From NCBI GenBank assembly GCA_030435675.1, contig CM059621.1:14880001-14944000 (forward strand): a DNA stretch of 64,000 bases, given 5' to 3'. This document shows, one piece after another, positions 1-64,000 of the stretch. The notes under the pieces were generated by a model, which saw nothing but the letters and a program-made list of their open reading frames with translations, did not search any database and was not told where the DNA came from. Position numbers and translations under genes: made by a program. Source of the DNA: Steinernema hermaphroditum. Its lineage: Eukaryota; Nematoda; Chromadorea; Rhabditida; Steinernematidae. The first letter of the stretch is position 1, and each line of letters starts with the position of its first letter.

Positions 1-12
1 ATCATATTTCAG

Positions 13-611
13 CAAAAAGAAATCGGCATCGTCCGGTTCAAATGGATCGGAGTGAAGTGCGATGAGCCTCATCCATTTGTCTGCGCTCGACCTGTCGGAG
101 GTCCTACTACAACAGCACCCTCTACGGTAGACCCAATAACCACTCCATCAACCCCCTTTATCCTTCAATGTCCCTTCAAATCTGATCGGAATCCAATTCC
201 AACACCCCAGCCTTCATGGAAGGGTCGATTTCTTTCGTTCAAAAAGTACGCCTTCATCGCTGGACCCCTTAGCTTCGAAGACGCCCAAGCTTCTTGTGCC
301 TATTTGAGTGCGAACCTCGCATCTGCACACAGCAGGTCGGACAGTTCCTTCTTGGCTGGTCTTATTCCAGAAGGTTCCACGTCCGTGTGGATCGGAGGAC
401 TCTCGCCCGGAGAGGATAAATACTGTTGGACCGACGACACTCGATGGAATTTCGATCTCCTGAACAACCCCGTGACTCAACTCAGCTGCGTTCAGGTGGA
501 ATAATGTTGATACTTTGAGATTCATTAATGGATGAATTCTAGATTAACAATAAGGAAGTCTGGAACCAAGCCAACTGCGGCGCTGCTGCCGGCTACATTT
601 GTGAGAAATGA
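13..611 (+). CDS. CTLD gene A, 3' part (linker and CTLD2)
   Basis: This is the 3' end of a secreted C-type lectin-like gene; the 5' part lies outside the window. Exons are 13-495 and 543-611, after an apparent acceptor (atatttcag) at 4-12. The first exon opens in the last strand of a CTLD (KCDEPHPFVCA), passes through a short Thr/Pro-rich linker, then enters a second CTLD with LASAHS, VWIGG and YCWTDDT motifs. The intron at 496 falls after CVQ in phase 0, as in genes B and C. The last exon gives a WNQANCG...YICEK end, the usual final disulphide strand. The EPN/QPD and WND sugar-binding motifs are not evident, so sugar binding is uncertain. The linker is about 20 residues. A CTLD assignment is secure; the exact 5' boundary is not. 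Confidence 0.85.
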
Positions 612-1623
612 AGAGAAAGATTTCACATTTCTGCACCTCTTTAATAAATGCTTTTCTATATTTCGTTTATATTTCAATTTTTGCGACTGTTTTTCTAGCT
701 CTATCCACAACACATGTCAAATTATGTCAAATTCAACAATCGCTTGAGCTATGTAATAGTTATTGGGTACAGTAGCTGTGAGTGGTAGCTACCTGCTACA
801 TGTCCCCATTCTTTGTTTGTTGTAACTTAACCAATTAGAAATATTGGAGTTAAGAGAAGATGGTGATCTGAAAAGGCCAACTTTTTGAGATTAGCTCATG
901 CTGCGTATTGAGTGTGAAAATAGACGCCAAAATGAAATGCGCCTTTATTTATGCCCCAAACCTAATATATGTTATGTAATGCACATAAAAAGGGAGTAAT
1001 CAAAATATCACAAATTTGCTGGTTTGCATCTTCCTTCGTCATGCGGCACGATGTCATAACACGTAATATTTTTGAAAGTAGCATGTACATTCTACATAAA
1101 ATCGAAGGCCGAAAGCAGTTTAACGGTTTTGACTATTCTCTACGCTCAGAAAGCTCAGATTCGCCGATTCAGAGCCCGCGCACAGTAATGCGATCGCCAG
1201 CTCTGCCCGGATATCGTGTCCGGCGCCAAGTGTCAATGTCTCATGGCCTACTGCTGCATATGCAGACGGAAAATATCCCCTGGCAAAGTACTCTCGCTCC
1301 GTTCATATTTCCGTCAACTAAAGTCATCGAGATAAAAGGCGATCGAGTTTTCAACTTTCGGGTTCGAATCTGGTTGGCTAAGTAGTTTTGCGTTTTGGGA
1401 TACAATTTTATATGCTTCATTTTACTAGCACTCGTACCATTGGAGGACCCTTACGCTCTATAGTCCTTTGGTACTGGGCCTCCACTGTCAAGACAGAAAT
1501 CAACCACATGCAGACGGAAAATGTGCCTTGGCAAACTATTCTCCCTCAATTTGCACTTCCGTGTTGCAGTCATTTACTTCGATAAACTCTCATTCAATTA
1601 AAACATTGAACATCTTCAGATTC
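612..1623. other. intergenic, no gene seen
   Basis: Apart from the 3' UTR of gene A, this stretch lies between two convergent genes and is largely AT-rich. Small open frames show no domain or codon pattern I recognise. A GGTTCGAATC string at 1361-1370 resembles a tRNA B box, but no tRNA fold surrounds it. Confidence 0.5.
643..648 (+). terminator. poly(A) signal of gene A
   Basis: AATAAA lies 32 nt after the stop codon of gene A, the usual nematode spacing. Confidence 0.7.
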
Positions 1624-4071
1624 TTAGTAGAATCCCTTCTTGCAGACGAATCCTGCCAAAGTGCCGCAGTCTCCGACGTTCCATTCGTGCTTTTGACGGT
1701 TATTCGGATCGGGATAGTGGAACTAAAAGCGTTGTCGCACTGATGACTAATCATCCTTTTGCTCTTACCTGCACGCAGCGCTCCAAGTAGTTAGCGGTCG
1801 ACAGCTCGTCGAAGTTCCACGACGTCTTGTCGGTCCAGCAGAATTGGTCGTTTCCGGGGGAAAGGCCCCCCACCCAGAGGTTGCGACTGGTTTTGTCACT
1901 TGATGGGATCAGCGAAGCGACAAAGGCACTTTCTCGCTTGCCGTGGACGGAGACCAGATGAGCGCCGAGATAAACGCATGTGGCCTCGGCGTCGAAGAAG
2001 TTTCTGGCTTCTGGAATGTAGGCGTAGCGATTCAATCCATGGTATTTCCACGACGGTGTTTTGACAGCGATTGGTTTTGTGGCTGAGACGAAGGGGCAGA
2101 CTAGTGCGGGAAGGGGTACTGTAGCAGTTGTGGTTGTAGGCTTGTCAGTCGGCGGAGAGACTGTAGTGCTTCTCGTAGTTCCATCCGTGGGACAAGTAGG
2201 GCATTCGGTGATTTCAGGGCAGGTTTCGGGAGTGCTTGTTGGGCATTCAGGACATGGCGGACATGTTGGCTCCTCTGAAATACAACGCAGTGCTGAAGAA
2301 GTGTTTCGCATGATTTTTCTTCAGAAAGGCTGCAAAAAAAGGTGAAGCAACAAGACAGGATCTTTACAGAAATTACAGAATCTTCACATTTGAATCAACA
2401 ACGGTGTAAACGAGAAACCGGATGGAATCGATCGTTTTTTTTTGTATTTTATTCAATGTTGCCAACACTTCAAGAAAATTTTTGATTGGTCTCATCTCAA
2501 ATACAGCAACACAGTATGTATATGTACGTAGATTTTTAGATTTTTAAATTGATTGATTTTTTGTTAATATTTGTGGAAAAGGGCCTCTGCTGCCCTTGTA
2601 AGTTCCACGTACTCGGTCGTCCAACCTGTAGTGAATGCTTGCCCAAAACAACAGAGTGCGCAAAGCCACGCTAAGTACGCAAACTGCTGCCGCCACGCGG
2701 TAAATTCACAAGACTGCAATACAATACGTCAACCCGAACTAACTCGCGACAACGCGGGTGTTGTCGGTCAAAGTTTCTGCGGTAAAGTGATGATCGTTCG
2801 TCCCGGGTGACGATGAGGATCGAGGCACAAGTGACGCTCAACAATACAACGTTCGCCCACAGACAAAACACGAGACGGTATCTAATTAACCGTTTACCGT
2901 CACTCAGCTCAATAGCAAGACCTTCTGCATACACGGAATCACAACGGTTCTTGTTCTTCACAGCCTTCAGCTTCTCGCTTCTTGACGCGGCGATCAGCTC
3001 CGATATTCCCTTGCTCACGCGCTTCGCGTTCCGGTTCGAGCACGACGGCGTCCGGTACGAGTTCAAGCCTCGCGGCGTCGCGTTCAAATCGTTTGCAGCT
3101 TCTCCGCGCCGCTACGGTGGATGTTTTCGAATATGCTGCGCTTGAGGCATATCGCCTCTTTATGAAATTTATATGAAATTTAGCCACTAATGTTCCGACA
3201 AAAGACAAAACGAAAAACTCACGAAAGGTGGTACTTTAATTGTCTTTGGCCTGAATTTGCGACCATCGTTTCATTTTTCAATTTTTGACCCCCAAATGGA
3301 TCATCATTGATTCAAAGTGACTGAAACAAAAAAGTATTAGCGGAAAGACGATTTTTTGGTAGTTTTGTTTATATTTCACCTGGAGATTTCATTTTGGCTT
3401 GGATAATAATTAATAATGGCGAGTTCATGGAACAAAAATTCTATCGTATTGAATAAAAGCGAACGTTCCGAAAAAGGCCAACAATTTTTTCGAATAAACG
3501 TGTTCGGAAACGTTCGACTTCTATATTTCGTCAACCTACCAGGACATCCTTCAGATCTCTGGAACGGTAGATCCATCTCACAGATATATTGTGCCTTTTC
3601 CTGGCAATCGCTCGGCAGCCACAATCCCGATTCTGCTTCAAGCAGAAGACAATTCTCCTTCTCGGCATCCATTTCATGATTTTCGTTCCAATTTTGAAAA
3701 CCGAAGCTCTTCCCGTCGTACCAGGACCACGTGGCGTTCACACTTATACCTCCTAGCCAAAGCTTTCCTTGTAGACCTTTTTGAGTTAAATGCTCTAAAA
3801 TCTCACAGGAATATTCTTCTTTTCAATGAACTCTTTTTTGTTTACCCAAAAGAATCTTCTGCTCAAACTGATTTTCCACTTTAGCCAAACGGGCATCGAA
3901 GAGGCCACAGGAGAGCTGAGCATTAAGGTAGTCCAGGGGGACTGGAACAGCATTGAGACACACATGACGGTTAGGGCTGTAGGTCGTTCCATCGGGACAT
4001 TCGGAGAAGGCGACAACGGCCTGAATGAGGTGGAGTAAACCCAATAGACTCAAATTCAACTTCGTCCGCAT
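1624..4071 (-). CDS. CTLD gene B, secreted double-CTLD protein
   Basis: Four exons on the minus strand (4071-3846, 3794-3540, 2274-1769, 1722-1624) join with matching phases into a 361-residue protein. Residues 1-22 are a signal peptide. CTLD1 (about 24-155) carries WLGG, WSWYDGK and ENCLLLEAESGLW motifs. A linker (about 161-218) is rich in Cys-Pro pairs and then Thr/Pro. CTLD2 (about 220-361) has HLVSVH, LWVGG and FCWTDKTSWNF and ends GFVCKKGFY. No canonical EPN/QPD plus WND set is seen. Intron 2 is 1.27 kb, far longer than the roughly 45-nt introns elsewhere, and holds a weak nested open frame. A ctttcag acceptor two nucleotides before the ATG decides the start. Gene C is its closest relative: identical intron phases and an identical 99-nt last exon. 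Confidence 0.88.
2671..3087 (-). other. open frame of unknown nature in intron 2 of gene B
   Basis: A 138-codon open frame lies on the same strand as gene B inside its long second intron. It encodes one hydrophobic stretch (LVFCLWANVVLLSVTC) followed by basic residues. An overlapping minus-strand frame at 2939-3208 is also open. The base composition is richer in G+C than the surrounding intron. I recognise no domain; it could be a nested gene exon, a relic of inserted DNA, or chance. Confidence 0.15.
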
Positions 4072-5689
4072 CCCTGAAAGTGCCACCGCAATGACCGCAA
4101 TTTTCCCGCAAAAAATCACCGCAATTCCACACGTTCCCGCAAAAGAAGTTGTTTGCCACGAACACTTACATACTGATATGAGATTGCATTGCCACGAAGC
4201 ACAAACGCTGAAGATAAGGGTTTGCGGTATGAGCTCGGAACCGGCGCTTTAATCAGCCGTGCGTACAAGAAGGATGGGGTGGGTGCCCGAGCACTCAGAG
4301 ACCAAGAACCGCAATAATAGGATACTGTGCTACTTTTTAAAGTCGTGTAGTATCCGGAATTGCATCAACAGAAATGAAGATGTACTTTGAGAGGCTCTAC
4401 ATTCGTGCTCTCTCCAGCTTGTGAATAAACCGACATAAACCGACACAAGAACTTTTTAGTATGTAGTAACGCGGTGCGGAAGAAATTTTGTTTTTCAATC
4501 GGAATTCGAAAGTGATCTGTTACCCAAGCCCAAGAATAAAACTCAAGAAGAAGGATGTTCGAACATAGAAATAGTAGCTGTCCAACCATGTTATCTGCCC
4601 GAGACTTCCGAAGATCCGGAGTTCGGCTCACCAAGTCCGTTTGCATCATTTATTTGCATGAATTAACGACATTAAGTCATGCAAAATGTCTTACGAGCTA
4701 TAGAGTCGAGTCGAGCGTGATATCAGAGTTGAGTGCGGTCATGCCACCAGTTGACGAGGCGACGCGGATAGATGAAGAAGTAATTCTAGCCGAGGCTACT
4801 GTGCGACGGCTACTGAGGTGCCATCGCATCATCCGAGCGAACTTCGGCTTGTGGGCAGTGCTGACGGTCTTCTTAGCAAAACGTTGGAACTACGGCTCCC
4901 TGGTGTTCCAGCCTTCTGGGAGTCGGGGCGATCATTCCGCCAACAACGACTCATTTCTATCAGAGCGAATGGGCGAATCGACCGATCGCCACCTGTACAG
5001 GTCAAAGATCAAAGTCCAAATCGATTCGGGAATCCCTGAGTACTCTTTTCGCTCCAATATTGCATGACGAGGTCTCAAGACCTCTGAATGTAAAAAAGTC
5101 GATTCTTATGACTTTCGAAAACACAAAAACGTCCCGTCCCGTTGAGAAATTAAATTTTGTTAGTGATGTCGCTAACGTACAGTGATAGACTTCACAATTT
5201 TAACCGGTAATTACCGGTAAACGCGAAAACTAATTATTGATAGCTGAACCATCCAAATACTTAATTGAACCGATCCTTGGTTTGAGGACCTCAGATGTTT
5301 AAAACGAATACAGGGCTGTTGCATTTCGCGTCTCATACGGCAAAGATTACTCTAGTTCCTTCATATTTCAAATAGTTACAGTTTTATAACATCTTCTACC
5401 AGATCTCCTTGACAAAGTGATATCTAAGACACTAAAATATAACATGTGATCTGTTCGCCTGGAAAACAAGAGGCTGAAGGAGTCATAAAACGTGGCAAAC
5501 AATGAAGCACAAATGCGATAAGACCCTTAATGTTCTCACGACTCTATGACCTGCGAACATAAGAGGAACCTGCTGCTAAGCCTTCTTACTTCCTTATTAT
5601 GTTTGCCTCTACCTATGACCGCTCACTGCAGAGTTGGCAGGGTTCTGATAACGTTTTTATTTCCATCAGTCACATAACCATCAACGTTC
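4072..5689. other. intergenic between genes B and C, with repeat copy
   Basis: No convincing gene. About 4735-4960 is a copy of a dispersed repeat also found near 9430-9730, 46185-46870 and 58270-58730; the shared core reads ACTACGGCTCCCTGGTGT or close variants. The rest is AT-rich without recognisable features. Confidence 0.5.
4074..4080 (-). other. probable trans-splice acceptor, gene B
   Basis: ctttcag ends two nucleotides before the gene B ATG, as expected for spliced-leader addition in nematodes. Confidence 0.5.
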
Positions 5690-7294
5690 CTAGAAGAGCG
5701 CCTTCTTGCAGATGAAGCCGGATTGTTGCTCGCAAGGTGAGTGAACCCACTTGTGGGAAAGGTGCCATCTCGGATTAGGATAGTAGATCTAAGCTAGACT
5801 TTTAGAGAAGCTGCAAAATCTATGTCTTACGGAGATGCAACGCTTATTCTCGTCACTGTCATCATCATTCAAGTTGCCGTAGCTCCAACGCGAGTGGTCC
5901 GTCCAGCAGTAATCGTCGTTTCCAGCGGAAACTCCTCCAATCCAGATGTTGCTGGTCCTGCGCTCGATGAAGGGAACCAGCGTGGACACGAAGACGCTCT
6001 CTGCCCAGCTGTGCACCGATACAAGATGAGCGTTGAAGTAGGCGCAGGTGGCTTCGGCGTCGGTGAAGTTCTTGTGGCCGGAGAAGTAGGCGTATCTGTT
6101 CAGGCCATACCAAGTCCAGAATGGGCTTCTGGCACGAATGGGACGTTGGTGGGAGCGGAATGGACATGTGGCTGGGGGAGTGGTTGTGGTGGGTACGGAA
6201 GTAGTAGTAGTCGTGGTGGGAGCCTCAGTTGTAGTCGTTGTGGGTGCCTCAGTTGTAGTCGTTGTGGGTGCCTCAGTTGTAGTAGTGGTGGGAGCCTCAG
6301 TGGTAGTTGTGGTGGTCGTTGTTATTTGTTCCTGTGTGGTTGTCGGCGACTCCGTGGTGACTGTCGTGGTGGGAGCATCGGTGGTACTAGTGACCGCTGT
6401 TGTAGGTTCATTTGTGGTTGCCGGTGATTCAGTGGTTGCTGTCGTGGTGGACTCTTCGGTAGTCGTGGCCGGAGCCTCCGAACTAGTGGCAGGTTCTTCC
6501 GTTGCAGTCGATGGGGCCTCAGTACTTGTCGCAGGCTCATCTTTTGGACAAGACGGACATTCGGTCACTTCAGGGCAAGGTTCTGAAGTAGTTTCAGGGC
6601 ACTCAGGACAGGGAGGGCATGTCGGATCCCCTGAAACAAGCTTATCAGGATGGATTTTCTCGATTTGCCTTTGTGGAAGAATAAAGTATGGTTTTAATAC
6701 AAAATCATCATGTTATAACCGATTGAGGACGGCCTTTCATTGTCTGCAGCCTCCCTCTCTGGACAAATCGAAATCACTCACCGGGACAGGAAACTTCAAA
6801 CTGAGGCTCCATCTCGCACACATAAGCGGCCTTTTTCTTACAGTCGCCCGACAACCACAATCCCGACTCTCCTTCAAAGAGTAGACAATTCTCTTTTTCG
6901 GGATTAGCTGGCTCGTTCTCCTTCCAATTATTGAAAGTGAAGTTCTTTCCGTCGTGCCAGGACCAAGTGGTGTTGATGTTGGTGCCTCCCAGCCAGAGGT
7001 TTCCACTTGTTATTCCTCGCAAGGATAGGTGCTCTGAACTCAGAATCAGTATCATTTTGTCCACGATGAAGCGTTCAAACCTAGAAGAACGTTGTGGTCA
7101 TGTTCACTCTCCACTTTGGCCAGTCGGGCGTCGAATATTCCACAAGACATCTCAGCGGTTAGGTAGTCCAATGGAACGGGGATTGCGTTGAGACATTTTT
7201 GTCTCTTGGGACTGTAGGTTGTCCCGGGGGGACAAACCGAATAAGCCAAGTGGCAGGAAATAGTCAGGAGGAGGCCGAGAAGAACCGTCTTCAT
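5690..7294 (-). CDS. CTLD gene C, double-CTLD protein with Thr-rich linker
   Basis: Four minus-strand exons (7294-7081, 7033-6782, 6630-5831, 5788-5690) give 454 residues. Residues 1-20 are a signal peptide (MKTVLLGLLLTISCHLAYS). CTLD1 (about 21-150) contains NLWLGG, WSWHDGK and WKENEPANPEKENC, an EPA variant of the sugar-binding EPN motif. The linker (about 156-310) starts with Cys-Pro pairs like gene B and becomes a mucin-like run of Thr, Glu, Ala and Pro, including four tandem TTTTTEAP-like units. CTLD2 (about 310-454) has HLVSVH, NIWIGG and YCWTDHSRW and ends SGFICKKALF. Exon phases and the 99-nt last exon match gene B. The linker composition matches the giant repeat of gene D, so it looks like a short ancestor-like version of that design. 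Confidence 0.9.
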
Positions 7295-7296
7295 AT

Positions 7297-7303
7297 CTGA
7301 AAG
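7297..7303 (-). other. probable trans-splice acceptor, gene C
   Basis: ctttcag ends two nucleotides before the gene C ATG, the same arrangement as in gene B. Confidence 0.5.
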
Positions 7304-7328
7304 TGTCCTTAGCGCTATAGGTGCGGTC

Positions 7329-7445
7329 GATAAGGGATAAGGGAGTAAAAGTAGGGAGTAAAATTTAGATCGAGCAAAAAAGAGCACTTTGCGGACTGAT
7401 AGCCGGTGACTTTAAATGTCACATCATCTCTTTATCAAGTGATAA
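7329..7445. promoter_or_regulatory. GATA-site cluster upstream of gene C
   Basis: Two GATAAG sites in tandem (7329-7334, 7336-7341) and a facing pair TTATCA/TGATAA (7432-7437, 7440-7445) lie 35-150 nt upstream of the gene C start. TGATAA is the core of sites bound by nematode intestinal GATA factors of the ELT-2 type. Binding is inferred. Confidence 0.4.
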
Positions 7446-7623
7446 GGGCGTGACCGGAAGCGGCGGCGAGTAAACATCCGGTCAAAACAGGGCTGACAGG
7501 TTGTGGACGTCTGCCTGACGCTTGCAGGGCGCAAAAAAAGAACACCTTGACCCACGACATTGTATAATTACAGCAATAAACATAACTTTTACGGATAAGC
7601 AGGGAACGCCAACGCCCAACGCG

Positions 7624-7980
7624 TCAAAACGGCGATAAGGCCGTGACGACAGCCAAAAGGGTGGTGGCCCCGCAGACCACAAGATAGTTAGTCTTTGCTT
7701 CTGATAGTGCCTGATGGATTTTGGTCTTTTCACCGAGTGTGGGACGTTCATTACAATATACGACCCATGGCTGTAGTGTGGCGAAGTAAGTAATGACTTC
7801 TATAATGGTAATGTCAGACGAGCGGACAGGATGATATGCGTGGGCATTGAGCTGATAAAGAACAAAGAGATCAAAAAGTATCAGTGTGGTGGATAGCGTG
7901 GAAATGGGTAATATGTCAATGACAGGATGACGGAGATAGAGTGGACGTAGGTTTCCGATGGACCGTCGACCCAGATGCAC
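7624..7980 (-). other. hydrophobic open frame, unidentified
   Basis: A 118-codon minus-strand frame has two or three hydrophobic stretches (TLILFDLFVLYQL, TNYLVVCGATTLLAVV). The peptide TLQPWV at about 7765 recurs in a second minus-strand stretch near 43725, where the frame is broken by a stop soon after. It may be a fragment of a membrane protein family, perhaps a chemoreceptor, but I cannot assign it. No splice partners were found. Confidence 0.2.
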
Positions 7981-8369
7981 TTTTAAGTCGTAGTTTTATT
8001 TCATCGCGATATAGAGATGGAAGTGAATTAAATCAATGACTCTGAATGAAGGGGTTCATAATCCATCCGCATCCATTATTGGAATGCAGGTCTGACAATA
8101 ATTTGAACGCCACATATATGGAAAGTATTTCAAAGAAACACATGTAGCTCCGAAACATTTATGTGTGTCAACCTGTCGGTCGTCCGTTAGTTCTCTCAGA
8201 AATGAGTTGAGTGGGAGGTCGTTGGTGGCCCCAATGCAACTTGTCACGGTATCTGTCACATAAGCCAGAAGAAGAACGATGGCTTCAGCTCTTCACCGCT
8301 TCGACACCTGGGCACATTCATGGGATCGCTGACTTCAACTTTGATGGCACTGAAGTCAGATGAGAAGGG

Positions 8370-8925
8370 TGTGCCGTCAGAAGCGCCAAAAAAAGAGAGC
8401 CAAATTAAAAAAGAGCCAAAAAAAAGAGCGCCAAATTAAAATAGAGCCAAAAAAAGAGCGCCAAATCAAAAGAGAGCCAAATAAAGAGCGCCAAATTAAA
8501 AGAGAGCCAAATTCAAAGAGCGGCTCCAGCGAGACTTCTCAGGACTCCCGTGTCCGTCGAGCTGTCCCAGCTGTCCCAGCGCTGTCGGTCTCGGCGATCT
8601 CAGCTCCCATCACGGCTGCTGGAGCGACTTTGGCGATGGCCGTCTTCGCCGCCGCTCGTGCAGCTCTCCGCGCCGTCCTCGAAGACGAAGCCCTTCTTCC
8701 GTAGGCCCTTCGTTGTTTCTTTGAAAATTGTTTCTGTTTTCTTTGAAATAAATTTGTTGTTCGCTTTTTTCTCTTTGGATCTCTTTCATTTTGGCGCTGT
8801 TTTTTTGGCGCTGTTTTTTTGGCGCTCGTGGAGGTTTTGGCTCTCTTTTAATTTGGCGCTCTTTTTTTGGCTCCCTTTTAATTTGGCGCTCTTTTTTTGG
8901 CTCTCTTTTTTTGGCGCTCCTGACT
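8370..8925. repeat. inverted repeat of a low-complexity unit
   Basis: The left arm (8370-8525) is built from alternating agagcgccaaa and aaaagagagccaaa elements. The right arm (8795-8925) carries the reverse complement (tttggcgctcttttt and ggctctcttttaa). About 270 bp separate them. A transcript could fold into an imperfect hairpin of over 100 bp. Confidence 0.7.
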
Positions 8926-8974
8926 GGAAATCGATGAGAAGCAATGACTGCAATGTAATGCATGTCTCTCTTTG

Positions 8975-9240
8975 TGTGTGTCTGTGTGTTTTTCCGTGCG
9001 CACGGGGAAAACACCCACACAAAATAAGGACCCGAGGGGAACCGAACCCAACACCGCCCTCTTATAAACGGAGAACGTTCGCAATGAGCCACACAGACAG
9101 TTGAGATGGTAGCGCTCTACTTCTACTATGTCTCTGGCGATGCTATGCCCGCAGGGCTATGGTGTCTGGCCGCCCGCAGGGCTATAGGCTAATTGGCTTT
9201 TAGTACCTGGAGGGCGCGAATTCGCGCGCAGCCGGGTTTA
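8975..9240 (-). repeat. dispersed repeat with tRNA-like internal promoter, copy 1
   Basis: This sequence recurs at 55498-55660 and 55808-55880. On the minus strand it has an A-box-like TGGCTCATTGCG (9080-9091) and, about 40 nt on, a B-box-like GGTTCGGTTCC (9038-9048), the order and spacing seen in tRNA genes and tRNA-derived SINEs. The plus-strand right end carries the palindrome GCGCGAATTCGCGC (9214-9227). No complete tRNA cloverleaf is evident. Confidence 0.5.
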
Positions 9241-9429
9241 TTGATCCAGCCGAAGATCGAGCTCAAATAAAGAGAGCGTTCTTGAAGCAAAGAAAGCATT
9301 GCACCATTGTTTATAATAGAGGTAGGACAGTCATATATTGAATCGAGTTTCGAGTTTATTTCTCGTATCTAAGACTTACGCCTTGCGGGACGTCATATAT
9401 ATGCACAAAAAGACCACATTGTCACTGCG

Positions 9430-9730
9430 TAGTCACCGGTCTTCTTCAGGCTTCGGCACATGAGGAACGCGACGATCCCATCAGTGTGCGCGGGGATCAG
9501 AGATGCGAAGAGCTGATTCCGGAGATGGTGGAGCACAGCGAACTCATCTTCGGGTGGCGGCACGGACGTCAGAGTTGAGGAGCTTCGTTGTAACGCTTCT
9601 TCGGCTACTCTGGGGCGCGGGTGGAGTCGGGCGGCAGTGACTAGCTTCTTAGCAAGACGGTGGAACTACGGCTCCCTGGTGTCCAGGCCTTCTGGGAGCC
9701 GGGATGATCATTGCGCCAACCACGACCAAT
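9430..9730. repeat. dispersed repeat copy
   Basis: It shares the ACTACGGCTCCCTGGTGTCC core and flanking text with 4735-4960, and more distantly with 46185-46870 and 58270-58730. No coding potential or terminal structure was identified. Confidence 0.5.
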
Positions 9731-11069
9731 CAAGGTCAGAAGTTATATCGAATCAGCACAACAAAATAAGGAAAAATGTATCGATTAGCTCATATTCGAG
9801 GGTTTACACATACGAAGATTTCAAAATTTTCCGTGAGAATTGAAGCATGAAAACGATGTCCGATACTCAGCGGAATCGTAAGCGACAAACGTGTATAACA
9901 TACGACATGAAAGATAGCCCCAAATCATCGGTCGTATGGTGCTTATATCCTAGGAGAAAAGCTGTTACAAGAGGGTTAATCGCGTGGCATCCCATTCCAA
10001 CTAATGGCTTTCTTGCATCAGTCAAAATAGAGGGAAACAGAATCACCTGCTGTGCGTGCAGGATATCCCACACAAAAACCCATACTTATCAGCCGATACG
10101 AATGAAGATCACAGAGCACAATCTATGAAGCTAGCCTCTGCAGGGCGATTCGTTCGGCCCATAAAACTAAAGGTCACACTTCGTTATACATTTTATTACT
10201 CCGATGTAAACACCAAAAAATGACTCCTTATCACTGCGGTCAGGCAACACATCCTCTGATGCTCTAGGTTCCTTCTTGTGATCTATGCTTCACACAAAGG
10301 TTATTTGTGCACCTCCGTGGCCAACGTGGCAACTCCGGTCGTATTACTATTCCGGGCCACTCCATGAAACGAGGAATACTGCTTGTTTACGATCGTTACG
10401 TGGCAAGCGCTTTTGTTTCGAGCGGTTGCGTCAGTTTGCTCCTGGTCGCTTATCAGATAAGTGCTGGCAACTGGTACAAAGCCGAGGGGCGAGAGTCAGT
10501 TAAATGTCACTCTGAGGCCGGGATGTGACCCGTCATGTGTGCTCCGCGTTAGTTAATCAGGAGCTGGTTGTAAACAGCTTCTGGGTGAGATAGAAGAGTT
10601 AAAGAGTACCGTAGTCATAGGGCGTCTTCGCTACTTTCCTGTATGTTCTTCGTTCGTGATTCAGTTTCTCGTGTTAGGTTCAGGCCTCCACAACCGGGCT
10701 CAACCATGTAGATATGGAATCTGACCATATTATGGCCTAGGTAAAAGCTTTTGGATAAATTGAACAGAACTTTTTAACGTCTGTCAGATTTTTTTAGCCA
10801 ATAATGACCTATAGTGCATTAGTTCCGGTGACGTTTGCCTCTCCAGTAAGTGCTATCCCTCTGAAGCTTCACAGCATCCATAAGACAGCTGAAGCTGAAG
10901 CACGTCTTGTCCTGCTAAAACTCTAATGGCTCTCCGTCATAATTCATTCTATCTTACGAGGAGAGCCACCTAAAGAAGAGCTTGGTTAGGCTATAGATCA
11001 AGGTTGTATTTTTATTCTATTTATCCGCGTAATCTACACTATTTACTTACCTGTCTACGCTGCGGACGA

Positions 11070-11075
11070 TTTCAG
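11070..11075 (+). other. probable trans-splice acceptor, gene D
   Basis: tttcag ends two nucleotides before the gene D ATG at 11078. Confidence 0.5.
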
Positions 11076-11077
11076 CA

Positions 11078-14000
11078 ATGGACCGTCACCGACGGCTCCT
11101 ATTCCTCCTGTTCCTTGTCGGGCCAGTGCTAGCGAAGCCCAGCCCGTGTCCACAAGGAACGTTGACCAGCTTCAACCGAGACAAGTGCTACCGCGTGATT
11201 CCGATCGCTGTGCCGTTCGAGCACGCCGAAATCACCTGCCACAACTTCCAATCACGCTTGGCTACGGTATACAACAAATACGATAATCAGATTATCAATG
11301 GTAATACAGTGGTTATTTGATACTGGTTTAAATGTGGATTTAGACGCTGCGTCACTTATTGTCCAGAACATGTTTTTGAAAACAAAAGAGTTTTGGTTAG
11401 GAGGCCGCGACGACAACGATGATGGAAACAGGTGGGAATGGATCGATGTCGAGCAACCCGAGATGAACTACACGAACTGGGCAAGCGGACAGCCGGCTAC
11501 GAAGAACGGATACGACTGCCTTCAAATGCACGCAATTACCGGAAAGTGGAATACCGGAATGTGCTCGAAGCCGTATCCTTACGTTTGTGAATCCGACGTA
11601 GACATTAAACCAACAACATGTCCACGTAAGCAGACAATTTCGAAATTGATCATACTATACCAAATTCAGCTCCACGTAACTCCTCGTGCCCGATATGCAC
11701 GCCATGCTCCACTAGATCTTCCATAAGTACTTGCCCCACACAACCCGAATGCGAACCATGCGTAAAGACGACAACAGCTGGGCCGGAGACCACGACCACC
11801 TCGGAACCTACTACCACCAGCGAAGCTACCGCTCCAACAGCAAAGACCGAGACAACGAGCCAGACAACTCAGACAACAGAAGCCACGTCTACGACTACCG
11901 AGAGCCAGACCACAACGTCTGAAGCCGTGTCTACGACTACCGAGAGCGAGACCACAACGTCTGAAGCAGTGTCGACCACCACCGAGGCCGAGACCACGAC
12001 AGAAGCCCCGTCTACGACTACCGAGAGCGAGACAACAACTTCTGAGGCAGTGAGGACCACCACCGAGGCCGAGACCACGACAGAAGCCCCGTCGACCACC
12101 ACCGAGGCCGAGACCACGACAGAAGCCCCGTCGACCACCACCGAGGCCGAGACCACGACAGAAGCCCCGTCGACCACCACCGAGGCCGAGACCACGACAG
12201 AAGCCCCGTCGACCACCACCGAGGCCGAGACCACGACAGAAGCCCCGTCGACCACCACCGAGGCCGAGACCACGACAGAAGCCCCGTCGACCACCACCGA
12301 GGCCGAGACCACGACAGAAGCCCCGTCGACCACCACCGAGGCCGAGACCACGACAGAAGCCCCGTCGACCACCACCGAGGCCGAGACCACGACAGAAGCC
12401 CCGTCGACCACCACCGAGGCCGAGACCACGACAGAAGCCACGTCTACGACTACCGAGAGCCAGACCACAACGTCTGAAGCCGTGTCTACGACTACCGAGA
12501 GCGAGACCACAACGTCTGAAGCAGTGTCGACCACCACCGAGGCCGAGACCACGACAGAAGCCCCGTCTACGACTACCGAGAGCGAGACAACAACTTCTGA
12601 GGCAGTGAGGACCACCACCGAGGCCGAGACCACGACAGAAGCCCCGTCGACCACCACCGAGGCCGAGACCACGACAGAAGCCCCGTCGACCACCACCGAG
12701 GCCGAGACCACGACAGAAGCCCCGTCGACCACCACCGAGGCCGAGACCACGACAGAAGCCCCGTCGACCACCACCGAGGCCGAGACCACGACAGAAGCCC
12801 CGTCGACCACCACCGAGGCCGAGACCACGACAGAAGCCCCGTCGACCACCACCGAGGCCGAGACCACGACAGAAGCCACGTCTACGACTACCGAGAGCGA
12901 GACCACAACGTCTGAAGCAGTGTCGACCACCACCGAGGCCGAGACCACGACAGAAGCCCCGTCTACGACTACCGAGAGCGAGACAACAACTTCTGAGGCA
13001 GTGAGGACCACCACCGAGGCCGAGACCACGACAGAAGCTGTCGACCACCACCGAGGCCGGCCAAAGCCCACGCGAGAGGAGAAAACCTGGGCAGTGAGGA
13101 CCACCACCGAGGCCGAGACCACGACAGAAGCCCCGTCGACCACCACCGAGGCCGAGACCACGACAGAAGCCCCGTCGACCACCACCGAGGCCGAGACCAC
13201 GACAGAAGCCCCGTCGACCACCACCGAGGCCGAGACCACGACAGAAGCCCCGTCGACCACCACCGAGGCCGAGACCACGACAGAAGCCACGTCTACGACT
13301 ACCGAGAGCCAGACCACAACGTCTGAAGCCGTGTCTACGACTACCGAGAGCGAGACCACAACGTCTGAAGCAGTGTCGACCACCACCGAGGCCGAGACCA
13401 CGACAGAAGCCCCGTCGACCACCACCGAGGCCGAGACCACGACAGAAGCCCCGTCGACCACCACCGAGGCCGAGACCACGACAGAAGCCCCGTCGACCAC
13501 CACCGAGGCCGAGACCACGACAGAAGCCCCGTCGACCACCACCGAGGCCGAGACCACGACAGAAGCCCCGTCGACCACCACCGAGGCCGAGACCACGACA
13601 GAAGCCCCGTCGACCACCACCGAGGCCGAGACCACGACAGAAGCCCCGTCGACCACTACCGAGGCCGAGACCACGACAGAAGCCCCGTCGACCACCACCG
13701 AGGCCGAGACCACGACAGAAGCCCCGTCGACCACCACCGAGGCCGAGACCACGACAGAAGCCCCGTCGACCACCACCGAGGCCGAGACCACGACAGAAGC
13801 CCCGTCGACCACCACCGAGGCCGAGACCACGACAGAAGCCCCGTCGACCACCACCGAGGCCGAGACCACGACAGAAGCCCCGTCGACCACCACCGAGGCC
13901 GAGACCACGACAGAAGCCCCGTCGACCACCACCGAGGCCGAGACCACGACAGAAGCCCCGTCGACCACCACCGAGGCCGAGACCACGACAGAAGCCCCGT

Positions 14001-17000
14001 CGACCACCACCGAGGCCGAGACCACGACAGAAGCCCCGTCGACCACCACCGAGGCCGAGACCACGACAGAAGCCCCGTCGACCACCACCGAGGCCGAGAC
14101 CACGACAGAAGCCCCGTCGACCACCACCGAGGCCGAGACCACGACAGAAGCCCCGTCGACCACCACCGAGGCCGAGACCACGACAGAAGCCCCGTCGACC
14201 ACCACCGAGGCCGAGACCACGACAGAAGCCCCGTCGACCACCACCGAGGCCGAGACCACGACAGAAGCCCCGTCGACCACCACCGAGGCCGAGACCACGA
14301 CAGAAGCCCCGTCGACCACCACCGAGGCCGAGACCACGACAGAAGCCCCGTCGACCACCACCGAGGCCGAGACCACGACAGAAGCCCCGTCGACCACCAC
14401 CGAGGCCGAGACCACGACAGAAGCCCCGTCGACCACCACCGAGGCCGAGACCACGACAGAAGCCCCGTCGACCACCACCGAGGCCGAGACCACGACAGAA
14501 GCCCCGTCGACCACCACCGAGGCCGAGACCACGACAGAAGCCCCGTCGACCACCACCGAGGCCGAGACCACGACAGAAGCCCCGTCGACCACCACCGAGG
14601 CCGAGACCACGACAGAAGCCCCGTCGACCACCACCGAGGCCGAGACCACGACAGAAGCCCCGTCGACCACCACCGAGGCCGAGACCACGACAGAAGCCCC
14701 GTCGACCACCACCGAGGCCGAGACCACGACAGAAGCCCCGTCGACGACTACCGAGGCCGAGACCACGACAGAAGCCCCGTCGACCACCACCGAGGCCGAG
14801 ACCACGACAGAAGCCCCGTCGACCACCACCGAGGCCGAGACCACGACAGAAGCCCCGTCGACCACCACCGAGGCCGAGACCACGACAGAAGCCCCGTCGA
14901 CCACCACCGAGGCCGAGACCACGACAGAAGCCCCGTCGACCACCACCGAGGCCGAGACCACGACAGAAGCCCCGTCGACCACCACCGAGGCCGAGACCAC
15001 GACAGAAGCCCCGTCGACCACCACCGAGGCCGAGACCACGACAGAAGCCCCGTCGACCACCACCGAGGCCGAGACCACGACAGAAGCCCCGTCGACCACC
15101 ACCGAGGCCGAGACCACGACAGAAGCCCCGTCGACCACCACCGAGGCCGAGACCACGACAGAAGCCCCGTCGACCACCACCGAGGCCGAGACCACGACAG
15201 AAGCCCCGTCGACCACCACCGAGGCCGAGACCACGACAGAAGCCCCGTCGACCACCACCGAGGCCGAGACCACGACAGAAGCCCCGTCGACCACCACCGA
15301 GGCCGAGACCACGACAGAAGCCCCGTCTACGACACTACCGAGAGCCGAGACCACAACGTCTGAAGCCCTGTCTACCACTACCGAGGGCGAGACCACAACG
15401 ACTGAAGCCGTGTCGACCACCACCGAGGCCGAGACCACGACAGAAGCCCCGTCTACGACTACCGAGGGCGAGACCACAACTGAGGCCGTGTCGACCACCA
15501 CCGAGGCCGAGACCACGACAGAAGCCCCGTCGACCACCACCGAGGCCGAGACCACGACAGAAGCCCCGTCGACCACCACCGAGGCCGAGACCACGACAGA
15601 AGCCCCGTCGACCACCACCGAGGCCGAGACCACGACAGAAGCCCCGTCGACCACCACCGAGGCCGAGACCACGACAGAAGCCCCGTCGACCACCACCGAG
15701 GCCGAGACCACGACAGAAGCCCCGTCGACCACCACCGAGGCCGAGACCACGACAGAAGCCCCGTCGACCACCACCGAGGCCGAGACCACGACAGAAGCCC
15801 CGTCGACCACCACCGAGGCCGAGACCACGACAGAAGCCCCGTCGACCACCACCGAGGCCGAGACCACGACAGAAGCCCCGTCGACCACCACCGAGGCCGA
15901 GACCACGACAGAAGCCACGTCTACGACTACCGAGAGCCAGACCACAACGTCTGAAGCCGTGTCTACGACTACCGAGAGCGAGACCACAACGTCTGAAGCA
16001 GTGTCGACCACCACCGAGGCCGAGACCACGACAGAAGGGGGGGGGCCCTGTCGACCACCACCGAGGCCGAGACCACGACAGAAGCCCCGTCGACCACCAC
16101 CGAGGCCGAGACCACGACAGAAGCCCCGTCGACCACCACCGAGGCCGAGACCACGACAGAAGCCCCGTCGCCCCGGCCGACCACCACCGAGGCCGAGACC
16201 ACGACAGAAGCCCCGTCGACCACCACCGAGGCCGAGACCACGACAGAAGCCCCGTCGACCACCACCGAGGCCGAGACCACGACAGAAGCCCCGTCGACCG
16301 AGGCGGCCCGCGGCCGCGCCACCACCGAGGCCGAGACCACGACAGAAGCCCCGTCGACCACCACCGAGGCCGAGACCACGACAGAAGCCCCGTCGACCAC
16401 CACCGAGGCCGAGACCACGACAGAAGCCCCGTCGACCACCACCGAGGCCGAGACCACGACAGAAGCCACGTCTACGACTACCGAGAGCCAGACCACAACG
16501 TCTGAAGCCGTGTCTACGACTACCGAGAGCGAGACCACGAAGCGTCGACCCCGAGGAGCAGAGCAGTGTCGACCACCACCGAGGCCGAGACCACGACAGA
16601 AGCCCCGTCTACGACTACCGAGAGCGAGACAACAACTTCTGAGGCAGTGAGGACCACCACCGAGGCCGAGACCACGACAGAAGCCCCGTCGACCACCACC
16701 GAGGCCGAGACCACGACAGAAGCCCCGTCGACCACCACCGAGGCCGAGACCACGACAGAAGCCCCGTCGACCACCACCGAGGCCGAGACCACGACAGAAG
16801 CCCCGTCGACCACCACCGAGGCCGAGACCACGACAGAAGCCCCGTCGACCACCACCGAGGCCGAGACCACGACAGAAGCCCCGTCGACCACCACCGAGGC
16901 CGAGACCACGACAGAAGCCCCGTCGACCACCACCGAGGCCGAGACCACGACAGAAGCCCCGTCTACGACTACCGAGAGCCAGACCACAACGTCTGAAGCC

Positions 17001-20000
17001 GTGTCTACGACTACCGAGGCCGAGACAACAACTTCTGAGGCAGTGTCGACCACCACCGAGGCCGAGACCACGACAGAAGCCCCGTCCACGACTACCGAGG
17101 GCGAGACAACAACTTCGAGGGGCAGTGAGGACCACCACCGAGGCCGAGACCACGACAGAAGCCCCGTCGACCACCACCGAGGCCGAGACCACGACAGAAG
17201 CCCCGTCGACCACCACCGAGGCCGAGACCACGACAGAAGCCCCGTCGACCACCACCGAGGCCGAGACCACGACAGAAGCCCCGTCTACGACTACCGAGAG
17301 CCGAGACCACAACGACTGAAGCCGTGTCTACGACTACGGGGGACGACGACAGCGAGGCCGAGACCACGACTGAAGCCGCGTCGACCACCACCGAGGCCGA
17401 GACCACGACAGAAGCCCCGTCCACGACTACCGAGAGCGAGACCACCACTTCGAGGCCGAGACCACGACAGAAGCCCGTCGACCACCACCGAGGCCGAGAC
17501 CACGACAGAAGCCCCGTCGACCACCACCGAGGCCGAGACCACGACAGAAGCCCCGTCGACCACCACCGAGGCCGAGACCACGACAGAAGCCCCGTCGACC
17601 ACCACCGAGGCCGAGACCACGACAGAAGCCCCGTCGACCACCACCGAGGCCGAGACCACGACAGAAGCCACGTCTACGACTACCGAGAGCCAGACCACAA
17701 CGTCTGAAGCCGTGTCTACGACTACCGAGAGCGAGACCACAACGTCTGAAGCAGTGTCGACCACCACCGAGGCCGAGACCACGACAGAAGCCCCGTCCAC
17801 GACTACCGAGGCCGAGACCACGACAGAAGCCCCGTCCACGACTACCGAGGCCGAGACCACGACAGAAGCCCCGTCGACCACCACCGAGGCCGAGACCACG
17901 ACAGAAGCCCCGTCCACGACAACCGAGGCCGAGACCACGACAGAAGCCCCGTCGACCACCCGACCGAGGCCGAGACAACAACTTCTGAGGCAGTGTCGAC
18001 CACCACCGAGGGGCCAGAGGCCGAGACCACGACAGAAGCCCCGTCGACCACCACCGAGGCCGAGACCACGACAGAAGCCCCGTCGACGACCACCGAGGCC
18101 GAGACCACGACAGAAGCCCCGTCCACGACTACCGAGGCCGAGACCACGACAGAAGCCCCGTCGACGACCACCGAGGCCGAGACAACAACTGAGGCAGTGT
18201 CGACCACCACCGAGGCCGAGACCACGACAGAAGCCCCGTCCACGACAACCGAGGCCGAGACCACGACAGAAGCCCCGTCGACCACCACCGAGGCCGAGAC
18301 CACGACAGAAGCCCCGTCCACGACTACCGAGGCCGAGACAACAACTTCTGAGGCAGTGTCGACCACCACCGAGGCCGAGACCACGACAGAAGCCCCGTCC
18401 ACGACTACCGAGGCCGAGACCACGACAGAAGCCCCGTCGACCACCACCGAGGCCGAGACCACGACAGAAGCCCCGTCCACGACTACCGAGGCCGCGACCA
18501 CGACAGAAGCCCCGTCGACCACCACCGAGGCCGAGACAACAACTTCTGAGGCAGTGTCGACCACCACCGAGAGCGAGACCACGACAGAAGCCCCGTCGAC
18601 CACCACCGAGGCCGAGACCACGACAGAAGCCCCGTCGACCACCACCGAGGCCGAGACCACGACAGAAGCCCCGTCCACGACTACCGAGAGCGAGACCACG
18701 ACAGAAGCCCCGTCCACGACTACCGAGGCCGAGACCACGACAGAAGCCCCGTCCACGACTACCGAGACCGAGACCACAACTTCTGAGGCACTGTCGACCA
18801 CCACCGAGGCCGAGACCACGACAGAAGCCCCGTCGACCACCACCGAGGCCGAGACCACGACAGAAGCCCCGTCGACCACCACCGAGGCCGAGACCACGAC
18901 AGAAGCCCCGTCCACGACTACCGAGGCCGAGACCACGACAGAAGCCCCGTCGACCACCACCGAGGCCGAGACCACGACAGAAGCCCCGTCGACCACTACC
19001 GAGGCCGAGACCACGACAGAAGCCCCGTCGACCACCACCGAGGCCGAGACCACGACAGAAGCCCCGTCGACCACCACCGAGGCCGAGACCACGACAGAAG
19101 CCCCGTCGACCACCACCGAGGCCGAGACCACGACAGAAGCCCCGTCGACCACCACCGAGGCCGAGACCACGACAGAAGCCCCGTCGACCACTACCGAGGC
19201 CGAGACCACGACAGAAGCCCCGTCGACGACTACCGAGGCCGAGACCACAACGACTGAAGCCCCGTCTACGACTACCGAGGGCGAGACCAAACGACTGAAG
19301 CCGTGTCGACCACCACCGAGGCCGAGACCACGACAGAAGCCCCGTCTACGACTACCGAGAGCGAGACAACAACTTCTGAGGCAGTGTCGACCACCACCGA
19401 GGCCGAGACCACGACAGAAGCCCCGTCCACGACAACCGAGGCCGAGACCACGACAGAAGCCCCGTCGACCACCACCGAGGCCGAGACCACGACAGAAGCC
19501 CCGTCCACGACTACCGAGGCCGAGACAACAACTTCTGAGGCAGTGTCGACCACCACCGAGGCCGAGACCACGACAGAAGCCCCGTCCACGACTACCGAGG
19601 CCGAGACCACGACAGAAGCCCCGTCCACGACGACCGAGGCCGAGCGACCACGACAGAAGCCCCGTCGACCACCACCGAGGCCGAGACCACGACAGAAGCC
19701 CCGTCCACGACTACCGAGGCCGAGACCACGACAGAAGCCCCGTCGACCACCACCGAGGCCGAGACCACGACAGAAGCCCCGTCCACGACTACCGAGGCCG
19801 AGACCACGACAGAAGCCCCGTCGACCACCACCGAGGCCGAGACCACGACAGAAGCCCCGTCCACGACTACCGAGGCCGAGACAACAACTTCTGAGGCAGT
19901 GTCGACCACCACCGAGGCCGAGACCACGACAGAAGCCCCGTCCACGACTACCGAGGCCGAGACCACGACAGAAGCCCCGTCCACCACCACCGAGGCCGAG

Positions 20001-23000
20001 ACCACGACAGAAGCCCCGTCCACGACCACCGAGGCCGAGACCACGACAGAAGCCCCGTCCACGACTACCGAGGCCGAGACCACGACAGAAGCCCCGTCCA
20101 CGACTACCGAGGCCGAGACCACGACAGAAGCCCCGTCCACGACTACCGAGGCCGAGACCACGACAGAAGCCCCGTCGACGACCACCGAGGCCGCGACCAC
20201 GACAGAAGCCCCGTCGACCACCACCGAGGCCGAGACCACGACAGAAGCCCCGTCCACGACTACCGAGGCCGAGACCACGACAGAAGCCCCGTCCACGACT
20301 ACCGAGGCCGAGACCACGACAGAAGCCCCGTCCACGACTACCGAGGCCGAGACCACGACAGAAGCCCCGTCGACCACCACCGAGGCCGAGACCACGACAG
20401 AAGCCCCGTCGACGACTACCGAGGCCGAGACAACAACTTCTGAGGCAGTGTCGACCACCACCGAGGCCGAGACCACGACAGAAGCCCCGTCCACGACTAC
20501 CGAGGCCGAGACCACGACAGAAGCCCCGTCCACGACCACCGAGGCCGAGACCACGACAGAAGCCCCGTCCACCACCACCGAGGCCGAGACCACGACAGAA
20601 GCCCCGTCCACGACTACCGAGGCCGAGACAACAACCACTTCTGAGGCAGTGTCGACCACCACCGAGGCCGAGACCACGACAGAAGCCCCGTCCACGACTA
20701 CCGAGGCCGAGACCACGACAGAAGCCCCGTCGACCACCACCGAGGCCGAGACCACGACAGAAGCCCCGTCGACCACCACCGAGGCCGAGACCACGACAGA
20801 AGCCCCGTCCACGACTACCGAGGCCGAGACAACAACTTCTGAGGCAGTGTCGACCACCACCGAGGCCGAGACCACGACAGAAGCCCCGTCCACGACTACC
20901 GAGGCCGAGACCACGACAGAAGCCCCGTCCACGACTACCGAGGCCGAGACCACGACAGAAGCCCCGTCGACCACCACCGAGGCCGAGACCACGACAGAAG
21001 CCCCGTCCACGACAACCGAGGCCGAGACCACGACAGAAGCCCCGTCGACCACCACCGAGGCCGAGACCACGACAGAAGCCCCGTCCACGACTACCGAGGC
21101 CGAGACCACGACAGAAGCCCCGTCCACGACTACCGAGGCCGAGACCACGACAGAAGCCCCGTCCACGACTACCGAGGGCGAGACCACAACAGAAGCCCCG
21201 TCTACGACTACCGAGAGCGAGACCACGACAGAAGCCCCGTCGACCACCACCGAGGCCGAGACCACGACAGAAGCCCCGTCGACCACCACCGAGGCCGAGA
21301 CCACGACAGAAGCCCCGTCCGACCGACCACGCGAGGCCGCGTCCACGACACGAGGCAGCCACGTCCCTCACGACTACCGAGGCCGAGACCACGACAGAAG
21401 CCCCGTCGACCACTACCGAGGCCGAGACCAACAACTTCTGAGGCAGTGTCGACCACCACCGAGGCCGAGACCACGACAGAAGCCCCGTCCACGACTACCG
21501 AGGCCGAGACCACGACAGAAGCCCCGTCCACGACTACCGAGGCCGAGACCACGACAGAAGCCCCGTCCACGACAACCGAGGCCGAGACCACGACAGAAGC
21601 CCCGTCGACCACCACCGAGGCCGAGACCACGACAGAAGCCCCGTCCACGACTACCGAGGCCGAGACAACAACTTTGAGGCAGTGTCGACCACCACCGAGG
21701 CCGAGACCACGACAGAAGCCCCGTCCACGACTACCGAGGCCGAGACCACGACAGAAGCCCCGTCGACCACCACCGAGGCCGAGACCACGACAGAAGCCCC
21801 GTCCACGACTACCGAGGCCGAGACCACGACAGAAGCCCCGTCGACCACCACCGAGGCCGAGACCACGACAGAAGCCCCGTCCACCACCACCGAGGCCGAG
21901 ACCACGACAGAAGCCCCGTCGACCACCACCGAGGCCGAGACCACGACAGAAGCCCCGTCCACGACTACCGAGGCCGAGACCACGACAGAAGCCCCGTCCA
22001 CCACTACCGAGGCCGAGACCACGACAGAAGCCCCGTCCACGACTACCGAGGCCGAGACCACGACAGAAGCCCCGTCGACCACCACCGAGGCCGAGACCAC
22101 GACAGAAGCCCCGTCGACCACCACCGAGGCCGAGACCACGACAGAAGCCCCGTCGACCACCACCGAGGCCGAGACCACGACAGAAGCCCCGTCCACGACT
22201 ACCGAGGCCGAGACCACGACAGAAGCCCCGTCCACGACTACCGAGGCCGAGACCACGACAGAAGCCCCGTCCACGACTACCGAGGCCGAGACCACGACAG
22301 AAGCCCCGTCGACCACCACCGAGGCCGAGACCACGACAGAAGCCCCGTCCACGACTACCGAGGCCGAGACAACAACTTCTGAGGCAGTGTCGACCACCAC
22401 CGAGGCCGAGACCACGACAGAAGCCCCGTCCACGACTACCGAGGCCGAGACCACGACAGAAGCCCCGTCCACGACTACCGAGGCCGAGACCACGACAGAA
22501 GCCCCGTCCACGACTACCGAGGCCGAGACCACGACAGAAGCCCCGTCGACCACCACCGAGGCCGAGACCACGACAGAAGCCCCGTCGACGACTACCGAGG
22601 CCGAGACAACAACTTCTGAGGCAGTGTCGACCACCAGCCGAGACCACGACAGAAGCCCCGTCCACGACTACCGAGGCCGAGACCACGACAGAAGCCCCGT
22701 CCACGACTACCGAGGCCGAGACCACGACAGAAGCCCCGTCCACGACTACCGAGGCCGAGACCACGACAGAAGCCCCGTCCACGACTACCGAGGCCGAGAC
22801 CACGACAGAAGCCCCGTCGACCACCACCGAGGCCGAGACCACGACAGAAGCCCCGTCGACGACCACCGAGGCCGAGACCACGACAGAAGCCCCGTCCACG
22901 ACTACCGAGGCCGAGACCACGACAGAAGCCCCGTCCACGACCACCGAGGCCGAGACCACGACAGAAGCCCCGTCGACCACCACCGAGGCCGAGACCACGA

Positions 23001-26000
23001 CAGAAGCCCCGTCCACGACTACCGAGGCCGAGACAACAACTTCTGAGGCAGTGTCGACCACCACCGAGGCCGAGACCACGACAGAAGCCCCGTCCACGAC
23101 TACCGAGGCCGAGACCACGACAGAAGCCCCGTCCACGACTACCGAGGCCGAGACCACGACAGAAGCCCCGTCCACGACTACCGAGGCCGAGACCACGACA
23201 GAAGCCCCGTCGACCACCACCGAGGCCGAGACCACGACAGAAGCCCCGTCACGACCGTCGACCACCACCGAGGCCGAGACCACGACAGAAGCCCCGTCCA
23301 CGACTACCGAGGCCGAGACCACGACAGAAGCCCCGTCCACGACTACCGAGGCCGAGACCACGACAGAAGCCCCGTCCACGACCACCGAGGCCGAGACCAC
23401 GACAGAAGCCCCGTCCACGACTACCGAGGCCGAGACCACGACAGAAGCCCCGTCCACGACTACCGAGGCCGCGACCACGACAGAAGCCCCGTCGACCACC
23501 ACCGAGGCCGAGACCACGACAGAAGCCCCGTCCACGACTACCGAGGCCGAGACCACGACAGAAGCCCCGTCCACGACCACCGAGGCCGAGACCACGACAG
23601 AAGCCCCGTCCACCACCACCGAGGCCGAGACCACGACAGAAGCCCCGTCGACCACCACCGAGGCCGAGACCACGACAGAAGCCCCGTCCACGACTACCGA
23701 GGCCGAGACAACAATCTGAGGCAGCGTCGACCACCACCGAGGCCGAGACCACGACAGAAGCCCCGTCCACGACAACCGAGGCCGAGACCACGAAGAGCCG
23801 CCCACCGGGCCGAGACCCGACAGAAGCCCCGTCGACCACCACCGAGGCCGAGACCACGACAGAAGCCCCGTCGACCACCACCGAGGCCGAGACCACGACA
23901 GAAGCCCCGTCGACGACTACCGAGGCCGAGACAACAACTTCTGAGGCAGTGTCGACCACCACCGAGAGCGAGACCACGACAGAAGCCCCGTCCACGACTA
24001 CCGAGGCCGAGACCACGACAGAAGCCCCGTCCACGACTACCGAGGCCGAGACCACGACAGAAGCCCCGTCGACCACCACCGAGGCCGAGACCACGACAGA
24101 AGCCCCGTCGACGACTACCGAGGCCGAGACCACGACTGAAGCCGTGTCGACCACCACCGAGAGCGAGACCACGACAGAAGCCCCGTCGACCACCACCGAG
24201 GCCGAGACCACGACAGAAGCCCCGTCGACCACCACCGAGGCCGAGACCACGACAGAAGCCCCGTCGACCACCACCGAGGCCGAGACCACGACAGAAGCCC
24301 CGTCCACGACTACCGAGGCCGAGACAACAACTTCTGAGGCAGTGTCGACCACCACCGAGGCCGAGACCACGACAGAAGCCCCGTCCACGACAACCGAGGC
24401 CGAGACCACGACAGAAGCCCCGTCGACCACCACCGAGGCCGAGACCACGACAGAAGCCCCGTCGACCACCACCGAGGCCGAGACCACGACAGAAGCCCCG
24501 TCGACGACCACCGAGGCCGAGACCACGACAGAAGCCCCGTCGACCACCACCGAGGCCGAGACCACGACAGAAGCCCCGTCCACCACTACCGAGGCCGAGA
24601 CCACGACAGAAGCCCCGTCGACCACCACCGAGGCCGAGACCACGACAGAAGCCCCGTCCACGACTACCGAGGCCGCGACCACGACAGAAGCCCCGTCGAC
24701 CACCACCGAGGCCGAGACAGACGAAGCCCCGTCCACGACTACCGAGGCCGAGACAACAACTTCTGAGGCAGTGTCGACCACCACCGAGGCCGAGACCACG
24801 ACAGAAGCCCCGTCCACGACTACCGAGGCCGCGACCACGACAGAAGCCCCGTCGACCACCACCGAGGCCGAGACAACAACTTCTGAGGCAGTGTCGACCA
24901 CCACCGAGAGCGAGACCACGACAGAAGCCCCGTCGACCACCACCGAGAGCGAGACAACAACTTCTGAGGCAGTGTCGACCACCACCGAGAGCGAGACCAC
25001 GACAGAAGCCCCGTCCACGACTACCGAGGCCGAGACCACGACAGAAGCCCCGTCGACCACCACCGAGGCCGAGACCACGACAGAAGCCCCGTCCACGACA
25101 ACCGAGGCCGAGACCACGACAGAAGCCCCGTCGACCACCACCGAGGCCGAGACCACGACAGAAGCCCCGTCGACCACCACCGAGGCCGAGACCACGACAG
25201 AAGCCCCGTCCACGACTACCGAGGGCGAGACCACGACAAACTTCAGAGGCCCCGTCCACCACCACCGAGGCCGAGACCACGACAGAAGCCCCGTCCACGA
25301 CTACCGAGGCCGAGACCACGACAGAAGCCCCGTCGACCACCACCGAGGCCGAGACAACAACTTCTGAGGCAGTGTCGACCACCACCGAGGCCGAGACCAC
25401 GACAGAAGCCCCGTCGACCACCACCGAGGCCGAGACCACGACAGAAGCCCCGTCCACGACTACCGAGGCCGAGACCACGACAGAAGCCCCGTCCACGACT
25501 ACCGAGGGCGAGACCACAACAGAAGCCCCGTCGACCACCACCGAGGCCGAGACCACGACAGAAGCCCCGTCCACGACTACCGAGGCCGAGACCACGACAG
25601 AAGCCCCGTCGACCACCACCGAGGCCGAGACCACGACAGAAGCCCCGTCCACGACTACCGAGGCCGAGACCACGACAGAAGCCCCGTCCACGACTACCGA
25701 GGCGCGACAACAACTTCTGAGGCAGTGTCGACCACCACCGAGGCCGAGACCACGACAGAAGCCCCGTCCACGACTACCGAGGCCGAGACCACGACAGAAG
25801 CCCCGTCCACGACTACCGAGGCCGAGACCACGACAGAAGCCCCGTCCACGACTACCGAGGCCGAGACCACGACAGAAGCCCCGTCCACGACTACCGAGGC
25901 CGAGACCACGACAGAAGCCCCGTCGACCACCACCGAGGCCGAGACCACGACAGAAGCCCCGTCGACCACCACCGAGGCCGAGACCACGACAGAAGCCCCG

Positions 26001-29000
26001 TCCACGACTACCGAGGCCGAGACAACCCGTCGACCACCACCGAGGCCGAGACCACGACAGAAGCCCCGTCCACGACTACCGAGGCCGAGACCACGACAGA
26101 AGCCCCGTCGACCACCACCGAGGCCGAGACCACGACAGAAGCCCCGTCCACGACTACCGAGGCCGAGACCACGACAGAAGCCCCGTCGACCACCACCGAG
26201 GCCGAGACCACGACAGAAGCCCCGTCCACGACCTACCGAGGCCGAGACAACAACTTCTGAGGCAGTGTCGACCACCACCGAGGCCGAGACCACGACAGAA
26301 GCCCCGTCCACGACTACCGAGGCCGAGACCACGACAGAAGCCCCGTCCACCACCACCGAGGCCGCGACCACGACAGAAGCCCCGTCCACGACTACCGAGG
26401 CCGAGACCACGACAGAAGCCCCGTCCACGACTACCGAGGCCGAGACCACGACAGAAGCCCCGTCGACCACCACCGAGGCCGAGACCACGACAGAAGCCCC
26501 GTCGACGACTACCGAGGCCGAGACCACGACAGAAGCCCCGTCGACCACCACCGAGGCCGAGACCACGACAGAAGCCCCGTCCACGACTACCGAGGCCGAG
26601 ACAACAACTTCTGAGGCAGTGTCGACCACCACCGAGGCCGAGACCACGACAGAAGCCCCGTCCACGACTACCGAGGCCGAGACCACGACAGAAGCCCCGT
26701 CGACCACCACCGAGGCCGAGACCACGACAGAAGCCCCGTCCACGACTACCGAGGCCGAGACCACGACAGAAGCCCCGTCGACCACCACCGAGGCCGAGAC
26801 AACAACTTCTGAGGCAGTGTCGACCACCACCGAGGCCGAGACCACGACAGAAGCCCCGTCCACCACCACCGAGGCCGAGACCACGACAGAAGCCCCGTCG
26901 ACCACCACCGAGGCCGAGACCACGACAGAAGCCCCGTCCACGACTACCGAGGCCGAGACCACGACAGAAGCCCCGTCCACCACCACCGAGGCCGAGACCA
27001 CGACAGAAGCCCCGTCGACCACCACCGAGGCCGAGACCACGACAGAAGCCCCGTCCACGACTACCGAGGCCGAGACCACGACAGAAGCCCCGTCCACCAC
27101 CACCGAGGCCGAGACCACGACAGAAGCCCCGTCGACCACCACCGAGGCCGAGACCACGACAGAAGCCCCGTCGACCACCACCGAGGCCGAGACCACGACA
27201 GAAGCCCCGTCCACCACAACCGAGGCCGAGACCACAACAGAAGCCCTGTCGACCACCACCGAGGCCGAGACCACGACAGAAGCCCCGTCCACCACTACCG
27301 AGGCCGAGACCACGACAGAAGCCCCGTCCACGACTACCGAGGCCGAGACCACGACAGAAGCCCCGTCGACCACCACCGAGGCCGAGACCACGACAGAAGC
27401 CCCGTCGACCACCACCGAGGCCGAGACCACGACAGAAGCCCCGTCCACGACTACCGAGGCCGAGACCACGACAGAAGCCCCGTCGACCACCACCGAGGCC
27501 GAGACCACGACAGAAGCCCTGTCGACCACCACCGAGGCCGAGACCACGACAGAAGCCCCGTCCACGACTACCGAGGCCGAGACCACGACAGAAGCCCCGT
27601 CCACCGACCACCACCGAGGCCGAACGACCCCACGACAGAAGCCCCGTCGACCACCACCGAGGCCGAGACCACGACAGAAGCCCCGTCCACGACAACCGAG
27701 GCCGAGACCACGACAGAAGCCCCGTCGACCACCACCGAGGCCGAGACCACGACAGAAGCCCCGTCGACCACCACCGAGGCCGAGACCACGACAGAAGCCC
27801 CGTCGACCACCACCGAGGCCGAGACCACGACAGAAGCCCCGTCCACGACCACCGAGGCCGAGACCACGACAGAAGCCCCGTCGACCACCACCGAGGCCGA
27901 GACCACGACAGAAGCCCCGTCCACGACCACCGAGGCCGAGACAACAACAGAAGCCCCGTCGACCACCACCGAGGCCGAGACCACGACAGAAGCCCCGTCC
28001 ACCACCACCGAGGCCGAGACCACGACAGAAGCCCCGTCGACCACCACCGAGGCCGAGACCACGACAGAAGCCCCGTCGACCACCACCGAGGCCGAGACCA
28101 CGACAGAAGCCCCGTCGACCACCACCGAGGCCGAGACCACGACAGAAGCCCCGTCGACGACTACCGAGGCCGAGACCACGACAGAAGCCCCGTCGACCAC
28201 CACCGAGGCCGAGACCACGACAGAAGCCCCGTCCACGACAACCGAGGCCGAGACCACGACAGAAGCCCCGTCGACCACCACCGAGGCCGAGACCACGACA
28301 GAAGCCCCGTCGACCACCACCGAGGCCGAGACCACGACAGAAGCCCCGTCCACCACTACCGAGGCCGAGACAACAACTTCTGAGGCAGTGTCGACCACCA
28401 CCGAGGCCGAGACCACGACAGAAGCCCCGTCCACGACTACCGAGGCCGAGACCACGACAGAAGCCCCGTCCACCACCACCGAGGCCGAGACCACGACAGA
28501 AGCCCCGTCCACGACTACCGAGGCCGAGACCACGACAGAAGCCCCGTCGACCACCACCGAGGCCGAGACCACGACAGAAGCCCCGTCCACCACCACCGAG
28601 GCCGAGACCACGACAGAAGCCCCGTCGACCACTACCGAGGCCGAGACCACGACAGAAGCCCCGTCCACGACCACCGAGGCCGAGACCACGACAGAAGCCC
28701 CGTCGACCACCACCGAGGCCGAGACCACGACAGAAGCCCCGTCCACGACTACCGAGGCCGAGACCACGACAGAAGCCCCGTCCACGACCACCGAGGCCGA
28801 GACCACGACAGAAGCCCCGTCGACCACCACCGAGGCCGAGACCACGACAGAAGCCCCGTCCACGCACCACCGAGGCCGAGACCACGACAGAAGCCCCGTC
28901 CACGACTACCGAGGCCGAGACCACGACAGAAGCCCCGTCGACCACCACCGAGGCCGAGACCACGACAGAAGCCCCGTCGACCACCACCGAGGCCGAGACC

Positions 29001-32000
29001 ACGACAGAAGCCCCGTCCACGACTACCGAGGCCGAGACCACGACAGAAGCCCCGTCGACCACCACCGAGGCCGAGACCACGACAGAAGCCCCGTCCACGA
29101 CAACCGAGGCCGAGACCACGACAGAAGCCCCGTCGACCACCACCGAGGCCGAGACCACGACAGAAGCCCCGTCGACCACCACCGAGGCCGAGACCACGAC
29201 AGAAGCCCCGTCGACCACCACCGAGGCCGAGACCACGACAGAAGCCCCGTCCACGACTACCGAGGCCGAGACCACGACAGAAGCCCCGTCCACGACAACC
29301 GAGGCCGAGACCACGACAGAAGCCCCGTCCACGACCACCGAGGCCGAGACCACGACAGAAGCCCCGTCGACCACCACCGAGGCCGAGACCACGACAGAAG
29401 CCCCGTCGACCACCACCGAGGCCGAGACCACGACAGAAGCCCCGTCCACGACTACCGAGGCCGAGACAACAACTTCTGAGGCAGTGTCGACCACCACCGA
29501 GGCCGAGACCACGACAGAAGCCCCGTCCACGACTACCGAGGCCGAGACCACGACAGAAGCCCCGTCGACCACCACCGAGGCCGAGACCACGACAGAAGCC
29601 CCGTCGACCACCACCGAGGCCGAGACCACGACAGAAGCCCCGTCCACGACCTACCGAGGCCGAGACAACGCAATTGAAGCCCTGTCGACCACCACCGAGG
29701 CCGAGACCACGACAGAAGCCCCGTCCACGACCACCGAGGCCGAGACCACGACAGAAGCCCCGTCCACGACTACCGAGGCCGAGACCACGACAGAAGCCCC
29801 GTCCACGACTACCGAGGCCGAGACCACGACAGAAGCCCCGTCGACCACCACCGAGGCCGAGACAACAACTTCTGAGGCAGTGTCGACCACCACCGAGAGC
29901 GAGACCACGACAGAAGCCCCGTCCACGACTACCGAGGCCGAGACCACGACAGAAGCCCCGTCGACCACCACCGAGGCCGAGACCACGACAGAAGCCCCGT
30001 CGACCACCACCGAGGCCGAGACCACGACAGAAGCCCCGTCCACGACTACCGAGGCCGAGACCACGACAGAAGCCCCGTCCACGACTACCGAGGCCGAGAC
30101 CACGACAGAAGCCCCGTCCACGACAACCGAGGCCGAGACCACGACAGAAGCCCCGTCGACCACCACCGAGGCCGAGACCACGACAGAAGCCCCGTCGACC
30201 ACCACCGAGGCCGAGACCACGACAGAAGCCCCGTCCACGACTACCGAGGCCGAGACAACAACTTCTGAGGCAGTGTCGACCACCACCGAGGCCGAGACCA
30301 CGACAGAAGCCCCGTCGACCACCACCGAGGCCGAGACCACGACAGAAGCCCCGTCGACCACCACCGAGGCCGAGACCACGACAGAAGCCCCGTCGACCAC
30401 CACCGAGGCCGAGACCACGACAGAAGCCCCGTCGACCACCACCGAGGCCGAGACCACGACAGAAGCCCCGTCCACGACTACCGAGGCCGAGACAACAACT
30501 TCTGAGGCAGTGTCGACCACCACCGAGGCCGAGACCACGACAGAAGCCCCGTCCACGACTACCGAGGCCGAGACCACGACAGAAGCCCCGTCCACGACTA
30601 CCGAGGCCGAGACCACGACAGAAGCCCCGTCCACGACTACCGAGGCCGCGACCACGACAGAAGCCCCGTCGACCACCACCGAGGCCGAGACAACAACTTC
30701 TGAGGCAGTGTCGACCACCACCGAGAGCGAGACCACGACAGAAGCCCCGTCCACGACTACCGAGGCCGAGACCACGACAGAAGCCCCGTCGACCACCACC
30801 GAGGCCGAGACCACAACTGAGGCAGTGTCGACCACCACCGAGGGCGAGACCACGACAGAAGCCCCGTCCACGACTACCGAGGCCGAGACCACGACAGAAG
30901 CCCCGTCCACGACTACCGAGGCCGAGACCACGACAGAAGCCCCGTCCACGACTACCGAGGCCGAGACCACGACAGAAGCCCCGTCGACCACCACCGAGGC
31001 CGAGACCACGACAGAAGCCCCGTCGACCACCACCGAGGCCGAGACCACGACAGAAGCCCCGTCCACGACTACCGAGGCCGAGACCACAACTTCTGAGGCA
31101 GTGTCGACCACCACCGAGGCCGAGACCACGACAGAAGCCCCGTCCACGACAACCGAGGCCGAGACCACGACAGAAGCCCCGTCCACGACTACCGAGGCCG
31201 AGACCACGACAGAAGCCCCGTCTACGACTACCGAGAGCGAGACAACAACTTCTGAGGCAGTTTCGACCACCACCGAGGCCGAGACCACGACAGAAGCCCC
31301 GTCCACGACTACCGAGGCCGAGACCACGACAGAAGCCCCGTCTACGACTACCGAGAGCGAGACAACAACTTCTGAGGCAGTGTCGACCACCACCGAGGCC
31401 GAGACCACGACAGAAGCCCCGTCCACGACTACCGAGGCCGAAACCACGACAGAAGCCCCGTCCACGACTACCGAGGCCGAAACCACGACAGAAACCCCGT
31501 CCACGACTACCGAGGCCGAGACCACGACAGAAGCCCCGTCCACGACTACCGAGGCCGAGACCACGACAGAAGCCCCGTCGACGACTACCGAGGCCGAGAC
31601 CACGACAGAAGCCCCGTCGACCACCACCGAGGCCGAGACCACGACAGAAGCCCCGTCCACGACTACCGAGGCCGCGACCACGACAGAAGCCCCGTCGACC
31701 ACCACCGAGGCCGAGACAACAACTTCTGAGGCAGTGTCGACCACCACCGAGGCCGAGACCACGACAGAAGCCCCGTCCACGACTACCGAGGCCGAGACCA
31801 CGACAGAAGCCCCGTCGACCACCACCGAGGCCGAGACCACGACAGAAACCCCGTCCACGACAACCGAGGCCGAGACCACGACAGAAGCCCCGTCGACCAC
31901 CACCGAGGCCGAGACCACGACAGAAGCCCCGTCGACCACCACCGAGGCCGAGACCACGACAGAAGCCCCGTCCACGACTACCGAGGCCGAGACCACGACA

Positions 32001-35000
32001 GAAGCCCCGTCCACGACTACCGAGGCCGAGACCACGACAGAAGCCCCGTCCACGACTACCGAGGCCGAGACAACAACTTCTGAGGCAGTGTCGACCACCA
32101 CCGAGGCCGAGACCACGACAGAAGCCCCGTCCACGACAACCGAGGCCGAGACCACGACAGAAGCCCCGTCCACGACTACCGAGGCCGAGACCACGACAGA
32201 AGCCCCGTCCACGACTACCGAGGCCGAGACCACGACAGAAGCCCCGTCCACGACTACCGAGGCCGCGACCACGACAGAAGCCCCGTCCACGACTACCGAG
32301 GCCGAGACCACGACAGAAGCCCCGTCGACCACCACCGAGGCCGAGACCACGACAGAAGCCCCGTCCACGACTACCGAGGCCGAGACCACGACAGAAGCCC
32401 CGTCGACCACCACCGAGGCCGAGACCACGACAGAAGCCCCGTCGACCACCACCGAGGCCGAGACCACGACAGAAGCCCCGTCGACCACCACCGAGGCCGA
32501 GACCACGACAGAAGCCCCGTCGACCACCACCGAGGCCGAGACCACGACAGAAGCCCCGTCGACCACCACCGAGGCCGAGACCACGACAGAAGCCCCGTCC
32601 ACGACTACCGAGGCCGAGACCACGACAGAAGCCCCGTCCACGACTACCGAGGCCGAGACCACGACAGAAGCCCCGTCCACGACTACCGAGGCCGCGACCA
32701 CGACAGAAGCCCCGTCCACGACTACCGAGGCCGCGACCACGACAGAAGCCCCGTCCACGACTACCGAGGCCGAGACAACAACTTCTGAGGCAGTGTCGAC
32801 CACCACCGAGGCCGCGACCACGACAGAAGCCCCGTCGACCACCACCGAGGCCGAGACCACGACAGAAGCCCCGTCCACGACTACCGAGGCCGCGACCACG
32901 ACAGAAGCCCCGTCCACGACTACCGAGGCCGAGACAACAACTTCTGAGGCAGTGTCGACCACCACCGAGGCCGAGACCACGACAGAAGCCCCGTCCACGA
33001 CAACCGAGGCCGAGACCACGACAGAAGCCCCGTCCACGACTACCGAGGCCGAGACCACGACAGAAGCCCCGTCCACGACTACCGAGGCCGAGACCACGAC
33101 AGAAGCCCCGTCCACGACTACCGAGGCCGAGACCACGACAGAAGCCCCGTCCACGACTACCGAGGCCGCGACCACGACAGAAGCCCCGTCCACGACTACC
33201 GAGGCCGAGACCACGACAGAAGCCCCGTCCACGACTACCGAGGCCGAGACCACGACAGAAGCCCCGTCCACGACTACCGAGGCCGAGACCACGACAGAAG
33301 CCCCGTCCACGACTACCGAGGCCGAGACCACGACAGAAGCCCCGTCCACGACTACCGAGGCCGAGACCACGACAGAAGCCCCGTCCACGACTACCGAGGC
33401 CGAGACCACGACAGAAGCCCCGTCGACCACCACCGAGGCCGAGACCACGACAGAAGCCCCGTCCACGACTACCGAGGCCGCGACCACGACAGAAGCCCCG
33501 TCCACGACTACCGAGGCCGAGACAACAACTTCTGAGGCAGTGTCGACCACCACCGAGGCCGAGACAACAACTTCTGAGGCAGTGTCGACCACCACCGAGG
33601 CCGAGACCACGACAGAAGCCCCGTCCACGACAACCGAGGCCGAGACCACGACAGAAGCCCCGTCCACGACTACCGAGGCCGAAACCACGACAGAAGCCCC
33701 GTCCACGACTACCGAGGCCGAAACCACGACAGAAGCCCCGTCCACGACTACCGAGGCCGAGACCACGACAGAAGCCCCGTCCACGACTACCGAGGCCGAG
33801 ACCACGACAGAAGCCCCGTCCACGACTACCGAGGCCGAGACCACGACAGAAGCCCCGTCGACCACCACCGAGGCCGAGACCACGACAGAAGCCCCGTCGA
33901 CCACCACCGAGGCCGAGACCACGACAGAAGCCCCGTCCACGACTACCGAGGCCGAGACCACGACAGAAGCCCCGTCGACCACCACCGAGGCCGAGACCAC
34001 GACAGAAGCCCCGTCGACCACCACCGAGGCCGAGACCACGACAGAAGCCCCGTCGACCACCACCGAGGCCGAGACCACGACAGAAGCCCCGTCGACCACC
34101 ACCGAGGCCGAGACCACGACAGAAGCCCCGTCGACCACCACCGAGGCCGAGACCACGACAGAAGCCCCGTCCACGACTACCGAGGCCGAGACCACGACAG
34201 AAGCCCCGTCCACGACTACCGAGGCCGAGACCACGACAGAAGCCCCGTCCACGACTACCGAGGCCGAGACCACGACAGAAGCCCCGTCCACGACCTACCG
34301 AGGCCGAGACACACGACAGAAGCCCCGTCGACCACCACCGAGGCCGAGACCACGACAGAAGCCCCGTCGACCACCACCGACGCCGAGACCACGACAGAAG
34401 CCCCGTCGGCCACCACCGAGGCCGAGACCACGACAGAAGCCCCGTCTACGACTACCGAGGCCGAGACCACGACAGAAGCCCCGTCTACGACTACCGAGGC
34501 CGAGACAACAACTTCTGAGGCAGTGTCGACCACCACCGAGGCCGAGACCACGACAGAAGCCCCGTCCACGACTACCGAGGCCGAGACCACGACAGAAGCC
34601 CCGTCGACCACCACCGAGGCCGAGACCACGACAGAAGCCCCGTCGACCACCACCGAGGCCGAGACCACGACAGAAGCCCCGTCGACCACCACCGAGGCCG
34701 AGACCACGACAGAAGCCCCGTCCACGACAACCGAGGCCGAGACCACGACAGAAGCCCCGTCGACCACCACCGAGGCCGAGACCACGACAGAAGCCCCGTC
34801 CACGACTACCGAGGCCGAGACCACGACAGAAGCCCCGTCCACGACTACCGAGGCCGAGACCACGACAGAAGCCCCGTCCACGACTACCGAGGCCGCGACC
34901 ACGACAGAAGCCCCGTCCACGACTACCGAGGCCGCGACCACGACAGAAGCCCCGTCCACGACTACCGAGGCCGAGACAACAACTTCTGAGGCAGTGTCGA

Positions 35001-37905
35001 CCACCACCGAGGCCGCGACCACGACAGAAGCCCCGTCGACCACCACCGAGGCCGAGACCACGACAGAAGCCCCGTCCACGACTACCGAGGCCGCGACCAC
35101 GACAGAAGCCCCGTCCACGACTACCGAGGCCGAGACAACAACTTCTGAGGCAGTGTCGACCACCACCGAGGCCGAGACCACGACAGAAGCCCCGTCCACG
35201 ACAACCGAGGCCGAGACCACGACAGAAGCCCCGTCCACGACTACCGAGGCCGAGACCACGACAGAAGCCCCGTCCACGACTACCGAGGCCGAGACCACGA
35301 CAGAAGCCCCGTCCACGACTACCGAGGCCGAGACCACGACAGAAGCCCCGTCCACGACTACCGAGGCCGCGACCACGACAGAAGCCCCGTCCACGACTAC
35401 CGAGGCCGAGACCACGACAGAAGCCCCGTCCACGACTACCGAGGCCGAGACCACGACAGAAGCCCCGTCCACGACTACCGAGGCCGAGACCACGACAGAA
35501 GCCCCGTCCACGACTACCGAGGCCGAGACCACGACAGAAGCCCCGTCCACGACTACCGAGGCCGAGACCACGACAGAAGCCCCGTCCACGACTACCGAGG
35601 CCGAGACCACGACAGAAGCCCCGTCGACCACCACCGAGGCCGAGACCACGACAGAAGCCCCGTCCACGACTACCGAGGCCGCGACCACGACAGAAGCCCC
35701 GTCCACGACTACCGAGGCCGAGACAACAACTTCTGAGGCAGTGTCGACCACCACCGAGGCCGAGACAACAACTTCTGAGGCAGTGTCGACCACCACCGAG
35801 GCCGAGACCACGACAGAAGCCCCGTCCACGACAACCGAGGCCGAGACCACGACAGAAGCCCCGTCCACGACTACCGAGGCCGAAACCACGACAGAAGCCC
35901 CGTCCACGACTACCGAGGCCGAAACCACGACAGAAGCCCCGTCCACGACTACCGAGGCCGAGACCACGACAGAAGCCCCGTCCACGACTACCGAGGCCGA
36001 GACCACGACAGAAGCCCCGTCCACGACTACCGAGGCCGAGACCACGACAGAAGCCCCGTCGACCACCACCGAGGCCGAGACCACGACAGAAGCCCCGTCG
36101 ACCACCACCGAGGCCGAGACCACGACAGAAGCCCCGTCGACCACCACCGAGGCCGAGACCACGACAGAAGCCCCGTCCACGACTACCGAGGCCGAGACCA
36201 CGACAGAAGCCCCGTCGACCACCACCGAGGCCGAGACCACGACAGAAGCCCCGTCGACCACCACCGAGGCCGAGACCACGACAGAAGCCCCGTCGACCAC
36301 CACCGAGGCCGAGACCACGACAGAAGCCCCGTCGACCACCACCGAGGCCGAGACCACGACAGAAGCCCCGTCGACCACCACCGAGGCCGAGACCACGACA
36401 GAAGCCCCGTCCACGACTACCGAGGCCGAGACCACGACAGAAGCCCCGTCCACGACTACCGAGGCCGAGACCACGACAGAAGCCCCGTCCACGACTACCG
36501 AGGCCGAGACCACGACAGAAGCCCCGTCCACGACTACCGAGGCCGAGACCACGACAGAAGCCCCGTCGACCACCACCGAGGCCGAGACCACGACAGAAGC
36601 CCCGTCGACCACCACCGACGCCGAGACCACGACAGAAGCCCCGTCGGCCACCACCGAGGCCGAGACCACGACAGAAGCCCCGTCTACGACTACCGAGGCC
36701 GAGACCACGACAGAAGCCCCGTCTACGACTACCGAGGCCGAGACAACAACTTCTGAGGCAGTGTCGACCACCACCGAGGCCGAGACCACGACAGAAGCCC
36801 CGTCCACGACTACCGAGGCCGAGACCACGACAGAAGCCCCGTCGACCACCACCGAGGCCGAGACCACGACAGAAGCCCCGTCGACCACCACCGAGGCCGA
36901 GACCACGACAGAAGCCCCGTCGACCACCACCGAGGCCGAGACCACGACAGAAGCCCCGTCCACGACAACCGAGGCCGAGACCACGACAGAAGCCCCGTCG
37001 ACCACCACCGAGGCCGAGACCACGACAGAAGCCCCGTCGACCACCACCGAGGCCGAGACCACGACAGAAGCCCCGTCGACCACCACCGAGGCCGAGACCA
37101 CGACAGAAGCCCCGTCCACGACAACCGAGGCCGAGACCACGACAGAAGCCCCGTCGACCACCACCGAGGCCGAGACCACGACAGAAGCCCCGTCGACCAC
37201 CACCGAGGCCGAGACCACGACAGAAGCCCCGTCCACGACTACCGAGAGCGAGACAACAACTTCTGAGGCAGTGTCGACCACCACCGAGGGCGAGACAACT
37301 ACAGAAATTATCTCCACAACGGCATCCACTCCGAATAACTCTACACCTGCTATTCCAACAACGTCGATTCGTCCGAGTACTCCTGCTCCAGAAGGATGGG
37401 CGCGTTGGGAAGACCACTACTATCATTACAACAGCACCCCAATGGCGTTCTTGGCTGCTGAGCGATACTGTTCTCAACAAAAGAGCCATTTAGTGTCTAT
37501 TCATAGTGGTGCTGAACAAGATTTCCTCACGAAGCTCGTCCACCCATCAGGTCCTGTTCCAATTGCCGGAATTCGAGTTTGGACCGGTGGATTTGCGCAG
37601 ATCTTCAACTTCAATTTCATGTGGACCGATGGAAGTTCTTTTGATTATGAAGATTGGTTCACTGGCTATCCTCAGGACGACGGCAACGCCATAACCGTCT
37701 GCATAAGAGTAAGTGCTTAAATAGTTTCGTTATAACTATTTCCGTAATTCAGATGACTATCATGGAAAGTGAGACCAAATGGATCACCATGGATTGTGGC
37801 TTCTACGGCCCAGTCCTGTGCAAAAAGCCGATCTACTCTGGCTTGTCTTCGTCCTTCTTCGAGCGCATGAAGAAGATGTCAGTTAACCCGTTCGCGGACG
37901 CTTAA
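11078..37905 (+). CDS. gene D, giant mucin-like double-CTLD protein
   Basis: Exons 11078-11300, 11344-11625, 11670-37708 and 37753-37905 join with the phases used by genes B and C. The protein begins with a signal peptide (residues 1-19), then CTLD1 (about 22-160; FWLGGRDD, WEWIDV, ASGQPATKNGYDC, YPYVCES) and a short Cys-rich stretch (SSCPICTPC). A vast Thr/Ser/Glu/Ala/Pro tract follows. CTLD2 (37390-37905; HLVSIHS, VWTGG, FMWTDGSSFDYEDW, PVLCKK) ends the protein. The third exon is 26,039 nt, exactly in frame overall, so a frame-corrected product would have about 8,898 residues, with roughly three Glu and seven Thr/Ser per 13-residue repeat. As written, the frame breaks near 16038 and a stop follows at 16640-16642, giving about 1,825 residues without CTLD2. 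Function is inferred: a secreted, heavily O-glycosylated, acidic filament with a lectin-like fold at each end. Sugar-binding residues are not canonical. Confidence 0.8.
13378..15327 (+). repeat. homogenised block of about 50 units
   Basis: Fifty consecutive 39-nt units run without a TTTSEAV spacer or frame break and are almost all the TCGACCACCACC type; I see only isolated single-base differences (near 13653 and 14744). This is the most uniform stretch of the array. Confidence 0.8.
32560..34797 (+). repeat. 2.2-kb tandem duplication inside the array, copy 1
   Basis: The order of unit variants, GCG-bearing units, doubled TTTSEAV units (33531, 33570) and the rare units with GACGCC and TCGGCC (34379-34412) is repeated immediately downstream at an offset of 2201 bp, becoming 2238 bp after one extra unit in copy 2 and two extra bases in copy 1. 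Confidence 0.85.
34798..37035 (+). repeat. 2.2-kb tandem duplication inside the array, copy 2
   Basis: Matches copy 1 unit by unit (doubled TTTSEAV at 35732 and 35771, rare GACGCC unit at 36617). It lacks the irregular frame-breaking unit present in copy 1 at 34291-34316, so that lesion arose after the duplication or is a sequencing error. Confidence 0.85.
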
Positions 37906-37943
37906 ACTGGAGATTTAAACAGACTTTTACGTCGTATTTAATC

Positions 37944-37949
37944 AATAAA
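37944..37949 (+). terminator. poly(A) signal of gene D
   Basis: AATAAA lies 39 nt after the stop codon of gene D. Confidence 0.75.
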
Positions 37950-38730
37950 TAACTGAGCATTTAAATTCTTGTATTACTTCTGCGGAAACTGCAATGATTG
38001 TAATCAGGTCTGTGCAAGTTTTGAGTTCTGCGATTTTGAATGATAGTTTGGGCTTTAAATTTGAGTGCTTTGACAAAATTGGACTTAGAACTCTGCCTTC
38101 AAGCAATGTCGATGCCGGAGAGTTCTCTATCCTCCAGCGGATGGCAAAGAAATATTCATCAGCTCCAGCAACGTCAAAAGTGAGAGGCTCTTCTTCAGGG
38201 CTTCAATGACACTGACCAATCTCTGAAGATCGATGCAACCCGAATACTTTTACTGTATTTCTGCACTTCACTTTAAGTTTTGAGTTTTTGTTTTGAGTCC
38301 ATCAACAAAGTTTTGAGTCTCGCACGGCCCCGCACAGATGGTGATGATGCTTTCGGTTGGGGTTTCGAGTCTCTGCGAACTCCCGGGTATTTGGGGAGGT
38401 AGTCCGATCTAGCTGTGAAATCTAGGCACGTTTTGGGTGAAAGGAGCGAAACGGCGCGGCCACGTCCTTCAGAAGCTTTCGCGCATGGCTTCGAGGCCTT
38501 CAAGTGGGAAACACTGACGAAAAACAACTTGCTCTTGTCTCTTGTCTGAAGGTCATGCTGAATAATATCGTGTTTCACAAAAGGGGAGTACTCCCGAGAA
38601 TAGCTCTCTTTAGGGTGTCGTGTCCGAGACACGGCATGATCTCGTATTATCCCCTCCAATACTGTGTGGTCCCCTTTGTACACCGTGCTCTCATATCAAG
38701 CGTTTTCGTTGTGGTTGTGGTGCAACTTCT

Positions 38731-39040
38731 TCGTAGATGGATGGCAACTAGCCAACTGTCGCCGTTCGTATTCCCGAGCCTCAGCAGGCCAGAAAAACCC
38801 ATATCTTACGACGTCGCTCGAAGGGAACTCATACGAGTCAGCTCGTCGCTCGGATTACGGAAGAACCTGACGTTGCATGGATTTCGTTGTGGTTCAGCAA
38901 CAGCAGCCATTGCCAACGGCGCGCCCATAGATGAAATAATGAGATTTGGCAGATGGAAGCGTCTAGGAACCCTAGATGTTTACGTGGAGGTGTCAACCGC
39001 AACGGTGCCGACGGCGTCTTCTGTGATCAACCATCTGTGA
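38731..39040 (+). pseudogene. tyrosine recombinase fragment (DIRS/PAT-like element)
   Basis: The frame ending at 39040 encodes the C-terminal part of a tyrosine recombinase. LHGFRCGSATAAIANG gives the H-x-x-R catalytic motif, FGRW supplies the conserved Trp, and DVYV supplies the likely Tyr nucleophile; the spacing matches recombinases of DIRS, Ngaro and PAT retroelements or Cryptons. The N-terminal catalytic Arg region is not visible upstream, and no reverse transcriptase lies nearby. It is best read as a truncated mobile-element relic. The start given is approximate; the frame stays open upstream, but that part does not look like a recombinase. Confidence 0.7.
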
Positions 39041-39376
39041 AGCTCTGGTCGATTCCCGTTAACTTGTTGCTAGCCGCTTTTGTTCGATCGCTTGTTGTTA
39101 CCCACTGTTGATTGTTATTTCCGAGTTGCTTGGTTGTCATTTGATCGATCGATCGATTTCCGAGTGAACTCCATAAAGCATACCTATTGTTGAAGTTAGG
39201 AGGTTGTGTGGATTGGTTGATTCCGTACGGAGACGAAATGTACTTTCTCGCGTAGAAGCGCGTAGCAGTTCGGAGAGAAAAAAAAAACGTTTCCGAACCT
39301 CGGAAACTGTGAAAACGAAAAATTCACTCCCAGGGCAACAAGAAAGGGAATAATTCACCCTTAGAGAAAACACAAA

Positions 39377-39583
39377 ATGGAGGTGTCCGACTGTGAGGCT
39401 GGTTATCGAGCACTGTTTGAAGACCAGAAAAAGCAGTACATCGATTACATCGAAGAAGAAGTGGAGGAAGCCTTTTTTCGGAACTCTTTGTACCCAGCTC
39501 CGCTGCGTACATTTCCGTTGAAGTGGGCAGCGAAAAAAACTCCCAGAAGAGGTCGGCGTTATAATCTTATTAACGTCTTATAA
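39377..39583 (+). other. small open frame, unidentified
   Basis: A 68-codon frame, rich in acidic residues in the middle (YIDYIEEEVEEAFF) and basic near the end. It has no signal peptide or domain I recognise. It may be a fragment of a transposon gene or chance. Confidence 0.2.
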
Positions 39584-40346
39584 TCCCGTCTCCCTTGTAA
39601 TCATGCTGTATTTTGTTCTATTGATGCTCTCTCCTTATAAAGTTGAGTCGCGTGTTTCCCTCTCCTCCTCAGCAGCCATCGGAACAGAACAGAATTCGGA
39701 GCACGCGACACAATATTATAAAAATAGGGGATTTTCATGAAGTCCACAATCCGATAGGCGCCAATGCAACACACCAGTTATGCCTAAAAAAATTTCGAGT
39801 TAAGGATATTTCATGTGATTCTTTGACCTCTTTAACTCTTGCATCTGCAAGAATTCAAATAACTGTCTCGCTATGTGTCACAAAAAGGGCGTTGACGCCT
39901 CACACCATCGTCATAATCACATCAACGGCTTATAGCCAGATTATAACACCTCTAGTTTCGACACATGCCGTTATGTTCACGTAGAAATACTTCCACCTCA
40001 TAAGTCTTGAAGTGGTTCAGATTAGCTTTGCGAATGTTCCCTCTATGACCAAATTCCAATGACGAACACCGAACAGTAGCGCGTAGCTTATCAAAAAGAC
40101 AGCAATTAAGGAAAGAATAACGACGCACTTCAGCTGTCAGTCGTGACGCGACTACGTGTTGCAGGCAGCTGATAAGAAAGCGACGAAGATGCACTCTTCC
40201 AACATTACGTGCGAACCAAATCACGCCGGGCATTAATTCGCGAACCATTCCACTAGCACGTCCAAAGGCCGCTAAACGGATTACCAAATGAGCGCTGAGC
40301 AATAAGAAAAAAGATATTGGAATCTTCGGAACGAGGTCTTAAGATG

Positions 40347-40357
40347 TTATCTTATCA
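40347..40357 (-). promoter_or_regulatory. overlapping GATA sites upstream of gene E
   Basis: TTATCTTATCA is the reverse complement of TGATAAGATAA, two GATA sites in tandem, 119 nt before the gene E start. Confidence 0.4.
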
Positions 40358-40463
40358 ATCGGTGGGTCGTCAAAGCACTTAAACGGAGCTTCGGCGCCAC
40401 TGCTTCAGTGCAACCACCCGACGGGCTCTGACCTTTTGCTGCAACTGTATACATATTGTTCTG

Positions 40464-40471
40464 TTTTTCAG
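40464..40471 (+). other. probable trans-splice acceptor, gene E
   Basis: tttttcag ends four nucleotides before the gene E ATG at 40476. Confidence 0.5.
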
Positions 40472-40475
40472 GAAA

Positions 40476-43249
40476 ATGAAATTCTTCCTCGTGCTCGCCC
40501 TACTGTTGCCAGTATTAGTGGCGTCGATCAGATGCCCTCGTGGAGCGTTGAAGAGCTCAGACGACGAAAAGTGCTACCACCTGGTGATTGAGCTGAAAAG
40601 CTTTCAACAAGCTCAGGCATCTTGTATCGCTCTTGGAGGGGAACTCGCCTCCGTGCACAATCAATACGACAATCAGCTACTTGCAGGTGAGTCGACTCAT
40701 TATTGCTAAGAGGATTAACCACTGTTGCCTTCGTTGGAGCAGAGGTGTGTGTTGAAACGGATGGGAATTAAGCGATCAATCACCAACAGTAGTTCTGTGC
40801 TATTGCGAAATTCGGGAACATTTAGGCAATTTTAGCAAACCCATTGGGATCACCTATAATGCCTTATTCATGAACCCCCGCCTGGGGAGAATTTTTTTAC
40901 TTGGTGACGGGATCATCTGTGAGCTTATGACCATCACTGTGGAACGTCACACGTTCACATCGATTCGGTGCCGCCACGGTTTAAGTCAGCTCTAACCAAT
41001 TTAAGGAAATTGACAGGTTCAGTCAGAGCAAAAATTGGAAAACTCGCATGTCCGTACCGATTAGGAGAGACCTCGGAACGTTGATTTTTGAACTTTTTAG
41101 ACGAATTTACGAATTTATTTGCGATATCTAACATTTACATGTTATCGTACACCAAATCTAGTCACCGCTGCATGGCCTCTTCTTTACGAACCTGTTCACG
41201 CTGGCGCCTGTTTTCTTATCAGCATTGGGAAATGTCGCATGCTCGTGCCGATAAGAGGTCTCGGAAAGTTGATTTTGGAACTTTTCCCAGGTTCGAACCG
41301 GTTACAGCAGATCGTAATTTGTGAAATTTCCACTTTCGGTTAACCTGGGAATCCACATAAGGGCGATATATGGCAACGTGACCGACCTTTGGTGATAGGT
41401 TTGAGCAGGATAGTATAAACTGCGACCCTGCTGGTCTTACCACGAAAGATTAACCACTTTTGAAGTTGTACACTTCCAAATCTTCCTGAACGAACTAACG
41501 GAACGGGTGGTCAAAAATCCACTGGTGGCCGGCCGACGGAGAATCGCGGATAAACCTTAAGATCGGAAAGATATTTGCATGATGTTCCCTTGGAATGCAG
41601 GCTATAAACATTCGTCAGTTCCCAGATATCAAAGATAAGCTGGCAACTATGATTTGTTTCGTGTTAATGACTGATAGTGTGCATGACAGAACAAAACAAA
41701 CATCGGCGTTATAAATCAGTGGCTGTTTCACATGATTTGATAAAATGTGAGATTCATTGATCAGCGAGCAAACGGAAGCCATGCGAGCGCTCAATTTTTT
41801 TTGTCAAGACAAAAGTGATAAAACAGACATTTGAATGCAGTAAAACGTACTTTAAACATAACCCTTGATGCATTGTGATACGGATGCCTGCTTATGAGTT
41901 TTTTGAGACACGGGTGAACAGTTACAAATAGTGATTTTTTCCATTAGAAAAGAACATACTGTTTTCTACTCTAGCCGAATAAACTACTGGTCCCAGGGGT
42001 ACATTGGCAGTAAATCGGTTATATCTGAGCTGTCCTGTCCTGTCAGTTCAACGCGGGCCTCAGACCACACAGGCCAACATGCCCACCAATCATCAAATAA
42101 CAAACGATCTTCTCTCTCTTTTAGAAGCTGCAAGAGATCAGATTCCACAAAGCGGCCTCCTAACTTCCCTTTTCTGGCTTGGAGGAAACGCTTCCATCTA
42201 CCACAACCAGTGGAAGTGGATCGACAACACCCACTTCACCTACAACAACTGGGCACTTCAGCCGACTCTCAAAACCGAACGTTCAAAGTATGAAGATACC
42301 TGCAACGGCGTTATCGTGGATGGCAGCAATGGATTCTGGTCGGCCATGGAATGTGGCGTGTATGCTCCATTTGTGTGTCAAACCGTTTCTAAGAAACCTC
42401 AAGAGCCTCAGTGCCCGAAGGTCTCCTGCCCGGCTCCGTCAACGCCCAAGCCCTGCCGGTGCCCGATTTGCCCTAGACCCATCGAGCTTCCTTGTCCCCA
42501 ATGCCCGGCTTGTCCGAAGCCGAAGGAGGTCACTTGTCCTGCACCTGTCCCAGTGACGTGCCCCACTGTCCCACCCTGTCCTACACCCAAGAAGGTGACC
42601 TGCCCCGCCCCAGTTAAAACCACCTGTCCCCAACCAGTCAACGTAACCTGCCCTACTCCACCACCTTGCCCTGTTCAAACGAAGGCGACATGCCCGCCTC
42701 CGCCTAAAGTGACTTGCCCCACTTTGCCTCCCACCACTACTTTGGCCACCACGACAACTGAGAAGGTCACTACAACCACGACCACAGCCCCTACTCAGAA
42801 GCCCGCCAAGTGTCCGGCTGGATGGACCGGCCACAACGGATTCTGCTACTCCGTCAGCTTCAAGGCGCTAAACTGGTTCGACGCGGTCGACTACTGCGTA
42901 GCTCAGGGAGGCAATTTGGCGTCGATCCACTCGGAAGAAGAGGCGAAGTTCATCAGAAGCGTTATGTTCGAAGCCGACGTCGACATCTACACCTGGATCG
43001 GCGGATTCTCCATCAGGAAGAACGACCAGTACGTGTGGACAGATGGAACCTCATTCGATTTCAAATTCTGGATGCCCCAACAGCCGGCCAACACACAGCA
43101 CGACTACTGTCTCATCGTAAGTGGCGTTCTTGTGATTGAGAACGTTTAACCTATGTGTTCAGATTGGCGATCTTGACAACTTCTTGAAGTGGAGCTCTTT
43201 CAGCTGCCAGTACCGCTCCAGGTTCGTCTGCAAGAAGGTTTCTCTGTGA
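40476..43249 (+). CDS. CTLD gene E, double CTLD with Cys/Pro-rich linker
   Basis: Exons 40476-40686, 42125-43116 and 43163-43249 give 429 residues. A signal peptide (1-17) precedes CTLD1 (about 19-160; LASVHNQYDNQ, FWLGGN, WKWIDNTHFTYNNW, YAPFVCQ). The linker (about 165-285) has some twenty Cys in Cys-Pro contexts such as VTCPAPVPVTCP and PQCPACP, then about 30 Thr-rich residues. CTLD2 (about 288-429) has GWTGHNGFCYS, LASIHSEEEAKF, WIGGFS and YVWTDGTSFDFKFW and ends RFVCKKVSL. Intron 1 is 1.44 kb. The intron that separates CTLD1 from the linker in genes B, C and D is absent here. The linker Cys are many and regularly spaced, so inter-chain disulphides are possible. Confidence 0.9.
40687..42124 (+). 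other. long intron 1 of gene E
   Basis: Within this 1.44-kb intron a segment at about 41044-41100 is repeated at about 41234-41290 (shared text includes GAACTTTT and a TCGCATG start), roughly 190 bp apart. A palindromic GGTTCGAACC at 41290-41299 resembles a tRNA B box but has no tRNA fold. No gene seen. Confidence 0.4.
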
Positions 43250-44260
43250 ATTCTGCGTCTTGTAAAGGCATTTATTTGTGCACAAATAAATCTGCCTTCT
43301 GTATTTGTTTTGCCCATATGTTTTGTAGATGCTGCAAGCGCTGGAGGTAATGATAACATCGTATACATACGAGCAATTCCATCAAAATCAAAGTTAGGGA
43401 ACTCAAAATGTCAAAAATGCGGAATAAGCGTGGCTGCGCGTGTTTCGCGCGGTAAGATTCCAATAGTAGCCTACCAGCGGTGTCCCAAATGGATCATAGA
43501 AAGCTCCAAAGTATTCCCACACATATTTTAGCAACCATATAGCACATATACGGTCTGAGGAATCCGCTTTCCTTGCGCAAAGGACCGCCTTCTTCGCTGG
43601 ACGTGTGGCATTCTTTTAGCTCTACCTGATCGCCACCTAACATATGATATCGTCTGGAAATATCTAAAGGTGATGTAGTCCAGAATATTTTTCGAATTAA
43701 AATCTCAAATACCGTTCTTATGGAAGAACCCATGGCTGTAATGTAAGCCTGTGAAACGCATTGGGTTATCGAAAAATTACACGTTTCGACTCGAAATTTC
43801 TGTTTATACAACGTTGGTTTGAACAATGTGAAATCTGTTGCAATAGTAGAAAATGCCCTTAAATAGATTACCCTAAGGGACTCGTCCCGTCGGAGTAAAC
43901 AACATCGGATGAATCTCCCCGCCCGTCTCTCCGTCCATCCAAGCGTTTCTTATAGTTTTTGAGCCCTTTTTTATCCTGTTTTGTGAGCATCATTTTTGCC
44001 ATCCGCAGGGCTACTTTGCTATTGCACCTAGAGGGCGCGAATTCGCGCACCGCCGCGTTTATACTGATGAACAAACAATGGCTAAGCAAACAAAAAAATA
44101 TCACTCTTTTGCTCTTGTCATTCTCCTTTTTCAAAGACGGGGAGAATTATAAGCAAATAAAAGTTACTCAATGTTTGTTCTTATAGATAGTGAACGCTTA
44201 AAAGTTGCATTCGTTTGGTAGCATATACACAAAGGTATCATCGACTTGTTCTCTCCAAGA
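43250..44260. other. intergenic, repeat-bearing
   Basis: No intact gene. The minus-strand stretch at 43494-43826 is open but unidentified and includes a segment related to 7760-7770. A palindrome-bearing repeat end (GCGCGAATTCGCGC at 44035-44048) with CCGCAGGGCTA upstream matches the right ends of the repeats at 9214 and 55852. Confidence 0.5.
43285..43290 (+). terminator. poly(A) signal of gene E
   Basis: AATAAA, 36 nt past the stop codon of gene E. Confidence 0.7.
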
Positions 44261-46025
44261 ATGCCGATAAAGACGCTTGCCTTCTTTTTGCTCTTACTTG
44301 GCCTTTTACATTACATTGCTGCTGAAACGTCTAGGTAATTGTGTGAAAACTTGGAGTATTTTCTGTTTAGCTCCGAGGTAAAGAATTTAAAGGGATTTCT
44401 TCTCAGCATTCTCGAAGAAACCACTACGTGGTTAGGTGGGATCAAGCCGGCTTCTGGAGATGACGTCTGCTTTCCATACAAGTATATAGCGGGTAAATAA
44501 AGACGTCCATCGAAGAGGAAGAAATGCAATGATTTAGACTGCAACGGCAGCGAACAGTGCCCCGCTGGATCGACTGCAAATCCTGGCCCTGACGGCTGTG
44601 TGTGCTGTGAGTTTTTATAATATGGTATGCCACACGCATCGGCTGCGGTATATACTGATAATATAGAGGTGTTAGAAGCTAAACATAGAGTGCGGATACA
44701 TGACCGACACCAGTGATCGATCCGAAATCCCAACGACTCCGGGTCCCGAGGATGCAAAGGCCATTTTGGAGGTTAAAGTGCAAAATCTAGCAGAAAATTG
44801 GCCGTTCACATCCGGAACAGGGATGTGCGAGTTTTGAGTTTTGGGGTTTTCCATCACTGGTTGTCACCAATCTTGGAAGGTCGCTGACACTGGGAAATCT
44901 ACAAAAGCTGCTGTCTCTAGAGTCAACCAACGTTCTGGAAAGCTTTGGACAAATGGAAAAATGGCTTTAAGTTTTGAGTTTTGAAACGAAGGGCCGAATG
45001 AGCGCATAAAAACCATACCATTGCCGTCATAAACTAAATAAAGGCGAAGCGTTTCGAGACTCATTTAGCAAAGCTGATTTAGCTTCAGATTTTTCCATCT
45101 ATTTTATCAACATTCTGTGCATGTCGTATTCCATCCTTAATGGTGCATACATACAATTTCCCGTGGCGCGAAAATTCCGCGAACGAATACAATTTCGAAG
45201 AAAGCTCCATTCACATTTTCATTCTGAGAACGTTTTTCGTGGTGGGACCCGGAGTTGTTCGGGTACCCGACCCCAATAAGTCTGGTGAAAAAATGGTGAA
45301 AAAAACATTCGGGAAAATTCGGTCACCGCTGGTTATGAGCACCATTTAACAAAAAGTACGACAACATTGGACACATCTTTTAAGTTTGGGCTCTCAAACG
45401 GTTTCGACTCAGAGCCTCACATATTTGAGCATCTGATGAGCACGTGGCTCAGAAAGTGAACTCGCGTCGTTTCTATGAATGGCGCATAACTTGAGTGAAA
45501 TCGTATTTGTAGTGGACTGCACCAAATGATCATTTGCAAAAGTGTGGTCCTTCATAAAGCGAGAAAAATAAGGATAAAAAGTTAGTATTTTTAGGCGGCG
45601 AATACGTTTTCGTACATGCAACAGGGAATTCAACTATTCACCCTAATACTGCAAGCGCTCGTACAACCACGCTTACTAGCACTACTGGAACAACTCCTAC
45701 GCTTAATAGCACCATCGCGCGTAATTCTACTAGCACTACAACCGTGGTTCCGTCAACGACCACGGTATCATCTGTTTGTGAAGATCGGCTTGGTCGGACA
45801 ATATGTCGCAAGAACAGGAAGTTCTGCTTGGACACCAGATACATGACATTTATGCGTGATGGATGTGAGAAAACGTGCAACTTCTGCAACCCTGAGAATC
45901 CCACCTGCGCCGACGACCTTTTCACGAGTTGTATGACGTTCGCCAAAAACAAGTTCTGCACGTCTTCCTTCTACTCTCGACTCTTCAAGAAAACTTATTG
46001 TCAGAAGACTTGTGGATTGTGTTAA
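44261..46025 (+). CDS. secreted protein with two C-terminal ShKT domains
   Basis: Exons 44261-44334, 44407-44492, 44538-44606 and 45595-46025 join in phase into 219 residues. Residues 1-21 are a signal peptide (MPIKTLAFFLLLLGLLHYIAA). A short unassigned Cys-rich region follows (about 27-80; WLGGIKPASGDDVC, then CVCCGEY), then a Thr/Ser-rich linker (about 85-130). Two ShKT modules end the protein: CEDRLGRTICRKNRKFC...CEKTCNFC and CADDLFTSCMTFAKNKFC...CQKTCGLC, each with six Cys in the family order. ShKT domains in nematode proteins are extracellular disulphide modules, often attached to enzymes or mucin-like stems; the name comes from a sea-anemone channel blocker, and no toxin role is implied. 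Intron 3 is 988 nt. No enzyme domain is present. Confidence 0.82.
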
Positions 46026-48377
46026 CGTTGGTTTGTTATGATGTTTATGACGCATATTTATTAAGTTATTATGCTACTGAATAACATGGAAAATTATGTG
46101 GATATCTAAAAAGAAAAAACACCAGTTTGCCACCAACACCACAAAAATACCTTTAACCTCTCTTAACCCTGTAGTTTACGATTTCACGATTTCACGATTT
46201 TCAAGGCATTATGCCTTGCGCGACACCGAAAATAGACAAACAGAGGATGTCTGGAAGACGGCTTCATCCCTGGCGCGGCGTAGATGTCGAACCGGTGGTT
46301 GGCGGAGAGCTTCATGGGGCTTCTGGGAATCGGCAAATCTTCGGATTCAGGAGCGGAACATCGTTTGCGGCACAGCGCACGCTTCTGTGCTCGAATCTGA
46401 TGGTCCGTGGTCCGGGAGTTGCGTCTTCGATGGTGGTGGCGTCCTCAGAGCGTCGGCGACCTTCGGGATGACTTCTCACGTGGTCGGATTCTTGACGTCG
46501 GACATCTTGTTGTCAGCGGTGGTGGGACTACGGCTTCCGGGTGTCCCAATTCCCTCTGGAAGCCGGAACAGTCACAACTGCCACGGGGATGGCCATCTGG
46601 CCAACCAGACACTCAGAGAGCGACCGGAGGGACCGACCGCTCGCCACTGCGACACGAGTGAGAGTCCAACCCTATAGTTTAATCTCAAGAAATTCACATG
46701 TCATAAACAAACGTTGATCTTTTTCTGACTTTGGCTGGAGCGATATCTGAGCAAAGCGATCAGCGGTCCCGGCAATGTGTGCGGGCATCGGAGAGGCGAA
46801 GAAGCCGAATCTTGTCGAGGCGCAGCGGTGGAGTGGACTCGACCGATAGCTGGGGATACAAATGAAAGACGATCCCGGATCGAAATAGGCGAGAAATGCT
46901 TAAAGTGAACCCTGTTCATGAGGATGCATCATTAGTTTGCGCGAGTGTCGAAGAGGTGAAGCGTCGATTGAAGATTTGCAGCCAACAAAAATTTCATTGT
47001 CGTTGGGATGGAGAAGCGTGGAAAAGTGAATTCCCATCATCGGAGCAGCAACTCACTTTGGGAGATTTGCAGCCGACAAAAAGTTCTTTTGTCAAATTAA
47101 GACACACGACAAAAAAAGATAACAGTGTAGAGTTACTGACAAAATAATTTTTCTCACCAAAAATGCAAAGAAGTAGATTCACGAAAAGACATCCCATGTT
47201 TTGGGGAATGTTTTGCTCACTTCTACATACTTGATCGTCTTAGTCACCTCCGTCATCGAATTCTCTACTTGTGCGCCCAGCAATAACATTATAATAACTA
47301 ATCCGTTAGACGCTGAAAACTGTTGAGAAGATGCCCCGGGCTCCCACCGCGAAGCCCCTGTACCGTAGCCCCAGCCGTGCGAGCGAGTGCCATCCGCGCA
47401 GCGTTCCTATTTTCCTTATTCGCTTGTTGTTGTTCAGAGTTTGTGGTTGCTTTTTAACCGGGTGCCGTTCCCTCGTGGATGGATATAAAGTGTTCTTCCT
47501 AAGTCGTGCCCCGCGCCCCACGCACAGGAATTGACACCGGAGTCTCGTCGGACAACCATCTCGTCGTTTCTCCCCCGGCTTCCCACATTAATACAACATT
47601 GGTGTTCCGAGTGCCCGCGTACAACAAAACGGCAAAAATATTCCATTTGAATTTTAAAAAATCATCTAAAGGCGTTTGAATTTGGGCCTCCTATTTGGAC
47701 AAAATTTAAGGCAAATATTCCGATGATTTTCATGCAGAACAAGAGATAAATATGCTCTACCTCAAGCTAAGCTTGGATTCATAACAATAAGAGGAATATG
47801 ACAATAATAATTTCATACCGAATACAGTTGGTCATCTCCATTAACGTGCATTTCCGATGATGACTAATTATTTGTCGTAGCTCCAACTCAAGAGTTAGCA
47901 AACAATTGGCTTCACCTGAACAATCACCTTTAACAAAAACCAGTAGTGTGTCAACAAAGCGAAGCACAAAATGAAACTCAAAGAATTGACAGTCTTAAAA
48001 GAATGGAAACCGCGAAGTACCTTAACGCAATTTTTATGATCTTCCTTAGAATTAGTTATTTACCATTATTCTAGACAGTTGTTCGTGTTGGATGAGGCTG
48101 TTTTGGGCGCAGAGTGACGGCAAATGACTGTTATTTGATTCGTTATCAAGCCCCATTGTCCGTGATCATTGGTTGAGGACGTCGTTTGACAAAAATAAGG
48201 ACGGAAACTGTGACCGAATGGCTGAAAATTGTGTTATGACTCTCTTTTACGCGTTAACCTGTTTACTGCAGATTTCCACTTTGTGGTCACCCCACCATAT
48301 CAGTGACGCTATACTACAACATTGCTCTGATAAAGCGTCTACTTAAGCAGGCCGAAGGTCAACTTATTCAGCAAACC
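46026..48377. other. intergenic between the ShKT gene and gene G
   Basis: About 46185-46870 is a dispersed repeat copy. After it, a short frame near 46900-47147 contains internally repeated TTTGCAGCC(A/G)ACAAAAA text and is not convincing as a gene. The rest to the gene G promoter (48326) is AT-rich without recognisable features. Confidence 0.5.
46185..46870 (+). repeat. dispersed repeat copy
   Basis: Shares GGCATTATGCCTTGCGCGAC and following text with the minus strand of 60090-60190. It also shares TGATGGTCCGTGGTCC and GGACTACGGCTTCCGGGTGT with 58270-58730, and more distantly matches 4735-4960 and 9430-9730. Open frames across it are by-products. Confidence 0.7.
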
Positions 48378-48380
48378 ATG
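48326..48380 (+). promoter_or_regulatory. conserved GATA/TTTAAGC-type promoter block, gene G
   Basis: TGATAA (48328-48333) is followed by GTCTACTTAAGCAGGCC and a TTATTCAG acceptor just before the ATG. The same order and spacing occur before gene H, and a variant before gene I. Confidence 0.55.
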
Positions 48381-49364
48381 AAGGTTCTTTTGCTTCTCTC
48401 TGTGACCACTATGGCCTTGGCCACATCTCCATGTCCACCTGGAGCCTTCCTCAGCGTCTTCAAGGAGAAATGCTTCCAGCCTGTGAATCTCCAAACCGAT
48501 TTCCGGAACGCTCAGAAGATCTGCGCCATGTTCGGAGGGAATCTGGCATCGGTAAACAACCAATACGACAACTACTTATTGACTTGTGGGTATCAAATGT
48601 AATGGTGCGGTAGACATCCACATTTCAGACAAGTCTTCTGGAACCTTCTGGGTAGGAGGAGTGCTCGATAAGGGCGTGTGGAAATGGGAAAATGGCCAGC
48701 AGATGAGCTACACCAACTGGGCCCAGAACGAACCTAAAAATCAGCCGAACTACTGTGTGAAGATCATTAAAAACGAGGGAAATCCCCTGAAGAGCGATCA
48801 GAAGTGGGTGTCCTTGAACTGCGAACAATGGGCCTACTTTGCCTGTGAGACGAAACCGTACTACGGTAGGGTAGTAGACCTTAATTTCTTGCCTACAATC
48901 ATCGCTTCAGTGCCCCTGGAGCCCAACTGCCCGGAAGGCTTCGAGTGTTTCGACGGGCACGCCTACGGTGTTTTTGTGCCGTCACGAACCTGGAACGATG
49001 CTGAGGCTCACTGTCAATCCCTTGGCGGCCATCTGGCTTCGGTCCACTCCGCCGAAGAAGAAGCGTTCTTGGAATACGTTGTAGGGAAGAGGTTTTCAAC
49101 GGCCTGGATTGGAGCTCGTCTTCCCTCCCACGGAAAGGTTCCCGATTGGAGCGACGGATCGAAGGCTGACTTCGTCAAGTGACGCTATAACATCATCGAA
49201 GACTCCGACGAGCCAACTTGCGCCTTTGTTAGTTAATTTCACCCGCTCCCACGCACTAAGTGTTGTTTCAGCTGGTGTCGACATCGGAAAGCGGATGGGA
49301 AAACGGCTTTTGTCCTTCAGATTTCCCGTTCGTCTGCAAGATTCCTATTAACAATGAAAACTGA
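48378..49364 (+). CDS. CTLD gene G, double CTLD with in-frame TGA
   Basis: Exons 48378-48585, 48629-48865, 48911-49227 and 49272-49364 would give 284 residues. Signal peptide 1-16 (MKVLLLLSVTTMALAT); CTLD1 about 18-147 (LASVNNQYDNY, FWVGGV, KWENGQQ, NYCVKI, YFACETKP); almost no linker (VPLEPN); CTLD2 about 155-284 (HLASVHSAEEEAF, AWIGAR, WSDGSKADFVK, FPFVCKIP). At 49180-49182 a TGA stands exactly where genes H and I have TGG (KW). Downstream codons, the phase-0 splice and the last exon remain intact, so one base change explains the break. As written the product stops at 238 residues and lacks the last CTLD2 strands. It is probably a recent pseudogene, a polymorphic null, or a sequence error. 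Confidence 0.85.
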
Positions 49365-51216
49365 CGGCAGACCGTTGGCACCGTTGAATTACTGTTTGAA
49401 TCAATAAAGTATATATGAGACGAAACAATCATGAGATGGAAATACCAAAAATATTAAATTATCGAATTCTAATGTGAGAAGTAAAGGAATCCGTCCGAAA
49501 CGCAGATTTAAGAAGAAGAATTACCGACAGTGGGAGTCGAACTATTCACTTCATTATTTGTCCTTCTGGGGTTACTACAGTCCACTCAAAAGGAAGCGTC
49601 CATTCCACGTTTTTCGTCTTATCTCTGCGTTTTGTTGGCAGTGCTAATAACACAATAATACATCATGCCACTAAACTTAGCAGCATAAGCACATTTTTGA
49701 TCACCGAAATGAGGAGTAACTTGTCCATGTTTGATATGAATCTACATATGCTTAGTTCATGCTTATGAATGTGGTGAAGCACAGCAAACAGTGTATCCCC
49801 ATTATCGGAAGGCTCATCAGGGACTTGTAGTTCCAGCGCCTCTTCAAGAAGCTCTTCACTGGCGTACTCAAATTTAATCCGAATGCCCGACCTGAGCCCA
49901 GCTATCTCTGCTCATAACAAACATGCGTGTCAGGAACCAAAAATGGGTACCTCCGCACTCAGCAAATTGTTTGTCATCTCTGTCATTTATCAGGTCGCGT
50001 GTCCGTGCTCTCCACTCAACAAATAAAGAAACGTGCACATAAAAAGTGTTTTGTGAGCAAAGCGCCTTGCAAACAATCGACGTCAGCACAAAGATCAAGA
50101 TCATAGTGAAGCGAAACCACCCATGTGCAAAACATTATGAAGTAGCAAAAGGGTTTGAGAGGAATCCGAAAGGAAATCGATATACTGGGCGAACCATCGC
50201 ATTGGACGAAGCAAAAATTATCAGAAATATCTTCGCTATTTGCATTTGGTTGTGGGTTAATTCTTTCTGGTTCCAGTGTGTACCGCTTCATTAGGAAAAA
50301 AAACTGGAAACATTAAAAACAAAGAATGCGACCTTTGGACTTTGCTTTTTACCACATAGTAACCGACCAAAGGCTCTTGAACATGAACAGAAATGTTGTT
50401 GCCTTTTCACAAGCTCTTGCACCGATTTCCCTGTTTTTATTGTGATCTGTTGTCCTTCCGAGCACAAATATTTGAACGAAATCGGCGACCGTTGTTCCTT
50501 CCTGATTCTGTATCCGTTATCTTTTGTTGTCCTCTAGCGTAATCGAGTGGAAACGGGTACAAAAATTCGTTTGTACTGCGGGCGCTGACCGATCAAGATC
50601 ATAGTGAAGTGAAACCATCCACATACAGAACGTAATGAAGTAGCAAAAGGGTTCGAAACGAGAGAGTCTAAAAGGAAAGTTTAACAATCGATATCCAAAG
50701 AGGGGACCTCTGACTACAAAAATATAACGGACATTGCATAAAGGTAAGATTTAAAAAAATCCTCCCGGTTCGCATTTTGTTTTCACCTAATTCTGGATTG
50801 ACTCTGGTTGCATTATATACCGCTTTCTTAGAAATGTCATTTCAAAACAAAGAGTGCGCCCTTTGGACTTCACTTTTTACCACAAAGTATCAAAGATTCA
50901 TGAACACACAAAAGAGGGACGCAGCTGGTTCTGTCTCTGTGTGCTTTTCACTCGATAAGTACCTTTTGGAAGTGAACAAAGGAACAAAGGAAGCTAACGG
51001 ATTCCTTAGAATAAGATCAAAGAACACGCTGCGGAAAGGGGGTATGTCATGTCTATTGTGGTTCCTTTCACGGTACGTGACTAGAGCTCTCATGCCACTT
51101 TATGGTTGTTTTTACCAGGACGTTTATGATTCGTCCGCTCGAGTGATGCTATACCATAAACTTTAGTGATAAGAGGTCTACTTAAGCAGGCCGAAGGTCA
51201 ACTTATTCAGCAAATC
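49365..51216. other. intergenic with diverged direct repeat
   Basis: About 50093-50400 and 50591-50920 are diverged direct copies; both begin GATCAAGATCATAGTGAAG and later share ACCGCTT and CTTTGGACTT text. No gene is seen. The gene H promoter closes the interval. Confidence 0.55.
49403..49408 (+). terminator. poly(A) signal of gene G
   Basis: AATAAA, 39 nt past the gene G stop. Confidence 0.7.
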
Positions 51217-51219
51217 ATG
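51165..51219 (+). promoter_or_regulatory. conserved GATA/TTTAAGC-type promoter block, gene H
   Basis: TGATAA at 51167-51172, exactly 50 nt before the ATG as in gene G, then GTCTACTTAAGCAGGCC and TTATTCAG. Confidence 0.55.
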
Positions 51220-52199
51220 AAGGCCCTTCTGCTTCTCTCTCTGACCTCTCTGGCCTTGGCCACATCTCCATGTCCACCTGGAGCCTTCCTCAGCGTCTTC
51301 AAGGAGAAATGCTTCCAGCCTGTGAATCTCCAAACCGATTTCCGGAACGCTCAGAAGATCTGCACTATGTTCGGAGGAAATCTGGCTTCAGTCACAAACA
51401 AATACGATAACTACCTTTTAACTGGTAGGCTTTTATGTGCCATGTAAACATGATGAATTCTATGTTAAGACAAATCCTCCGGAACCTATTGGATTGGAGG
51501 AGCGATCGATGACAAGGATGAGTGGAAATGGACCAATGGGCAAGTGTGGAATTACACTAACTGGGCGGAAAAGGAGCCCAAGAATCAGCCAAATTATTGC
51601 GTAAAAGTCATCAAGAGTGGAGGCAATCCTCTTACAGGCGATCAAAAGTGGGCGTCGGCTAACTGCGAGCAGTGGGCCTATTTCGCCTGTGAGACGAAAC
51701 CTGATTACGGTAACAATATCTTTCCTTTGGTAACAATTGTAGCCTATCTTAGTCCCGACAGTCGCATGCCCTGAAGGTTATCACTGCTTCGAAGACTACG
51801 CCTATGCAGAGTTCGTCCCGGAAAAGAACTTTACCGACGCAGAAGCACACTGCCAGTCCCTCGGTGGCCATCTTCCTTCGATTCACTCTGCCGAAGAAGA
51901 AGCGTTCTTTGAGAGCATCGTAAATCACACGGTTTTGATCGGAGCCCGCTTTCTTCCTCACGGAAACGATCTCGACTGGACTGATGGCACCAAGATGAAT
52001 TTCATCAAGTGGCGTCCAGGAAACCCTGTCACCAGAAACCAGGACACTTGTGTATTTGTACGTGGTGTAATATGGTGTAATATTTACTGAAATTGATATT
52101 CAGGTGGCATGGTACAATGATGCAGGTTGGGGAACCTCCAGCTGTCGGGAAGCATGGCCCTTCTCGTGCAAGATTCCTCTCAGCAAGTTTCAATTGTAA
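51217..52199 (+). CDS. CTLD gene H, double-CTLD protein
   Basis: Exons 51217-51424, 51470-51709, 51753-52057 and 52104-52199 give 282 residues. Signal peptide 1-16 (MKALLLLSLTSLALAT). CTLD1 (about 18-148) has LASVTNKYDNY, YWIGGA and WTNGQVWNYTNWAEKEP. CTLD2 (about 155-282) has GYHCFEDYAY, HLPSIHSAEEEAFFE, LDWTDGTKMNF and PFSCKIPL. The first exon is 208 nt, as in genes G, I and K, and the third is 305 nt, as in I and J. It is a close tandem copy of gene G but intact. Two oddities: the core WIG of CTLD2 reads VLIGA (Trp to Leu), and intron 1 uses a TTAAG acceptor. No canonical sugar-binding motif set is visible. Confidence 0.9.
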
Positions 52200-53854
52200 C
52201 CTCTGTGTTTTTTCTATGACTGAATGTTTGCATAACCTCTATAAATTCGCTGTAAGTATTAATTTACAGAAGCAAAAAGCCGCAGCAAAAATAGTAATTC
52301 TGATCTAAGGGATTTAATCAGCGCGAATAACTGAAAAAACACATTCTAGAAGAGGCAAATAAGTTTTCCAAAGAACGCGGGCGAGGGGGGACAAGAGGTA
52401 TGACCGGTGTGCACTTAAGAAAAAGGCCGGTTTCTACAACCTATAAGTGAGGCCCAATTGTATATGTTGCATAACATCGCACATATCAGATTAGGGTTGT
52501 CGAATCGAATGGAACTGAATAATTCCTGTTTTCACGGAGGGTCTTCGGAGATTTTTAAGTAGTCGACAACCGTATAGCAGATTGCGGACGATTAAAATGA
52601 CTTTTACACGTTGTTTCCTAACGAAAACACAATTTTAGGCTGCGGAAACCGGCCCCAAGACTGTGCACAGGATCGCCCATTTTGTACCTCATTGCTGTAC
52701 ACGCTGGATTTGTGGGCCTAGTTGGTCCGACCACTTGCGTATCAGATCGTATCAGATCACAGAAGTACTGCCGGTCGAGTCGAACGTGAAGGATGAGTGA
52801 ATCTCAATATCGATGAATCATATCCAGCCGTGACAGCAAGCATATTTCTGTTTGTTTACGCTGTCGGTGATGGTGATCTTTGTGTGCTACCATCGTAACA
52901 GCATGGACGCATTTGACAAAATAAACGCTTACTACGACGTTATCTGCAGGAAGAAAGGAGAGTACGTGTAGTTTGAAAGAGGTCAAGGAATGTACGAGGT
53001 GAAGGGAAAGCGAAACTGTATTACGTCAGCTTATCGTCAAGAGAGATGAAGTTGCACCGGCTCACGAATATTCTGATCCTGCAACGAAGAGTGTTTAGTG
53101 CTTTCCTAGCAGTGAATTTCTTTCCTAGCCAAGACAAAAATAAGTAGAGAACCCGATGGCTAATCAACCATACTTTAAAGGAACGTGGAACTGTTTTCGA
53201 AGTACCATAATCTACAATGTAATCTAAAGCTGCATGAGCCAGCAACACATAGAATGACCTGTGCTACAATGACAGAGAAAATGCTTAACCATCAGAAGAA
53301 CAAACCAACCGTCGAAGAACGAACAAAGAGGAACTAAACTCATAGGCCATCAGCTACCCAGTTTTTTGAAATTATTAACAAAGCGGTATCACATCATTGT
53401 ACTTCGACCTGGCACACCACCGGCACAAAGCGATATTCTATGATTGACACATTTCTTTGTCCGGACACATACTGCTTGTGGCCGCTCATCAGTTGGCGTT
53501 TATCAACTTCAAAAACTATGTTCTCTCTTTGTTCATGCACGTAAACTCGCCTTCCCTGCTTCTTATCTCATTTCAGCAGCCATGAATAAGTCCAAAGGTG
53601 CAAAGGTACAAAGTAGTAACTTCAACATTGTGTCCAAGTTGTGATTACCGACTACTTAGATGCGCTCGTAAGAGACAACTGAAGAAGCTCGAATACTTCA
53701 CAGATCACATGTAGCCTTGTTTTGGTAAACAAGTTCGTTTGTTTCGTACTTTTGATCACTCCATCCATCGAATGACGTATCAAGACTTTATTGTACTGAT
53801 AAGGCGTCTATTTAAGCGGGCACTAGGTTTAGGAATTCATTCGTCTAGAGGACC
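52200..53854. other. intergenic between genes H and I
   Basis: No gene or recognisable repeat found, except the gene I promoter block at the right end. Confidence 0.5.
53795..53820 (+). promoter_or_regulatory. conserved GATA/TTTAAGC promoter block, gene I
   Basis: ACTGATAAGGCGTCTATTTA at 53795-53814 contains a full ACTGATAA site, then a TATTTAAGC element, 58 nt before the ATG. It matches the blocks before genes G and H. Confidence 0.55.
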
Positions 53855-54808
53855 ATGAAGCTCCTTCTCCTCCTGTCGCTGTTCTCTCTGGCTCTGGCTA
53901 CATCTCCGTGTCCTCCAGGAGCCATTTTGAGCTTCCACAAGGACAAATGCTTCCAGCCCATTAATCTGCAGACCTACTTCAGCAACGCAGAGAGAACTTG
54001 TGCCATGTTTGGAGGATCTCTGGCATCGGTAACGAATCAGCACGACAACTATTTGTTGGCCTGTGGGTAGAAAGTGTTAGGAAGCAATGAGGATTTGTGT
54101 TTAGCCAAGTCGGCGGGATGGCTCTGGGTCGGAGGAGCGATCAACAAGGAGGCGGAATGGACGTGGATCGATGGCCAGCCGATGAACTACACCAACTGGG
54201 CTCAGAACGAACCTAAGAAGCAGCCGAATTACTGTGTGAAGATCAGAGGCGACGAAAAGTGGGTGACCAATGGTTGTGAGGATTGGGCTTATTTCGCATG
54301 TGAAACGAATCCTGTCAAAGGTGCGCATGTTCTTTTTCTAAGTGCTCACTTTTTTGAATTTAACTTCAGAGCTTCCTAAGCCTTGTCCTGAAGGCTACCA
54401 CTGTTTTAAAAACTACGCCTACCGCCAGTTCATCCCTTCCAGGAGCTGGACCGACGCCGAACTCTTCTGCCGCTCTCTTGGAGGCCAGCTGGCTTCGATC
54501 CACTCTGCTGAGGAACAAGCCTTCTTCGAGAGCATCCTTACCAATACTGTCTGGATCGGCGCCCACCTTCCTCCTAATGGAAAAGATCCCGTTTGGACCG
54601 ATGGATCGAAGCTAGACTTCAAAAAGTGGCGAAGCGGGAATCCCGTGGTGGTGGAGGACGATAACTGTGTCTTTGTAAGTTTCAGTGGATGGTATTACAG
54701 TGAGAGTGGAACTTTAAGTGCGCTGCGAACTACGACCCTGGATGGGGCAACGCCGAGTGCTGGTCGGACTTCCCCTTCGCCTGCAAGATCCCACTCAGCG
54801 CGTTCTGA
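53855..54808 (+). CDS. CTLD gene I, double-CTLD protein
   Basis: Exons 53855-54062, 54105-54320, 54370-54674 and 54719-54808 give 272 residues. Signal peptide 1-16 (MKLLLLLSLFSLALAT). CTLD1 (about 18-140) has LASVTNQHDNY, LWVGGA, WTWIDGQPMNYTNW and YFACETN. CTLD2 (about 147-272) has GYHCFKNYAYRQF, QLASIHSAEEQAFFE, VWIGAH, WTDGSKLDFKKW and PFACKIPLSAF. The linker is only a few residues (VKELPKP). The last intron uses a TTTAAG acceptor; the nearby CAG would put a stop first, so AAG is required. Closest to genes G and H by exon sizes and sequence. CTLD2 has GWGNAEC, a loose relative of the WND motif. Confidence 0.9.
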
Positions 54809-55497
54809 ATATGTCACCGATTCTACCCAGTTAATACAGTCATTCTTCAACCACGATCAAACTGAGATATCGACGAATTTTGTGTGTGATGAATGAAATA
54901 TTGAAAACACACACACAGACCAACGTACCCTTTGGTTCACCGTTTATATCTTGGCGCTTGCAACTTGTTTGAACCGGCTTCATTCCGTAGGCTCGAACAA
55001 TGCACGGTGCTCAATACGGCGAACAAACGTCTAACAATCTAACACAATGTACAGCAGATGCATATAAAACATTATGTTATAATAAGCTACTTGAAAAATT
55101 TAGGGTCTTTCATTGGTGGCGGTCTCTCTGAGGTTCACCAAATGAGTTGAAGGAGTGCTACTTCTCGGATATCGTTGTTGGCACAATGATCTCCACCCGA
55201 CTTCACCCGAAATCCATTTTCAGGTTTAAGACATGGAAACATTTCGTCCGACCAGTGCTGAAAATTCCTTCTGTTGAGCAAAGTTTGACGTCACTGCACA
55301 GAAAAGGAGAGAATATGCGACAAAACGATGAGGACAATTTGATCTGTTCTTATAGCGCCCATCTCAGCCTTTTTTAACAACTAACTGAGAGCAAGTTATC
55401 AAACTGAGATATAGGAGTGGTTCTGAAAATACGGATAACGCGGATCGTGATTAACCCCCTATATATAAATGGAGAACCGACGGGTCCGTTGGTCTGT

Positions 55498-55880
55498 GTG
55501 TGAGTCTGTGTGTTTTTCCGTGCGCACGGGGAAAACACCCACACAAAATAAGGACCCCGAGGGGAACCGAACCCGGCACCGCCCGCTTACAAACGGAGAA
55601 CGTTCGCAACGAGCCACACACACAGTCGACATGTAAGCGCTGTACTTCCACTATATCTCTGGCGATGCTAGGCTTTGAGTTTTTTTTTTTGCAGTTTTTC
55701 AGTGATTTTTTACGTATTTTGTAACCAGCAGAGATGTCGGTTCGAGTTTCCTGAAACTTTACAGTTTTTTTGGCCAACTTCAGCCATTTAGATGAGCGCC
55801 AATCTTGCCGCCCGCAGGGGTATGGGCTACTTGGTTTTTAGTACCTGGAGGGCGCGAATTCGCGCGCAGTCGCGTTTACT
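55498..55880 (-). repeat. dispersed repeat with tRNA-like internal promoter, copy 2
   Basis: Matches 8975-9240 in two blocks (55498-55660, 55808-55880) separated by about 145 bp of T-rich text absent from copy 1. A-box-like 55605-55616 and B-box-like 55563-55573 lie on the minus strand, and the palindrome GCGCGAATTCGCGC is at 55852-55865. Confidence 0.55.
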
Positions 55881-56976
55881 TTAAACACGTATATCGTTGA
55901 AACATATTAGACATATCTGTTTAATATACCTATCGTTTTGCTCGGCATATATCAAAACATAAGCAAAGCTGAAGAAGATGACCTTGTCGGATCACCATGT
56001 TCTGTTAACTACAACGTTTCCAGTTGGTTAAGTAATATAGCAAACAATGGGAACATGTAGTATTTGGGCGAAACTCACGGATACCATGCCCACATAGCGA
56101 CTCTAGTTCACAGAAATATCGGCCAAATGTGGAAGAAATCCCTTGGATTGCCAAAAAGACCGACTATCCGAGATCGTATGTTTTCAAGTCGACCTTCACA
56201 AAAGCTCTCCACTTTGGATGGAGAGATTTGTGTTTGAATGTTAATATAGCACTCTCTTAGCTATATATCTTACTGTCATCTGTTCTCGTGCACAAATGAT
56301 GATATCAGAAGAAAACACTTAGAATAAGATAAGAAAGTCGAAAATTTGACCAAAAGATTTCGTGGCCCGTAACTACTCATTTTCTGTGGCATCCAGCTAC
56401 TGCCAACGAAATGGGCTAATGTCGCTCAAGATGATGGTGATTACGTTGAGTGAAATACTTATGGTTGGGGAAATAAAAGTTGTATCTTGTAGTCCGCCAT
56501 TTTCAACTTTCCAACCCGCCAAGCGTGACTAGCAAAGCGAAAACGAAACCGCAAAAATCTAAGGTTTGTGCATTGAACTAAAATAATGAACGATCCCTTA
56601 GACAGATCACTCCACGTCAGGCTCTTAAATCATAGAAGTAACATGTGGCTACGAGGAGCTACGAAACGGAAAGACGCCCATGATTTCTTGCATCTGCCGA
56701 TATATACTGAAGCGGATAAGGATATTTCATGGCTAGTATTGTGTTGGTCTAATCAACCAACAGATAATACTCATACCACATCTTGCACGTGTGTCCAATT
56801 CAAAAAGCACAAAAATCGATCGAATCTATACGCTTCTTGCGTGCAAAACTAAACAGCACCCCCTTATCACACGCGGTCCGAAACACTAAAAATCACCCTT
56901 TATGTCCATTTAATACCTTCTCTTTCAACGCTTTCCACTTATTTCATGCACCATTTCTCCGCAATGATACGCTTAC

Positions 56977-56983
56977 TTTTCAG
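56977..56983 (+). other. probable trans-splice acceptor, gene J
   Basis: ttttcag ends two nucleotides before the gene J ATG at 56986. Confidence 0.5.
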
Positions 56984-56985
56984 AA

Positions 56986-57931
56986 ATGCTGAAGTTCGTT
57001 CTAGTTATCACTACATTACTGGCGCTTAGTACTGCGGACTCGAGCTGTCCGTCAGGATGGTTCTCGAGCGCCGACAAGAAGAAGTGCTTCCATTTCGTTG
57101 ACAGCCCACTCGACTTCAATGCGGCCCAGCAGTCTTGTGTGGGTCTCGGTGGAAATTTGGCGTCTATCGATTCGAAAAGTGACAACAATGGACTCAAAGG
57201 TAGGATCGAGGTAGCAGGGCATTGTTGAACCTGATTGCAGTACCTAATGGGATCAGCCAATTCTGGCTAGGAGGCCACGACGTCAGCGAAAGTGGCGTCT
57301 GGACTTGGACGGACGGATCGGTTTTTGGCTACACGAACTGGGCTGCTGGTCAGCCTTCCAACATGTTCGGCGACGACTGTCTTCTTGTCGATGGCTTCAG
57401 CCATCTTTGGAGTTCTTCTCAGTGCACTCAAAAGGCAAGCTACCTCTGTGAAGCTGTCACTGGTAATCGCCGTCCTCCCGATTTTACAATCCCCCACGAA
57501 TTACAGGAAGTTCCAAGCCTTGCCCTCAAGGTTACCTCTGCCATGGCTCCTACTCCTATCAGCTCATCGGCACTCTCAAAGACTGGCATAGCGCCGAACT
57601 CTTCTGCAATATTCTTGGTGGTCATCTGGCTTCTGTTCACAACACCGCCGTGCAGGAGATCGTCCAGAATCTGCTAGTGCAGACTGACCGTAATCGAGCA
57701 TGGATTGGGGCGAAAGTCAATTCGAATAAGCTGACTTGGACCGATGGTAGCAGCTATGACTTCAATAAGTGGGACAGTGGAAACTCCGACCAAAAGGATT
57801 CGTGTGTCGCGGTAAGAATATTCACGTTTCAAGACACATAGAAGACGTTTTAGAATTTCCAAACGAACGGATGGCAAAACGCTGATTGCAACTTTACTCT
57901 TCAGAGCATCTGTGAAATTCCACGGAACTAA
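56986..57931 (+). CDS. CTLD gene J, double-CTLD protein
   Basis: Exons 56986-57199, 57241-57462, 57507-57811 and 57854-57931 give 272 residues. Signal peptide 1-18 (MLKFVLVITTLLALSTAD). CTLD1 (about 20-143) has GWFSSADKKKCFHF, LASIDSKSDNN, FWLGGHD, WTWTDGS, WAAGQPSNMFGDDC and YLCEA; QPSN is a near match to galactose-type QPD/EPN motifs. CTLD2 (about 149-272) has LCHGSYSY, HLASVHNTAVQEI, AWIGAK, LTWTDGSSYDFNKW, GWQNADC and SICEIP. The third exon is 305 nt, as in genes H and I. The linker is a few residues (GSSKP). It is diverged from G-I in sequence but keeps all intron phases. Confidence 0.9.
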
Positions 57932-59246
57932 CATTGTCTTTTTGACATTTGTCACCTTTTCGAAAGTTGTAATGATTGACATTATGCTGATTTATCTATT
58001 TTGTTTTTCAAATTTCTCTTAGAAAAAAATCGCCATTTAGAGCACGTTTGTAATTTTAGGTTCTTAGCCTCTCCGACTAACAGATAATTTTCTCTGAAAA
58101 TGTGAACATTAAAAAGGACATGAAACAGACACACAATGCCTCATAAACGGGGCCTTTCGGATAAAAATGCATAGCCCTATGGACGGCAACAATGGCGCTC
58201 AAAGAACCGTTTTTCATCAAGTTAAATACAGCAATTGGTGGTGGTGTTCCTCATGGTATTGCATCGCTTGTTTGACTTCGACTTGACTTTATTTCGCGAA
58301 TCAAATCGCTTTACGAATCAAATTTTTTGGAACACCGTTTGCAACACAACGGACGCTTCTGAGCTTGCATCTGATGGTCCGTGGTCCTGGAACTTCATCT
58401 TCTCTGGTCCTCACAGCGTCGGCGACCTTCGGGATGACATCTCACGCAGCGTCGGGCGGCAGATCCCTGACGTCGGACATCTTGTTGTCAACGGTGGTGG
58501 GACTACGGCTTCCGGGTGTCCCAATTCCCTCTGGAAGCCGTAACACTCACAACTGCCACGGGGTTTGCCATCTGACCAACCAGACGCTCAGAGAGCCGCC
58601 CCAAGCCGCCGAAGTAGCTCCTCAACTCCGAAGACCACGCCGTCACCCGCGCTGAAAATGTGCTTGCCATGCTCCACCGTCTCCGGATTCAGCCTCCTCG
58701 CCTCTCTGATACCCGCGCACACTACGCGAAAACGTCGAAATATCTGTTTTCTTGATGACTCATTCTATATTTCAGTTCTTTTGGAGTCCCCTGTAGGTTG
58801 CTTTTCCCTATTGTAATCCTCTGGAAGTTCGTGATCAAGATTTTAACAGAATAGCTCATTTGAATTCACTCGTGTGAAATTGCTCCCGATAAGACGTCAC
58901 CGTGGAACGATGTTTCCGATTACTATTCAAATGTTACTGATAACGACGCCGAATACACTCTGATTCTTTGGCGTCACAGCAAAATTTGAAAAGACATGAG
59001 CCCCGGCAGGTTCCTTTGCAGGGATTGAGCACTATGGCTGCAAGACTAATTGATCTACGAAACAACTCACACTGACGATTTTTTGTGTTTGTCAACTGTG
59101 GCTTTGCATAAATGATGCTCTAGTAGAAGACCCCGAGACATGAAGGGCGGACATTAGGTGGGTCTGAGCGTATAAGTGGAGGACAGATTCACCGATAAGA
59201 CCAGTAGTAGTGATCGACGACAGTCTTTGCTACTCTTCGCCCGACA
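57932..59246. other. intergenic between genes J and K
   Basis: About 58270-58730 is a dispersed repeat copy (see 46185-46870). Text near 59186 (CGATAAG) is a possible GATA site about 60 nt before gene K. No gene found. Confidence 0.5.
58270..58730 (+). repeat. dispersed repeat copy
   Basis: Shares long text with 46185-46640 (GGACTACGGCTTCCGGGTGT and surroundings). Its right part is the reverse complement of sequence like 9460-9540 and 46770-46830 (GTGTGCGCGGG, GGTGGAGCA). The internal inversion suggests a composite or palindromic element. Confidence 0.6.
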
Positions 59247-59944
59247 ATGAAACGTCTTGTGCTGCTCTTCGTCCTTCCTTTGGCCTTGGCCGACGGAGGC
59301 TGTCCTCCAGGAGCGTTCATTTCCCTCAGCGGCGACAAATGCTTCAATCCAGTACCTCTGAAGACCGATTTCCAAACGGCCGAAAAGGTGTGCGCCAGCT
59401 TTGGAGGACATCTTGCCTCAATTCATAACCGTTGGGATAACGATGCCTTGATCGGTAGATGCAATCTTCTCCTGAGGCCTCATATGTAACTTTAAGTGTC
59501 TGACAAGTTCGGCAGCTACTGGCTCGGAGGGCAAGATGTCAACAGCAACGACATGTGGAGTTGGACCGACGGATCCATCTTCAACTACAACAATTTTGGC
59601 GCAGGAGGAGCGATGGCCGGAAGGAACTGTCTTCTTCTCGATGGATCTTCTGCTCTGTGGCAGGCTTACGACTGCGATTTCAAGGCTAACTTTATCTGCG
59701 AGTATAACCAGCAGCAAACTACGACAGTAAGACCTACCACCTCAACATCAAGTACGACGACATCAATGCAAACATCATCTTTGCCTACCAGTACAGATAG
59801 CATCTATTAAAAATGAATTAATAACGGATATTTTTAGCCGACCCCTATGATTGGCGTGGCCCTATCTATAGAACCACCAGTGGCCCTTACTATGGCCCCA
59901 CCTATGACCCTACCTATGAGTCAACTGCTGAGGATAGCTTATAG
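59247..59944 (+). CDS. CTLD gene K, single CTLD with Tyr/Pro tail
   Basis: Exons 59247-59454, 59497-59790 and 59838-59944 give about 202 residues. Signal peptide 1-15 (MKRLVLLFVLPLALA). One CTLD follows (about 18-145; GGCPPGAFISLSGDKCF, HLASIHNRWDND, YWLGGQD, MWSWTDGS, NCLLLDGSSALW, FICEYN). A Thr/Ser-rich stem then leads to a tail with repeated Tyr/Pro motifs (DPYDW, GPYYGPTYDPTYE). The second donor could instead be at 59752 with the same phase; I chose 59791 because it gives a 47-nt intron. Without that splice the frame stops at 59810. Intron 1 ends TTTAAG. It is very close to gene L in CTLD1 but lacks CTLD2, so it is probably a truncated duplicate with an acquired tail. No canonical EPN/QPD. 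Confidence 0.8.
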
Positions 59945-60089
59945 GGTATCCGTGAAGAAGTCCGCCTAGGTGTCTGAACAACACTCATTCGAATCACTGT
60001 AGCTTTGCGTATTCGTTATATGTTTGTTTAAATTGATGAATTACTAATCATGCTAATACATAAATGGCAAGAATTGTAATATTGCCCCC

Positions 60090-60190
60090 AATCGGGTGTG
60101 TAACATCTACGCCGCGCCAGGGATGAAGTCGTCTGCCAGACATCCTTTGTTTGTCTATTTTCGGTGTCGCGCAAGGCATAATGCCTTTGA
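60090..60190 (-). repeat. short dispersed repeat fragment
   Basis: On the minus strand it matches the left end of 46185-46870 (GGCATTATGCCTTGCGCGAC, then CATCCCTGGCGCGGCGTAGA). It adjoins the inverted CTLD fragment. Confidence 0.65.
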
Positions 60191-60233
60191 TTCGCGAAAT
60201 AAAGTCGCAAAGTCACAAACGTATTAGGTTTAC

Positions 60234-60390
60234 CGATCAAGGCATCGTTGTCCCATCGGTTGTGAACTGAGGCGAGATGGCCGCCAAAGCTGGCGCACAC
60301 CTTTTTGGCCGTTTGGAAATCGGTCTTCAGAGGCACTGGATTAAAGCATTTGTCGTCGCTGAGGAAGATAAAGGCTGATGGGGGAAACTG
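60234..60390 (-). pseudogene. inverted fragment of a CTLD first exon
   Basis: On the minus strand, between genes K and L, is a stretch nearly identical to their first exons (LSDDKCFNPVPLKTDFQTAK, then VCASFGGHLASVHNRWDND), ending in the expected phase-1 donor (gtaaac). The signal peptide and start codon are missing and no following CTLD exons exist; repeat DNA follows at once. It is a broken, inverted duplicate. Confidence 0.85.
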
Positions 60391-60499
60391 TGTCCTGCGA
60401 GAAGTGTGGCGCAAAGAATGTCGTCTCCGATGAGTACCGACAGCACATAGATAAGAAACAGAACAGTCGATTCAGGGCAGCGCTCTTCCTTTATGCGCC

Positions 60500-62680
60500 A
60501 TGATTGCTCTCCTCGTGGTACCTTTCCTAATATCTGTTGGCCTTGCTGACCAAGGCTGTCCCCCCGGAACGTTCATCTCCCTCAGCGGCGACAAATGCTT
60601 CAATCCAGTGCCTCTGAAGACCGATTTCCAAACGGCCGAAAAAGTGTGCGCCAGCTTTGGAGGACATCTTGCCTCAATTCACAACCGTTGGGATAACGAT
60701 GCCTTGATCGGTAGATCGTGTAATCTTCTTCTGAGGCCTTATATGTAGCTTTAAGTGTCCGACAACTTCGGCAGCTACTGGCTCGGAGGGCAAGATGTCA
60801 ACAGCAACGACATGTGGAGTTGGACCGACGGATCCATCTTCAACTACAATAACTTTGCCGCAGGAGGAGCGACGGCCGGAAGGAACTGTCTTCTTCTCGA
60901 TGGATCTTCTGCTCTGTGGCAGGCTTACGACTGCGATTTCAAGGCTAACTTCATCTGCGAGTATAATGCGTACCAGCGGCAAACAGTCCCAGCAAGACCT
61001 AGTACCACCCCAGCAACCACGACGACGACATCCACGGCACCTCTCCCGTCTACTACAACAACATATGAAACCTCATATGGTCCAAGTAAAATCTCTTCTC
61101 CAAGCTCTGTATTGCATTCGATGATTTAGCAACCCCTTCATGTCCTAAAGGATACACTTGCATCAATGGTCAGTATTATGTGGTCGTTGACACTGCTTAC
61201 ACTTGGAGCGACGCAGCAACAAATTGCGAAAAACTGAACGGAAATCTGACTTCTATCCACAACGCTGAAGTGGAGCACCATCTAAATGAACTTTTAAATT
61301 GGTCGCAAAACGCATTCTGGATCGGAGGACAAGTGGATTATCAGCAAAATCTGTCGTGGATTGATCAAAGTCCTGTCGACTATCTTGATTGGTTTCCTGG
61401 AGCGCCTGACACAGCTTTCGGAACTACATGTTTAACGGTAAGTAGTGTTTGCTTTGAGTGTTTAGAAACGGTTCAGCTTCATTAACACAAAGTACTTATT
61501 CACGTGTATGCACATTGCGGTCCTAAAAAATTGGAATCCGAATTAGGCAGTCCATTTCAAGTGGATCTCGATTCTCGAATGTAGTGTGAAACAGTTTATC
61601 AGTTTCAGCCATTTCAAAAGCGAAAAGGTGACAGCCTTCGAAGTGACGGCTTTTTGAACTAAAAGCTCAAAGATTTCACATTCTTTTTTTCCTTGATACA
61701 CGCTCTCTCTGTTGGATTTGTTCCATTTTCACAATTTTTCATTTATCTTCGCGAACCAACGGTATTATGCCATGCAGAACGTCTCATATATGGGCAAGAA
61801 AGACAAAATCACACCTTTGGCGTTGATCTCCTTCTAGGTTCGGCTGGAGAAGGTACTCGAGAAGAACTATCGGCGGTCCCAGTAGTTTAAGCAGGCTTCA
61901 GAAAGGCTGATTAAGGAGCTGAAGAGCTGATTTAGGTGGAGACGGTGGCGCACAGCCAGCGACTTCACCCACCAAGACTCCACAGTTCAGTGCATTCAAC
62001 CTCGGGGGTATTTGAGGGTCACACGTCCTTGTCTCACTAACTTGGGGCAAATCTGCAGCAGATTTAATTTCCATACGAGCTTTCCTCGAGCCAGATTGAG
62101 CAATTTTCCAAGCTCCGGTTTGGACGTCCCCTTCTCGAAATGCGAAACGTCTGTAGAACACTTTTTTCGGAGGGCATAATAAATTCAAATTGCATTATGG
62201 AATATCAGGGACAGTAAACATAGGATTTAAAAATGGTCAAAAAAACGAATAAAGCGTTGAAATAAGTGAAAAACAAAAAACTTTCTGCCTACCCTGTATA
62301 TCCGACCACCGAGGGAATCGCCCCGGAAGGGCAGGAACTTTCTTCTTCGTTTTTTTTCGATCATTTTTAATCTTTTACAAAGGAGGTTCCGCGCTCTGCG
62401 GGTGATAGGCCACCAGTAGCCTTCCGGCGGTGAACACACAAGATTGATATGGATGCATGAGAACCTTACGGGTGGAAAATCTCCAAAAGTTATTCTCAAA
62501 TACCGCTTGTGTATGATATATGTCCTAGGCTTTCAGTAGTCAATTCCTGATACTTAACGGTATCTCACATACCTCCATTACCTTGCATCTTTATAGATCT
62601 ACATCGAAAACTCCAACGTCGGCTGGTACAACTGGAATTGCGATAACACTTTCCCTTCTGTGTGCGCCGTTCCTCTTTGA
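60500..62680 (+). CDS. CTLD gene L, double-CTLD protein
   Basis: Exons 60500-60710, 60756-61085, 61130-61437 and 62597-62680 give 310 residues. Signal peptide 1-16 (MIALLVVPFLISVGLA). CTLD1 (about 19-146) is almost identical to gene K (HLASIHNRWDND, YWLGGQD, NCLLLDGS, FICEYN). A Thr/Pro-rich linker of about 35 residues follows. CTLD2 (about 183-310) has GYTCINGQYY, NLTSIHNAEVEHH, FWIGGQ, LSWIDQSPVDYLDW, GWYNWNC and SVCAVPL. Intron 1 ends TTTAAG, and intron 3 is 1.16 kb. An out-of-frame ATG lies seven nucleotides before the chosen start; the chosen one gives the signal peptide. Gene M starts only 90 nt after its stop. Confidence 0.88.
61438..62596 (+). other. long intron 3 of gene L
   Basis: No gene seen in this 1.16-kb intron. 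The flanking exons join in phase 0 and complete CTLD2, which supports the intron despite its length. Confidence 0.6.
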
Positions 62681-62693
62681 AGATTATGTTCCG

Positions 62694-62699
62694 AATAAA
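62694..62699 (+). terminator. poly(A) signal of gene L
   Basis: AATAAA 14 nt after the gene L stop and 72 nt before the gene M ATG. Confidence 0.65.
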
Positions 62700-62770
62700 C
62701 GGTTAATCCGCACCACCCTGATAACACAGCCCACTTAAACCGATCAACGCTAAATTCTTGCCACTCAAGC

Positions 62771-64000
62771 ATGAGAGTTCTCGTCCTGCTGGGCTTGCTG
62801 GTTCCGGCTTTCTTTGCAGAAAGTTCCTGTCCTCCCGGGGCTATTCCCTCGGTGAATGGAGACAAATGTTTTCATCTGGTCACCTACTCAGCCAGCTTCA
62901 AGACTGCCCAGGAGCTCTGCGCCAACTTTGGAGGACACCTCGCCTCTGTCCACAACAAATGGGATGAGTATGTCTTGATAAGTTAGTGTCCTGGCGTCTC
63001 TGATATTTAACGGCAATTAGATATAGCTTCGAGTGGATACGTCCGTCTCTGGCTCGGAGGCCACGATGCGAACAACAACGGCACTTGGACGTGGACTGAT
63101 GGATCTCCTTTCGGCTACAGTCATTGGGGACACGGAGAACCATCGAACGAGTCTGGAAAGAACTGTCTTCTTTTTGATGGAATTAGTCTTGCGTGGAAAG
63201 CTTTCGACTGTTACTATCAAAGTAATTTTGTGTGCGAAACAAAAGCAAATCCTGGAACTACCGTACACCCATCTACGACTCCGTCCACGTCTACGACATC
63301 CTCCTCTACTTCCACGACTGTGCTGGTGACTACTACAACGAGCACGACGCCCTCTACCACCACTACTACCGTAATCCCCACGTCTACAACATCCTCCTCT
63401 ACTACCACGACTGTGGCAACTACTACAACCAGAACGACGCCCTCTACTACCGTAATCCCAACTACTACAACCAGAACGACGCCCTCTACTACCGTAACCC
63501 CTACGACTACACTTCCACCAACCACAGGTGCTCCTGAATGTAAGCTCCTTGGTCACCCTAATCGTCTAGATTACTGTCCTCCCGATGCTCAGTGCTCTGG
63601 ACCGTATGCCTATGTGTACACTGAGAACGCAGCCGGCTGGGAAGATGCCGAGGATTACTGTAAAAGTTTGAATGGTCACTTGGCGTCCATCCACAACAGC
63701 GCTGTCGAGGCGATCGCAGTCGGCTACCAAGAAGGATGGAACCCTTTGTGGATCGGTGGACGAATCGGGCAAGAGGGTCGTCTTGTTTGGAGTGATGGGT
63801 CCAGGGTCGATTACCAGAGATGGCTTCGAGGTGCTTCGCAGAAACCAACGAACGGAACCTGTGTTACGGTAAGTACTTTTATAAATGCATTTCTCATGTG
63901 GCCGTACTTTAGGTAACAGTAGATCTATTCAGCGGTGAGCAGGGGTGGTTCAACTATAACTGCAACGATAAATGCACGGCTCTCTGCGAAGTTCCTCTTG
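62771..64000 (+). CDS. CTLD gene M, double CTLD with Thr-rich linker, 3' end cut
   Basis: Exons 62771-62981, 63021-63527, 63570-63868 and 63913 to past the window end. Signal peptide 1-16 (MRVLVLLGLLVPAFFA). CTLD1 (about 19-147) has HLASVHNKWDEY, LWLGGHD, WTWTDGS, GHGEPSNESGKNC (an EPSN variant of EPN) and FVCETK. The linker of about 90 residues is Thr/Ser-rich with imperfect repeats (TTTTRTTPSTTVIP), a small relative of the giant tract in gene D. CTLD2 has YVYTENAAGWEDAEDYC, HLASIHNSAVEAI, LWIGGR, LVWSDGSRVDYQRW and the start of the last strand (GWFNYNCNDKC...CEVPL). The proposed 42-nt intron 63528-63569 is in frame and stop-free, so it could also be retained as 14 residues. The stop codon lies beyond 64000. 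Confidence 0.85.

What the first reader, a model, noticed from the sequence alone, without database searches (positions are those of the whole stretch)
11078..37905. One lectin-like gene with a 26-kb repeat exon, about 8,900 residues if frame-corrected
Unique exons on both sides (signal peptide plus CTLD1, and CTLD2) have the same intron phases as the neighbouring double-CTLD genes, so the whole 26.8 kb reads as one gene. The linker, 20-150 residues in most relatives, becomes about 8,500 residues of acidic Thr-rich repeat. A secreted filament with a lectin-like fold at each end and thousands of possible O-glycosylation sites would be an unusual mucin.
Basis: partly seen in the sequence, partly recalled or inferred. 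Interest (0 to 1): 0.88.

Follow-up and report, generated by a model that had tools for sequence, protein, structure and literature searches.

The report
Giant mucin-like gene with lectin-like ends
In the genome of an insect-killing roundworm, a small secreted lectin-like gene seems to have swollen its linker into a 25-kilobase threonine-rich repeat, so that it probably makes a giant mucin-like protein, although its exact length is uncertain because the repeat is poorly assembled.

Summary
Window 11078-37905 reads as one four-exon nematode gene: SL-type acceptor, leader and CTLD1 (exons 1-2), a 26,039-nt exon with ~25.4 kb of 39/42-bp repeats (TTTEAETTTEAPS), CTLD2, poly(A) signal. The genome is Steinernema hermaphroditum. 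The closest paralogue, P0003 (352 aa, ~16 kb upstream), has the same three introns, and each end of the giant gene matches its counterpart there best within the cluster. Repeat variation sits mostly at third codon positions of the expected frame (heterozygosity 0.34/0.38/2.38), so the array looks translated. No in-frame ATG precedes CTLD2. But the assembled frame is broken: 23 frame changes, 20 between 16.0 and 28.85 kb; read literally the gene stops after 1,825 residues. I favour consensus errors in an array hard to sequence, so 'about 8,900 residues' is an estimate. Other CTLD genes here carry shorter clean repeats (78 and 29 TTTTEEP): an extreme variant of a known kind. Canonical sugar-binding motifs are missing from both CTLDs, so 'lectin-like' is right. 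Transcript, product and function are unproven.

The parts
11070..11075 (+). TTTCAG, likely spliced-leader (trans-splice) acceptor 2 nt before the ATG
   Evidence: only TTTCAG in 10900-38000; a TTTCAG also lies 2 nt before the ATG of P0003's gene and 4 nt before that of the downstream neighbour
11078..11300 (+). exon 1: hydrophobic leader and first half of CTLD1; ends in phase 1
   Evidence: homologues P0001, P0002, P0003
11301..11343 (+). intron 1, 43 nt, GT-AG, phase 1
   Evidence: same place and phase in P0003's gene
11344..11625 (+). exon 2: second half of CTLD1; ends in phase 1
   Evidence: Pfam Lectin_C 3e-17 for spliced CTLD1
11626..11669 (+). intron 2, 44 nt, phase 1
   Evidence: same place and phase in P0003's gene
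11670..37708 (+). exon 3, 26,039 nt: Cys-rich linker, repeat array, Thr/Ser/Pro linker, most of CTLD2; ends in phase 0
11670..11763 (+). Cys-rich linker start (CPICTPC...CEPC), a feature shared with paralogues
   Evidence: Cys/Pro-rich linkers in P0003 and the downstream gene
11858..37302 (+). tandem array of 39-bp (TTTEAETTTEAPS) and 42-bp (TTTEAETTTSEAVS-type) units, 633 unit starts
16007..28901 (+). middle of the array with 20 of the 23 frame changes and locally garbled units
32562..36100 (+). internal segmental duplication: 34-unit run starting at 32562 repeated from 34763 (end approximate)
37391..37708 (+). CTLD2, exon-3 part, in one native open frame with the last ~3.4 kb of the exon
   Evidence: Lectin_C at residues 1288-1369 of ORF 33578-37717
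37709..37752 (+). intron 3, 44 nt, phase 0
   Evidence: same place and phase in P0003's gene and in the downstream gene
37753..37905 (+). exon 4: end of CTLD2, short tail, stop
   Evidence: Pfam Lectin_C 3.9e-13 for spliced CTLD2
37944..37949 (+). AATAAA poly(A) signal, the only one in 11078-38000

Best explanation
It is one functional gene of Steinernema hermaphroditum for a secreted, giant mucin-like protein with a C-type-lectin-like domain at each end. It arose by duplication of a short double-CTLD gene (like P0003, 66-residue linker) followed by runaway tandem expansion of a 13/14-residue Thr/Glu unit inside the linker exon, with slippage and segmental duplication. SHOWN on sequence: gene anatomy, common origin of the two ends, coding signature of the array. 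INFERRED: most frame breaks are consensus errors of the assembly, the mRNA is made whole (~27 kb), and the product is thousands of residues long. MECHANISM (inferred): the array is O-glycosylated into a stiff, hydrated, strongly acidic rod; the Cys-rich linker and CTLDs anchor or cross-link it into an extracellular coat or gel such as a surface coat, gut or receptacle lining, or reproductive plug. I give about 0.85 to one gene with a translated array, 0.65 to one product of several thousand residues carrying both CTLDs, and 0.4 to the coat/gel function.
For: Pfam Lectin_C at both ends. In the cluster stretches compared (window plus L020-L024), CTLD1's best other match is P0003 CTLD1 (152 bits, next 100) and CTLD2's is P0003 CTLD2 (70.5 bits, next 64.3); identity to the protein 46.6% and 37.0%; 3 of 3 introns shared in place and phase. 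Homologues of the left end in S. glaseri (72.9%) and S. carpocapsae (71.3%). Single TTTCAG before the ATG, single AATAAA after the stop; of five ATGs in 11670-37440 none is in frame, and none at all lies between 11758 and 37396. Left 4.3 kb and right 3.4 kb of exon 3 are in frame with CTLD1 and CTLD2 as assembled. Codon-position heterozygosity 0.34/0.38/2.38; synonymous alternative alleles 13 of 23 against 0.28 expected, p 0.004; the other two + strand registers 7 of 23 and 4 of 23, no excess. The 39/42-bp types differ by one whole codon. In the local frame, 6 stops in 8,668 codons, all six inside irregular intervals at breaks. A control array (TTTTEEP, CTLD gene on C3) varies only at third positions, 0/0/2.94 over 76 units cut at a fixed step, and keeps its frame.
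Against: The assembled frame is broken 23 times and gives only 1,825 aa; no RNA, peptide or read data could be seen; homologue searches for the CTLD2 end found nothing, though their length limits would miss most relatives; CTLD2's best match leads the next by only 6 bits. Few independent changes underlie the codon test (23 alleles, only the 592 regular units), the test by variable sites alone is weak (10 of 19, p 0.065), and a one-step test on rare units showed no signal.
Confidence: 0.65

Rival explanations
1. The frame breaks are real. The gene is a decayed or null allele that makes at most CTLD1 plus about 1,650 residues of linker and repeat and stops near 16.64 kb; CTLD2 is a fossil.
For: Literal translation stops after 1,825 residues, and the literally spliced CDS holds 38 stops counting the terminal one.
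Against: 20 of 23 breaks cluster in the middle of the array (binomial p 3e-4, limits chosen after seeing the data), many in garbled units such as one with a run of nine G; CTLD2, its intron and poly(A) signal are intact; 5.4-kb and 3.4-kb stretches to the right keep one frame net; no stops in regular units.
Confidence: 0.15
2. The array is real but its assembled length is not: it is collapsed, expanded or polymorphic, so the protein is large but not about 8,900 residues. (Compatible with the best explanation; odds are not exclusive.)
For: A repeated 34-unit block and a nearly pure left part, a garbled middle; tandem arrays of this size are hard to assemble (general knowledge).
Against: Ordered unit variants differ between left and right parts, so it is not simply one block copied many times.
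Confidence: 0.4
3. The array is a retained intron or exitron: splicing from a weak donor at 11727 (GTACTT, phase 1) to 37305 or 37392 (phase 1) gives an ordinary short-linker double-CTLD protein.
For: A phase-compatible donor and acceptors exist (phases worked out by hand from its coordinates).
Against: The donor is poor against those used by this gene (GTAATA, GTAAGC, GTAAGT); exon 3 has no TTTCAG or TTTTAG and one TTCAG, at 25242 inside the array; it would be a ~25.6-kb intron against 43-44 nt in this gene; it does not explain the third-position pattern.
Confidence: 0.06
4. Two separate genes, left and right, brought together by chance or misassembly.
For: No spanning read or cDNA could be inspected.
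Against: Both ends match the two halves of one paralogue with shared introns; the right part has no TTTCAG, no in-frame ATG before CTLD2 and so no leader; the left has no AATAAA (an ATTAAA lies in exon 2 at 11604).
Confidence: 0.04

Closest known systems
S. hermaphroditum QR680_018619 (P0003), neighbouring double-CTLD protein, 352 aa
   Same: leader, CTLD1, Cys-rich plus Thr-rich linker, CTLD2, same three introns
   Different: linker 66 residues instead of about 8,500
Other CTLD genes of this genome with TTTTEEP repeats (C3 ~12.273 Mb, 78 units; C1 ~3.158 Mb, 29 units)
   Same: CTLD beside a Thr/Glu-rich tandem repeat in one exon or open frame
   Different: other unit, open frame, about 552 and 232 residues; other places in the genome; their gene models were not completed here
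Toxocara canis TES-120 mucins MUC-1 to -5 (passages of PMC3611597)
   Same: secreted nematode mucins, Ser/Thr core flanked by folded Cys-rich domains; part of a shed surface coat
   Different: 176-316 aa; ShKT ends, not CTLD
C. elegans PLG-1 and other nematode mucins (passages of PMC11304992, and PMC3219595)
   Same: mucin-like nematode proteins; PLG-1 is required for the copulatory plug
   Different: no CTLD ends mentioned in the passages read; size of PLG-1 not seen in any call
C. elegans CLEC-41/CLEC-42 (passages of PMC8051790)
   Same: two CTL domains in one nematode protein
   Different: carry two CUB domains; no mucin array mentioned in the passages read

Membership tests
Secreted double-CTLD proteins of Steinernema | two CTLDs, each like its positional counterpart in the family | tested here: met
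   for CTLD2 the lead over the next match is small (70.5 against 64.3 bits)
Secreted double-CTLD proteins of Steinernema | shared intron places and phases (1, 1, 0) | tested here: met
   3 of 3 with P0003; the downstream gene has two introns, phases 1 and 0, and lacks the middle one
Secreted double-CTLD proteins of Steinernema | N-terminal signal peptide | tested here: inconclusive
   hydrophobic leader MDRHRRLLFLLFLVGPVLA seen by eye; no predictor was run
Ca2+-dependent C-type lectins | sugar-binding motifs EPN or QPD, and WND (recalled, from no call) | tested here: not met
   none of these strings occurs in CTLD1 or CTLD2 as translated (read by eye); CTLD1 has QPA and WNT
Secreted mucins | tandem repeats rich in Thr/Ser over much of the chain | tested here: met
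   4,590 of 8,668 exon-3 codons are T or S in the local frame
Secreted mucins | dense O-glycosylation | not testable with these tools
   needs glycoproteomics
Secreted mucins | one uninterrupted reading frame through the repeat | tested here: not met
   23 frame changes as assembled; I ascribe them to assembly, unproven
Gel-forming mucins | terminal Cys-rich (von Willebrand D / cystine knot type, recalled) multimerisation domains | tested here: not met
   only Lectin_C found in the pieces scanned; a Cys-rich linker is present but is not such a domain

The most novel reading that the evidence does not exclude
A single translated chain of some 8,000-9,000 residues, a micrometre-scale acidic glycosylated rod with a different CTLD at each end, that forms a Steinernema-specific extracellular matrix (surface coat, or the receptacle matrix in which the Xenorhabdus symbiont is carried), its length evolving fast by repeat slippage.
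Probability: 0.3. Interest if true: 0.75.

Novelty: new variant of a known kind. Interest (0 to 1): 0.55.

Why it matters
If the product is made whole, this would be by far the largest CTLD protein of those seen here and a natural experiment in how a modest lectin-like gene becomes a mucin: a paralogue without the expansion lies 16 kb away with the same exons, and homologues of the left end exist in S. carpocapsae and S. glaseri. It bears on the makeup of nematode surface coats, whose specific mucins are said to be unknown in C. elegans (PMC11304992, passage). It may also show that gene catalogues lose such genes: the two left-end homologues found in sister species are only 187 and 250 aa long.

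Tried and rejected
Search for relatives of the CTLD2 end gave nothing (22 candidates, lengths allowed roughly 760-2,400 aa; 21 candidates, roughly 100-320 aa); these limits exclude P0003 itself (352 aa), so the miss is not evidence of absence. No further length window could be tried (3 of 3 protein searches used).

Overlapping long ORFs on both strands and all frames of the array were rejected as a by-product of a repeat with few stops: of the + strand registers only the TTTEAE one shows excess synonymous change. Minus-strand registers were not given this test.

A one-step mutation test on rare units was uninformative (39-bp units: 6 synonymous of 19 changes, expected 0.30; 42-bp units: 2 of 6, expected 0.29): no sign of selection in that test. 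The later test over all alternative alleles did show it; both are reported.

Literature: the listings (titles, starts of abstracts) showed no paper on this gene or on a giant CTLD mucin; the library lacks most subscription papers, and the genome paper (Schwarz et al. 2025, PMC12606440, seen only as a reference) is not held. The Meloidogyne mucin-like gene Mi-muc-1 (PMC6638177, passages; 374 residues, 26.2% Ser/Thr) and the S. carpocapsae genome paper (PMC5120318, passages) gave nothing closer. No structure was predicted; Pfam was judged enough for the CTLDs.

Full report
What is there. The window lies on contig C1 (18,227,500 bases) of a 90.6-Mb assembly. Protein P0003, named as Steinernema hermaphroditum QR680_018619 on a contig of exactly 18,227,500 bases, is encoded on C1 at 14,873,079-14,874,788, about 5 kb upstream of the window (pieces of 97, 96 and 86% identity in a search that ignores introns; the exons read give its sequence), so the genome is S. 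hermaphroditum. The region is a cluster of double-CTLD genes. The gene at 11078-37905 has four exons, three introns of 43, 44 and 44 nt, phases 1, 1, 0, and a summed CDS of 26,697 nt, a multiple of three. A TTTCAG lies 2 nt before the ATG, as in P0003's gene, and one lies 4 nt before the ATG of the downstream neighbour; an AATAAA follows the stop. In 10900-38000 this TTTCAG, and in 11078-38000 this AATAAA, are the only ones (that TTTCAG marks SL trans-splicing is general knowledge of nematodes).

The array. 633 unit starts were found; 532 units are exactly 39 bp, 60 exactly 42 bp, 41 irregular. The common peptide is TTTEAETTTEAPS; the 42-bp type adds one codon (TTTEAETTTSEAVS). All 554 matches in the genome to a 27-nt core (up to 3 mismatches) lie here, all on one strand, and all 146 places listed for a 66-residue repeat peptide lie here (150 of 194 candidates scored). 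A 34-unit run recurs 54 units on. Exon 3 read in the local frame holds 8,668 codons, 3,841 Thr, 749 Ser, 1,873 Glu; K+R is 0.9%.

One gene? Yes, on four lines. (1) Paralogy: in the stretches compared (window plus L020-L024), CTLD1's best other match is P0003 CTLD1 (152 bits, next 100) and CTLD2's best other match is P0003 CTLD2 (70.5 bits, next 64.3, a small lead), with identities 46.6% and 37.0% against the protein; three of three introns agree in place and phase. (2) Signals: the right part has no TTTCAG and no in-frame ATG before CTLD2 (0 of 5 ATGs in 11670-37440). (3) Continuity: the last 3.4 kb of exon 3 is one native frame with CTLD2, Lectin_C at residues 1288-1369 of ORF 33578-37717, and the first 4.3 kb (with one self-cancelling disturbance near 13.0 kb) is in frame with CTLD1. 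(4) Homologues of the left end in S. glaseri (P0001, 250 aa) and S. carpocapsae (P0002, 187 aa); P0001 runs on into a Cys-rich and then Thr/Ser-rich linker and ends there, P0002 ends at the start of the linker. Their right ends were not found.

Is the array translated? Over 592 regular units, heterozygosity summed by codon position is 0.34, 0.38 and 2.38; 13 of 23 alternative alleles are synonymous against 0.28 expected (p 0.004), and the other two + registers show no excess (7 of 23, 4 of 23). By variable sites alone it is 10 of 19 at third positions (p 0.065), and a one-step test on rare units showed no signal, so the evidence is good but rests on few independent changes. A control array in another CTLD gene (C3) varies only at third positions, 0/0/2.94, both in 78 units picked by the peptide TTTTEEP and in 76 units cut at a fixed 21-base step; one unit near its end lacks a codon but the frame holds.

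The weak point is the frame. Between consecutive unit starts the frame changes 23 times; two cancel near 13.0 kb, one lies near 34.3 kb, and 20 lie between 16.0 and 28.85 kb (p 3e-4 with limits chosen afterwards). Many sit in garbled units. All six stops found in local frames lie in those irregular intervals. Read literally the gene stops after 1,825 residues, before CTLD2. The pattern (clean ends, dirty middle, intact CTLD2 and splice sites) fits consensus error in an array that reads did not span better than decay, but I could see no reads and no account of how the assembly was made.

Comparison. The kind is known: nematode CTLD proteins with Thr-rich linkers (this cluster), and nematode mucins with folded ends such as Toxocara TES-120 (PMC3611597, passages). 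Within this genome other CTLD genes carry shorter repeats: about 552 residues (C3) and about 232 (C1), and within the cluster linkers of 66, 113, 147 and about 170 residues were measured. What is new is the scale, about fifteen times the next longest found here; I did not survey all CTLD genes (six further CTLD loci were read, chosen mostly for long open frames; the family search scored 150 of 257 candidates). A survey reports that Steinernema species have many CTLD genes and that only a small part of nematode CTLDs keeps the residues for sugar binding (PMC5297725, passages); neither CTLD here has EPN, QPD or WND (by eye; motifs recalled).

Function. An acidic, densely O-glycosylated rod with anchoring ends would suit a coat or gel. 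Candidate places are the surface coat, which is thought to hold mucins of unknown identity in C. elegans (PMC11304992, passages), the receptacle of infective juveniles, where the symbiont of S. carpocapsae can attach to an intravesicular structure (PMC5750387, passages), or a copulatory plug like that needing PLG-1 (PMC3219595, passage). Nothing here chooses between them.

Noticed in passing
38717-38995 (ORF 38441-39040, +): Tyrosine recombinase fragment (Pfam PF00589, 1.6e-8) just downstream of the gene; 64 matches in the genome including itself, many in longer open frames and several on small contigs C9, C24, C27: a multicopy, probably mobile element.
   Followed up: partly
8376-8924: Two arrays of AAAAGAGAGCCAAATT-type repeats facing each other as a long inverted repeat (74-nt arms, 95%), perhaps a MITE-like element.
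   Followed up: partly
L025:968-3238 (C3 ~12.273 Mb) and L027 (C1 ~3.158 Mb): CTLD genes with in-frame TTTTEEP arrays, 78 and 29 units: probably independent mucin-like expansions in the same gene family.
   Followed up: partly
63417-63511 and 6203-6315: Short 42-bp and 24-bp tandem repeats in the Thr-rich linkers of two other CTLD genes of the cluster, possible early stages of the same process.
   Followed up: no
32562-36100: A 34-unit block repeated 54 units further on inside the array, either a recent segmental duplication or an assembly effect.
   Followed up: no
12050, 12605, 13001, 13094, 16647, 17125: GTGAGG motifs, donor-like, only in the left part of exon 3; not tested for use.
   Followed up: no
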